From contig JBAJFG010000384.1 of the NCBI GenBank assembly GCA_037903475.1, positions 1,061,001 to 1,125,000 of the forward strand: DNA of 64,000 bases, read 5' to 3'. The position numbers were made by a program, and so were the translations under genes. The notes under the pieces are model-generated. The model saw only the letters and a program-made list of their open reading frames with translations, ran no database searches and was not told the origin of the DNA. Of this stretch, positions 1 through 64,000 are shown one piece after another. The stretch's first letter is position 1, and every line of letters starts with the position of its first letter. The DNA comes from Ancylostoma caninum. Lineage: Eukaryota; Nematoda; Chromadorea; Rhabditida; Ancylostomatidae.

Positions 1-15
1 GGGTTACCACTTCTA

Positions 16-1645
16 CAGTGGCGGCCACATATTCAGCACGCTGCCAGTTTTGCGCGCTCAACTGATGAGAATATAAAATCCGTATGTCAAGCTTGGAATG
101 AGCTATCAGGACAATACTCGAGAATGTGATGAAGCAAGGTGTTCTCTCTCTTGCTTCTACTCTCTTTCCCAAGAAATTGTTTCTCAATGGAGCTGCGCTC
201 AACCTTCGCATTAAGAGCTCAAAATGCAATACTTTTAGAAATGTCTTTATTTCTCTCCTACATAACTTAATCGAATTTTCATTTTATTTTCATGCACTCC
301 GGCTCCCAATTTTTCTCTGGCTTGTGCTAGTAACAAGCATTCAGGTAGTCACTGGAAAATTCCGACGCTTGCATTATTCTCGAGATGCAATAAAATGAAA
401 TTTTTGACAAATTTGACGGTTTGTTTCTGTCTGTGGCTCCAGCTGGTACGCAGAGCGCGGGAATAGCTCTTATAGCAAAATGTTGAGAAGAAGAGTGCTC
501 AATTTATTAGGTTGCCGGGAAATGATTGAGACACTTCACCAAAAATCCTTCCTTGTATTCCTCTCACGTGACCTGTCTCCATGGTATGTAAAAATGTGAT
601 ACCCTGCCCTCTGAGCATCTTCGCCATGACTATGTAAGGACGTGGGGCTGCGCCGTTTGTTATCTAGGAGCGAAAATGGACGAGCAACCAATTCGTGCGA
701 TTTTCTTTCACGAGCTCCTGCGGAGCGCCAATGCGAGCAAGAGGGATAGCGACATCATCATGACATTCGGACCGGGAATCGTCAGCAACGCAACCGTGAG
801 CCGTCGTTCGTAACGCTTCGTCTCAAGCGATATGTCCCCTCCAAGCCATTTTTCTATTTTGAGATCTCCTGAGCCTAAGTGCAGGATGTGTCCTACCAGA
901 GTTGCTGGTGAGCAACATGATGGGCAACATCAACATTTACAATAGTCAAATCAGAGCGATGACCGTGCTCTTGGGCAAACGAAGACATCAACGTATTCGA
1001 GGATGCGTTTTACTGTAGAAAACGCACCCCCAAATGGCTTTGTTAACTCATCGGCACTCGGAGGAGCAAGCACGGACCACTACCGCATACATACCACACT
1101 CGCCCAACATCGTGTTCTCTAAATAACACCTTGCCCGGGCGCTGAAGTCCTCTCTGGTTGAGCAGCATTTCGCCAACTTTGACGATTTTTGATCAGTGAC
1201 TGATGACTTCTTCGACCTGTATCAACATGATTACTGATCCCGCAAAGATGAAACTGTCCCCGATAGATGGCCCCAGGTGATGGATGTACATGATCATTAC
1301 AGCATTTCCTGAAGTTTTCTAATAGAAGAGAAAACGTTTGAAGGCTGCAAAGGATTCAGAGTGTCTCAATTATTTCCCGACAACCTAATAGATCACCATT
1401 TCGTTTCCCTCCACAGGTAGATACAAAACTTTTACACCTACCTTGGAAAAACCGACGAAATTGACATTTTATTTTTCAATCCAGCTCCAACTGATTCTGT
1501 GCTCGTGGTGAGCAACAGTAAGAAAGCCCCCTTAGAGCCTCAGCACACATTCGAACTTGGCTTCGATTGCTCATTTCAAGGCTGAGATATGCAGAAAATT
1601 CTTTGGCCTAAAATCGTGGGAGTGCTAAATATGTGGCCGCCACTG
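16..1645. repeat. Outer inverted repeat pair around the mariner element
   Basis: CAGTGGCGGCCACATATTC at 16-34 is repeated inverted at about 1625-1645. The CAGTGGCGG start is like the hAT ends seen at 4.9 kb. The 8-bp flanks (CACTTCTA and AATGTTGT) do not match, so insertion as a unit is not proven. The interior outside the mariner copy shows no coding potential. Confidence 0.45.
507..1388 (+). mobile_element. mariner element with decayed transposase
   Basis: The ends TTAGGTTGCCGGGAAAT (507) and its inverse ending at 1388 form 29-bp inverted repeats, flanked by TA on both sides (505-506, 1389-1390). Inside, 676-805 reads as a mariner N-terminal helix-turn-helix (starting MDEQPIRAIFFHELL) and ends at a stop. 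A segment near 1195-1290 resembles the transposase C-terminus. At 882 bp it is shorter than the usual 1.3 kb, so it is internally deleted and frameshifted. Confidence 0.75.
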
Positions 1646-2124
1646 AATGTTGTCCTTTCAGCAGTAAAGGTGTTCCTCTCCAAACGTCATTGTTATCCCT
1701 AGCCAATTGAGCCATATTTGATCCACGATTGAAGTCGAACGATAGTCGGTTGGGGGGGGGGGGGGAGGAGGGAGGTTCGATTTTGTTGACTTGGGGGGTA
1801 ACAATCCATGTTGTAGAAAACAAGGTAAAGCGAGAATTGAGAGATGAGGTTGCAGTGGTTGCAAAGAGCGAATCAAGAGCTACAAATTGGACTATGACAG
1901 CAAGGAAAGCAGGGTTCAAATCACCGAAATCGTGAAAAAAAAAACAAGTTGAAAAAAAAACGAACGAACTCATTCCCCAACCCAACACTTTATCTGTCCC
2001 TCGAGGCCCTCCCGCCAAAAAAAAATTTTTTTCGTAAGCAGTAGTCTTCAGAGGTCTGCAAGTGGTTCAGTTTTCTGTTTGCTCTCTAACCCTTGAATAC
2101 CTCCTCACACCCGCTTCTCATCCA

Positions 2125-2575
2125 GGTCAGAGAACACTAAGCCTCCTGTCGTCAGACGAACTCGCCACATGTCCTACCGATTTAGCAGACCAGAATGCCA
2201 GCCACAAGTCCACTGTCATATCTGTCATATCTATCTGTTACACAATATCTAGGAAGAATTATAGAGTTATGAAAAAAAACCGACGGAACTTTTGCATTAA
2301 TCTGATAGTGCAAATCCAGCTCTGTGAAATGTTATATAGTCTGGTGAAAACACGTCATCAATGCAGAGAGGTGGGCCAGTACACGGTATAGAGCAACTCA
2401 TGGTCCACTCTGTACTAGCGCTTACCTTATAAAAGCAAGACTGCGGCATACAGTATCCATTCGTCGCCCTTTGACGATCAACTGTTGTTGCTGTGACATT
2501 CTGCTCAGCTAAATCGATAGGACACATGGTGAGTTCGTCCGACGATTGGAGGATTAGTGTTGTCTGATCTTTATG
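2125..2575. repeat. Inverted pair of related ~75-bp exon-like segments
   Basis: About 2125-2205 (+) and 2575-2490 (-) share some 80% of bases and, translated, the same pattern TL.L.SSDEL..CP.DLA.QN. The minus copy continues to CMPQSCFYK followed by GTAAGC, a good donor. This could be two diverged exons of a cysteine-containing family or simply ends of an unknown repeat. No complete gene model could be built. Confidence 0.3.
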
Positions 2576-3231
2576 AGTTGATGAAACGGCGTAAGGAGGT
2601 CCTCGGTGGTTTACAATACAGCTGTGGAACTTACACGACTTTCAGGCTTCTGAAGACCCGGTTCAGCCGAAACGTAAGGCCAGAATAAAACGTAGCCTTA
2701 TCACAGCCTGCTTGATTTACTAAGCTTCTTATGTTAGTCGAAATTCAGACGAATTTCTTCATCTCCCGTGAGAGAAACTGCAAATACCTTGCGTTTAATA
2801 TGCTCCAGCCCCTCTGCTCTTCTAGCCTCCTGATGAAAACCGTTACGATAGGCACTTATCCAATCAAGGTTGTGCTACCGCGCATGTAAGCCGACACTCT
2901 TTCGCAAAGAAGGAGCAGTGATGTAATTCGATTCTCGAAGTCCGATCCAAGTTCGACAGGTTTTTTCGGCGAAGGCTGACCAAGCCGGACATTCTTCCGC
3001 CTCTGTTGGCAGCCCTCTCATGCGCACGCACAGCCATTCGGAATTCCTATTTCTTCTCATAACCAGGACACGAATTCTTGCTTATATTTTCTATTTTTGC
3101 GCCGAGTTTCTCCGTATTATACTTTTCCAGCCAGATATTTTGTACATACTTTTGTCTCCGGCGCACTGAATGATCGCTGATGAGAAATGCGGCCCACTTT
3201 AAGCCTCCAGAAACGACGACTTGTTTGAATC

Positions 3232-3642
3232 CTAGACCAGAAAATTGCAATTAAACAACCTGGTTGAAGGATGAAAAGACTCGCTCAGTTTTATGATCCT
3301 ATTTAATTGCTTTTTACTCCATACAGTGTGCGTCAGAATTACTGATGCACCTAAAATCAGTCTGTACAAAAGGCCAGTTGCGAAAATGTTTCACAAATGC
3401 ATATAATAGAGCATATATAAAGCCCATGTCTTGTCGATCAGAATGAAAGCAGTCTTGTTCGCAGTAGGCTCCTTCCTTGCCAAAGCATTCACGAAGACCA
3501 CCACTGGGCGCATAGCCTTTGTGCCGCAACTTACTCAGGTCGACTTTGTTCCAGATCTTGGATAGATAAGGATTTGGGAGTTTGGTGTTTTTGTGGATTA
3601 TAGCGCAGCTCTTGCTCTGTAAGATACTTATTTAACGTCATC
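3232..3642 (-). CDS. Possible two-exon gene fragment, unrecognised
   Basis: On the minus strand a segment 3642-3535 lies between a strong acceptor (TTTAATTTGCAG) and a donor (GA|GTAAGT). It can be joined in frame to 3361-3232 (acceptor TTTTGTACAG, stop TAG). The products show no known motif, and open lengths of 36 and 42 codons can occur by chance. Upstream exons were not found. Confidence 0.18.
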
Positions 3643-4333
3643 CTGCAAATTAAAACACGGCTCAGAGGAAGCCAATCCTCTGCCAGTTCGAAGTCCTTCA
3701 CGTATAATAGATTTTTGAAACTAGGTCTGTACCACTTTCGTCTCTCGCGCACGAGCCAAGCCTTTCCTGTTACCTTCCTTTCCTATGTACCTGTGGATTC
3801 GCTCTGTGACGAAAACTGAGATAAGAGGAAAAATGAGCCCTCAGAAGCTTGCCTGAATGAAAAACAAGGAATGAAGAATAAACTAGTAAGACATAGTAGA
3901 TGTATTTAATTTGCTGGAACACGAAAAGATTTGCGAACAAGGAAAAGTCTTCATGTGTCGCTTGGAAACAAAGACCTGCCCTACTTCCCATAGGAGTAGC
4001 AAGTTCCTGTAGGGTTAACCTTTTTAGAGCATGGAACAAAAATGGACGAACTTTAGTTACGGCGGATTCGGCCATATTCCCTCTTTGCATCTTCGTGGCT
4101 GTTTTTAGGCGAAGAAAGCGCACTTTGAACAGGAGTGAATTTCTTGTGTTCGCTAAGACATGGCCTTTACATTGGATACGCAAATGTAGGGTTCTCCCGC
4201 ATGTTGTCTCTTTTACAGTATAAATTCACTGCGACAATAGTCATGACGCGCCTTGTACTCACCACAAACTTCAGTTCATCGAAACGAGTAAGTTTATTCG
4301 CAGAGGGTTACTTTAGTCACCGATTATTTACAG

Positions 4334-4432
4334 ATGCAGATCTTGCTCTCTTTTCTCACTCTCCTCAGCGCAGCAACGATGGCAGTGAAGCTCAGCAAAT
4401 GCCGAAACACCGACATGAATTGCGCCGTCTGG
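4334..4432 (+). CDS. Exon 1: signal peptide and first half of ShKT domain
   Basis: The ATG at 4334 follows TTTACAG directly, a good nematode splice acceptor, so spliced-leader trans-splicing just before the start is possible. The exon encodes MQILLSFLTLLSAATMA, a typical signal peptide, then C-x6-C-x2-W (C23, C30, W33), the N-terminal half of an ShKT domain. The donor is TGG|GTAGGT at 4433, phase 0. Reading through the donor gives a stop after about 20 codons without the missing cysteines, which favours splicing. The overlapping longer ORF in another frame (4135-4440) is a shadow. Confidence 0.7.
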
Positions 4433-7400
4433 GTAGGTGATGGTTACACAGCTGTATTTATAAGTAGTCTTATCAAAGAAACTTCTTCATCATGACGTTC
4501 TGAGACGACAAAACGCAGCCTCGACATATTCCTGATAAGAGGCAAGACGAACCACTCCAGGAAAACGTTTCACAATCACGCCTTCCTTTCCTTCGTATGG
4601 TGGGGATTGGCCGGATTTTGATGTGGGTGGAAGGTGGAGGGGTATTTGAAGTCGCTGAATCGCACCCTAACCAATCAAGCATTCGATTCCGGAACAATCA
4701 TCCTGTGTGGATAATCTACAGTTCAAGTCCGCATTTGCGTTTCCGCCTTGCAGCTTTAGCCTGAAACAGAAAATCCCAGCAAATTCTCACTTGGATGCGC
4801 TTTTCAAGTATGTGTGTAGGCATAAACGGTTTTCACATGTACAGCTCACTTCCCGCGAATCATTTGATCACACCACACATATCCGATCGATGCTTCGCGC
4901 CTCCATTTCTGTTCTTATACCTACACTTCAGTGGCGGAAGCAGGGGGGGGCGCCCTCCCCCCCGAGAATGGGTCGGCAAATTTTTGAAATTACATTACAA
5001 TACAAATAAAAATCTTGTATTATGAACTCTACACTGTGTTGAGCCTGACCAGGTTGTCAGTGGATATATTTATTTATTGTTTCGCTTGACGTTTCGACGT
5101 GACCGTCGTCTTGTACGGAACATGTTCAAGACGGCAAGGAAAGTGTGCACTGGCGATGATGAGGGCTACGAATCGCTAAAGTTGGCCTCACAAATAGCGA
5201 GCAGCAATGGGTACTCGGTATTACATCGTTCACATAAACATTCTGTGAACCGTAACCGCAATCAAAATGGAAACAGACTTCCACCTTGTCTACCCTTCAT
5301 TTCAGATGACGTTAGCGCGGCTGTTCAGAAATGCATCTTCCGAGCTCAACTACAGAACGATTTTGTATTGGTGAACATACCTAATGACAATATCAAAAAG
5401 CAGTTAGTTCGGAACAGGCTCTACGATAAACAATGTATACCAGAGCACTGCGTTGTATGCCCGCACGGAAGGGGAGGTGACTGTGCAAAAGTTGGAGTCA
5501 TATACCCAATTGAATGCTTAGATTGCAACGCGCTATGTATTGGGGAGACCAGCAGGACGCTTTCCGTGCGCATTAAGGAGCATTTGGCGAGTAAAGGGTG
5601 TAGAAGTCTAGTGTCGCCGCTTGGTAAGCACAGGAAAGAAGCGCACGGCTGGAATGATTTCGCTGTCAAATGTAAGATCCTGGCACGCGAAGATGAGATA
5701 TCGGCTAGGATAGCGCTTGAAGCCTTCTGGATTACTGTAAAAGAACCAGAAATGAATAGCAAGAATGAGTGTTTATAAATAACAAGTGACTTTCTGCTCT
5801 ACATATCCTTATGTGAGCTGTAGACCGTACACAACATTGAATGTGGACGTGGTGTGTCTCTCACTCGTCTGCAACGGTCACAACAGGTGCGGACTTTCCC
5901 GCAGAAACGGTGGATATAGGGTGGGTCTTTCGCCCTGAGAGTTTTCGAGGTAGTAAGCTGGGGAAAAAGTTGAAACTAGCAGAGTGGAGGGGGAGACGTT
6001 TGGCGGTCTAGAACACAGATAAAAAACTGCGAGCCACTTTTAGGCCCTCGAAGACGACGGTCATGTCGAAACGTTAGGCGAAACAATAAATAAATATATC
6101 CACTAACAACCTGGTCAGGCTCAACACAGTATAGAGTTCATATCGCAGAATGTCCAGGTTCAGAGAAGAAAGGACATAGAGTATAATCTTGTATTAGTTT
6201 AGTTTTAATTGTTTATTTTTATTATTATTTTTAATATAATTTTTATTTATTGTCTATTATTATAATTAATATTTTTATTAATTTTATTTTCCATCTGGGT
6301 CCCCAAAGCTTCGGAGACCCCACTTTTTTCCCACGCCCCCCCCCCGCCCACTTTCTGCGTCCACCACTGCTACACTTCTACTTCGAATTACGAAGAAGCA
6401 CGTGATTCAAATGCAACACCCACTGAAATCCTAGGATCTGCTGCGTAGAAAATTCGGAAATCTGGAACTCTATGCTAAAAGGGGTGTGTCCTGTGTAATC
6501 GCTTGCTTGCGAATCAGAAAAGTGCGTAGGCCACAAACAATCAACCAATCACTTGATGGAGCCCACGAGTATCAAGGTGTTCTCGTTCAGTCGCTCGGAA
6601 AGCAGCGTCTCATTTTCATAGATTTCTCGCGTGTTTCCCGTCATCTCACCATTAAATATGTGTTCTACGTCCTTCAAAACCACTAGAAGATTTCCGCGCT
6701 GTTGTTTTCAAGTGCAAACAAAAATGGCAACCGTTTGATGGGTTGTGTGGAATGAGGACTCAATCTCTCACTCCCAGTACAGTAGTATGTATAGCAGTAG
6801 CGACGGATCTGCGGTTCAGAACAGTATGATCATAAAAATACTTTTTGCGCAGAAGGGGAACAAGCATTCCAGAGTGGAATTCATGGACGAATAACTAGGT
6901 GAATGGAGGTTAACAAACTAACTTTGGTGTTTTGCGTCTTCTGACTTTACATACTCTCTTGGGTAACCACTTAGGGTAGCTATCGTTTCACGAAACGTCG
7001 CCCTTATTACTATTATTACTGGCATCCTTTCTGGGTTTTTCATCCCCACTATCAATAGCAGACCTTCCCGCATTCACATGCATGTTGTATTTAGCTCTGA
7101 GTATTGTGTCGGCTCCTAGTCTACTAGCCTCCTAAACGTCGCACATTTCTCTTGATTGCAACTTAGATCGCATCGAACCGGTCAACATGCGACGAGCCGG
7201 GTCTAGTGATGGAGCACTGTCCGCGAATGTGTCAGGCCTGTGGGGAGAGAGTAGATCCTGGTATGCGCTTCTAGTCTGCTTTCATTGCGATATACATACA
7301 TTGGAGACGAAAGTTGACTTGAATAAGGGTTTTCAAGAGCACATCATAATCACCTTTCTTATTCAGCTTACGATGTGAGGCGGCTGCCCAAGGAACTGAA

Positions 7401-10400
7401 GTCTGTGGCCTGGCTGGTAGGAAGGTAAAATGAGTTGGAGCTAATTTTTCTTTGTTTTAATGTACATTAGTTACATAAGTGAACTAAGATGTGCATTCAA
7501 CCATGGAATTTCGGAGTTTTGTTTGCAGGTGGAGGTCTGAGTTTGGCGGCAAGGCCTTTTTCCCCACTATTCCGAAATTCACTTATGGGGAACAGATAGA
7601 CATCTCGATCAGTGACATCACCAGGAGAGTAAAACCGTCCCTGAACTACACGTGAGTTACTTGGACTTCTAGATTTGTTGACAGCTTGTCGTCCATGTGC
7701 TTCAGTGCTTTTGCGTGGGACATCAGCGTGCCCGAGACTGAGTTGGTCGAGATACACAGCGAAAACGGCTACATAAGTGTGAACCATGACGAGAAGGCAG
7801 ATGTGGACATCATCTCTCTGACGACAGCAATGAGCAATGGTAAAACTTTTTCGCACACTAATGGAATAGTCTGCAAGCTCTGGTAGCTTGTCTGTGGTGG
7901 ACATTTATTCGTGTACGTCTGATGAGCATTTACACCTCCAGCATGAGATGTTTCCACGCCACTCACTCCAGTAGAAAAGTAGATGTCCAAGTGTATGGGG
8001 CATTCAGAAAACAGTGAATGTTGCTGGATCCAGACTGAAAGTGAGTAGTGCGTTTATGCAGTGCGTTCTCAAACACGCTCAATATTGATTCAAAAGACCG
8101 TGTCTCAAAGGCGATTTATACTGTGGTGAGTGCGTCAGACGCACGCATCCATTTGCCAAGGATTTTCCATGAAGACAGATAGACGCAGCATGCACATTCT
8201 CAACCAAAGGATGGAGTGAACGGCGAGGCTGTGAACGCGTAGAGCTGAGCTGTCTCAGCTATTCGACTCGCCCTATCCTTCATCATATGGATACACGCGT
8301 ATCAGACTTAGTAAAAATTGCACTGCATTCAAGATTCATCTACCAGTACTCACTGACTGTTGAATGGATAGTACCCGAGCGCTGCGCTGTGTTCCACCCT
8401 CCCCGGCCTTCACTCATTCACCTTGAGGGTGTTTGGCTTGGGGAGAAGGGTGTTGGGGACAACTTATGTTTACGTTTAGGCTTAGCCTAAGCTCAAACTC
8501 ATGCATAGATTTGTGTCGAGGCTCAGGATAGGGCTTGAGCTTACCAGCCTAGCTCATGGGATGATGCCTACTAACAAACTATCAAATTATAGGGTGCCTT
8601 CCCTACCCCCAGCCCACCTCCGCCTTCCCTACCCCCCCCCCACCCCCGTCTCAACTTCTCTTTCGTGGCATGAGCCCTCTCCGAACACTTAGCTCTTGAG
8701 CGCGCTTTGTCGGAGCCTTGCACTTTGTTGAACTTGCTAGTGAATATCCGAGCATGATTCGCAAAAAGGCCACAGTCATTTTAGCGCTTTATTAATTACC
8801 TAGTATCAAACCTGGCCTATCTCGTTGGAGAAGAAAAGTGAAACACTGGTTTTCTGTGTTGTGTGACACGCTCTTGCACGTGCGGGTAGTAGGTGGCCGA
8901 TAACCGAATGAGCCCCATTTGAAACCGTACTCTGATGTTCATTGACGATACATTTGGCGAGGTTTGTTTGGCAACCTCGAAAACGAGCTTGCCATCTAGC
9001 TAGGCAAACAAAGCCCGCCAAATGTATTGCCAAACAAGAAGCCCCGTAAAATATATCGCCATGCAAACCCCGTCAAATGTATCGCCACGCAAACCTCGCC
9101 AAATGTACCGTCAAACAAAAGGGTTATCAACCGCGCAAAAATTCGACATCATCAGGAATCGTACCATGATATCAATCTTAGGAGTCCGCTGCCTTACCAG
9201 CTGAGCCATCCGGACGACACCGCCGATGGTTGAGTCTCCAGCTAAGAATGAAATGAACGCCTTATCGGAACACCCGTAAAATGTATCGTCATGCAAACCT
9301 TGCCATTTGTATCGCCAAGCAAAGCTAGTCAAATGTATCGCCAACAGATTCTCTTGCCAAATGTATAGCCAAACACCCGTAAAATGTATCGTCAACAGAT
9401 TCTCTTGCCAAATGTATCGTCAAACAGGCTCTTCACTTATTCTCCCGTAAATCATATTGCCAAACAAAATTTTATACCGTAAATCATATCGTCAAACAAA
9501 TTCTCTTGCCAAATGTATCGTCAATGAACATCAGAGTAGAAAGATAGATCAGCCGAGATGTGAGGGATGCGTTAGCACAACGCGGCACGGTCCACGTTGC
9601 CTGCGGATGTGTTGTGATGTGAAGGTTCAGCGACATCGGTACGACCGCAAGGGTGGATGAAGTGAAAGCGCGATCCAAAATTACCGCGCCCTTCGGTTGT
9701 ATTCGTTATCAAGCGATACACATCTGACAAGATCATGGTTCGCCAGTGTTAATTCTTCATGTGACCGCTGAAACAGAGAGTACACCTGATAGGTTGCTGG
9801 AAGGGCAGCCTTTTCATGTTGTGGGGATTAACTCCATACTCCATAAGCGTCCCAGAATCTTTTCCACAATCCCTGGAATGTCTCTTTTCCTTCACTATGC
9901 CCTTAAGTACCTACATAAAAGAACCGGAAAACTTTATTCAACAATTATTGTACCGCATGCAAGCCAATTGAAATTTCCCCTAAAGGAGTCATATTCTTAC
10001 AAGCCGCTTGTGGATCCTTGATGCCTTGTGGCGCAGGCGAATACTGCACCACAAATTTGTCGTTTCTTGGTGCTGCTTTCTGAAAAGATGACGTTACTTC
10101 GCTACTAGTTAGCGAGCAGAGACTCACGAATACCGTTCGTGTGATCTCTATGTTCAGCTTTGCGCCAGCATTCACGAAGCCATAGACGTTTTTGAACCTA
10201 TAATCCTTGTTGTTCGTGCTTTTGATCTTGTAGACAAGATCGGTCATCCCGGTATTAGTCAGCGTGAACTGCACACATCCGCCGTCCGCTTCGAATACCA
10301 CTGAATGAGTCGATCCAACCAAAGCCATACTACCGGTAAATAAATGAGGAACCCCACTGCAGAAAGGGCTTAAATATGCTGCTACTCGTTGATAGCGGGC

Positions 10401-13400
10401 TGTTGGATGACAAACAATCAGTTAGAGTATCCCCAGACTTCTCCAGTTTGAAATGAATTAAAATGAACTGGCTAAAAAACCAACAAAGATGGAAGCGATT
10501 GCGACGTTACATCGTCTTGCATTGCCTCCAAAAGCCACATTTGTGGTGCATCGGAGTTCGATCCGGTCGGACAACAAAGAAGACGTATTGATCTCCGTTA
10601 TCCGGCCAAACGGACCTCATCGCTTCTGGCCGCCTGTTTTTCTCGAGGATGTGCTCAGAATTAACTCGCGATGTGAGTGAGTGGGAAAGATGTTCCGATA
10701 GCCACGCCCCATTAAATATCATCTTTCTTACGTCTGGGGTCTCCTCATTCGCATTATCCATGTGGTGATATGCCATGGGCCTTAAAAGCAGTGTCTCTCG
10801 GGCATGGAGATATCCACAGATTCAAGTGGGCGCTGATTCCAACTATGTGCTTGATGTCAGAAAACACCCTCAAAAACCCCTACTTTTAAAGGCAGCACCC
10901 ACGATAATCTTCACCTTCGAACTTTTGAGAGTTTTCGAACCTCAGGCATTGTCCCGACAATTCTATGATGGAAATGCTGTCAGAAACTCCGCATTTCATG
11001 AGATATCACAAGCATAACATCAGTTCAACAGTTCGAACCTAGCCCGCTAGTACGAGTTGACCTGCTGCGCAGAAATAGCCGTGGGGCGATATTGGAACGA
11101 ATCAGCTGCTCTCATATATAATCGCTCAGCTTTTCTTTGAAATACCATTCTTATGTACACTACTTTGGCTGCAGCTGTCTGTTTGCATTCTAATCTTACT
11201 TTTCACCAGCTGTTTTCCGTTTTCTCTTTTCATAACAACCATTTCTTCCTATTTTGTGTGTTTGTACAATTTCTTTTCGATTCTTTCCCAATTGTACTCG
11301 TTTTTTCTTGACCAGTAAGTCTGTGCAGCCCACACTTCATCTTCTTCTGATTTCTGTTTTTTTCTGACTTGAATATGCTGCAAAACCACGAAAATATCCA
11401 AATCCGTCGAGGAAATACGTGGCGATCAAGTCAGTGTTATCGACTTTTTGCCCTACCCCATGCCTGACAACTCGACCGTTTTGTTCAATCGCAGCAAATT
11501 TAGAGTATCCGAAAATTGTTTTCTTGTGATTTTCAAGTGGAATTGAACCTCTTATTCGTGTTCTTCATGGTCGAAAACCCAAGGTTATCTTGAAATCTTG
11601 GAGTTGAAAATTTCCGTGGGTGCTGCCTTTAAGGCAAAATTGGATACACGAGCGGACGAGTTTCCTCGCTAAGAAGCTAGAAAAAGTGGAGCTAAGAAGT
11701 TGAGATTGCACATTAAAATGAACTTTTCAGCAGCAGCTACTATCAAACAAACAAACACTTTCGTGTTGAAAAACCACACCGTACTCTCAGCCAGCTCTTG
11801 CTGCGTAATGAACGCTCTCGTGCACTGGCCGAGAATTTCGAAATTCTCGGCCAAAGAAACTCGTAACTTACAGGGTTTTCGACGTTTCCACAAAAGTTAA
11901 AGTACATCTTTGTGCTCAGCGGCTCGCGTATGTTCGACTCGGATGGGAATCTAGAATGGGGCTCATGAGCTGAGACACTGCCTTGAAGCTACATTTATAG
12001 TGCTTATTGTTAGCTATAGTGAGCCCGATTCGGTCGGATGATTGAAGATACGTATTGATCCTCGTTATCCGAAGATTGATACGTCTTATTTCTCATTCGA
12101 CCGGATCGGACTCCGATGAACTACTCAGACGAAAATGTCAGGACATGCGGAGGACGATAGTCCATATTTCTTAAGTTTACTGATCATACGGTGACCGCTT
12201 ACTTCGAGACATGCGGAGGACGTAGTCGAGGGGTACGATATAGGCCCGAAAAACAATCGGGACTTGCGGAGGAAGTAGCAGGGGGTGCGACATACCCCCG
12301 AAAACTATAAAAGCCTCGGATACGTGCGGAGGAACTTGATAGGTAATCTCCGATATCACAGAGCAGCGATTTCTGCCTATTTCACCACAGTTTGTAGCCC
12401 CAAACTCCATCTTTCTCCTACAATATCGCTCAACAGGTGTGTTATTGTGTGGCTTAGAGGTGACAAAGTCTCTGAAGGCCTATTCTACAATTTGAGCTCA
12501 CTTCCTATTCATAAAGAAGCTGTTTTAACACCTTATACAGAAAATAGCGCTTGTAACTCTGTATGCCGAGAGATAGAGTCTTAGCGGAAAGATCGTTTTT
12601 GAGATTTTTATAATATTAAACGAGATTTTTATAATAATAGAGAATGTGTGAACTGTAGAAAACAATGGCGACCATGAAAGACCTTAAAACAATTGGTAGT
12701 TCTGTTTTTGAAGGGTTTAAGGCTGAACCAGCACTTTCTTGGGTTGCATGCACAAATTACGGGACATCCCCGGATCCGACTCAAACTTCGGTTGCTGCGT
12801 GGACAGTTTCCCGCTCTCCTTCACTGACCAGGCTACGTATGATCCTTGGCCAGATTACGCATGTGAACTGTAGTTTGGCCAGGAAACGGGTGATGCCTGC
12901 TTAGGTTGCGGGACAGGACTGCCTGGCCAGTATTCGGATAATGCTAGGAAATATCAGTTGCAGCATCTCATAGTTTTCCGTAGTCTGAGGAGGTTCAGAG
13001 CTGCAGCTCATGTCAAGTGGATGTGTTCTTCGGAGTTTTCCTATAACGTCGAAAATACGCAGTTTTGCCATCGAAGAGGATTTTCTCTACATGACATACC
13101 AGTGAAAACTTGCCGCAAGTACCGACCATGGTGAGGGAACACTCCCAGTTAGACTATTGTCCAGTTTCCAAGGCAAAGGCTGTAATATGAAGTGGACAGT
13201 GCCCACGTTGCCAGCATAGTCGTCTCTGCGATTCTCAAAGGTGGGTTCCCATGGGTTTCATGGGACATTACATTGTTTGAGACCATGTTATGTTAATTTT
13301 GTGGACGCCCGGAGTGAGGCCTGAACAGTTTTTGGGTGATGTCCGAACGGTTTCGGGGTGTTGACTAGACAGATCCTGGGTGTTCCTAGCTGCCTGTCAA

Positions 13401-16400
13401 AAGTCACACGGCAAAGCACAACTTGCTTCTTATAAGCTATGAGACTTTTCTTCTAAAGGTAGACATCTTTGTCCATTTTTTCTTTAAAATAGAAGTCCCG
13501 GGTGGGCTAGCCTTTTACGATTATTTCTGGATAGAGGACTTACCCGGCCTCGTTTGGGTGTTTCACTGCTATTTAACACTGAAGCGGACAATTTCTAATA
13601 CTGATAAATACACTCAAAATGCCTAACATTGTCATCAAGAATCCATTTTTCCTCCACCACGTTTTAAATGAGAAGGCGCTTGGATGGTTAATCCATGGAT
13701 GGAATATGTTTGCCATGTTTGCTGTTACCATTTCAGAGAACCCTAGTGGACCATTCCCGAGCAGGACATGAGTGATTGGTAAAACGAACTGCTTGATAAT
13801 TTCCGGCAAAGTTGAAGACGTACGCGTTGCCAAGCAATAGCCCTTATCGAAGAACCTTAACACACCTTACCACACTGACCCCCCCCCCCCTGGGACAAAG
13901 TTAATAAAATCAAAGAGTCAACGAACAATCAATGTGCCGTTGCTTCATCGCAACGTGCTCGCCATATTCGTGTTCAGCACATTAGTAAAGCACATGTACT
14001 CCCTGTACTCACTGTCTCGAAAGGGGAAAATCAGCAAAATCCATAAATAGGTGATTTTGGACCGAGTTGTTGTCAATTTTGGGTTCAGCGAATAACCCAT
14101 CAGAGATGTTGTCAGCGGCCCCTGAGCAAAAAGTCGAAGAATCAATGGGATTGATGTAGTCGATGATGAAATCGATAGGGGCGGATATCGGCGGAAAGCT
14201 TGCTCGTACCTTCATAGTCCTATAGAGGGTTACATATTCAACGTTTAACCTTGATCAGTATAGATCGGGTCTTTTCTCTTGGAAATGCACTGGATAGGAA
14301 CATTAGTGAATGCCTCGACTAGCCCCTCTTGAGCGAACGGATGGAGCAAAGGTAAAGCAGCGGACTGACGAGCAATCGAAGAAAAATGGTAAATGATCGG
14401 TGGGTTGGCTCGAAAACTCCTATCTTCAGTGAGGGTTCAAGAAATCCCCATTTCGGGACTTACGGAGAACTGAATCGTGATTTGCGGTCTGTAACAGACC
14501 GGGTCTCCTGACTAAATCCTTTCGGTGCCCTGCAGTAGTCCTAAACAAGTGTGCGATACTTTGTCTGAGTATCCTCTGAGTACTATCTGACAAGGGAAGG
14601 ATACCAAATGTCTGTGGCACTTCAAAATGGAATGTGCCTCATAATATGAAGTTGACGATGCTGATCTCGATTATGTTCTCCATTAGTGCCTAATACTACT
14701 GCGCAAAAAGTTATAGCCTTGTCTGTGCAGTACATTCGAAGGTACAGTTTCTACATCCACCTCCCGTGAACCCACAAAATAGGCGTTGTAGTGCAACATG
14801 GATGCAGAATTCGAGATCAGTAGCTCAACTGAACCTGTATGCAAAATTTCAGCGAAAAAAGGCAAGAATTACGGTTAGACAATCACCCCTTCATCATTTA
14901 CTACTACTACCACTCACGAGGAAACGGTCATTGGGTATAGGGTAGTTCAGGCATCTCGCAGATTCCATCCAAATTTTGCACATAGGGGTAATTTCAGGTG
15001 CTGATCACGATTATCAGCATCATTTTGCAAGCCTCTAACATTTTAATGTCGAAATTCAACACTTTTGTTTGGTTTTCTACGGTAATTGCTGTTCAATTTA
15101 CCGCAAACCTATAAGAATGTAGTGGCGTCACGAAATGGATATCATATTCGTGTTCAGCACTTCAGATAACCCTATTATGGAAATTTTCAACAAAAAAAAA
15201 CTTGAAAATTTGGGCTCACGTGAGTCCATCAGCAGTTCCACTGTCGACGAAGTCGGGGTAGTGAAGATCTTTGAAAACGCTTTCAAGCTTTTAGAATATG
15301 TATTTGCAAGTAGAAACACTTACAAAAAACTGCATAGAATAGATTTTTAGAGAAAATCAGTAGCTGGGAGAAAATGCAAAAGTACGACACCTGAGGGGAG
15401 TTGAACCCGTGAGGGTATTCACGGGAACGGAGACACTTACCACTGTGACACACTTCCTTGAACTACCTGACATACCTTATTCTATGTATACCTTCTTATC
15501 ACTTGCGTCTGGAAAAATGAATATAAATCATTGAAGACGCGAGGCTGGGCCAAGGTCAAGATAGTTTTGAAATCAGAGCTTCGAGATGCACAAGGCAGTG
15601 TACACTCCCCACGAGGAAGTCTCCGAGTAAGCAAAGTTCCCTTGTAATTAGTAGTAGTAGCGACTGATCAAGGCGCAATTCTTTACCCGTAGTGATGCAT
15701 TTTCCGCTAGGATTCTGCATACAGGGTTACTTGGACTGCTGATCACGAATTCTGCATTCATTTTTCACGGCAACGCCTACTACGTGGGGTTAAGGTGAGT
15801 TGATGCAGAAACTGCTCATAATACTGCACAGACAAGGCTATAACTTTTTGCGTAGTAGTATTAGGCACTAATGGAGAACATAATCGAGATCAGCATCGTC
15901 AACTTCATATTATGAGGCACATTCCATTATGAAGTGCCACAGACATTTGGTATCCTTCCCTTGTGAGTACTTTGTCTGAATGAATGAGTGAATGAATCCG
16001 CGCCACGCCTCGTCCATCTGGCTAATCCTCTTCCTTCTAGCTGCATCGTACTCAGACACTTGGTGCGGCCAGCCCCCCAACCAGTAGGTGCCGACTGGCC
16101 GAGCGGCTGCTGATCACCGGCCGGCGTCCAGCCCATCACCGCATGCCGGCCGGGAAGCAGTCCATCACCGTCCGGCCGCTCTACCACATCTACGACCGGT
16201 CGGAGATTGTTTCATGGCCGGCCGGCCGGCCGATCGACTATGGCAGCCATGGTCGGAATGGTCGGTTAGTGGTAGTAGGGTAGTGATAAGGGATGAAGAT
16301 ATCAGCCGAGAGAGACAGATCAGAAGCACGGATGGCCGAGTGGATAGAGCAGCGGGCTCTCAAACAGCCAGAAACAAAGGTCAGGTTGGTTCGATTCCAA

Positions 16401-19400
16401 TCACTGGTAGAAGAAAGCTAACACTGCGAAAACAGGTGAAGGATTTGCAAAGAGGCACCTTTTCCAATTCCTGATGATAATTTGCTGATTTCTGCTGCCT
16501 TTTTATCACTACGGATCCACAGCTGCGTAGAGCCCGGAGCTCTTCTGTGCGAGGCACTGCGCAACCGGACGCGACCGGACGCAACCGGACCGGACCAAGC
16601 TGCCAGAGGTTGTAATACTACTTGCTGCCATTTGAGTGGTAATCGTGGACAACCTTGTCCCGAGCACGCGATTTTGAGCAGCAGCGGCTGTACCCGCTCG
16701 AGTTGGGGCAGTTCCGGCTGAGCGGAACCCCCGCCGGCCGGCCTTCTCTACCGTTACCAGCCGGGTTACGGCCAGTGATGGTAGAGCGGGCCGGCCGCAT
16801 GAAGTGTTTGAGTACCGGCCTTTTCCCTTTCATACAGTCTTGTAATCATAGGCATATCTTTTCAGAAACTTGGTGCTAACGGCCCGCTCTACCATTCCCC
16901 GTCAAGGAATCACCGGGTCGGCAATAGTAGAGCGGGCCGGCCGATGGTGAGCCTCCGCTGAGCTGGAATTGCTGAAATCGAGTGGGTACAAGAGCTACTG
17001 CTCCAAATCGATTGCTCAGGGTAGCATTGTCCAAGATTACCTGTCAGAACAGTTCCACGTTTGAAGCGCTGTGGATCGAAATAGGAGCAGCACGAATAAG
17101 CAATTTCCCATCGGGAATAGGAAAATATGATTCATTACAAAGTTCGTGCATGTTTCCGTAGTGCTAGCTTTATTCTACTATCAAGTGGATTTGAACCAAC
17201 CTGACCCTTCTTTATGAATGCTTGAGAGAATGAACCCTTCTTTGTGAATGCTTGCTTCACCTACTCGGGCATTCGTGCTTCTAACCTGCTTCAATCGGCT
17301 GATGCCTTCATCTTCTATTAGTTCTCTACCATCATCATTCGACCGTTCCGACCGGGCCGGCTGGAGGGCTGAAATGGTCGACCGGCCGGCCGGTGATGGG
17401 CTGCTGCTCAGCCGGTAGATGGTGATGAGCTGAGCGCCGTTCGGTAATCAATAGCCGCCAGGCCGATTCTAGGTATAGTAGAGAGGACCGGCCGGTGATG
17501 GGCTGCTGTTCGGCCGGTGGACGATAATAAGCCGGGCGATGGCTCGCAGCCCGGCTGGTCCGCACCTACTGGTCGATCGGGCCGGCCGGTCCAAGTGTCT
17601 GAGCTAAGACTTTCAAACTGTGGTGTAAAAAACTTCCAGTCATTAATTAAATGAGCATAACAGGAAGTGGGCCGAAACTCCTTAAAATCAAAGTAAACAT
17701 CAAATTTTGTAATCTTTTCGCAAATGACGTGATGCGCTGAACACGGATGTGCAAGCAGTTTTTGACCAGTGTCTGCTTCTCGTGCACAGACAATCGCACA
17801 CAGACACACATACTAAGCCAACTAATAGATAGTGTGGTGTTCAGGAGTGATACAGGTGAAACGGGAGTTAGGGGTGCACCCTATAAAAAGTCATAGGCTT
17901 CACCTTGTAAGCCTAAGCCAAAGCACTAGCCTAAGCCTAAGACTATTCCTGTGCTAAAGCATGGGTTTAAGCCTAAGCCTAAGGCTTAGGCTCAGGCTTC
18001 ACAGGAATGCCCCCCCCTATCTCCATTTTCACCGGCGATAAATTCCGTGAGCTTCGTTGCCTATATAGAAAACATGTTTGCAATTCAACTAAGCAGATAA
18101 GATTTGGTAGTTGTATTGCCATTGCGTTGATGGTGCAGTAGCTCGCATATCAGCGATCTGGCAATCGATGTGGAATTCTGACATTCTGTAGACCATTCAG
18201 CAGATTTCAATTAAGCCCTGTGATATCTTCCCAGACGAACTTTTGGAACTTCCGCGGAGCTTGCCGATTTTCGGAACTTCCGCGGAGCCTGATTTACTAC
18301 TGGAGCTCGATTTTCGGAACTTCCACGGAAATATGACGTCATTCGTCGATTTTTTCGGAAGTTCCGCGCAAGTTCCGCGCAAGTTCCGAATGGGGACGCA
18401 GAGAAAAAAGTAGCTTCGGAACTTCCGCGGAGCTTCGAGACAGATAGAATGATCCGAGAAACTAACAGATCAAATGACATATTTTCGTCCATTTTTATAG
18501 TGATATGTTCTTGATTGACTTCGGCTAGACAAATAAGAAATCGTGATAGAATAAGAAAATTTTTACGCTACTTTTTCCTCGAAATTCACTTCTAGATGCC
18601 CCAATAATGACGTCTTTAATGTCGAATTTTGGGTAAAGCTCGTGTCATATAAATGTACCACTGGGATTATCCCCATAAATACGAAAATATAACAGATTTT
18701 TGGCAAAGAGGAATTTTTCCATGTTATCATTGATTTTGAAACCTGACGCAGATACGTAGCACAGTCAGAGGGCAGACCTGCTTGAAGCTCATCTTCAGAG
18801 AACGTAGATACTACAGGCGTAATTAGTGCTACGTGGTGGAACGATATGTGGTGGGATTCATGATCCCATGATTTTTGGCATCGGGACGCTTGGAGGTGTT
18901 CATCACTCCATGTTGGCCCATTTTACCTTATTACTCGAATTATGATTGACTCTATAATGCGCGAATTACGTCACTCTTGTTCGATTTCGGAACTTCCGCG
19001 GAGCTAGTTCGGAACTTCCGCGGAGCTTATTCGGAACTTCCGTCGGGTCACCCGCAGAAGTTCCGAAAGTTTGTCTGGGTTATTTGATAGTCATTCCAAC
19101 AATATATTTGAATAGGTTTTGTTTTGGATCAGCTCAATTTCCTGCTCTCCCCTCATCAGTTGGAAGGTGTTCAGATCCACGTCCAGCTACTCAAACCTGC
19201 AATGATGGCCGAAGTTTTTTCTTCATCACATTTGAATTTCCGCCCGGAGCAAATATCAACTATTCTTACCTATGTAATCATTTGTGTGCTACCTTCAAAT
19301 GCGCCAACTCTGGTGCAGTTGCACTGCGCTAGTATGAACATGATTGATGAACTGGCTCTCCTGCACATGTGTTTCGTGCACGCACGTAAACATGCTCTTA

Positions 19401-22400
19401 ACAAGTAGAACAGTTTTAAGTGGAACATTTATACAGAAACTAAAGGTAAGCAAACATGTTCACAAATATTTGCGTTATTGGTCTTAAGTATGTGCATACT
19501 TCCTGTGGGTCCTTCGAATCTAGCGGCGCAACTGCATAGTGTAGAAAGAAGAGATCCTTTCCTGGGGGCCCCTTCTGAAATTGGTATTTTTTCCCTTGAT
19601 AAACGAGGAGATTAAATTCGGCATACCGTTCGTGTGATTTCAATTTTTTGAGTCTCTCCGGCACCAATGAAACCCTCCACGGGCTTGAATTGATATTTGT
19701 TGAAATTGTTGCATTTAATTTTGTAGACGAGATTTGTTTGACCTGTATTTATATTTATTAACGTGTAGTGCCGATTGCACCCACTAGCATCGAATACCAT
19801 CGTGTATGGAAAAGTGGCGAGAGCCATGCTCGAATGAATCCTAAAGATGGGTTGAACTCGTTGGCATCCACGCATCGTTTTGAGCACCCTCCAAACCTGT
19901 TATCAAAAAATTTCACGAAAGAACGAGTACATATGCCTAGTGTACTGCATTTCAAATCATTAACTTGCAAGAGCTGTTTAGTTTCAGTGTAAGGATGGCG
20001 CACGAAACTGATTCGAGAGCGAATCGCTTTGAATTTTAGTGTATTTTCTCTTAACTTCATGAGCCTTATTCATATTAAGCGCGTAAGACGGGGGTATGTA
20101 TATGATGATATAGGCATATACCAGATGCTTGCGTCAGATGCACCCATCAGTGGGCAAAAAAATGGGCCGCCAAATTTTCGAAATTACTTTACAATACAAA
20201 TAAAAAGCCTTGTATTAGTTAATTTTTAATTGTTTATTTTTATAACTTTTTAATATAATTTTTATTTATTGTCTATTATTATAATTAATATTTTTATTAA
20301 TTTTACTTTCCATCTGGGTCCCCAAAGCGGCGGAGACCCCACTTTTTTCCACGCCCCCCCCCCCTCCCGCCCACTTTCTGCGTCTGCCACTAAGCCAACA
20401 TTAGCGGCTGGTGCGATCGATATGCACTGATGTCACAGTCACCAACATCAGCAACGATCGATCGCCAACAACGGCGGCTATCCATCGCCAATTTTGGCGG
20501 CTGAAGCGACGCTCCGCCCACAATCGATGGGCACCGGTGTCACAGCCGCCAGCGACGGCGACGCAGAGTGCTACGCTCCACGTGCACCATAACGCCTGTG
20601 TCAGGTATCGCTTATCGTATACGTAGAAGACACGTGCACCGAACACACGCATCGAATATACATAAATTGCCCCTATGGTGCACCCATTCCCATTCGAGTG
20701 CCCCATCTGCGCCTGAGCTGTGTCAGGAGTGCGTCTCAGACAATTTTTTCAACATATACAGTCACGGCCAAAAAGATATGATCAGCGTCATTCTCACAAG
20801 ATAATTTTTTGCTATAACTCACCTCTGCATTGAGCTATCCAGATGAAATTTGTTTATCTATTGAAGCTCTTTGGGTGCTTTCTAACAGCGGCTTATCTGG
20901 GCAGAAACTCAATTCTTGAACTTCACTAAGCTTGAACATCAATTTCCTTGGCTTCCTTTGACTTCGTCCAATATCTTCACTACCACCTTCTGAGAAGAAT
21001 GAAGAGGTGATGCAGACCAAGAACGCAATGGGCTATTTTTTTTTCGTCAAATGTCATTGCTGCATTTTCATCTGCTTCCCAAATGCGAGAACCAAAATAA
21101 GTGGTAGAATTTACCAAAAAATCTCCGTTGTTGTATCTAAATGATACTGACTGCGTTACAGTTCCTATTTCAATGTCAGAATAGTTGTCAGTAGCGGATA
21201 TCATAGAAATATCCTCCATTGGAACGGTTGTCTTTTGCTCGAGATTACTGAAAACACTTTTTTCACACTTTTTTGGGCTTTTTGGTAATCGCACTTTCTC
21301 ATATGCAGAGAAGAACTACAGAACACGATTGTTACAGCAAATCAAAAGGAGATTTAGAATAACTCCTCCGCGAAACAAAACGAAACGATACAAACGAGGA
21401 ATCATCTTGTCGATGAAAGTTGTGAATTCGGACTTGGAACGCGATAGCTCTGCTTGAAAGCAGATTGCGTCAATGTTATGCAGCGCAAAGAAAGAATACT
21501 TCGACCCTCATCACATCCTAAAATTTTGTCCGAATAGCACGATCCCAAGTTATGATGAAAAGTTACGCCTTCAACACGACACTGATCCATATCTTTTTGG
21601 CCGCGACTGTACATTCGCGCAACTGAGTCACACAAATTTAATTATTCCGCAATTCATGCGTTCGGAATATCAAAATCTGTAGTGCATTCATGGATTAGAG
21701 GGAGAAGGGTAGGGGATCCCTGTCCGTTGGGAAAATGGGGTTTTGGATAAGCCGCTGCACTGCCAGATGAACAGCTACACTGCAGGAAAGACCGCTAAGC
21801 GTATTTGTTCGGCATAGTGAAGCAGAAAAGCACTCTCCATTTGTACATAAAATATGATACTATTATATTACATAACAGGGTGTGTGACTAGTATTGGCTC
21901 CTGAAATGACTCCTGAAAATCCCAGGATTATTATTAGATGCACTAATCGTTGTGATCAATTTCCTCATATCATACAGAAAACAGTAACGAGACCGTTTTC
22001 GTTCCATTCCATCTCCATTCTCGTAGACTTCTTTGCGAAACTCGCGAGGGAGGACATGAGTGGTGCGTCGCAGGGATCGTCGTTTACCTCACACCTTTTT
22101 TTGTAGTTTGGACCTCTAAGATCTACTGTTCCATAAAAGTATGGGGTATTTGGGAGTCATAATAATAATAGCAGCAAGGAAACATTGAACAGGTATTGTA
22201 GCCAAAGATAGAGGTGCGGAAGAAATTTCTCTTCTCCAGTTCTTGTTCATCGCCAGGGATAATACAGTGGAGCCTACATAATTGCCCTTAAAACACAGTA
22301 TTTTCATCCTCAGCCAGATTCGGATCGCCTTGATCACCTTGATTCCCGCTGATCTTCGGATATACCGAGTGGGTGCCAGCAATCCTTCCATTTGTCCCTC

Positions 22401-25400
22401 TCGCGTGCCAGAATCGTCCAATGGATTCTGTCCGTTCGAGGAACACGAAGAGCATTATATCGTTCCTTGAAGGACTTCGTGAAGAAGTCTGACCATCGGG
22501 TCGTGGTCTTCCCTTGTGCGCTTGTGGAGTCCAGTCGCTGACGGCTCTTGTACAACGGTTATCGTTAAAGGCAGTGTCTCAGCTCAGGTTCGATTTCGAG
22601 CATTGGGTATGAGAAGAATCTCGGGGATATGCTGATTACAAGGGTGTAGGAATCTCGACTCAAAAGTGCAAAAAACCCCTTTCTTTAACTGTTTCTTTTC
22701 GGAGCAAACTTCCAGCCGCCGCATGGAAAGCTCGTCCACACGGCGACGCGCCGCGATCGATCGGCGCCACTTCATGCCACTCCACGCCGGCATGCTGCTC
22801 CTTGCATTCGACCTCCCGTGCATGCAGCTATGTAATATCCTCGAATTCTCATCGACTTGATCCAAGCGTCCTACCGTGCTAGTACTCTCAACCATAACCT
22901 TGGCGCTTGCAAACTCGACCGTGATGTCTGTTTAGAATGGCGAAATTTTGGTCGTGAAGTTACTGTAGAGCTCGCGAAATATCCTGACATATTGACTAGA
23001 AACTTAGGAACTCCCTGGTTGCCCAGGGCTTCCAGGGCTTGTGGTACTTCCCTCTCATGTCGTCACAATATGTTTCGAACATGTCATGAGGCTGGCTCGA
23101 GACGAGGCGCGCCAGGTTCGCGTCGAACTGCATGCTAATACATGCGGGAGCGGTGAGGTGTTGCGAACCTGACAACGGAAGCGGAGAGCTTGACGGAAAT
23201 ACTGCCAGAAATCGCGATACGCAGAGTTTCTCGACTGTCTCGCTCACGCCTTCGTGCACGGCCGAACTCGTAACGCTTCGTAAAGTTTTTTTTTAAAGTG
23301 AATTAAATGTTAACTGACGCACGTGTTGCTCGGACCTATATATGCAAAAACTCGATGCTGTAGCGACTTTCTCTCAACGAGAATCGAACCCGTTAGGTTA
23401 CTCGTGAGAGCAGCCGACACTACCACTATGCCATCACGCACACGAAAGCTCACGTTAAAGGAGTTGCAGAAGCACTTCTCATCTCTAAGAGATAATGCTG
23501 CGTGTACCTGAGGCAACACCTTCTGAATGTTCCTTAACCCAAAATTTCACCAATTTTGCTAGCCACCGCCACCACTATCGTTTTGGATAAATAAGAAATT
23601 AGGAAAAGGAACGTCGTTCATAAGTGATCTTGCGAGCTCATGATCTCGCCAATCAGCTCCGCTGATGGATAGGCCGATCTTCTCGTAAGCAACTGCGAGG
23701 TGCACATAAAGAGTACAACATGCACTATAGCGCAGAGGATGTGCGCGCCGTTAAAGCGCGCATGTCAGGGTTCGAACCTCTGGTCGCGCAGCGATTTTGC
23801 AGGCAGGTGTGCCAGCTCGTGACACTCCCGCGCCAAGCTCGTGAGATGTTCGTGCCTTGTTCCGAACTGTTACGAGCCTGGCTCGTACATGTTGTGACGA
23901 ATTTAAGGGATTACTACCAGTTACTGTAGAGCTCACGAAATATGTATCTTGATGTATTGAGTAGGAACTCCCTGGTTGCCCAGGGCTTCCAGGACCGCTT
24001 CTGTCTCAACGGAGTCGAAGTCTCTCTTCAAGTTGATGAACGTGAGACAGAGAGGCATCTTGTACGCTCGGGATGTACTCTTCGATGAGCCTCGTGACCG
24101 TGTGTATGTTGTCGATCGTACTCAATCCTTTCCGAAACCATTCTTGCTCACACGGCTGTTCTTCATCTAGGGTCCTTTCGATCCTGTTAAGGACCACTCG
24201 TGTGAAGAACTTGTAGACGACGAACAGTTAACAGATAGGGCAATAATTGCCGATGTCCTGAGGGTCTTCCTTCTTGTACAGCAGCACGGTCCTGCAGGTC
24301 TTCCATTGCATGGGCACCTTGCATTCCAACATTCCGACAAGTATCGTGTGAAAAGCCTATGTGTTAATAAGAATTGGCGGTAGGTTCTTCAGATGTTCTG
24401 GTCGAATCCTGTCGGGGCTCGGTGCCTGTACGATTCTTCGCCGACTTGATGGCATGTCGGACTTCGGAAGGGAGAACCGATGGGATAACATACCCATCCT
24501 AACTAGGATGACATGGATGGAGGTGGATGCGGCTATCAAAAAGGTCCGAGTGGAAGTCGTGAATGACCTTCTCCATTACCTGTCTTGTTGAGGAAATTGT
24601 TCCGTCTGGGCGCCGGAGGGCGGTCATCTTGGCTTTACGATTGGCGAAGTCACGACGGGCGTAGTGGATGCTTTTACCTGCTTCTGCGGCTTCGGCCAAC
24701 ACTGCTGCTCGTCTCTCCTTAAGGTCTTCTTTGATCTTTTTCTGCACCGTTTTGCGAGCTCGGGCATTAGCTGGTAGTTGCTCTCACGGCTCCACGCTGG
24801 CGTATGAGCTCTAGGGTCTCGTAGAACAGAATGTTGAACAAGCCGGTCGTACTTTTCATCGTTGTTGTCGACAATCGCATCTTCCCAAAAGCCCGCTAAC
24901 GAAGTGAAGAGACCCCAATTGATGACGGGCTTGAGACTTCACTTCTTGAATTTCGCGGCTTTTATCGCGAAGGAGGCGATGGTCTGGTCCTCTGTAGAAT
25001 TTCGGTACAACACCGACGTCGGCAGGCAGAACTTTCGATTGACGATGATGTGGTCAATTTCGTTATGGTACTCTTCGCCGGGTGACCCCCACGTCCATCG
25101 AAGGTAGGTTGACTTCTGAAATTGTGAGTTACCATGGATGGTCTTCGTCTAATGAATGATGTTCGATCCACTGTAGGCGATGGACGCCCCGATGCAAGCG
25201 TGCGTTGAAGGTACAAACCGTCATCATAATCCTTCTGGTTTTAGGCAGCCTAGATAACCCCTCGGACCTCGTCCTCACTGGCGCTTCCGTACCAGTGACT
25301 CTTCCGAGATCAAGGGAACACTCAGGGGAACAGATTCGGATAAGAGATGTATATGGAGGCTTCCCCTTACCATTGCAGAGTTGTAAGAGGCGTCATGCCA

Positions 25401-28400
25401 ACTAGATACACCTACATGCTCATAGATCCTCTTATATAAATCACGGTAGTGCAACAAAATTTTCTAGAGCGCAGGCGTAGGAGGGATATCACGTGATCGC
25501 ATGATTTAGCCGTGAGGCTCGATTATACAGGGGGGGGGGGCCATAAGTTATTGTACAACGTTTGCTGGCCCATTTCTCCGCAGTAGTAAAATATTTTTTG
25601 CCGCACTAGGCACTGTTTAATAGAGCTGGATTTGCTCTATCTTTTGATCACAAAAACCTCCTGGATACTTCCAAGATAACGAAAAAAGTTTATCGGAAAC
25701 ATTCATTGCAGACTTTCGGTGCCGCAAAATGCACTAACTCTGCCCGCAATTTCCGAGCAAAACAGCCACAAAAACAGTTTGATATTTTTAGAAAGAGCAT
25801 TCTTTGCTCTTTAAGATGCATCTAAGCAGTACACCCCACTTTAGAGATTTGGTGGATTTTTCGTAAAAAATTTCCACATCAACCCGCTTTTTTCAAAAAC
25901 CTGTTCTAAGTCCAACTGCTCCAAAGCAAAACTCTCCCGGGAAACCGGGTTTTAACTGTAAGATACTTTGATCCCTGCTCTATTCGGCAGCGAAAAGAGC
26001 AGGATAATCCATGTGTTGCTGGTGGAGAAATAAATGAGCAAACGTTGTACAATAACTTATGGCCCCCCCCTGTAGACTGTGGCTCGCGAGGATGCGCAGC
26101 TGACGGGGCATTCGGCTGATGTTTCATCATAGGTGCGTAGACGTGGTGGAAGTCGGGTGCATTCGGGATTTCGCGGGGGGACCAGCAGCTAGCGGTCTCG
26201 AGCCCTCCGGGCGAGACAGTGTTTACAACGATTTGACTATGCATAGCAGCAATGCCACGGATCTCCCTCATAAGAGGGATCCCAGCCGGTTAGTCGCGAG
26301 GCTACGTGGCGCGTCCCTAGGTGGCGGATAGGGGGCTAATCGCGGACCACACGCGACCTTGTGCCTGCCCTGAGACGCGGGTGGATTCAGGGGATGGACT
26401 CCCTGTTTCTGCAGTGTCGGAACGATCCATACCTTCTGCCAGCGCGTGGGTGTGTTCATGCATGCGTGCGTGAGTGTACTTGCGTGTCTGCAGATTGTAT
26501 CCTGCACATCTATCCGACCAAAAGCCCTGCATTCAAGTGACTGGGAGGTACAAGGGAGGCGGTTCGGAGTCGCCTCCAACAAATAAGCTCCATCGTCCAC
26601 TCCCGGGAAGCCCGGCTAACTTCCCGGTGAAATCCTACCCTAGCTACCCGCGGGGGAATAGAGCCCAGCAAGCTATCTCCTAAGGGTTTTCTTTTTCTTA
26701 AAGCTCGACACAGCAATAATAAAGAGTGTTCCCCTGATCTCGGAAGAGTCACTGGTACGGCGGCGCCAGTGAGGACGAGGTCCGAGGGGTTATCTAGGCT
26801 GCCTAAAACCAGAAGGACTATGATGACGATCTGTACCTTCAACGCACGCACGCTTGCATCGGAGGCTTCTATCGAGGATTTGATGATGCAGGCCAGGAAG
26901 ATCAGGTACGACGTCATCGGACTGACCGAGACGAGGAGACACCGGCCACTGAACGCCACCTTCGACACTGGAGAAGAACTGTTCCTTGGAACCTGCGACA
27001 GTAGAGGAGTTGGTGGAGTCGGTGTCCTCGTCAACACGAACTTGGCCATGAACATCGATTCGTTCGAACAGCTAACAACCCGAATCGGACGTTTGCGACT
27101 GAGAAAATGTGGATCAATACCGGCCTTGACAATCTTCGTCGCCTATGCTCCAACATCCAGCTACGACGATGAAGAAATCGAGGCCTTCTACATGGACTTG
27201 GAGAAGTTCTACAGGGAAGACCACACTTTCTACAAGGTCATTGTTGGCGACTTCAACGCCAAGATTGGCCCTAGGAGAACGCCTGAGGAACTTCACATCG
27301 GTAACCACGGCCTACAGTGGAACGAACAGGGAGAGAGGCTGTCTGAGTTCATCATGACGACGAAGACCATCCATGGTAACTCACAGTTTCAGAAGCCAAC
27401 CTCCCTACGGTGGACGTGGGAGTCACCCGGTGGAGAGTACCATAATGAAATTGACCACATCATCGTCAATCGAAGGTTCTGCCTGACCGACGTCGGTGTT
27501 GTACCGAAGTTCTACACCGGATCAGACCATCGCCTCCTTCGTGCAAGATTCTTCTTCTCGCGCAAAGGAGAGAAAGCCGCGAAGTTCAAGAAGAGGGCTC
27601 CCAAATCCGTCATCAATTGGGATCTCTTCACTTCGTTAGCCGGCTTTTGGGAAGATGCCGTTGTCGACAACATCGACGAAGAATACGATCGGCTTGTTCA
27701 ACATCTCTGCGACAGCGCAAGGAGAGCCGAGGGCTCAAGATCCACCAAAAGACGACTGTCTTACGAGACCCTCGAGCTGATACGCCAGCGCGGAGTCGCG
27801 AGAGCCGCAGGCAACTACCAACTGACGTCCGAGCTCGCAAAACGGTGCAGAGAAGCGATAAAAGAAGACCTTAAAGAGAGACGAGCAGCAGTATTGGCCG
27901 AAGCCGCAGAGGCAGGAAGAAGCATTCGCAACGCCCGCCGTGACTTCGCCAATCGTAAGACCAAGATGACCGCCCTCCGGCGCCCAGAAGGAACAATTTC
28001 TTCATCAAGACGGGTAATGGAGAAGGTCATCCACGACTTCTACTCGGATCTCTTCGATAGCCACGTCCATCTCCCCCAATATCACCCAAGGGAGGATGGA
28101 TACGTTGTCCCATCAGTTCTCCCTTCCGAAGTCCGACATGCCATCAAGTCGGTGAAGAATCGTACAGCACCGGGCCCCGACAGGATTCGACCGGAACATC
28201 TGAAGAACCTACCGCCAGTTCTTATCACCACCTTGGCTAGGCTCTTCACGCGGTACCTGTCGGAATGCAAGGTACCGAACCAATGGAAGACCAGCAGGAC
28301 CGTGCTGCTGTACAAGAAGGGAGACCCACAGGACATCGGCAATTATCGCCCCATCTGTCTGTTGTCCGTCATCTACAAGCTTTTCACTCGAGAGATTCTA

Positions 28401-31400
28401 AATAGGATCGAAAGGACATTAGATGAAGGACAGCCGTGCGAGCAAGCAGGGTTTCGAAAAGGATTCAGTACGATCGATCACATACACACGGTCACTAGAC
28501 TCATTGAAGTATCGCGAGAGTATAAGATGCCTCTCTGTCTCACGTTCATCGATTTGAAGAAAGCCTTCGACTCTGTGGAGACAGAGGCGGTCCTCAAAGC
28601 CCTGGGCAACCAGGGCATACCTACTCAGTACATCAAGATATTTCGTGAGCTCTACAGCAACTTCACGACCAGGATTTCTCCATTCTACGACGACATCACT
28701 ATCGACGTCAAGAGAGGGGTTCGACAAGGCGACACCGTGTCGCCAAAACTATTCAGCGCCACTCTCGAAGACGTCATGCGAAGACTGGAATGGGATTGCA
28801 TGGGAGTGCAAGTTGATGGCCGGCGACTTAACCACCTTCGCTTCGCTGACGACATCGTCCTTATAACACCAACTATCGGCGAAGCGGGACGGATGCTGGC
28901 CGACTTTGACGACGCGTGTGGAAAGATCGGTCTCCAACTGAACCTGACGAAGACGATGTTCATGAGGAACGGATGGGTCCCGGATGCCCCATTCTTGCTC
29001 AACGGAACGACCATATCCGAATGCTCCAGCTACGTATATCTAGGTCGGGAAGTCAACATGATGAACGATCTCGCTCCAGAGCTGGGCAGGAGGAAGCGAG
29101 CGGCTTGGGGAGCCTACAAGAGCATCGAGGACGTAGTGAAGAAGACGAAGAACACCAGGCTCCGTGCCCACCTCTTCAATACAACGGTTCTCCCTGCTTT
29201 GACGTACGCCTCGGAAACCTGGGCGTTACGCAAGCAGGATGAGAATGCGGTCAACGTCATCGAACGCTCCATCGAGAGGGTGATGCTAGGAATAACCCGC
29301 CTCACACAAGTGAGGGCTGGAATACGGAGTTCCACCCTTCGTGAACAGTCGAAGATCAGGGACGCTGCCGCTTACGCCAAGTTGAGTAAGATCAGGTGGG
29401 CCGGACACGTGATGCGTCTTAACGACCACCGTTGGACAAGAGCCGTCAGCGACTGGACTCCACGGGACGTTAAGCGCACGACAGGAAGACCACCGACCCG
29501 ATGGTCAGACTTCTTCACGAAGTCCTTCAAGGAAAGATATAATGCTCTTCGTGTCCCTCGAACGGACAGAATCCACTGGACAACTCTGGCTCGCGAGAGG
29601 GACAAATGGAAGGATTGCTGGCGCCCGCTCGGTACATCCGAAGATCAACGGGAGTCAAGGTGATCAAGGTGATCAAGCAGCAATGTACGGAGCAGAGTAG
29701 CCCCTCTGATTGAGCTTTGTCCGTAACTGCACTCGATCTTGGAACACTGGACGTGAGTGGAAGCCGTAGCGATAGGATTCACTCGGTTTCCTTATGTAAG
29801 ATGTGCTCTTTGCTCACTTCTCATTATTGAGGTCCCATGGGAATCATGCAGCTTGAGAATCCGTCTGTTTTTAGGAGGGGCAGTACAATCAAATACACAG
29901 GATGAACGAACGAAGAACGCGTCATTATAAGCTGTTATGGCATTTTTTGGAACCAGATGTGCAATTGTGGTGCACTGATGATGGACTGATGTGCCGGAGC
30001 CCCTTAGTTCACAAAAACATCAGGATGGATGTCCACCGATCGAGAAACGGTGGCCCATTAATGAAGAAAACGGCAGGATACGGGTCCATCGATGGAGAAT
30101 GGATCCGCAGGGAGCCCCATATTGGGCAAAGCGCTGGGACACGGGTCCCACCGATGGATTGGGTCTGCCCTGGCCCAATAGTGGGAGGAACGCCAGTATA
30201 GAGATCCATGAATGGAGAATGGATCTTCCCTGGCCCAAAAGTGAGGAAAGCAACTGGATACGGGTGCACGGACAGAGAGTGAGTCCGCATGGTTCTCATT
30301 AGTGGGGAAAATGCCAGGATACGTGTCCATGGATGGAGAATGAGTCCGCATGGTTCCCATTAGTGGGAAAAACGCTAGGTTACGTGTCCACGGATGGAGA
30401 ATGGGTCCGCCGTGGCCCAGTAATGGGGAAAACATCAAGATGCACGTCTACCGGTGGAGTAGGGGCACGCTACGCACTCATTTGTGTCTCAGTCGACCCC
30501 CCCCCCTCTTCTTTCTCCCAGTACATTGGAGCAGAAGCTCATCAGTTGGACTATCGTAAATAGAAGCTTGAACCATTTCAGGTGATTATTCGCACGGCAT
30601 TGGTTACACTGTGTTGTTCACAAGTACTAAAGCCATGTGAAAGATACTCCTGCGCAGAGTTGAAAGTGGCCGCTCATAACAGGTCCATAGGCATGTAAGA
30701 AATGCGACAAAAAAGTAGGTAGTATCATTGCATCGGAAATTAGCTTTACATGTAGGTGCGTGATTAAAAATTTGCAAGGAAGGTTAGGATAGCGAGAAGA
30801 CTCGAAGCCTGACGAGGCGGCCAGGACCGTAGAATGTACGCAACTCATAAGAAGGATTTTGTATTTGAGCTCAGTTAATGATAAGTTCTGCTTATTTGCT
30901 AATTTTCTAAGCATTTCGCACGTATGGTGCTTTTGCACATACAGTCTATTAGCTCACAAAGGGCGCCCGATCCGACTTTGTCCGCAACTACGACTTCACC
31001 ATTTTTCGGCTAACCGATCTATTTTTTTGCACTTTTTTGATATCCATATGTTGTGGTTCCTTCCATTCTTATCTTTCCCCACTGCCATCCGCTAAAATAT
31101 CCTTCCAGACGCATTCTGCAGGCAAAGTCGTAATTGCAGACAATGTCAGATCAGGCGCCATCTGTGAGCTAATAGACCATACCTCAAGTGGCTGCCCCAC
31201 CCCACTTTCTAGCGTCCCGAAGGGGCGCTAGTGGGTGAACAACTAGATACATCTACATGCTCAAGACGAGGTCGATGTCCGCGGGTAAATCTGTCGTATA
31301 TCGATTGAAAGTACTAGTGGCAGATGAATTCGTAGATATGCAGGCAAGATGTATTTAGATGAATTCAAGTCCAAAAAATGCTTTCTGCGGAATTTCTCAA

Positions 31401-34154
31401 TGAGACACCATCACAGAGTTTATACGTTAGAGCTCTCGATCGGTGTTTCGTCGGAAATGCACTTTATCAGTTTGTAAACATACATAGCTCTTCCAAATGT
31501 GCAATTGTTTCACTTCGTGTTGTTTGAAAAAATGTACAGAAAGAAGAGAGATCATTGGCAAGAAAATACATGGTGAGTTTGGCATTCATAGAGAATAAGT
31601 GACATACATTGGACGTCCGGTGGCCCATCCGCGGTCTCAAGAAGGACGCGGCGCAACCGCGCCATAGCCCATGTCTTCTAACCGCATTCCCAGTTGTGCC
31701 GCTTTGGGTCGAAAACTTTGTAAAGTTTTGTAGAGGCGCGTAAACTTTGACGCGCCGCAAGCACGAATAACGTTTAAGTGTGGGTAGGCAAGCCAGAACA
31801 AGCACCATCGCAAACGCAAACACCTTCAACAGGCTGACAAATGGGGGAAAATCACATACGTATTCGGTGAAGTGCTTTGCAAAATCGCCAATATCGATTT
31901 TGCATAGCGCTGTCTCGATCCACGTTTTTTACTGACACTTAACCAGTTATGGGAATGCTGCAAGGACGAGAAAGGAGCGAAAGTTTTGCTGTACAGCCTA
32001 TCTAAAGTTCAACGACGACCACAAGAAAAGCTGAGTACAATAACAGTAAGAATGCCCACGTTCTGTGGACAGAGAAATTGGGATTTATTTGCTTGAACGA
32101 GATCAAAATCCAGAAGCAATCAGAGAAACTTTTGAGAAAATGTTAAAACCGCGCTCTTTATGAGTTGCGTAATGAGAATGCTTAACTCTTTTGCTTATAG
32201 ATGTCCTTATTCAACATGCGTATGTCCATCCTAATGCAATTACCACATTATGAAACAGTCTAATGTTTCATCTTCCTCAGTTCATGCTTCATTCAAACAG
32301 ACACTACAGTGCGTTTGATAAGTATAGACGCACCCCAGAAAGCACTGGTACACAGTTCCACGTAACTTTTTGGAGAAAACCACGAGTGCCAATCGAATGA
32401 GCGTGCTCAAAAACCCTTGTTTCCGTCGTTTCACCCGTTATCGAAAAAATAGTTAGATCCAGCACTTCCCCTTCATAGGGACCGTTTCTTAAGTATAGAT
32501 GCACTTTCAGAAACCGATGATTTCACAGAGGGAACTTCCTTGCAACAGCAGATTTGTAGCTGATAGGTCTCCGCGATTCTCAAGCAACTCAGAAAACATG
32601 GATTGGCATAAATTAACCCATCCCTTTCAGCAAATGGCTATCAAAACGGCTCCTAGTACAGGCAATAGCATTTTCAGGTTTGTTGTGCTGGAAGATGTTC
32701 GGTTCCGGGCATGAATGTCATCTGGTAGGATGCTGCAGGGATGTTCGAAGTTGCTAGTATTAGAAGGCAGATAGTAGCGTCGAATAGGGCTTCTCAAAAT
32801 GCTAATTTGTTGAGCGACTGGTATAGGTCACGCCGGCTTTTTTTTATGGAAAGTGAGGTTTTTCCTTCTGTGTGCTGCAAGAAAATGTAAGAATTGAAAT
32901 TCGATTATGTAGAAATGGAGATAATATCGAGGATGTCGTTATGAGAGGAAACATCTCCAACTTTGGCAGCGCCTACCTCCAAAGGTGCTTGTTTTGAGGG
33001 AGTCTGGCTTTCCTTGTATGTCACCCCAGCGGCGTGCATTCATTATAATACAGTCCAAATAAAGCTTTCCTCATCCTGTAAACTTATTTAAACATAGCAC
33101 GGGCTTTCAAAAGATCCAAAACAACCAACTCGTTTTTTCGACATGCCGATCACCACGTTCCTTCCGGGAAAACAAAGCTGTGAATCTTTTTGGGACGAGA
33201 TTACCCCAGGTATGAGATGAAGTCAACAATGTGCAATGGTGATGCAGCGAATAAATGCCTTTTAAACCCACGCACTGCATGACGAAGCCGAGCAACGGCT
33301 CAGACACCATTAATGCACATCATTTGCTTTGAGTTCAGGCAGGGTATGCGACGCCGTCTTTGATGCGATGTCTTCTTTTGCATACCAAAATTCTTCCTTC
33401 GATTGTAGGACTCGATATTTTATACATATTTGCAGGTGGACCCCGAATAACCTCCTCCCTACCCGGTGATCCTGCGATTTCACCAGCCTACAGCATGTAG
33501 ATCTTTTAGCTGCCCCAGCCTCGCTCCAAAACGTTGTGATCCAAATTGAAGTGCAGATTTACGTTGTAGACGCTTATTAGTTGTTATCAAAACATTGAGC
33601 CCAATTTTTCCCTTGAAGATAACATTTATTTGTATTTTCGCATGGACTGCGTCTATACTTATGAAACAGCACATTTAATAGTGATGTGCCAAATCTATCC
33701 CATATTTTCCATAATCACTAGTGAAACAACGCAATCTTAGGTTTTCTGGCATGCCGAATCGATTGACGTATGTATCTTTTCTCGTGAACCTGTGATGAAC
33801 TGGGTACCGGCATTTTCTAGGGTGTGTCTATACTTATGAAACGCACTGTATTTTGCAGGGTTCATGACTGTCGAGGAAGCAGAGGCCGGTCCCAATCAGC
33901 TCCGCTTCAAGCTCGTTCGCATCGGGAGGATCAGTTTCTCGCATGACTCCGCCGTGAGATTGGTGGGGTCACTTTGGCCTTTGCAGTTCGTGTTGCTCTC
34001 TTCAGAAGTCAAGAGTATTCAGATGTTCCGAGAATGGACACTTCTGGACGAGCAACACTTTGAGTCGCGACTACTCATGACCACCACAGTCACGAGGCGA
34101 CTGATGGAGCACACCTCGGTCATTTATAAGAAGGTTTATCCTGCTGAGTCCTAA
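4334..34154 (+). CDS. Secreted ShKT + nitrobindin (THAP4-type heme-binding) protein, 7 exons
   Basis: Exons read as 4334-4432, 7167-7260, 7367-7424, 7529-7651, 7706-7839, 33859-33962 and 34023-34154. Every junction has GT..AG ends and matching phases (0,1,2,2,1,0), giving 744 nt and 247 residues. Residues 1-17 are a hydrophobic signal peptide. Residues 23-58 carry six cysteines with ShKT spacing (C23, C30, C41, C51, C55, C58). Residues 66-247 match the nitrobindin/THAP4 beta-barrel: GRW at 83-85, PTIP and YGE after it, HSENGY near 145, NGF at 169-171, VEE, and a C-terminal H234 followed by VIYKK. H234 aligns with the proximal heme ligand known in the family. Role by family: extracellular heme or NO-related binding, which is inference. 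Introns 1 (2.7 kb) and 5 (26 kb) are filled with transposons. A transcript would settle the model. Confidence 0.8.
5023..6184 (+). mobile_element. Penelope-like element inserted in a hAT element, with terminal inverted repeats
   Basis: The insert is flanked by a 12-bp direct repeat AATCTTGTATTA (5011-5022 and 6185-6196). This matches the uninterrupted relative at 20.2 kb, where the same site occurs once. Its ends are 88-bp inverted repeats (5023-5110 and 6053-6140, few mismatches), with an extra 44 bases at the right end. Each arm contains TGTCGAAACGTTAGGCG-type sequence; the GAAAC core and the short hairpin before it recall the hammerhead ribozymes described in Penelope-like terminal repeats, but the full core was not matched. 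Confidence 0.8.
5122..5778 (+). CDS. Penelope-like element GIY-YIG endonuclease ORF (RT part absent)
   Basis: The ORF is open from 5077; the first ATG is 5122 (218 codons). The C-terminal half is a Penelope-type GIY-YIG nuclease: CVVCPH..GDC zinc-binding cluster, then GVIYPIECLDC (GIY strand), LCIGETSRTLSVRIKEH (YIG strand with R and H), catalytic Glu in ALEAFW, and a final MNSKNE. Penelope-like elements carry an RT in front of this nuclease; here there is none, so the copy is 5'-truncated or an internally deleted derivative. No stop interrupts the nuclease. It lies in intron 1 of the ShKT-nitrobindin gene, in the same direction. Confidence 0.8.
   Translation: MFKTARKVCTGDDEGYESLKLASQIASSNGYSVLHRSHKHSVNRNRNQNGNRLPPCLPFISDDVSAAVQKCIFRAQLQNDFVLVNIPNDNIKKQLVRNRLYDKQCIPEHCVVCPHGRGGDCAKVGVIYPIECLDCNALCIGETSRTLSVRIKEHLASKGCRSLVSPLGKHRKEAHGWNDFAVKCKILAREDEISARIALEAFWITVKEPEMNSKNECL
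7167..7839 (+). CDS. Exons 2-5: rest of ShKT domain and N-terminal two thirds of nitrobindin domain
   Basis: Exon 2 (7167-7260) follows a pyrimidine-rich tract ending CTTAG and encodes C-x9-C-x3-C-x2-C, the second half of ShKT. Exon 3 (7367-7424, acceptor TTATTCAG, donor GAAG|GTAAAA) encodes the linker ending WLVG. Exon 4 (7529-7651, acceptor TTTGCAG, donor CAC|GTGAGT) encodes RWRSEFGGKAFFPTIPKF and YGEQ, the signature of the nitrobindin barrel entrance. Intron 4 is 54 nt if the TTCAG at 7701-7705 is used; an ACAG at 7684 would leave only 33 nt. Exon 5 (7706-7839) ends at AATG|GTAAAA, phase 1. Third positions are GC-rich compared with the flanks, as expected for coding sequence. Confidence 0.78.
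8470..8500. repeat. Short degenerate telomere-type repeat palindrome
   Basis: TTTAGGCTTAGCCTAAGC-type sequence: TTAGGC (the nematode telomere unit) facing its complement GCCTAA. Only one to two units each way. See the larger tract at 17.9 kb. Confidence 0.4.
8930..9536. mobile_element. TA-flanked MITE built of ~25-bp subrepeats
   Basis: The ends CTCTGATGTTCATTGACGAT (8930) and its inverse ending at 9536 form about 29-bp inverted repeats, flanked by TA (8928-8929, 9537-9538). The terminal motif, AAATGTATCGYCAARCAAA in the other direction, is repeated a dozen or so times inside (9015-9120 and 9275-9530), interrupted by a tRNA-like sequence at 9147-9222. No ORF of interest. The Tc1/mariner type is inferred from the TA duplication. 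Confidence 0.7.
9147..9222 (-). other. tRNA-like sequence (degenerate tRNA or SINE head)
   Basis: The minus strand has a near-perfect A box (TGGCTCAGCTGGTAAGGC, 9208-9191) and a B box GGTACGATTCC (9165-9155). The 5' half resembles a tRNA with anticodon loop CTCCTAA (CCT, Arg). The anticodon and acceptor stems do not pair, so it is a pseudo-tRNA or SINE head rather than a working gene. Confidence 0.5.
9945..10328 (-). CDS. Sperm-specific MSP-domain protein (SSP family), 2 exons
   Basis: Exon 1 is 10328-10134 and exon 2 is 10079-9945, joined across a 54-nt intron (10133-10080, ACG|GTATTC..TTTTCAG|AAA, phase 0). This gives 109 residues, the usual length of nematode SSP proteins, which are short single-MSP-domain proteins of sperm. 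Family marks are FTLTNTG, LVYKIKSTNNKDYRF, GFVNAG, IEITRT before the intron and K.D.FVVQYSPAP after it. The intron keeps frame if read through, but that inserts 18 residues at a conserved site. AATAAA lies within 15 nt of the stop. A TATTTAAG box lies about 45 nt upstream of the ATG. The gene is nested antisense in intron 5 of the ShKT-nitrobindin gene. Expression in male germline is expected from the family. Confidence 0.85.
   Translation of the reverse strand: MALVGSTHSVVFEADGGCVQFTLTNTGMTDLVYKIKSTNNKDYRFKNVYGFVNAGAKLNIEITRTVFVSLCSLTSSEVTSSFQKAAPRNDKFVVQYSPAPQGIKDPQAACKNMTPLGEISIGLHAVQ
10886..11632. mobile_element. TTAA-flanked MITE with AGGCAGCACCCACG ends
   Basis: TTAAAGGCAGCACCCACG (10886-10903) and its exact inverse (11615-11632) bound 747 bp of non-coding DNA. 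The flanking TTAA can be the target duplication of piggyBac-type transposases. A similar end (TTAAAGGCAGTGTC) occurs alone near 22573. Confidence 0.6.
11028..11076 (-). other. Short tRNA-like fragment
   Basis: The minus strand has a GCGCAGCAGGTC-type A box and AGGTTCGAACTG B box about 25 bases apart, too close for an intact tRNA. Probably a SINE head remnant. Confidence 0.25.
12145..12345. repeat. Minisatellite, four ~57-bp units
   Basis: The core A(C/T)RTGCGGAGGA occurs at about 12151, 12210, 12260 and 12321, each followed by a diverged spacer. No coding potential. Confidence 0.55.
12350..13500. other. Intronic sequence without recognised features
   Basis: Part of intron 5. A 79-codon ORF at 12665-12904 has no recognisable motif and no supporting splice or neighbour context. 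Nothing else stands out. Confidence 0.4.
13525..14220 (+). repeat. Interspersed repeat, copy 1 (ACCCGGC..CGGGTGTT start)
   Basis: It begins like the repeat at 36970 (ACCCGGCCTCGTTTGGGTGTT versus the same words there), followed by a matching AAAATG stretch, and contains the ATATTCGTGTTCAGCA word (near 13966) that recurs in the other copy. The class is not certain; the 3' organisation of the better copy suggests a non-LTR or SINE-type family. Confidence 0.4.
14587..15967. repeat. Foldback: ~285-bp inverted arms
   Basis: Arms 14587-14880 and about 15690-15967 are inverse copies: the word ACAAGGGAAGGATACCAAAT, a 90-base nearly exact stretch around ATAATCGAGATCAGCATCG, then a more diverged inner part. 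The loop (about 0.8 kb) holds a tRNA-like sequence. No transposase. Confidence 0.65.
15386..15452 (-). other. tRNA-like sequence (SINE head)
   Basis: Minus-strand A-box-like TGTCACAGTGGTAAGTGTC and B box ACGGGTTCAACTCC. It shares this order and several words with the sequence at 23366-23440, so both probably belong to one tRNA-derived SINE family. Confidence 0.45.
16053..16810. mobile_element. GC-rich TIR element with GGCCGGCC repeats, copy A
   Basis: Ends CAGACACTTGGTGCGGCC (16053) and the inverse of CAAACACTTCATGCGGCC (to 16810). The inside is rich in CCGGCCGG and GATGGTAGAGCGG words and contains a tRNA-like sequence. Composition is sharply different from the AT-rich surroundings. Confidence 0.5.
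16327..16412 (+). other. tRNA-like sequence, Leu(CAA)-like
   Basis: A box GATGGCCGAGTGG (16331), anticodon stem GGGCT/AGCC with loop CTCAAAC (anticodon CAA), a long variable region, and T arm GTTGG-TTCGATT-CCAAT that pairs fully (one wobble). The acceptor stem does not pair, so it is a pseudo-tRNA or SINE head. Confidence 0.45.
16863..17601. mobile_element. GC-rich TIR element with GGCCGGCC repeats, copy B
   Basis: Starts CAGAAACTTGGTGCTAACGG (16863) and ends with the inverse CCAAGTGTCTG at 17601. The right 250 bases mirror the left 150 bases of copy A (ACCAGTAGGTGC, CCCATCACCGGCCGG), so copies A and B together also form an outer inverted pair 16053/17601. Confidence 0.5.
17880..18000. repeat. 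Interstitial degenerate telomere-type repeats
   Basis: Several GCCTAA units (the complement of TTAGGC) in degenerate form, ending in a head-to-head palindrome CCTAAGGCTTAGG near 17978. Poly-C follows at 18008. Confidence 0.55.
18230..19079. mobile_element. TIR element with GGAACTTCCGCGG subrepeats
   Basis: Ends CCCAGACGAACTTTTGGAAC (18230) and the inverse of CCCAGACAAACTTTCGGAAC (to 19079). The word GGAACTTCC(G/A)CGG occurs about eleven times in both orientations, clustered near both ends (18244-18430 and 18985-19065) with an AT-rich middle. No transposase; flanks TT/TT give no clear duplication. Confidence 0.6.
19440..19827 (-). CDS. Second SSP-family MSP-domain protein, 2 exons
   Basis: Exon 1 is 19827-19627 (67 codons) and exon 2 is 19574-19440 (44 codons plus stop). 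A 52-nt intron (19626-19575, ACG|GTATGC..TTTCAG|AAG) sits at the same codon boundary and phase as in the paralogue 9.5 kb away. The start MALA parallels MALV in the paralogue. LVYKIKCNN, GFIGAG and KIEITRT are conserved, and exon 2 keeps APLDSKDPQ, but the last 15 residues diverge (LRPITQIFVNMFAYL instead of MTPLGEISIGLHAVQ). The protein is 111 residues. It could be functional or starting to decay at the C-terminus. The intron length is not a multiple of three, so splicing is required. Confidence 0.75.
20144..20393. mobile_element. Uninterrupted relative of the 4.9-kb hAT MITE
   Basis: The core (from AAATTTTCGAAATTAC through the AT-rich centre to CATCTGGGTCCCCAAAG and the poly-C end) matches the copy at 4929-6369 in the same order and shows the empty Penelope target site. 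The left end is shortened and no matching 8-bp duplication is seen. It lies between the second SSP gene and a Tc1-like element. Confidence 0.75.
20759..21609. mobile_element. Tc1-like TIR element, 851 bp
   Basis: Ends CAGTCACGGCCAAAAAGATA (20759) and its inverse ending at 21609 with TA on both sides (20757-20758, 21610-21611); CAGT next to TA is the Tc1-family form. The minus strand has a 104-codon ORF (21294-20980) without Tc1 transposase motifs that I can see. Probably non-autonomous. Confidence 0.7.
21612..22320. other. Intronic sequence, no feature seen
   Basis: Between the Tc1-like element and the decayed RTE copy. Short ORFs on both strands only; nothing recognised. Confidence 0.4.
23366..23440 (-). 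other. tRNA-like sequence (SINE head)
   Basis: Minus-strand A box GATGGCATAGTGGTAGTG and B box ACGGGTTCGATTC with spacing near that of a tRNA. It lies in the insertion that splits the decayed RTE copy and is related to the sequence at 15386-15452. Confidence 0.5.
23721..23795 (+). other. tRNA-like sequence with perfect T arm
   Basis: A box TAGCGCAGAGGATGTGC (23728) and T arm CAGGG-TTCGAAC-CTCTG, which pairs fully. A 7-bp GC stem (TGCGCGC/GCGCGCA) closes a loop CGTTAAA, but position 33 would be G and the acceptor stem does not pair. Probably a tRNA-derived repeat. Confidence 0.45.
25528..26072. mobile_element. TA-flanked MITE with poly-G ends, 545 bp
   Basis: CAGGGGGGGGGGCCATAAG (25528), with its near-exact inverse ending at 26072, forms inverted repeats of about 45 bp. 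TA lies on both sides. It sits directly before the 5' region of the intact RTE. The core is AT-rich without an ORF. Confidence 0.75.
26075..26819 (+). other. Presumed 5' UTR of the RTE element
   Basis: GC-rich sequence without a long ORF. It shares homology with the decayed copy only over the last ~100 bases (from about 26725), so the older copy is 5'-truncated or its start has diverged. Long ORFs on the opposite strand (26510-27055) overlap the RTE coding start and are shadows. Confidence 0.5.
26820..29663 (+). CDS. RTE-clade non-LTR retrotransposon ORF: endonuclease-reverse transcriptase
   Basis: An uninterrupted 947-codon ORF. The ATG at 26820 (or 26823) is preferred to an upstream in-frame GTG. 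Residues 1-245 are an apurinic-type endonuclease (EEP): FNART (N8), LTETRR (E37), GDFNAKIG (D144, N146), EIDH (D212) and SDH (235-237). Residues about 435-740 are the reverse transcriptase: APGPDRI, NYRP, QAGFRKGFSTIDHI, motif A FIDLKKAFD (576-584), motif B RQGDTVSPKLF and motif C FADD (675-678). The tail has LTYASETWALRKQ and KIRWAGHVMR, as is usual for RTE. All catalytic residues are present, so it may be active. It is a short single-ORF element without a separate ORF1. Confidence 0.93.
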   Translation: MMTICTFNARTLASEASIEDLMMQARKIRYDVIGLTETRRHRPLNATFDTGEELFLGTCDSRGVGGVGVLVNTNLAMNIDSFEQLTTRIGRLRLRKCGSIPALTIFVAYAPTSSYDDEEIEAFYMDLEKFYREDHTFYKVIVGDFNAKIGPRRTPEELHIGNHGLQWNEQGERLSEFIMTTKTIHGNSQFQKPTSLRWTWESPGGEYHNEIDHIIVNRRFCLTDVGVVPKFYTGSDHRLLRARFFFSRKGEKAAKFKKRAPKSVINWDLFTSLAGFWEDAVVDNIDEEYDRLVQHLCDSARRAEGSRSTKRRLSYETLELIRQRGVARAAGNYQLTSELAKRCREAIKEDLKERRAAVLAEAAEAGRSIRNARRDFANRKTKMTALRRPEGTISSSRRVMEKVIHDFYSDLFDSHVHLPQYHPREDGYVVPSVLPSEVRHAIKSVKNRTAPGPDRIRPEHLKNLPPVLITTLARLFTRYLSECKVPNQWKTSRTVLLYKKGDPQDIGNYRPICLLSVIYKLFTREILNRIERTLDEGQPCEQAGFRKGFSTIDHIHTVTRLIEVSREYKMPLCLTFIDLKKAFDSVETEAVLKALGNQGIPTQYIKIFRELYSNFTTRISPFYDDITIDVKRGVRQGDTVSPKLFSATLEDVMRRLEWDCMGVQVDGRRLNHLRFADDIVLITPTIGEAGRMLADFDDACGKIGLQLNLTKTMFMRNGWVPDAPFLLNGTTISECSSYVYLGREVNMMNDLAPELGRRKRAAWGAYKSIEDVVKKTKNTRLRAHLFNTTVLPALTYASETWALRKQDENAVNVIERSIERVMLGITRLTQVRAGIRSSTLREQSKIRDAAAYAKLSKIRWAGHVMRLNDHRWTRAVSDWTPRDVKRTTGRPPTRWSDFFTKSFKERYNALRVPRTDRIHWTTLARERDKWKDCWRPLGTSEDQRESR
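30000..30475. repeat. Minisatellite, about eight ~60-bp units
   Basis: The unit is roughly GTGGGGAAAACGCCAGGATACGG, written here as two words: GTGGGGAAAACGCC then ACGGGTCCATCGATGG; then GGGTCCGCCTGGCCC. Copies are 59-61 bp apart (30082, 30143, 30203, 30262, 30323, 30384, 30444). It starts about 300 bases after the RTE tail. ORFs on both strands here are by-products of the repeat. Confidence 0.8.
30945..31176. repeat. Small foldback element, 232 bp
   Basis: TCTATTAGCTCACAAAGGGC (30945) is inverted at 31176, with similarity for about 55 bases. A loop of about 120 bases. No flank duplication fixed. Confidence 0.55.
31467..31829 (-). CDS. Possible small secreted-protein ORF, unrecognised
   Basis: Starts MKVFAFAMVLVLACLPTL, which looks like a signal peptide, but the remaining 100 residues are low-confidence and have no domain I recognise. 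No splice-supported model. It could be a chance ORF or a first exon. Confidence 0.2.
   Translation of the reverse strand: MKVFAFAMVLVLACLPTLKRYSCLRRVKVYAPLQNFTKFSTQSGTTGNAVRRHGLWRGCAASFLRPRMGHRTSNVCHLFSMNAKLTMYFLANDLSSFCTFFQTTRSETIAHLEELCMFTN
32307..33848 (-). mobile_element. Tc1-like transposon with doubled terminal repeats and decayed transposase
   Basis: Ends CAGTGCGTTTGATAAGTATA (32307) and the inverse of CAGTGCGTTTCATAAGTATA (to 33848), with TA on both sides. A second, similar motif (CGTTTCTTAAGTATAGATGCA near 32483, and its inverse near 33650-33670) lies about 175 bp inward at each end, the IR/DR layout known for Sleeping Beauty-type Tc1 elements. The minus strand near 33070-32930 resembles part of a Tc1 transposase (DE.SF, then a W and R-rich stretch) but has stops and frameshifts. 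It inserted about 10 bp before the exon 6 acceptor of the ShKT-nitrobindin gene. Confidence 0.75.
33859..34154 (+). CDS. Exons 6-7: C-terminal third of nitrobindin domain
   Basis: The acceptor TTTTGCAG ends at 33858. In phase 1 the exon continues NG-FMTVEE, exactly where the family has NG(F/V)..VEEG, then QLRFKLVRIGRISFSHDSAV. A 60-nt intron (33963-34022, TTG|GTGGGG..GTATTCAG|ATG) joins AVRL to MFREWTLLDE, which restores the spacing seen in THAP4-type proteins. Reading through the intron stays open but inserts 20 foreign residues. Exon 7 ends with the MEHTSVIYKKVYP tail, containing the candidate proximal histidine, and TAA at 34152. No clear AATAAA is seen in the next 100 bases. A Tc1-like element ends only about 10 bp before the exon 6 acceptor. 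Confidence 0.78.
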
Positions 34155-34383
34155 CGTGAGCCCTTTGACTACTGATTCCCGGACGATGTAGTAAATCCTC
34201 CCCATTAGCTAAGAAAGAAACGGAAAACTCCTCAATTAGATTTTGTTTATTCCACGCCTGCAGCACAGACTTTTCAAGCCTGGACTATTGCAAATTTCCG
34301 ATATTAACACTCAGTTTGTACATAATTATCTGATGTGTTCATCTAGTTGGTTTATTACTATAGACATCGTTATCTTGAATTAA

Positions 34384-35031
34384 CCCATTGACGACCGCGT
34401 GGCTCACCGGTGAGCCGCGCTTTTTCGGTCGCGTGGGACCGTGCGGCTCACCGGTGAGCCGCGCCCTTTTTGACAAGTACTGGACCTTATTTTCGAACCA
34501 TTTTGCAGCATTTCAATGTGGAATGGTTACAATCCTTCCTAAAAAGGTCTAAAACAAGAGCACTTCAAGAAGGAGTTCTCCCTTATTGCGACAAACATCA
34601 TGAAAAGGATGGAATTTGAAGTCGAGGAAGATTGCTTCACATATTCATTTGTTATGGATGGAATTACTCTGTGCAAAAGCCATATTTCCTACACAGAATC
34701 ACGTTCGTTACATCCTGAGCTTCCTTATCAGTCAGGCTAGAGCCTTAGGAACGTGTATAGCCTCTGGACACTCCCTTAAAACACTAAAAACACCCTCTAC
34801 AAACTTACTTCGGTCTTAATGGAATCCAGAAGCGTTTAGAATCTCTGCTTTTTTGTCCGATGATACTTGTAATCTTCTGGGACTATATTTCAAAGAGATT
34901 TCTGCAAGAAGATCTGTTTTAGTCCTAATTATCTTATCGTAACGGTGTGCAACTCCGCGGGCGCCGCACTCTTGAAAGGGGCGTTGGTCCCACGCGCCAG
35001 ACACGCAAAAATGAGCGCGGTCGTCAATGGG
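34384..35031. mobile_element. piggyBac-type MITE, TTAA target duplication
   Basis: CCCATTGACGACCGCG (34384) and its inverse ending at 35031 lie between two TTAA sites (34380-34383, 35032-35035). The left end also carries two copies of the palindrome GCGGCTCACCGGTGAGCCGC (34400-34465, first copy with one change). No transposase ORF. Confidence 0.75.
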
Positions 35032-35035
35032 TTAA

Positions 35036-36430
35036 AGGTAACAGAGTTTGGCATCTCGCATATCTTTCCAGTACTGTACTAGATAGTACGTCAGTTGTGC
35101 GTCAGGCCCACGAATTCAATTTCCTAGGATTATCATGAAAAGCGGTCAGTGCTGCATGATGATGCAATATGCGATCGCACGCCCGTTGCACCACCGCAAA
35201 TGCGTGCGTCTCATCCACGTCTAGGCTGCGTGAGGACCGCGTCTCGTCGCATGGTTCACCATGTACGTGGGACGCACGCCTGACGTGCGCACACATCCTA
35301 GTGCTGGTTGCCCCTTTTGTTTGACGGAATCCTATTATTAAAACGATGCCGTATTGTATGCATGTAAGTCTCATCCTGTGTTTCTGTCAGCCTTTGTCAT
35401 ATTTTTTATCCTACCCATAGTTCATTTTTTGAAAACAACCGCATCTCCGTTTTGGGTAGTTTCTTCATCTCTTGTTGCTCAACAGTGTACCTCATATCGC
35501 TGTGAAACTCACTCGCTTTGTCAACTGGATTCTTCCTCTTTCTGTGGTTTCACCTTATTTGTGTTACATAATACTAGCTGGTGACATATTTGTATTCTTG
35601 TGAGCGTGTCTCTCCTCTTTCAATGACCTGCCGTGACGTATTCTGTGATCTCTTCGATTCGATTCGAAGTGGCAGTTCCATCAATCCCTCCATTTCCTCG
35701 TGCTCCTCCTCGTTGCACCTTTTCTGTTTGTACACAGCTGACTTTTTTCGTCGCTTCATATCAGTGACATTAATGCTTGTGCCCTCTTTGTTGCGTGCAA
35801 TGAAATAAATACATGCTACCCATCTCCGTGAATTTGGCGCAGACCTGGCAAAGACCCGCCGTTCCACGTTCGCCAAACAGATCTCATTGTTTACCAAAGT
35901 AATGATCACTCGTTGTGCGATGAAGATGATACTCAACATCAGACATTCGTCGCCGTTTACCTTCGTCACTGATACTTTGTAAGCAAACAAACTCTCTCAG
36001 CACACATATGTTCGTCGTAATCTTAAATACAACACTTATGTCTAGAAAACACTTTCCTTGTTTCTTGAGGTCCATTTTTTTCTGACTTCTGGCCCGTGAA
36101 TCTTTACAGCTTTATCATTCAAAGAAAGTAAATCGTTACGGCACGCTTGTAAGATTTCTCAGCTACCTGGGCTCTCCATCACAGTGTGTCTTCGATCATT
36201 TGCCATCATAGGTGGAATAGTTGTGAGAACGGGTCCGTAAAAGTGAAGGCTGGTGAGAAAAATCGTAGGTGGGTCACTAGGCGCATGGCGTCGAGACCGC
36301 GGGGGGCGGGGGGATGGAGGGGGGGGGGTGTTCATTTGTATGCTAGAGACATATGGAGTCGCGATAATTTATAGTCGACACGACAGAAGAACGAAAGCAC
36401 ATCTGGAAAATATTCAGTGTTGGCAGGTTA
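35036..36430. other. No supported gene; weak minus-strand exon candidate
   Basis: On the minus strand, 35858-35574 is open after CTTTGCCAG and encodes a basic/acidic stretch ending in a stop, preceded by another short ORF with a GTAAAC donor near 35960. No family was recognised. A G-rich run at 36300-36330 could form a quadruplex. Confidence 0.3.
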
Positions 36431-36969
36431 GCTGGAAGCCTGAGTAAAAAAGTCGTCCTGAGCATTCACGTTTCCATCGATATCAACAACATTGTTTTCA
36501 GAAAACAGCAGGAGTATTGAGGAAGCACGGTAAGTGAGTAATGTCAAATTAACAGCACTACTGAAAAATATTTGGAGAGTTGAGCAGAAACGAAAACATG
36601 AAAGAGAATCGACCCGAGAAAGAATGAATTTATTTGTTTCAACTCCTATTTTCAGGAAAATCCGGAACCCCACCGAAGAATCAAATGTGTGGACGATTCA
36701 GCACAATTTAGTGACTCTTAAGAAAGTGAACTCCTTGCATAGATTGCGTGACGAACTCAGAATTGGCTGCCGAATTTGTGAAAAAAACTCAGACACGCAC
36801 AAGTAGGGTCCGCGCCGCGCCGCGCCTCATCACGGGCGCAGTATTAAACCTTTTTTGGATGCGAGATTCCTGGAAAATAGAGGAAGATTAGCTCTTTTAA
36901 TAATGTGCAAGTTTACCTAATTGCTTCCAGAACAAGGCCTAAATTTTTCTCCAAATATTGAAAGCTAGA

Positions 36970-37830
36970 CGGTGTACCCGGCTTCGCTCGGGTGTTCAAT
37001 TTCTCCCGGCCATTTAAAGCTGATGCTTACATTTGTTGAACCAAAAAATCCCTTCAAAATGTTCATCATTTGGTGATCAGCTCAAGTGACCCTCCTTCAT
37101 TCTGCCCCCCTTCCCTCAAAAAAATGGAGTGAATTTGCTTGACTGGTAAATAAATTCTTATAAAGTACTTGCCTCATCCTCGTTCAGCGTTTCGGAAAGT
37201 CCCAGAAGGCACATTTTCACCGACCCGCGTGCAAGAATGTCGAAAAATCAATATAACAGATAAATCGATATTTCGGTAAAAAGGGTTATCATATCCGTGT
37301 CCAGCGCATTGCGATACCCCGGTAGACATGTATTTACCGCTCAGTGGGCAAGAATAGCGAAAAATCAATAAAATCAATAAATTGATATTTCGCCCAAAAC
37401 GCTTGCCATATCCGTGTTCAGCTTATTGAGCTGCCCCAGTAGACATGTCCTCACCGCGTCCTGGGCAAGAATGGCAGAAAATCAATAGAATCAATAAGTC
37501 GATAATTTGGCGTAAAATAATTGTCATATTCGTGTTCGGCGCATTGAGATACCCCAGTAGGCATGTTCTCGCTAGTCCCTGGTCAAGAACAGCGAAAAAT
37601 CAATAAAATCGATATAATCGATAGGCAAATCGATAATCCCAGGTGCAAAGTAGCCTATAACCTCCGCCAGCCCCCGAAGAACTTACATGCAAAATTTGGT
37701 CCCGATCGGTTCATCCTCCGCAATTTCTATTCCGAACATACAAGCATACAAACAAACAAACAAACAAACAAACAAACAAACACACACACACACACACAAA
37801 CTTTCGCCTTTATATATAGAGATTTTTTGG
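36970..37830 (+). repeat. Interspersed repeat, copy 2, with four ~108-120-bp direct repeats
   Basis: Starts with a small hairpin ACCCGGCTTCGCTCGGGT. From about 37170 to 37620 a unit containing CATATCCGTGTTCAGC, GCATTGAGATACCCC and GGGCAAGAATAGCGAAAAAT is repeated four times. It ends with AATTTGGTCCCGATCGGTTC, a CAAA/CA microsatellite and TTATATATAGAGA, an end seen in many invertebrate non-LTR/SINE families. Confidence 0.6.
37739..37800 (+). repeat. (CAAA)n(CA)n microsatellite
   Basis: About seven CAAA units followed by about nine CA units at the 3' end of the interspersed repeat. Confidence 0.9.
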
Positions 37831-38499
37831 ACTTTGGATCGCGTTTTTCAGGATTCATTGAAGTCCTTTCCCAAATGCGAGGTTCACGGGGCGTGTTCTG
37901 CTTACGATTCTGCTTTGGTTGATTCCTGGATGCAGGATGGATCTTCGCTGCGAAGCTTCGAATGTCGATAGGTGAGAATGCTATAAAGGGCATTCTCACC
38001 GGCTAGACGAGGAACCACAGGAATGGAAGAGACGCAGACAAGGGCAAATGAGAATGCCCGTTTTCCTCTATTGTTTTACTCTATTTTCCAGGAACCTCGT
38101 TTCTGAGAAAGGTTGAACACTGCGCCCGTGACGGCACTTGTGAGTGTCTGAATTTTTTTTTAGAAATTTGGCACCCATTTCTGAGTTTGCCACGCAATCC
38201 ATGCAAGGAGTTTACTTTTCTTATAAGTCAGTAGATTGTGCTAAATCGTCACCACATTAAAATGCTGCGGTGGGATTCTGGATTTTCCTGAAAATAGGCG
38301 TTGAAATAAAAAAAACGATTTCATTTTTTCTCTGTCGATCCTCTTTCATGCTTTCGTTTCTGCTTAACTCTCCAAACATTTTTTTGTAGTGTTGTTACTT
38401 TGTCATCACTAACTAGCCGTGCTTCCTCAAGACTCCCACAGTTTTCCGAAAATAAGGTTGTTGAAATCTCAAAAAAAAATCTTTTCCACGTTGAAATCT

Positions 38500-41200
38500 T
38501 TACCGAAACCTGCAATGACAACATTTAATGCTTTCATTTATCCTTTCTCTACAGTAACCCATAATGAATTAAGCCTTCACCCCCTCCCCTCCCCGTTCCT
38601 TCAACCCAACCCCACACACAGCAAAGGTGATGGTTCCTCTCGGGGTCGACCAAAAAGTTAAGGAGGTGTGGCTACGAACTGTGAATTACTTATCACAATG
38701 TTCTGCACCATTCATTTTAGAATTATTATTCATAAATACAAAATTACTTCTGTCTTGGAATATTAGGGTGGTGAATTTGGAATGCGCGTCTTTACATGGG
38801 ACAAACTATTTCCTACAAACGGAGCTACAACACTTCAGTTTAATTTCTATCCACAATCAGCATTGCTGGCTCTTCGACATCTCTCCCACAGAGATTGACA
38901 GCTCTTCCATGGGATATCGCGCTGCCGTGAGACGAAGTAGTGTTGCGGTGTATCCAATAAAAGAACGAATGAATGAATAAAAAATATGAAATATAAAATA
39001 TCCTACACTAAACATTCGCCATAATTCATGCTTGCATGTAGTACCAGAAGTTTGACAAGGGGAGTTTGACAATACGTTCACAAAGACGTCAAATGTTTAG
39101 CGCGCATTTCCAATTTACCACCCTGGTAGCTCCCATGCAACACCCAAGAGTAATAAAAATCTTTCCTTGTCCTGGTAGCGCTCGCCTCAGAACTGGCTGT
39201 GTTGTTTGCAGAACCAGTTCGTCGAAACTGAGTTTTTTACTATTTTTATTATCCCACCCGACGTGGTGGAATTTCCATTTTTAACCCACGCACCCTACCC
39301 CTCCCCTGCTCTCCCTTGCTTGACTCTCCTGCTCTCGGCACTGCTAAGTACATATAGTGGAAGGCTGCAATCACGGAAATCTATGTGTCGGAGACTTTCT
39401 CATACCCCGGGTTACTCAGGAACACGGACTCATACCCAATGATGGAATAGCCCGAAACACGCGAATAATTCACGAGACTGAGTGTTGTTTCCCATGCGTC
39501 TGAATGCGATATCCTTGACGGTGCCGCCACGTGTCTACCAAGCGTGTGTTTGCAAATGACCGAGGCTGCGTAAGCTGGTGCGTCGTCCACCCGACTTGGC
39601 CATGTTACTAGGCTATGGTCATGGCATTTGCTACAATATCTCCATAAGTACCTGATGATTCTTTGTGTTCTACTCTTTGTTGGAGTCCATTAGCAAGGTC
39701 CGATTAGGTCCGATTACACGGAACACGATTCACCTCAGAAATAAGTTGCCATAAATTGGAGCAGTGAGAAATATTATATTCTGTTTTCACTGTGACTCTT
39801 TAAAAATTATTCTTCTCATGATTTATGGCTGCCGTAATCGTGGTTCACTTTTTTTTTATTTACTGCCTACCACTCTCGAGCAGATGGCATACTGGGCTAA
39901 AAATTCCTGCTTATATAGCAATGTAAATTATAGAGGAGTCTAAGTCTCACGGTTGCAAATATCGCATTGCATGAGATCACAATTGCATTCTCAGTTGCCA
40001 TCTGGATTTTTTTGCGAACCATCCCTTCTAGAACTAATATTTGCTGGAGAATATCTGGCGTGTGTAAGACGAACCCAAACGAAGAAAAAAATGAAATGCT
40101 TATCGCATAGTGTTTTGCTAGAAATGCGCACTCTTCAACGGCAAGAAACAGTCGCTGCATTTTTTAGTCCAACTTTAGCGACATGTGCATGTCACCAACT
40201 AGGAACTGGTATGATGTGATGAATTTCTAAACTTATGACTTATTCTAGTTTAGAACTAAACGTCTATTCTGAATGGTGGGATATTATGGTGTGAAATTTC
40301 ATTTTCTAACACATCGCTCCGATAGCAATGTTCGCAGTTGCATTGCGCAACCTTCCCCGTTAAGTTGATTCACAAGTTCTGCCCCGATAAGAAATTTTGC
40401 CACAAACTCAAATAACTGCTGAATTGCAGTATCAACCAATATGACATCAATCACTACTGTCCATAAACTTGTATCTACGTATTTTTAGGCAAGTCCGTGT
40501 CTCCACCTCTGCAGGAACACCACACTATCTGCTGAAAACATTCCAATACTATTGTTTCTTAGCGGCACGTATCGAGAGGGAAGCTTCCTCCAAAAAGAAG
40601 ACCTTTCAATAAAGTAAACAGAATACTAATTGGGTTAAGCCTTTGATGTAAGTAGCCGTTCCCGTTTCGTTTCGCGTTTACTAGCATCAAAACAGTGCCA
40701 GGCCACATTCTGCGATATCTGCGCGCTTATTCCTGAAACAGCCTGGCTGGATATTCATTCCCCATTGAAATTACTCCTTGCACCTTTGTTTGGTCACCAT
40801 CTGCTTATTCCAATCGAGAACCAACTGCCTGGGAAAAAACTTGTCTCTGACCCTAAAGCAACACTGTCGGGATTGTCCCTGTCAAACCCACCCTTCCTCT
40901 GAGGCATCATTGGACTGAATTGAAGACAGCGCAAGGTTTGTCTTCATAATCGGCATATATATGTACACAAAGTCCCGGCCACAATTATACAGCCTTCTCA
41001 ATTTTCCTTCATAACTTTTGCTGATGCAAAACTCAGAAGTTTCAAGTTTTTATGAAAGCAAAATATGCTCAAGCTTAATGGAAATGCCACAGAACCCAGC
41101 CGGTCGTTGGTGAATTTTCTTAAGAAGGATTTTGTTAGTGAGGTTGAAGAGGAGTGGATTTTTGATGAGAAAAGAAGTCGCGAAAAAAGCCGCATTAATT
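38500..41200. other. No supported gene
   Basis: ORFs up to 117 codons (38627-38980) lack recognisable domains. GAATGAATGAATAAAA near 38965 looks like the 3' end of an interspersed repeat. The rest is AT-rich and unremarkable. Confidence 0.4.
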
Positions 41201-41214
41201 ATGCACCAACCTAA
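41100..41214 (-). repeat. mariner terminal fragment
   Basis: On the minus strand TTAGGTTGGTGCATAATTAA starts at 41214 after TA, the typical irritans-type mariner end. Only one end was found, so the element is truncated. Confidence 0.5.
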
Positions 41215-41343
41215 TACTAAAAGCATTCATGTAGGCTCAGATTTTCTCTACGAAATCCATTCTGTCGCCTTTCCTGGATGCCACCGGATCACAGATTTCG
41301 GTTTTTTTTCATGTAAATAATCTTCTTCTTCCACTTAGTAACA

Positions 41344-42050
41344 TTGCCATCGAAACCCGTATCCACATTCACCATCTCATACTCCACCACTTCGGGAAAG
41401 CTCGGAGTGCAGCACAGTCATTCCGCGATCTCAACGAAACATGGCCGAAGAAAAATCAGCAAAGGCAAGTCGAAAAATATTCAAGTAGTTCAAGTAGAAA
41501 GGTATAATTTCACAGATGACGAAGGAAGAGCTCTACTATCAATTTTCAACGACCAGGAACTTTTAACAGCTGTGGAAGGGAAGGATGTTCAACTGACGAG
41601 ATTCCTTAGAAATGGAGCCGGCTCGTTTTGCAACAGACGACTTCGGAAATTATAGCATTGTTCTTGTCTCAGAATTCGTGCTGACCTATTTAGCCAATCT
41701 TCATGCTTTGCTGACTCTTTAGAAAAGAAGAACTGTGGTCGGATGGTCCACATTGAAGAGTTCGGACAGCATTCTCTTTGTGAAGCCTTCGTCCTCTTCC
41801 CAGGCTGCCCAAAATTCCCGGTGCTTGAAGTTTGATGGCATACCTCTTCTTTTCTTAAGCCTTGCTCGTTGGTCCATCTCTGAAAGGCTCGATGAGATCG
41901 CGAACGACTGTGCTGTACCCCAAGCTTTCCCGAAGTGATAGAGCATATTATGGATGTGGCTTTTGATAGCACCTTTGCTGAGTAGAAAGAATGGATTGTT
42001 TTCATGAAGTAATCATTCGAAAAGCTTCAATTTCTATCGAGAAAAGAAAA
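41344..42050. pseudogene. mariner transposase N-terminus in two inverted copies
   Basis: Plus strand 41365-41620 reads HHFGKARSAAQSFRDLNET then IFNDQELLTAVE; minus strand 42000-41600 reads YHFGKAWGTAQSF then FKHREFWAAW, KRMLSELFNVDH. Both are the helix-turn-helix region of a mariner transposase, with stops and frameshifts, facing each other. The catalytic domain is missing. Confidence 0.65.
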
Positions 42051-42059
42051 TGGACTCAC

Positions 42060-43045
42060 ATCTAGTAGAATTTGTGTGTTCAAGGATCAATGCTCTTGAT
42101 GTGCCAGGCCTACTGGAGGTCAATTCAACAGTAACTTTCCAGAAGCGATTTCGCCAACCTAGCTAAGTTTCTCTTCGCCAATTTACGCTGATTCCTGTGA
42201 CTTCGTATCAAGCTAAACATGCCCGTCTGTACCGAGTCGCGGTGCTCTTTCAAACCCTCTAAAACTACAGATGTTAGCAATGCATCCGATTGTGCATACC
42301 ATGGGGTAGGAATTTTGGATTTCTGCTCGAACAAGAGAATTTCCCAAAGATTTCATGAGGTTGAGAATGTGTTAGGGATCCCACAATATCAGAACAGGCA
42401 GCGGAAATAAGGTCTCCATGGAACCAACTGGATTGGACCTTCTCTAGATCAGGGAACTTCACAACACAACACGGCAGCGAAATATCTTATCGTAGTGTGT
42501 CAAAAATGTAAAAATCCTGTTCCAGTTAGGTAGGCTGGTCAAGACGTATCATCAACAAAAACGCTGAGAAGAACTGTAAAATTTTATGGGCAGAGAAACA
42601 TTCAGGTGGGTAGTCGTTGCTGTCTTCAAGGATGTGAAGCATGCACAACTCTGAGAGTGGACACCATCATCGAATTGTGTGTTGAATTTGTTTCCATGCT
42701 CACAATCTTCCTTCTCGCTCCCATGTTCTGTGGGTCCTCACCTGACTTCACAGGAACAACCCGTTTCTGCTGAATTCTACCAGCTCCAGGAGAGGATATT
42801 ACGCAAGCACGCTTGCGGAATGAGAGATTGGTTACCGTGACCGTTATCTGGTTCGGCTTAAAAAATTATCCTCAGAAAAACCAGCCTTCTACAACCGAAA
42901 TCCTGGTAGTTTTCTCCGCTTTGGCTTTTTCGTTAGAGTTGTAGTGCATTGTAAAGTTCCAGACTTTTGCAGGAAAATGCTGTTGTGCGCTTGTCAGTTC
43001 GCCGCTTTCCTTCCTGGAAAATAAAGATAGATTCAAAACAGTGTG
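42060..43045. other. No feature seen
   Basis: Short ORFs only; no repeat ends or splice-supported exons recognised. Confidence 0.4.
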
Positions 43046-43048
43046 GTA

Positions 43049-43704
43049 TTAGGTTGAGGATGAATAATAATGGAAGAAATTTTCCAAACTTTCGTACTCC
43101 TCATGGCTGATGATTCGATCAGGCATTGCCTGCTGACATAGTAGGAGATTCCCGAAAGTATTACCCTGTGGCTGCTAAAGGATCACTTGCTGCAGTTACG
43201 CCTCCATTTCTGAAGGGGTGCTTTTGCTCCAATCTCTATTATGAGCTGCTCTGCAAAGCCTTGGCAAGCATTGGGGTCAGCAACAGCAGCAGTACAATAA
43301 AGAAGGGCGTACTAAATGATACACAGTACGCGACTGCTCCACTTACTTCGAATCTCGAGATATGGGCCTTCATGAGGAGCCACGCCCGCTCTCACGTCAC
43401 AACGCGAAGTGGTTGCTGTGATTCGAGTAGCTCCCACAAGGTATAACAGACAAGGCTACCATATGGGTTGGCCTTGCTCCATGCCACTTTTTTACATGCC
43501 AATTTTCTCACGTTTTTCCTGTCCCAAACTAGCGGGACTTTCCTCCACTCTGCTAACGCACTATTTTTATTCTCCTGGCCTGTCACTCTCTGATCACTAT
43601 CTCATCCCTCCCCTCAGTTTCTTCTTGGGCGAAGAACAGCCCGTTGATCTTGATAGAAAATCTACTTGGATACCATTTCTTCCATTACTCTCCCTTCAAC
43701 CTAA
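43049..43704. mobile_element. mariner-type MITE, TTAGGTTGARG ends
   Basis: TTAGGTTGAGGATG (43049) and CTTCAACCTAA (to 43704) with TA on both sides. 656 bp, similar ends to the element at 57215. A 106-codon ORF inside (43126-43446) has no known motif. Confidence 0.6.
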
Positions 43705-43727
43705 TATTAGGGTGGTTTGGGTAACTT

Positions 43728-44345
43728 GGGGCTTCTCCAGAATAGGCATATATAGCCAAATTGTCTTCCTCAACTTCAATTACGACGTCAGTTCCACGAG
43801 AGGTCCCCCTAGCCAAAATCAGTTTTTCCTGCTCTGTCCACATCGAGAGGAGTTTCTAGAATACCTAATTATTGGAGATGAGAGTGGGGTCCTCTACGAT
43901 TTTAAAACGCACCGTGCCATGTGGTTCCGTCAAGGAGAAGATCGGCCAAATCGCACCCCCACCCAAACATCTGTCTCCTTTGCTACTTCTGGAATTCGCT
44001 AGAGATATTGTATTATGAGCGGCTCCCGCAAACACACACAGTCACCGGTAACACATACGCCAATCAGCTCCAGAGAGCCGCGCATGCCGTTTGAGAAAAA
44101 CGGTCGAAACGAGTTTCTTGTACACCTACGCCATGATAAGGGTAGGCCCCAAATAGCTAAAGAGACCGGTGAAAAATTGGCGGAGCTGGGCTGGGTTAGG
44201 TTTCTCACTCACCCTATTCTGCTGACGTTGCCCCTTCCGACTACCACTTATTTTGCTCTTTCAAGGCATTCCAAGTCAAGAAAAAATCCGCCAAAGTTGA
44301 CCATGTTGGAAGGGAGGTCAGCGATTTCTTTGGCTCCCAGTCTTC
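43728..44345 (+). pseudogene. mariner transposase pseudogene, copy 1
   Basis: The first part reads HREEFLEYLIIGDESGVLYD, the first catalytic Asp region of a DD34D transposase, followed by a stop. After a frame change RHDKGRPQIAKET is the second Asp region with the sequence up to LGWVRFLTHP, and a further frame change gives ADVAPSDYH, the third Asp. Frameshifts and stops make it inactive. Confidence 0.8.
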
Positions 44346-44872
44346 CCATTCCTGGGAAAAGGGGACCGCTGAGCTGCTCATTAGGTGGGACACTGCAGTG
44401 ACTAACTATCTTACTCTATATAAAACGCAGACCCCCCCCCCCCTCCCCCATCGCCGCGCGAGGGATGACAGGTCACGCTGTCATTGATCCACTCGCCTCG
44501 CCCCACCTCTTTTGCCCGCCGCCACGGGCTCAATTGCGAAAATTGACACGCCCAATGACACGCCCATGGTATATGTATGTGTACAACATGGAAATCTTTA
44601 ATTAGGACATCTAATTTGCAAAGAAAACGGAATATCTTGTATCTTTAAAGCAGAATGGGAGAACCACTGATGAAGCGAGTGTGATTTCGCAATCAGAGTC
44701 GTGAATCATCCATATACTGCAGAGTTATACGGAAATCTTCGCTGCACTCCTTCTAAAGCATTAAGTATTAAGGTGGTCAGAAAGTCTTGAGCCGATTTTT
44801 TTGAAAGTTCCAGAACTTTTGATTATTGATCGGTACCCATGACCTACCATGTGGTAATCGTAGACCAAACTC
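44346..44872. other. GC-rich spacer between mariner copies
   Basis: Contains CTATATAAAA (44413), a TATA-like box, a run of 13 C near 44435 and a GC-rich stretch. No gene follows the TATA-like site. Confidence 0.35.
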
Positions 44873-45420
44873 GGGGCTTCTCCATAGTAGGCATATATAG
44901 CCGGATTGGCTTTCCTAACTTTAATTACGACGTCAATTCCAAAAGAGGTCCTCCTACCCAAGATCAGTTTTTCCTTCATTGACCACACCGAAAGGAGTTC
45001 CTGGAATAACTAATTACTGGAGATGAGAGTTGTGTCCTCTACGATTCTAATATACATCTTGCCATGTGGCTCCGTCGAGCAGAAGGTCCACCAAATCGCA
45101 CCCCCACCCAAACAAGTGTTTCCTTTGTTACCTCTGGAATTCGCCAGGAATGTCGTATCGTAAGCTGCTCCCGCAAACATACAAGGTCATCAGTAACACA
45201 TACGCCAATCAGTTCCGAAAGGTCGCAGATGCTGTTTGAGAAAAACGGCCAAGACGAGTTTTTTGTGCTTAAGGGACCCCTGAAAAATAGGAGGAGCTGG
45301 GTTGGGACACGCTTCCCCACTTACCGTATTCTCCTGACGTTGCCACTTCTGACTGTCACTTATTTCATCCCCTCGAGGCATTCCTGGCTAAGAAAAAACT
45401 TACCAAAAATGACCATCGCG
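44873..45420 (+). pseudogene. mariner transposase pseudogene, copy 2
   Basis: Base-level duplicate of copy 1 (same order from GGGGCTTCTCCATAGTAGGC to the end), in the same direction 1.1 kb downstream, with a shortened second-Asp region and different stops. The right end runs into the tandem repeat at 45421. Confidence 0.75.
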
Positions 45421-45815
45421 GCGCTCTGGCTCGGGGCTCCTTTTTTCAGAGTTTACCTGGCCCGGAGGTAACGTGGCACACGGGTCCGAGACAGAGCGCC
45501 GCGAAGCGGCGCTCTGGCTCGGGGTTCTTTTTTTTCAGAGTTTACCTGGCCCGGAGGTAACGTGGCACACGGGTCCGAGACAGAGCTCTCTCTCTGGCTC
45601 GGGGTTCTTTTTTTTTTCAGAGTTTACCTAGCCCGGAGGTAACGTGGCGCTCTGGCTCGGGGTTCTTTTTTTCAGAGTTTACCTAGCCCGGAGGTAATGT
45701 GGCACACGGGTCCGAGACAGAGCTCTCTCTCTGGCTCGGGGTTCTTTTTTTTTCAGAGTTTACCTAGCCCGGAGGTAACGTGGCGCTCTGGCTCGGGGTT
45801 CTTTTTTTTCAGACT
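45421..45815 (+). repeat. Tandem repeat with splice-acceptor-like units
   Basis: Six units start CTGGCTCGGGGTTCTTTTTT; longer ones (about 83-90 bp, with GGCAC, ACGGGTCCGAGACAGAG) alternate with shorter ones (about 54 bp). Each contains TTCTTTTTTTTCAG followed by AGTTTACC, which resembles a strong nematode 3' splice site. The last two pairs are nearly identical, so expansion is recent. Confidence 0.85.
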
Positions 45816-45819
45816 GCTA

Positions 45820-46705
45820 TCTTGTCAAAAAAGGTCATCGTTCATTCTGATGTATGTGGTTCGAACTGACCGTTGTGAAATCGATCCTCTAACTAACGAA
45901 TAGGATCAATCATGTGAAGTGGAAAAATCAATCATGTGAAAGGAAACTAAATCAAAAATCAATGAGAAAGGAGCAGGCCCAATGGAAAATGGCTGCTGAC
46001 TACGAGACCTCTCGATCCTAACAAGGAATGGACATTGCCTCACACCTTTGCGGATATACTCCTGGAGCGAGTGCCTTTCAGGGACAATTGTGCGATGATG
46101 TTCGATTGACACATTCATTGTAATGGAAACATTGTGTTTGACAACATTGCGTAGTTCCTGTGAGCATTTCCTTTCACGACACGACTATTTCGACATTTCT
46201 TCTTCTTAGCACCCACATTTTCCTAGAGAACTGCTGCTCTCAGTGAAGCTGAGGCATAGCTGCAGAGACGAGGCAGCGTTCGGTGAGCGTGTTCGCTGCA
46301 GGGCAGAAAACAACTGCAGCCGTCCATGCACCGGGGCTCCTGCAGCCTGGACATCAGCCTGATGCCCTCGGAGAATCGATAGCCCACACGAACCGCGTTT
46401 TTCGCACCGTAAAGCAATGGTCACAGCGAGCGCGCTGCGTAGGAAAGCTCCACGTCCTTGAATCCGTTGGATCGGCATCGTTTGAATGTGTGTTTGCCTG
46501 AGGATTCGTTGCATGCGCTAGCGTTCTGAACGTAATCTCTCCGTTCGTTTTCCTCTTCTTTTCCTGACAATGGAAATATTATACATAGAAGTTTCCCTAG
46601 GAAATGAAAGCTGTGCTCATCTTGGTTTTATCCTTCTCCAGCTGTCAAGCGACATGAAGACATTCTTTTCAAACAGACTTATATGCTGATCTGCACTAAG
46701 ATTCA
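45820..46705. other. No supported gene; GC-rich ORF on minus strand
   Basis: On the minus strand a GC-rich frame at about 46417-46223 is open for 64 codons with coding-like third positions, but no domain is recognised and no splice-supported model emerges. Confidence 0.25.
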
Positions 46706-46709
46706 ACTA

Positions 46710-47235
46710 CTGGGCTGGACAATAAGTTCGTGCGGTTTTTTTTAACACAACTTCTTTTTACGAGGATTTGATCTAATTCCGATAGCCTGTCGTAGGTCAT
46801 CTTGTAGCTCTTGTTTCGCTCTTCACGAATATTATAAGCAATACACCCATTTCCTGCTACTTCTCATTTTCTGTCGCATGAAATGTGACCCTCCATTTCG
46901 ACAAGAGCGTACATCTGGGACACTTCCAACTGTTCCACTACAATAGCAGAACAAATACGGCTCAAGTTGATGGAGACGTTAACACAGTCTAAGTGGAAGC
47001 CATTACAGTGAACAGCGTAGAAGTGGAGGTCTGCTTCAGTGAGGTCGATTTTGGGCTGAAGGATGCACCTTTTTCTGTAGGCATCGTTCGTGGAGCTATG
47101 AGACGATTTTTCGCAAGGACTTGTCCCAGATGTGAAGAAGAAGTACTGCGGATATCAACTTTCAGGAAAACCTAGGTTCAACTAAATATACATTGAATGC
47201 TCAGAAAAACCACACGAACTTATTGTCCAACTTAA
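46710..47235 (+). mobile_element. mariner-type element with N-terminal transposase remnant
   Basis: Ends CTGGGCTGGACAATAAGTTC (46710) and the inverse of TTAAGTTGGACAATAAGTTC (to 47235) with TA flanks. Inside, 46880-47070 reads as a mariner helix-turn-helix region (TVNS..VEVCFSEVDFGLKDAP, like the RWF.RF..GDFDL.D motif) with stops. The catalytic domain is deleted. Confidence 0.7.
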
Positions 47236-47239
47236 TATA

Positions 47240-50200
47240 ATCCCCTTTCAAGCGGTGTTTTTCTTCCATTTGTCTGCAGTTGTAGCCTACGAATCACCGA
47301 TCAAGTTGCAAGCAAAGAACGATCGCTAATCAATATCGTCACCATTCATCACAGATTGCAGAGAACTCCGTTCCGGACGGTAAGGCATCACCTCGCGTGG
47401 TCGCGTATTCTCAGCTCGATTCTCTGCGAACTTCTTTATAATTGCAGCTTAGCAGTTCGGAGCATGTCTTATCACACACTGCCCGGCGCTGTAATCTTGT
47501 CACTCTGTCATCACACCTATCTTATCACTCCGGGGTTTTTTTGTGGAGAATTCTGTTCTTCAAAATTCATTATGCAGCGGACAGAACTGTTTCTCACCTT
47601 AGGTGCAACATTCCATTTTTGAGGAAAAAAATAGATTTGCTTTCCTATATGCAAGGCCGGCTTCTTCATCCACTTTGCCACGTAACCAGTTCATGCAACT
47701 AAGAGAGTCCTATGGCCCAGAACCATTCCCTGTGCCTCCTCTTTTCGTATGCTTGACAGTCGTGCCCATAGTCATTAATGCTCTCGGAAACGTTCCAAAC
47801 TTCTCGCTCAGTTCGAATGAACGAGATTCTCCATCAAAATGTGACTTATTTTGCTGTCTTCACCAATAGATAGTGTATCTAACTGAAATCTAAGATAGTG
47901 AAGTGTACTCGTTTTAACCCGGAAGTTTCGTCCACTCTAGAAAAGCAACGGGAGTTCTAACGCTCAATGGATGCTGTAGTGTATTTAATGCATTGAAAAG
48001 ACGGTGCCCAGCGTGATTGCTCAGTGCATGTCCTGAAAAAGAACGCGTATGCCTTTCGTTTTTCTTTTCTCATCTCCTGTGTTTACTTCCACCATATAGA
48101 TGATATGGGAGCAGCGACCAAATAAACTCACTTAGATTGTGACCACTCCTGAATTTCTCCCCCTTCAACTTTTGTACAGGGTGACCCAAAAGCATTAGGT
48201 GTTAAGTCCTTCCGCTTTTTTCAGTTGCGATTCTTTCGCCACACTGTCATTTTTCCGCAACGTGCTCTGTACCATCTGAAAGCGCTTTTCTTCCTCTACA
48301 ATCTTATCATCATGCGATTTCGCGGAACTATTGAATTACTTAGTTTCTAGGCTTGAGAAGAAAGACGCCAATCATCACTTTCATACTTAGTGGAGATTGC
48401 CTTGCACAGTTTTGATGGCCTTTCAAGCGCAGGCTCATAACTCAAGCATACTGACATTTTAGAAAACCTCTTTATAGCGTTCTTGTAGAGGAGAATTAGC
48501 GCTTTCGAAACATGTATGAATTGCATGTAAAAGATAACAGATAGGTAGAGAAAAGTGCATACGAAAAAAACGCCAGGACTTATGTTAACACCTAATATTT
48601 CTCCTACTTCCTAGTGCCGCAGATCCTCTGCATTATGAGGGAAGATAACCAAACTACAGCAGTGGTTTAATGAAGAAACGGATGCCGAAAGATTATGAGG
48701 CCCTAGACGTCCCAGCGTTCTAGCTGCTACGGAAGCGAAAGCGCACCGAAGCAGAGTTGTGCATGGTCATCGGCACCTCCTCTCGATTTTCTCCCAGCTT
48801 TTTTTTTTTCAGAGGAGTCTCCAGAGTCTACACCCAGGTACGATTATCAGTAGTGGGTAATGCTGTAAACGTATGCCAATCCGATTATGGAATTTTAGGA
48901 GGTGCTTGATTAGCGGGTCCAATTCCTAGGAGAATTGATAAGTGCCATAAATATTAAGAACGTATGAGCGGTGAACGTATAGTGCGTGCCAGCTTTTGGA
49001 CTGTAGCACAACGCAACCACGCTCATATGTACATTACGCGTTATTGTTGCGTCATCATTATACGCGACAGTACTCGGAAATCTCATCAAAGTAACGAGGA
49101 GAACATTACTAAAACTACCGCTGCATGCGCGTTGTATCCCCACTCACTGCAATGATCTCCTATGCGTCTCAGCTTTTTGCAAGCGTCCAGGATAAAACCC
49201 GGAGGTGGACCTTCCACTGCGTACCTTAGCTACTACAATGAAAACGTTTTCCTGGTGGATCCACTTCGATCCTCAAGCAGTGAAGAACAGGAGCAGACAT
49301 ACTGCTCTTTGCACAGGCTTATCTTGACCGCAACTGTTCACCTAGTCACAGCTGGACCAGAAAATTTGGTGAGAAAATGCATGCCCAGATTCCCTACTGA
49401 GCTAATGCTCCAGTGGTACATGTGACGAAACATAAGTTTTGTTGGTCGTCATGGCTACCGCAACTGGTTTTTTGGCGAGTTTTTTTTTTCCTTTTGTTAT
49501 CTCTTCGATTATCACGAGTTGCTTCCCAGCCATCAAGGTCGTTTCGGTTCCGTTTGACGCCTGTTGTGTGCCCATTGTCCACCTCTCACAGTTTCCAGTA
49601 ATCTACACCATCTCTTTGCCGACACGCTTGCATCCAATTGATTTTTCTGCTTTTGAAGTATGAATCATCGTATTTTTTATTGAACTTTCACAAGTACAGC
49701 TCCACTGCTAGTTCTTCCAACAACGACACTGTTCTATTCGTAAGATTTCGCGTAACTGTCAAATTTCTACGTTTTCTCTTATCCGGTTTTCCTTTATATG
49801 ACTCAGTTGTTAGTTGAGTGCTATAAAACTGGAATTTCGGAATTTAGAGGTGCGCCATTTGAGAGGCCTTTCTGAAGATGAGTATTTACTGAAGAAATCT
49901 AGTGAAAATGCACTCGAAAATGCGTTGTACAATTTTTAGAAGCTGTGAGAATTAAAGCGCATTCCGCTGCAGATCATGTCTCTATGGTTTCATGTTAGTC
50001 ACATCACATCTACTTTCTCTGGATCGTTTCTGCCCTCAAACTCACTGCGAGTGGTTTCTGGCTCACATTGTTGGAAAACGATTCATTGCCTAATCTATGT
50101 ATATACGTAGCTGATCTTTACATACTCTCTCTTGGACAGCCCACGTGGTACAGCAGGCAGCAACTTCGATGATAACGTTAATAGAAGCACGTGATTTCAT
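47240..50200. other. No supported gene; one exon-like ORF
   Basis: 49162-49371 (+) is open, fairly coding-like, and followed by a donor (TTG|GTGAGAAA), but I do not recognise it and no partner exon was found. The remaining sequence has only short ORFs. Confidence 0.3.
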
Positions 50201-50205
50201 CAACT

Positions 50206-50522
50206 ATTAGGTTGGAAAATAACATCGTGCGTTTTTTTAATGTTTTTTTTCTCACGGAGATCTGAAATGTGCTTTATTGACCACCATGGACTACTTTGTA
50301 GCTCTCGTTTTGCTTTCCACCACTATCCTAATCTCGTTACTCAGTTCTCGCATCATGATTCCTTCCCTCCAAGTCGGCGGTGGTGAATACTACACATCAC
50401 TGTCGACTACTCGATGGATCAAATGTAGCTCAAGCGGCTAGAGTTGTCAAGTACAGCCATAGCGAAACCTTAACAGCTGAAAGGACAAAACAGAGGTGAT
50501 AAGCCCGTTTTAGTCAGGGCAA
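50206..50522 (+). repeat. mariner remnant cut by hAT insertion
   Basis: TTAGGTTGGAAAATAACATC after TA, followed by a stretch similar in order to the element at 46710 (TTTGTAGCTCTCGTTT, ATGTAGCTCAAGCGG). The hAT copy at 50531 interrupts it; its right end was not identified. Confidence 0.45.
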
Positions 50523-50530
50523 CTTTGGCC

Positions 50531-51973
50531 CATAGGTGCGATAGTCCGAGCCAAGGCTCAGACCCCTTTCACTTTGGAAGGGGGCCAATAGACCTCCTTC
50601 ACCAAACCAGTTACAGAAGACAAGGAAGTGAAGAAATCAAAAGTTTAGTAAAGTGAAACTGAACAAATTCAATGATAGAGGATCGATTCTATTGCTGTCC
50701 ATGTGAATAAAGGAGTCAGGAATCGAAATGACGTTAGTGTTGAATGGAGCGCGCAATGTGACCATTGCCGCAGACAGGGAAAATGACGAGCGAATTTCTA
50801 TGTGAACGATGAAGAATTAGATATGAGTGAAGGGTATCTAATTGAAGCTTAAACCTAGTAGAGTTTACGTGTCAGAAGTGGGAAGCGATAGATAGCATGT
50901 TTGCGGAGAAATTTTTGAACACATAAGGGTATGAAAAACATATCATGTATGTTTCTAAGATCATTATGGAGAAGTTCGCGAACTAACCGGAAAGAGGATA
51001 GTACTCCACAATTTGCGAAGATTTTCTCTTCATTACCGTATATGAATTCTGATAGTTAGTGTAAGAAGAGCAGGCAAAAAAGTGGTACCGACAGGACGGT
51101 CGAAAACTCTACAAATTAGGTGTTTTTCAAAGGATTTCGTCTTGTGTTCCGGAGAAAGTGGTAAGTATTTATATGTATACATACTAGAATAGATGCGCTT
51201 TCCACCCATATACAAATGTATGGGGGAAACCCTTTTCTGGTTGAAAAATAGGGTGGGTGAGCCGAAATAACGGGGCATTCTCGTGCCCGTTGTTAGACAA
51301 ATGGCGAGATAGTGCGATGAGGGAAGAGAGGCGCGCGCATGGGTGAGAATGGCTTCAGAAACATTCTCACCCCCCTTCACAGAAAAAGACACGCAACCAC
51401 ATGAAACGAGAAGTGGTTTATCAGTTAGGGGGGTGGAGGAGGAGAACATAGATACCCTTCACTCCTAGGTTTCATTCCCGAATAAGGCTGTAATATACAA
51501 AAATAGCCCAAAGGCAGGTCTAATTTCAGTGTCAAATTTTTGTATGTAGGAGAGAAGAAATGTTGTGCAGTTGTGTATGTATGAGTGGACCATATCATGA
51601 AGGTGTGCTGAAGACTATCTTCATTCATGTAATCAATGGCTGTTTCCTCATTTGAAAGCAGTATCCTAGAGCATCCGCAGCACGATAGCGATGACTCATC
51701 GCTATCGTACGGTTTCATGAAACTGTTGAAAGGTGTGTTTGCAGAAATATATTGCAAGATTTGCTCAGTTTCCATGGCATTTGAAGACATGTTGGGTATT
51801 ACATCAATGGATAGGGCATTGACACTTACTTACCAATACCACAACTCTTACTAAAAGGAAGCAGAAAGGCCCTCCCCCGCCCCCCCCCCCCCCCCCCGGT
51901 CGACACCCTTCACTTTTTGCCCGGTAACCCCCTTCACTTTGGCAGGGGCGTTCTCACCCCTATCGCACCTATG
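50531..51973 (-). mobile_element. hAT-type element, copy 1 (1443 bp)
   Basis: Ends CATAGGTGCGATAG and CTATCGCACCTATG are exact inverse repeats; an exact 8-bp duplication CTTTGGCC flanks it (50523-50530, 51974-51981). The inside matches copy 2 (54169-55557) in opposite orientation at roughly 95% by eye. A 121-codon ORF (minus strand, 51790-51425) is present in both copies but has no hAT transposase motif, and another ORF overlaps it on the other strand. A hairpin CGATAGCGATGA/TCATCGCTATCG lies near 51685. Probably non-autonomous. Confidence 0.88.
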
Positions 51974-51981
51974 CTTTGGCC

Positions 51982-53500
51982 TTGAGGTCGCTCCTCGTTC
52001 TGAACGCAACACTAGAGGTATAATATATATTAGGTCGTCAAGTATGACATGTCTGTTTTTGAGTGACGAGCATTTGAGTTTTGTTTCTCAAACGAGATTC
52101 AGTACAAGATATCTAAGTATACTCCTATACTATCACTGCGGCCCTGTCATCTTAACGGTATCTTGGTTGCGCCAACAGGTTAGAAGCGTCGAAAGCTACT
52201 GGAAATCAACTGGCGAACAGAGTTTCTAAGATCATGTTGAAAACTGCACATTTTTCCTGGGAAGAAGTGGCCTGATCCCTGAAAGCAGTTGTGGTCAAGT
52301 AGAGCGGGGTTTGGCCAGTGCAGTGAGTGGCAGATGGGTTCCCATCTCTGGATTTGTGAAATTTGGCCAAAAATTTTTACCCATTTTTGAGGGTCAGACT
52401 GGGAAAAATTCGTTTACCGAACCACTTTTAATTATCGTATTGCTCTGAACACCTAAATATTATTGGATTACAAAGGACTAAGCTTGGCGCTTATGCAGGC
52501 CTAGTTTGACTCCTATCCGCTTCCTCTACACCTTCCACCTCATCGTTATCCAGGTTCATCACAAGGCTCACTTCGCAGCTCCATGTCACCTGATTGTAAC
52601 TTCCCAAGCAAACTTTTCCGGTGTGAATGATCATCTCCAGTTTTTTGAATGGAGTTATTTCATTAAATATTCTGTCACACAATTTGTAAGTCTCTCGAAT
52701 CCCCTGGTGCATGAGAACACAGTGAAACGGTTGTGCCTCACCAACTCAGGAAACCTAGGAGTCGTCTTTTGCATGAAATTGGAAGGTGCAAATCGCCACA
52801 GGCGCGCTCGTACAAGACACTTTTTTCAGTAGTTCTGTATTACGGTCAAATCCATGCAGAACCCATGCGTCTCGGAATCCTACGCAATTTCGACGCAGAA
52901 TCCACGAAAGATCCACATTTTCTCGATCTAATGTAGGGATTCTGCATGGATATTCTTAGTTTTTGCAAGGGTATGCATCGGTTTTGCATGGATTCGCCCA
53001 TTGCTGGTATGGTTTTATATAGAATTACTGATTTCAAGACCGTGTTTTGCACGAGCACGCTAGTTTTAGTCATGGAATTTGCGTCTTTCAATCTTGTACA
53101 AAACACAGCTTTCGAGTTCCTTAAGAAGTTTAGTGAAAGCTTTACGAAATGCAATGAGAGAGGTTTCGCTATCATTTTTTGTGTGAATGGATTGTCTTCT
53201 CTCAGTGGAAACGCGCAACACTTTGGAATCTCGTTGTTTTCTTTTTGCGAAATCATTAACAGTGTGATCGATGAACGGCGATTTGCATCAGCGTCGCACC
53301 TACACATTGCAGAAGAGCGAAACTCTTCATGAAGAGCGTCTCCCTCCAGTCGTTTTTCGAATTTTTCCCTCATCGGTTTCAAAAATTTCGAAGAACAGCT
53401 ACGAGGCTTAGGAGTGTGCATCCCTCTTACACCAAAGAAACTTCGCACTCAGACAATTTTTGGGAAGGACCGCAGCAGAAAACCGGAAGAACCGACAGGT
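51982..53500. other. Spacer between hAT copies, with diverged inverted repeats
   Basis: A 200-codon minus-strand ORF (53448-52846) is rich in TGCATGGAT-like repeats. Its part near 53110-53040 is an inverse relative of 52760-52830, so it is likely repeat-derived. No host gene recognised. Confidence 0.4.
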
Positions 53501-53514
53501 GACCCGCGGTCCTT

Positions 53515-54168
53515 CCGGTTTCCTGCTGCATTCCTTCCGAATAACTACTGCGGTCCTTCCGAGGGGCTGTTGCGGTCCTTCCGAATAGCTGCTGCGGTCC
53601 TTCCGAAAAGCTGCTGCGGTATTTCCGAATGGCTACGTAGATGTGCACACCAGTTCCGCGGAAGTGCGTTACGTAACCAGTTCACTCCCGTGTTACCACC
53701 ACGCGGCGGTACCTACACAAGCAAAAATGTCAACCTCGCTGGGGATCAGTGGCTTTACGGTCCGACATACACATAAGGCCATTTTCCGAGCTTAAGTTCG
53801 GTACCACTGAGTTTCTGTTGGTCGCAACAAAACTGAGCTCCGTACATAAGGAGGGTATGATAACGCTCACTCTCTCTCCTGCATTCTGCTGCGGTCCTTC
53901 CGAGGGGCTGCTGCGCTTCTTCCGAGTGGCGACCGGGATGTGCGCGCCACTTCCGCAGAAACGCGCTATGCAACCGGGTTAGTCTCGTCGGACACCACAC
54001 GTTGGTACCCACACGCAAGAATAATAGTCGCGATGGGAGGTCTGTGGTTCTCAAGCCTGGACCAACACCACATTTTTGTTGGTCGCAACAAAACCGAACT
54101 CCGTATATAAGAAGGGTATCATAACGCTCACTCTCTCTCTTTCCCCATTCTGCTGCGGTTCTTCCGAA
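53515..54168 (+). repeat. Tandem duplication with CTGCTGCGGTCCTTCCGAA subrepeats
   Basis: The word GCTGCGGTCCTTCCGA recurs about every 22-24 bases at 53515-53635 and again at 53885, 54155 and 55625. Between these, two units of about 260 bp (about 53635-53900 and 53930-54168) are direct duplicates, each with GTTGGTCGCAACAAAAC, CCGTAYATAAG and CGCTCACTCTCTCT. hAT copy 2 inserted into the motif. Confidence 0.65.
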
Positions 54169-55557
54169 CAAAGGTGCGATAGGGGTGAGAACGCCCCTGC
54201 CAAAGTGAAGGGGGTTACCGGGCAAAAAGTGAAGGGTGTCGACCGGTGGGGGGAGGGCCTTTCTGCTTCCTTTTAGTAAGAGTTGTGGTATTGGTCAGTA
54301 AGTGTCAATGCCCTATCCATTGATGTAATACCCAACATGTCCTCAAATGCCATGAAAACTGAGCAAATCTTAAAATATATTTCTGCAAACACACTGTTCA
54401 ACAGTTTCATGAAAACGTACGATAGCGATGAGTCATCGCTATCGTGCTGCGGACGCTCTAGGATACTGCTTTCAAATGAGGAAACAGCCATTGATTACAT
54501 GAATGAAGATAGTCCTCAGCACACCTTCATGATATGGTCCACTCATGCATACACAACTGCACAACATTTCTTCTCTCCTACATACGAAAATTTGACACTG
54601 AAATTACACCTGCTTTTGAGCTATTTTTGCTTATTACAGCTTTATTCGGAAATGAAACCTAGGAGTGAAGGGTATCGATGTTCTCCTCATTCAATCCCCT
54701 AACTGATAAACCACATTTCGTTTCATGTGGTTGCGTGTCTTTTTCTGTGAAGGGGGGTGAGAATGTTTCTGAAGGCATTCTCACCCCATGCGCGCGCCTC
54801 TCTTCCCTCATCGCACTATCTCGCCATTTGTCTAACAACGGGCACGAGAATGCCCCGGGTTTCCCCCATACATTTGTATATGGGCGGAAAGCACATCCTT
54901 TCTAGTATGTATACATATAAACAATTACCACTTTCTCGGAAACACAAGACGAAATCCTTTGAAAAACACCTAATTTGTAGAGTTTTCGACCGTCCTGTTG
55001 GTACCACTTTTTTGCCTGCTCATCTTACACTAACTATCACAACTCATACACGAAAATGAAGAGAAAAACTTTGCAAATTGTGGAGAACTATCCTCTTTCC
55101 AGTTAGTTCACGAACTTTTCCATAATGATCTTAGAAACATACATGCTATGTTTTTCATACCCTTATGTGTTCAAAAATTTCTCTGCAAAAATGCTATCTA
55201 TCGCTTCCCACTTCTAACACATAAACTCTACTAGGTTTAAGATTCAATTAGATACCCTTCCACTCATATCTAATTCTTAATCCTTCACATAGAAATTCGC
55301 TCGTGATTTTCCGTCTGCGGCAATGGTCACACTGCGCGCTCCATTCAACACTAACGTCATTTCGATTCCTGACTCCTTTATTCACATGGACAGCAATAGA
55401 ATCGATCCTCTATCATTGAATTTGTTCAGTTTCACTTTACTAAACTTCTAATTTCTTCATTTCCTTGTCTTCTGTAACTGGTTTGGTGAAGGGGGTCTAT
55501 TGGCCCCCTCCCAAAGTGAAAGGGGTCTGAGCCTTGGCTCGGACTATCGCACCTATG
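54169..55557 (+). mobile_element. hAT-type element, copy 2 (1389 bp)
   Basis: Starts CAAAGGTGCGATAG and ends CTATCGCACCTATG, flanked by an exact 8-bp duplication CTTCCGAA (54161-54168, 55558-55565). In opposite orientation to copy 1 and about 2.2 kb away, so the two together form a large interrupted inverted repeat. It lacks small segments present in copy 1. The shared ORF (54340-54702) differs from copy 1 mostly by amino-acid-changing substitutions, which does not suggest selection on the protein. Confidence 0.88.
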
Positions 55558-55565
55558 CTTCCGAA

Positions 55566-57210
55566 TCTTTTCGTCTCTGCGTCTCTCGCCTCTTAACCAT
55601 ACACATGACTGAGATCTCTTTCTGCTGCGGTCCTTTTGAAATTTTGTCTGAGAACTAGACATTTCACAGTTGTCCAAAATGTTTCCCGATAGCGCAGAGT
55701 CACGAGGTTCAAGTGTATGCTCCTGGTCTTCTTGTTCGTGGAACAAGAACCACATGGAGAGCCAACCGGGCTTCTGCGTCTCACCTTGACGTGCGTTTTG
55801 CAAGATAGCGTGATTTTTGTAAAGAAGCTAGCACGTTGTCCTCTCTCATCTCACCGTCGCCACCGCCGAATGAGCATTTACACGTGCATCGTGTTCCGCG
55901 AGACAACGTCTTGTCGTCTCTTCATCGCCGTCTATTTAGTTGCCACTCTTGGGCTCTCGACTATCTCGGTCGAAATGGTCATTCTTAGCTTGATGTGTGC
56001 ATTTATAGGCATTCTATAGCGCTGATCTCGAGGCTGTTTTCTAAATTTTCCGTTCTGTTTTCTGTAACGAGCTGCGCCCATGTTTCTTGAACTGACTCGT
56101 ACTCATAATGCACAATTCGCAGCGACAGTGTCATTGCGGCTAATCAAGATCGACGTGCTGCTTGCAACTGCTCTTCAAAGTGTGTTCCAGCACATTAATT
56201 TTATAATGAATTGTGAGAACTTGTGATATTTCGCCCCGACAGACAGTGTCGTTGTGAAGTAAGCCGTAGACATTAGAACACCGCTGTTCATGTATGAGCT
56301 TCATTCGGGTAAGTTGGATTCATTGGCGCCACACTAACAAGGCTTTCATTCTCTAGAAAAGACTCAGAAGTCCGAAATCTCTGACATAGCTACTGCGCAC
56401 TACTTGGGGCTAGTACAACAGTGCGATATCTTAAATCTGGGCAAAAACAAATACTACGTCCAGCTCATAACAGAGAACAACGCAAGACTTTTGAACAACA
56501 GATGCATATATGTAATGATGGTGCATAGTTCATTACAAATGAGTACTCCCATCCGAATAGGCTTCTCTGATTAGCTATTTGCTCTTCACCACGTAGTTCC
56601 TGGGACGGGATGAAAGTGCAAATATTATACTTTCGTGGGCTTGAGCCGCACAAAGCAATATGTTCTCCTTTATTCTCGCATGCTGAAATATGTACGCATG
56701 TACATATATGGAAAACAAGCTTTTTTCTGCTACGGGGTGGCACTTTGTTTTCACTATTTTTATCCTCAACAGAGATCATCTGCTTAGTCCATATTATCTA
56801 GCACAGTCGAATTAACTACTGCTATTAACTACTACTTGTTTATACCATCCATTTCATTTCCCAGGATCGGATTAGTTTATGCCATCAAAAGGCATGGGTA
56901 TTTTAGAAGCGCCAGGAATTTCACCACAAATTCACCACATTTGCGATTCTGCTCGGTAATTCTGACATTCTGACATTAAGAGCAGCTTTCGCTCCAACCT
57001 TGGACGCTCGGTCACGTTGTTGGAATATTTCAGTTAGGACCGAATGATGTTCCACTTGCTTTTTATTCGAGTTGCGTTCGCATATATGTACGACGTACTA
57101 TAAAGACGCGACGAAACAGGGAATGCTGTGATTTACGCGTGAGAATGAGTGTTGTTGTCATGGCGCCATTTCTTCGCTATTCTGATGATAGCCGCTGTGA
57201 TAAATTATAT
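55566..57210. other. No supported gene
   Basis: Short ORFs, one with hydrophobic residues at 55870-56019; nothing recognised. The sequence directly after hAT copy 2 continues the 53.5-54.2 kb tandem motif. Confidence 0.4.
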
Positions 57211-57214
57211 ATTA

Positions 57215-57971
57215 TTAGGTTGAGGAAAAATAAAGTGTGACCTGACCTATTGAGTGTGTGAGCCGCCATAAACCGAATCATTTTCCGCCGTGTAAGGAAT
57301 TGCAGCTGCTTTCAAGCTGTTATAACGTCATGTAAGAGAAGGGTCTCTTATGGATATGCAGACGAAAAGCCGCAGTGGCTACAGCTCAAAATCTGATCGT
57401 TACGGACTGTAGGTGATACTGCGTTTCTGATACTCCGATGGAAGGACTGTTTTATCCATGAATGAAGAATCCTGACCAGAAATTTATATCATGTCTTCCT
57501 GCACAAGATCAAGACCGCGTCGACTAGGAACTCCACCAAGAGGCTATCAAAACAGCGGCTACAAATATTATCCATGGCATGGAACCAACCACACGTTGCA
57601 AAGGTTAACAAGTGACCAAGACCAAGAACACTAAACAGTGGACAATGGAAACTCTCCCTCAACCTGTAGTACATCTTGTCGATCCGAAGTTTGGGAGGAA
57701 AACCTCAGGAATGCGGGGAAGTCAAAATATGAGCGGGCCGCGATTTCGTCTCTTAGCGTAGCGATTTCTTTGAGGAGGACATTCACTCTTCGACTGGAAC
57801 AAGTAGAAGAGTGACTAATTTATATGGAGTATAACTCTTGCTTGGAGCCGTTGAATTAATATCTTTGTAGTTATTTCCGTTTTTAGATCAAATGGACTAC
57901 AACTAATATTAATGCAAGCGTTATTATAATTGTTACCATCAGTATGTTATTAATATAATTTCTCAACCTAA
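57215..57971. mobile_element. mariner-type MITE, 757 bp
   Basis: TTAGGTTGAGGAAAAAT (57215) and its inverse TCTCAACCTAA (to 57971), TA on both sides. Same end type as 43049-43704. The inside has no readable transposase. Confidence 0.65.
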
Positions 57972-58543
57972 TATTTAAAAGTCTAATTTAGAAGCTGACA
58001 TACTGTCCATCCTAAGCATAACCATTTGCATAAAAAAATGTCGCATCACCACCTGGAGCAATCGGGTATGAATTGGAACTGGAGACTGCCTACAGAAAGA
58101 ACCATCTCCAAACACACCTCACCTTGGTTCTGGCACAGTTGCTTCCATTCTCTGGACTTAACAAAAAAAGCATGCTTTTCACTTGGATAGCCGCAGAAAT
58201 CCGCTTCGTTCTCAACTGCCACAACTGATCATTCGCAATGTGCCAACATATAGATGTAGCATGATGGGAATCAATAGTAGAGTTGCCTAGTTTGCACGCG
58301 TCCGATCATTTCATCTCATTTATATGTCCGGGTTTGTTGGTCATCATTTGTCTTTTTCAAATCGACGCCAGCGCAGCCGTTCATTCCTAATTCTCGTGTC
58401 GTTTGATTGATTCCGTTCAGATTTCTCTGCAGTTGACGTTTTCTCGTTCTCTGATAAACGTGCTGGAGGAACACAGTGCGAACAGTGCAATGGTAGAGAA
58501 CAAAGCCTAGACTCTGCTGAGAACACGCATGTGAAGCGAGCTA

Positions 58544-61014
58544 CAGTCATCGCCGTAGAATCTGAAAAATTTCGCGGGATTCGCGTCTTTCGCGGGATTT
58601 GCGGGATTTTCTCGTAACTTGCTTAAAAATGATTTATTTTGAGAGGGAAAAGAACTGTGGTGTCTTATACAATGTCCTGCTCATGCTCACACACTAATCG
58701 CGTCCGATTTCCAGCAGCTGTCAGCAAATATTTCAATAAATTCGTTAATTACCTTGACCCCGCCCACTAATTGGGGTCAGACGCTAAAATTTTCACATTT
58801 TTTGCTTACAACTAACTAATTGGACATCTGGGACAGATTTTAATGGCAGTACTGTTTTCAGGATTCGACGGCGGATAGGTTGATGCAAAAATTATTCGGA
58901 AACCTTACAGTTTTTTCATCACCAAAATAATGCATTTTCCCCAAATTGCATGGCTTTTTTCAGCTGATAGAAGAAGTCTGGGGAGCTATGCTGATTCTAT
59001 CGGAATTTCCAGCAAACACATATTGATGTGGTTTGCACTGTGGTAAGCTTGCTTCGACTACTCGGTTATAAGCTAGCTGCGAAGTTAGTGATATGAGCAA
59101 AACCATTAGAATTTGTGGCAATTAATCAGCAAATTTTCTCATTGGTAGATTTCCTTTTCAGGTGTGTTTAGGGGAGGAAGTAAACTACTCTACGCTTTAA
59201 CTGTTGCATAGGTTTTCTACTGTAATCACGACACCCTAAGCTGAATAACCCCGCTTCAAAAAGGCCAAAAATCAAGTGTGTAAAAGTATCAGCACCAGAT
59301 TTCGAAGTTAGGTTTGCTCAGAAACGCTCACTACTCAACATTTGCGCTAAAACTGATGAACACTACTAAACAAAGTTGATTGCTTCTTGTATTGACCCCA
59401 ATGACCTTTCCTCAATTCCAGGTGCAGAGGGTACGTCGCGCCCTGGACGCGGGCTCAGTGAGGTGGCGGGGGTATGTTAGCACCTCAAACATTGTCCTCA
59501 GGCATATTTGGTTGTTTTCACGTATACCAGTAAACTTGGTCAGGTACTAGAAAACACGTTATATGGTTTCTACAATAAAATCTCCAAGAAATTTTTTGAC
59601 AAAAATTCGCGTTTTCATCATTTCAAAGCTTCTTTTCTAGCTTCACATCTGTCCACTCGGTTTCTCGCACCTTATACACATTAAAAACAACCTCTAATAT
59701 CGATGAAATTTCACAGATCCCACTTTAAACAGAAAAACCTGGTATCAAATATGACAAGAGATGCACTTTCGCATAGCTTCAGCAGCGTAACAGCGAGGTT
59801 CGGCAGAATTTTTCTTCGTGATCGTGGCGTACCGATGTGAAGCATTAGTCATTTGAACTACTATGGGATGTGAGCACCGTGTATGAGGAGCGAGAAACCG
59901 AGTGGACAGATGTGAAGCTAGAAAAGAAGCTTTGAAATGATGAAAACGCGAATTTTTGTCAAAAAATTTCTTGGAGATTTTATTGTAGAAACCATATAAC
60001 GTGTTTTCTAGTACCTGACCGAGTTCACTGATATACGTGAAAACAACCAAATATGCCTGAGGACAATGTTTGAGGTGCTAACATACCCCCGCGACCTCAC
60101 TGAGCCCGCGTCCAGGGCGCGACGTACCCTCTGCACCTGGAATTGAGGAAAGGTCATTGGGGTCAATACAAGAAGCAATCAACTTTGTTTAGTAGTGTTC
60201 ATCAGTTTTAGCGCAAATGTTGAGTAGTGAGCGTTTCTGAGCAAACCTAACTTCGAAATCTGGTGCTGATACTTTTACACACTTGATTTTTGGCCTTTTT
60301 GAAGCGGGGTTATTCAGCTTAGGGTGTCGTGATTACAGTAGAAAACCTATGCAACAGTTAAAGCGTAGAGTAGTTTACTTCCTCCCCTAAACACACCTGA
60401 AAAGGAAATCTACCAATGAGAAAATTTGCTGATTAATTGCCACAAATTCTAATGGTTTTGCTCATATCACTAACTTCGCAGCTAGCTTATAACCGAGTAG
60501 TCGAAGCAAGCTTACCACAGTGCAAACCACATCAATATGTGTTTGCTGGAAATTCCGATAGAATCAGCATAGCTCCCCAGACTTCTTCTATCAGCTGAAA
60601 AAAGCCATGCAATTTGGGGAAAATGCATTATTTTGGTGATGAAAAAACTGTAAGGTTTCCGAATAATTTTTGCATCAACCTATCCGCCGTCGAATCCTGA
60701 AAACAGTACTGCCATTAAAATCTGTCCCAGATGTCCAATTAGTTAGTTGTAAGCAAAAAATGTGAAAATTTTAGCGTCTGACCCCAATTAGTGGGCGGGG
60801 TCAAGGTAATTAACGAATTTATTGAAATATTTGCTGACAGCTGCTGGAAATCGGACGCGATTAGTGTGTGAGCATGAGCAGGACATTGTATAAGACACCA
60901 CAGTTCTTTTCCCTCTCAAAATAAATCATTTTTAAGCAAGTTACGAGAAAATCCCGCAAATCCCGCGAAAGACGCGAATCCCGCGAAATTTTTCAGATTC
61001 TACGGCGATGACTG
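58544..61014. mobile_element. TA-flanked foldback element with 1.14-kb terminal inverted repeats
   Basis: Ends CAGTCATCGCCGTAGAATCT (58544) and its exact inverse (to 61014), with TA at 58542-58543 and 61015-61016. The arms 58544-59679 and 59879-61014 are the same length, with only scattered mismatches and no net indel (paired positions sum to 119558 at both the outer and inner ends). The 199-bp loop has no transposase. Near each tip TTCGCGGGATT is repeated three times. The TACAGT start fits Tc1/mariner. A 101-codon ORF crossing loop and arm (60050-59745, minus) is a by-product. Confidence 0.88.
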
Positions 61015-61019
61015 TAACT

Positions 61020-61286
61020 TCATCGCGCCGAAAATTAGAGCTGTCTCATGCTAAATAGTAGGAGAGGTGAATGTATGCATGTAAAGTGGAACATTAATGG
61101 CACTTTGCGCTGACTCCAACTACATATTTCGGAGAGGTGACGCTCAATTCACTTCGAGGCGCTGAACTCAGTTCGCGAAAGCGCTCTCTATGCTATTCTG
61201 TAAGTAAATGCTATTCTGTAAATTCTGTATCAACACATAATATAAAGACAAAAAACTGCTTGTGCGTCTTTAGTCGTCGGTCAAAC
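61020..61286. other. Spacer, no feature seen
   Basis: Short AT-rich sequence between two transposons. Confidence 0.4.
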
Positions 61287-61288
61287 TA

Positions 61289-62037
61289 TTGGGTTGCCGC
61301 ATAATTATTGCGGCTCTTTTGCGGCTTCATTTCTCGTTAAAAATTGAAGCCTCTTGAATGTTTTTTTTTTCACGAGAACATTCCCGTTCTTTCATTTAGT
61401 AAAGGTGAAAATCGTATCCACATTAGCTATCGCCTGCTCTACTAATCCGGGTAACATTGGAATGCAGCACTTTTGGCAGTCGTAGGAGAGAAAGAGCCTC
61501 TATTGACGAGATTCTTAAGAAATTGACTCCACTCGTTTCGCTGAAGAATACAGAATCAAATTCCCATTCACGGTTCATAGGACCAATTAAGCCAAACTAC
61601 ATGCCTTTCGGAGCATTTTAAGAGGGAAAACAGTGTTCGAATGATCCACATTGAAGCATCCGGTCGGGATTCTCGCTGTGAAGCTTTGGTCATCTTTCAC
61701 GGCTGTGCAAAGTTGTTGTTGCTCAAAATTTGATGGCATAGTTGATCTCTTTCTTCTTCCTTTACATGCTACATTATGGGAATGAATAATCTTTCAACTT
61801 TTCTTCGCTAATTGCTCCTTCACCAAAAGTTTCGCTGAGATCGAGGAATGACGATGTTGCATACGAATCTTTCCCATTGCTAGAGCAGGCGATAGCGGAT
61901 GTGGATACGATTTTAGATTTAGTAGCACCTTTACTAAATGAAACAAGAGGAATACTTTGTGGAAAAAAAAACCACTTAAAATATCAATTCTTATTGAGAG
62001 AAGAAGTCGCAAAAACATTATTTATGCACAAACCTAA
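61289..62037. mobile_element. mariner-derived foldback element
   Basis: Ends TTGGGTTGCCGCATAATTAT (61289) and the inverse of TTAGGTTTGTGCATAAATAA (to 62037), TA on both sides. The transposase N-terminal region appears near 61405-61470 (+) and again inverted near 61920-61800 (-; FLDLSETFGEGAIS). The two share an almost exact inverse stretch around CGTATCCACAT. Same organisation as 41344-42050. Confidence 0.7.
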
Positions 62038-62039
62038 TA

Positions 62040-62570
62040 TATAATAGTTTAAATATGTCGGCAGACATACCTAGTACGCACTCTTTCAGAAATGAATGAA
62101 TAATCCGATTGCTCCGTCTTAGAAAGTTTTGATCTGATCTGACTTCTAGCTACCGTGTCGGTAAGCCGGAGGGGATCTGATTTCCATTGCAATTTTCATT
62201 GTTTACACGATGAACTCATAAGTTGGAATTCATCAGCACTTTTCCCATTATCACTCTTTTTTTCTGATTGTTTCTCCTTATTGCACCTTTTTTATTTTTC
62301 TTCTTCGGTTCCTCCTTAATATTGTTCGTTTTCTTGCTCCAGTGGACTTATTAGATCACATTGAATGAGTCGCGAAAGTTTTCATTCGCATTCTCGCAAC
62401 GATGTCGTCATATCATGAGTTCTAATAACGAGCTTACTTCGTCTGTCACGTGTGTGCGTGTGTCAGAAACGAAATTCTCTGATTGGCCAGTGATGGTGAT
62501 TACGAGGTCAACAAGATGATAGGGACGGGTATGGTGAGGTTCAAAGAATGAAGAGAAGCTCTAAAGGATG
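62040..62570. other. No feature seen
   Basis: T-rich sequence without ORFs, ends or repeats that I can name. Confidence 0.4.
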
Positions 62571-62574
62571 GGGA

Positions 62575-63690
62575 AGTGGAGAGCGGTGAGTGCACCGCGG
62601 TGTGGAGGGTGCGCCGGCGCCGAAAAGTGGGGAAACGCCTGGGGACGGGTCCAACGGTGTGATAAGGCTTCGCCGGCGTCCCACAATGCGGAAACGCCTA
62701 GAGTCGGGTCCAACGATGTGATAAGGGTGCGCCGGCTTCCCACATTGCGGAAACGCCTGGAGTCGGGTCCAACGGTGTGATAAGGGTGCGCCGGCTTCCA
62801 AAAGTGGGGAAACGCCTGGAGTCGGGTCCAGCGGTGTGATAAGGGTGCGCTGGCGTCCAAAAGTGGAAAAACGCCTGGTCTCGGGTCCAACGGTGTGATA
62901 AGGGTGCGCTGGCGTCCAAAAGTGGAAAAACGCCTGGAGTCGGGTCCAATGGTGTGACAAAGGTGCGCCGGCGTCCAAAAGTGGAAAAACGCCTGGAGTC
63001 GGGTCCAATGGTGTGATAAAGGCGCGTCGGCGTCCAGAAGTGGGGAAACGCCTGGAGTCGGGTCCAACGATGTGATAAGAGTGCGCCGGCGTTCAAAGGT
63101 GGAAAAACGCCTGGAGTCGGGTCCAATGGTGTGATAAAGGCGCGCCGGCGTCCAGAAGTGGGGAAACGCCTGGAGTCGGGTTCAACGGTGTGATAAGAGT
63201 GCGCTGGCGTCCAAAAGTGGAAAAACGCCTGGAGTCGGGTCCAACGGTGTGACAAAGGTGCGCCGGCGTCCAAAAGTGGAAAAACGCCTGGAGTCGGGTC
63301 CAATGGTGTGATAAAGGCGCGTCGGCGTCCAGAAGTGGGGAAACGCCTGGAGTCGGGTCCAACGATGTGATAAGAGTGCGCCGGCGTTCAAAGGTGGAAA
63401 AACGCCTGTAGTCGGGTCCAACGGTGTGACAAAGGTGCGCCGGCGTCCAAAAGTGGAAAAACGCCTGGAGTCGGGTCCAATGGTGTGATAAAGGCGCGTC
63501 GGCGTCCAGAAGTGGGGAAACGCCTGGAGTCGGGTCCAACGATGTGATAAGAGTGCGCCGGCGTTCAAAGGTGGAAAAACGCCTGTAGTCGGGTCCAACG
63601 GTGTGACAAAGGTGCGCCGGCGTCCAAAAGTGGAAAAACGCCTGGAGTCGGGTCCAACGGTGTGATAAGAGTGCGACGGCCTTTACAATA
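62575..63690. repeat. 59-bp minisatellite with higher-order structure, ~18 units
   Basis: Unit: GTGGGGAAACGCCTGGAG, TCGGGTCCAACGGTGTGATA, AGGGTGCGCCGGCGTCCAAAA. GGGTCCA starts repeat exactly every 59 bases (62647, 62706, 62765, 62824, 62883, 62942, 63001, 63060 and on). In the right half three variants recur as a 177-bp block (for example GCGTCGGCGTCCAGAAG at 63319 and 63496). 59 is not a multiple of three, so the ORFs of up to 201 codons on the minus strand just cycle through the repeat frames. Confidence 0.92.
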
Positions 63691-63694
63691 ATAG

Positions 63695-64000
63695 GAATTC
63701 GCTAGGCGGGTCTATTCCTGCATGAGGGGTACGCTTATCCTGTTTCGGCGGACCCTCCTACCTAAATCGTCTAGATGTACATTGTTTCCTTTCGTATCGG
63801 TGTTCTCTTCCCATTCCTTCGGAGAAGAACCACTTTTTCCTTTCCATTTATATACACCGGTATTATCACTTGAATTACCACAACAACCAGTTGAGCCTAA
63901 ATCATTTCAACATAACATTTGCACTGAATTGATTACACTCAGTTCTTCACGGCCAGACTAGTATATATATAAAGTAAATTGACCTGGTATTCAGAGAGAG
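63695..64000. other. No feature seen
   Basis: A 79-codon ORF (63722-63961) without recognisable motif. TATATATATAAAG at 63961 is TATA-like, but no gene follows within the window. Confidence 0.35.

Follow-up and report, generated by a model that had tools for sequence, protein, structure and literature searches.

A predicted secreted protein joining an ShK-like module to a nitrobindin-type barrel, encoded around a 26-kb transposon-bearing intron in a nematode

The 64,000-nucleotide stretch of nematode DNA analyzed here (hereafter the window) contains, on the + strand between positions 4334 and 34154, what is probably an intact gene for a predicted secreted protein of two modules, an ShK-type module followed by a nitrobindin-type barrel whose most likely ligand is ferric heme, bound through His234. 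The locus illustrates how a gene can be hidden around some 26 kb of intron bearing transposon sequence.

The gene model is composed of seven exons, all on the + strand, that together span 744 nt including the stop codon and encode a 247-aa protein with no internal stops. The six introns (2734, 106, 104, 54, 26,019, and 60 bp in order, with phases 0, 1, 2, 2, 1, and 0) each begin with GT and end with AG, and the claim of the preliminary description that seven exons join in phase is thus borne out. Retention of any one of introns 1 to 5 introduces an in-frame stop, while intron 6 contains none, and GC content at third codon positions is 0.67, compared with 0.32–0.48 in the introns. Exon 1 (4334–4432) opens with the start codon and ends at the donor TGG/GTAGGT, where the slash marks the exon boundary. 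Immediately 5′ of the ATG lies TTATTTACAG (4324–4333, + strand), which scores 5/6 on a simple consensus, a value reached by 2.9% of the window's AG sites; the TTTACAG abutting the ATG fits a trans-splice acceptor for a spliced leader. The model ends in exon 7 (34023–34154) with a TAA stop codon at 34152–34154, and the nearest AATAAA 3′ of it is located at 35804, approximately 1.65 kb downstream. We hold with good confidence that this gene is real and constitutes a single unit.

Membership of the barrel in the nitrobindin/THAP4 heme-binding family is secure by sequence comparison. The joined product of exons 3–7 matches the Pfam family PF08768 (THAP4_heme-bd) with 93.3 bits against a cut-off of 25 (E 2e-26) over profile positions 2–151 of 151, in agreement with the family assignment originally proposed. 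The match divides into complementary halves that lie on the same strand 26 kb apart. Exons 3 (7367–7424; a linker and then the start of the barrel), 4 (7529–7651), and 5 (7706–7839) cover profile positions 1–69 (57.7 bits, E 1.9e-15), and exons 6 (33859–33962) and 7 cover positions 82–151 with 23.1 bits (E 8.7e-05), slightly below the cut-off of 25. As a control for chance, a local HMM built from two sequences, pieces of THAP4 and of the Arabidopsis thaliana nitrobindin, was run against the 2184 stop-to-stop open reading frames (ORFs) of at least 20 aa in all six frames of the window. Exon 4 lies in the top-scoring ORF (22.9 bits) and exons 6–7 in the second (15.0 bits), followed at 7.7 bits by an ORF elsewhere, and the best scores in 20 dinucleotide-shuffled sequences were 4.2–8.4 bits. 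The earlier impression that no exon stands out alone holds for exon 5, whose ORF scores 5.5 bits and falls inside the range of the shuffles, but not for exon 4, which tops the window, nor for exons 3–5 taken jointly.

The closest solved structures are the C-terminal nitrobindin domain of human THAP4 (3ia8, E 7.8e-15) and the Arabidopsis nitrobindin At1g79260 (2a13, E 1.4e-08; also 3emm). The former belongs to the same barrel family, shares 51 of 153 aligned residues, and has its proximal histidine aligned, yet THAP4 is an intracellular protein that bears a THAP zinc finger, whereas here the barrel is preceded by an ShK-like module and a hydrophobic N-terminus. At1g79260 adopts the same barrel, with 47 of 140 residues identical and both His76 and His158 matched, but is a single-domain protein without a signal peptide and lacks loop insertions of 5, 6, and 4 residues found in the nematode protein. 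A more distant resemblance is to Rv2717c (9q9w, named “peroxynitrite isomerase” in the PDB), which is matched with an E value of 0.00013 over residues 14–94 of the query piece. The sole match in the NCBIfam library is likewise to the peroxynitrite isomerase equivalog model NF045819 (E 8.9e-07), although at 28.8 bits it falls far below the cut-off of 225 bits for this model, which was built for prokaryote annotation. No relatives of the barrel were found in prokaryote and virus contig sets, nor was there a match to exon 4 in a plasmid search, as expected in both cases.

The intron that separates the two halves of the barrel (intron 5, 7840–33858, 26,019 bp) is far longer than four of the other five, which measure 54–106 bp, and it is not empty. 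It carries an uninterrupted LINE ORF of 1010 aa on the + strand (about 26631–29663) with Pfam matches to endonuclease and reverse transcriptase, as well as inverted, diverged pieces matching the same element at ~22.3–25.3 kb, and the uninterrupted ORF appears to mark a recent insertion. Two ORFs with major sperm protein (MSP) domains lie on the opposite strand, at 9948–10421 (E 1.4e-17) and 19615–19899 (E 8.8e-10); short proteins of this kind suggest a nematode. The length and content of the intron would also fit a gene that an insertion, a rearrangement, or an assembly join had split between exons 5 and 6, leaving exons 1–5 and 6–7 no longer joined in one transcript and the locus a recent relic. 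We consider this improbable: both halves are free of frame damage, exon 6 is preceded by a good acceptor (TATTTTGCAG), and the window contains no N at any position. Nor was a second copy of either half, and hence an alternative partner, found in the window by tblastn with the joined protein, the next matches having E values of 0.051 and 0.90. The alignment to human THAP4 (3ia8) crosses the joint between exons 5 and 6 without a gap, and therefore no exon appears to be missing there. By eye, the MSP-domain ORF at 9948–10421 resembles a small two-exon gene with an AATAAA 3′ of its stop codon; the ORF adjoining the other (19443–19748) has no Pfam match.

Two histidines are conserved in the barrel. 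In a three-way alignment with the Arabidopsis nitrobindin and the THAP4 chain, His234, encoded by exon 7, aligns with Arabidopsis His158 and with His153 of the THAP4 chain, which we take to be the proximal heme ligands, and the candidate proximal histidine has thus been kept, as initially suggested. His142, encoded by exon 5, aligns with Arabidopsis His76. Two departures from the known pocket, an isoleucine (Ile141) in place of Met75 of the Arabidopsis protein and one extra residue inserted between the conserved MTTT and His234, could alter the heme site. The same two changes would also suit a secreted barrel without heme whose ligand is some other small hydrophobic molecule, and lipids are common ligands of barrels with this overall shape. 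We judge this reading about as improbable as a split gene, given that the counterparts of both His76 and His158 are present.

Upstream of the barrel, exon 1 encodes a hydrophobic, signal-peptide-like N-terminus and, of the six cysteines in the ShK-like module, the first two, while exon 2 (7167–7260), joined to it in phase 0, encodes the last four. Residues 3–13 form the most hydrophobic 11-mer of the protein, and small-residue cleavage candidates follow residues 12, 13, 14, 15, and 17. All six cysteines of the protein (residues 23, 30, 41, 51, 55, and 58) lie within the ShK-like module in ShK order, with spacings of 6, 10, 9, 3, and 2, and the barrel has none. Together with two N-glycosylation motifs, at residues 37 and 123, the hydrophobic N-terminus and this cysteine distribution fit a predicted secreted protein.

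The ShK (PF01549) profile is aligned end to end (positions 1–37 of 37) across the joint between exons 1 and 2, though the score of these exons alone, 19.1 bits (E 0.002), stays below the Pfam cut-off of 20.9, as do those of two full-length variants (15.5 bits with E 0.026 for a 244-aa variant, and 15.3 bits). Comparison of the module with solved structures returned no ShK match, just two at chance level (E 1.5). The tail cysteine pattern occurs once in the window and at least once in 5 of 40 shuffles (6 occurrences in total), and is by itself weak evidence for an ShK module. Support for the module comes instead from its position, in phase and 106 bp 5′ of exon 3. The fusion of an ShKT domain to a THAP4-type barrel put forward in the preliminary description accordingly stands as regards the barrel, the hydrophobic N-terminus, and the in-phase placement of an ShK-like module, but the ShKT assignment itself rests below the family threshold. 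The module shares with nematode secreted proteins of the ShKT/SXC kind the six cysteines in ShK order and the full profile span; it differs in its sub-threshold score and in being joined to a barrel of heme-binding type.

The sub-threshold ShK match would fit a reading in which exons 1–2 encode a small secreted ShKT peptide of their own, next to a separate nitrobindin. The acceptor of exon 2 (CAACTTAG) is the weakest in the model, with 77% of AG sites in the window scoring as high, and known nitrobindins are described as intracellular, most of them cytosolic. Retention of intron 2 would place an in-frame TAG (7272–7274) right after the ShK-like module and yield an ShK-only peptide, and a second product is therefore possible. 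As an account of the whole locus, two separate products or genes are nonetheless highly improbable, as exon 2 joins exon 3 in phase across only 106 bp and the barrel without exons 1–2 would be left without a start: no ATG occurs in the frame of exon 3 between the stop at 7324 and the exon, and the first methionine after exon 2 is residue 167, within the barrel.

For a single two-module protein, the signal peptide would direct the chain into the secretory pathway, where the ShK cysteines would form three disulfides and the cysteine-free barrel would require none. The ShK module may then serve as an extracellular adaptor or stabilizer. Known nitrobindins have been reported to react with NO or to convert peroxynitrite to nitrate, and the heme barrel could carry out either reaction in the extracellular space or the body cavity. 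More tentatively, and with odds we regard as rather low, the addition of a signal peptide and an ShKT module in front of the barrel may have given nematodes an extracellular nitrobindin, a heme protein that would sense NO and peroxynitrite there or render them harmless; should the species be a parasite, it might act against NO from the host's immune response. An association of the nematode with blood had also been suggested, but nothing in the analysis of the window supports blood feeding. If the protein is secreted, chemistry of NO and peroxynitrite would be shifted outside the cell in animals that are unable to synthesize heme, nematodes being heme auxotrophs, and the ShKT module would gain an unusual partner.

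Within the gene model, it is uncertain where intron 6 begins. Several donor and acceptor pairs preserve the frame here, as does the unspliced form; nine in-frame pairs retain the core of exon 6, and four of the nine were scored against PF08768 together with one extra intron of 33 nt. Two donors are plausible with the acceptor of exon 7 at 34023 (GTATTCAG), namely 33962, used in the model (93.3 bits), and 33953, an alternative end of exon 6 (89.1 bits). Because both score 3/6 on a simple consensus, 33953 may be the donor instead. The other combinations also score below the model: donor 33953 with acceptor 34014 gives 91.5 bits and an acceptor that looks poor by eye, and donor 33962 with acceptor 34014 (88.9 bits) and the 33-nt intron (84.7 bits) give less still. 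Retention of intron 6 was also rejected, with 79.8 bits for the full protein compared with 87.7 when a 69-bp intron is spliced out.

Elsewhere in the window, 19 distinct ORFs, hand-picked from 259, were scanned against Pfam in two sets of ten that had one ORF in common; four of ten matched in one set and none of ten in the other. In intron 1, an ORF at 5026–5775 (+ strand) matches GIY-YIG with 21.7 bits, slightly below the cut-off of 22.6, and may be Penelope-like. A search of the window against Rfam at the gathering threshold returned no matches, and a tRNA search found none. Repeats are present both within and downstream of the gene. A 59-bp tandem repeat of 18.2 copies (62606–63680) creates long open frames of 166–229 aa on the − strand that are probably not genes, and further tandem arrays occupy 37231–37623 (117-bp period) and 45508–45813 (137-bp period). 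Within intron 5, in a search of the first 40 kb, a 146-nt inverted repeat was found (14587–14732 and 15822–15967) whose arms are 98% complementary and separated by 1089 nt, and the pair is perhaps a small DNA transposon.
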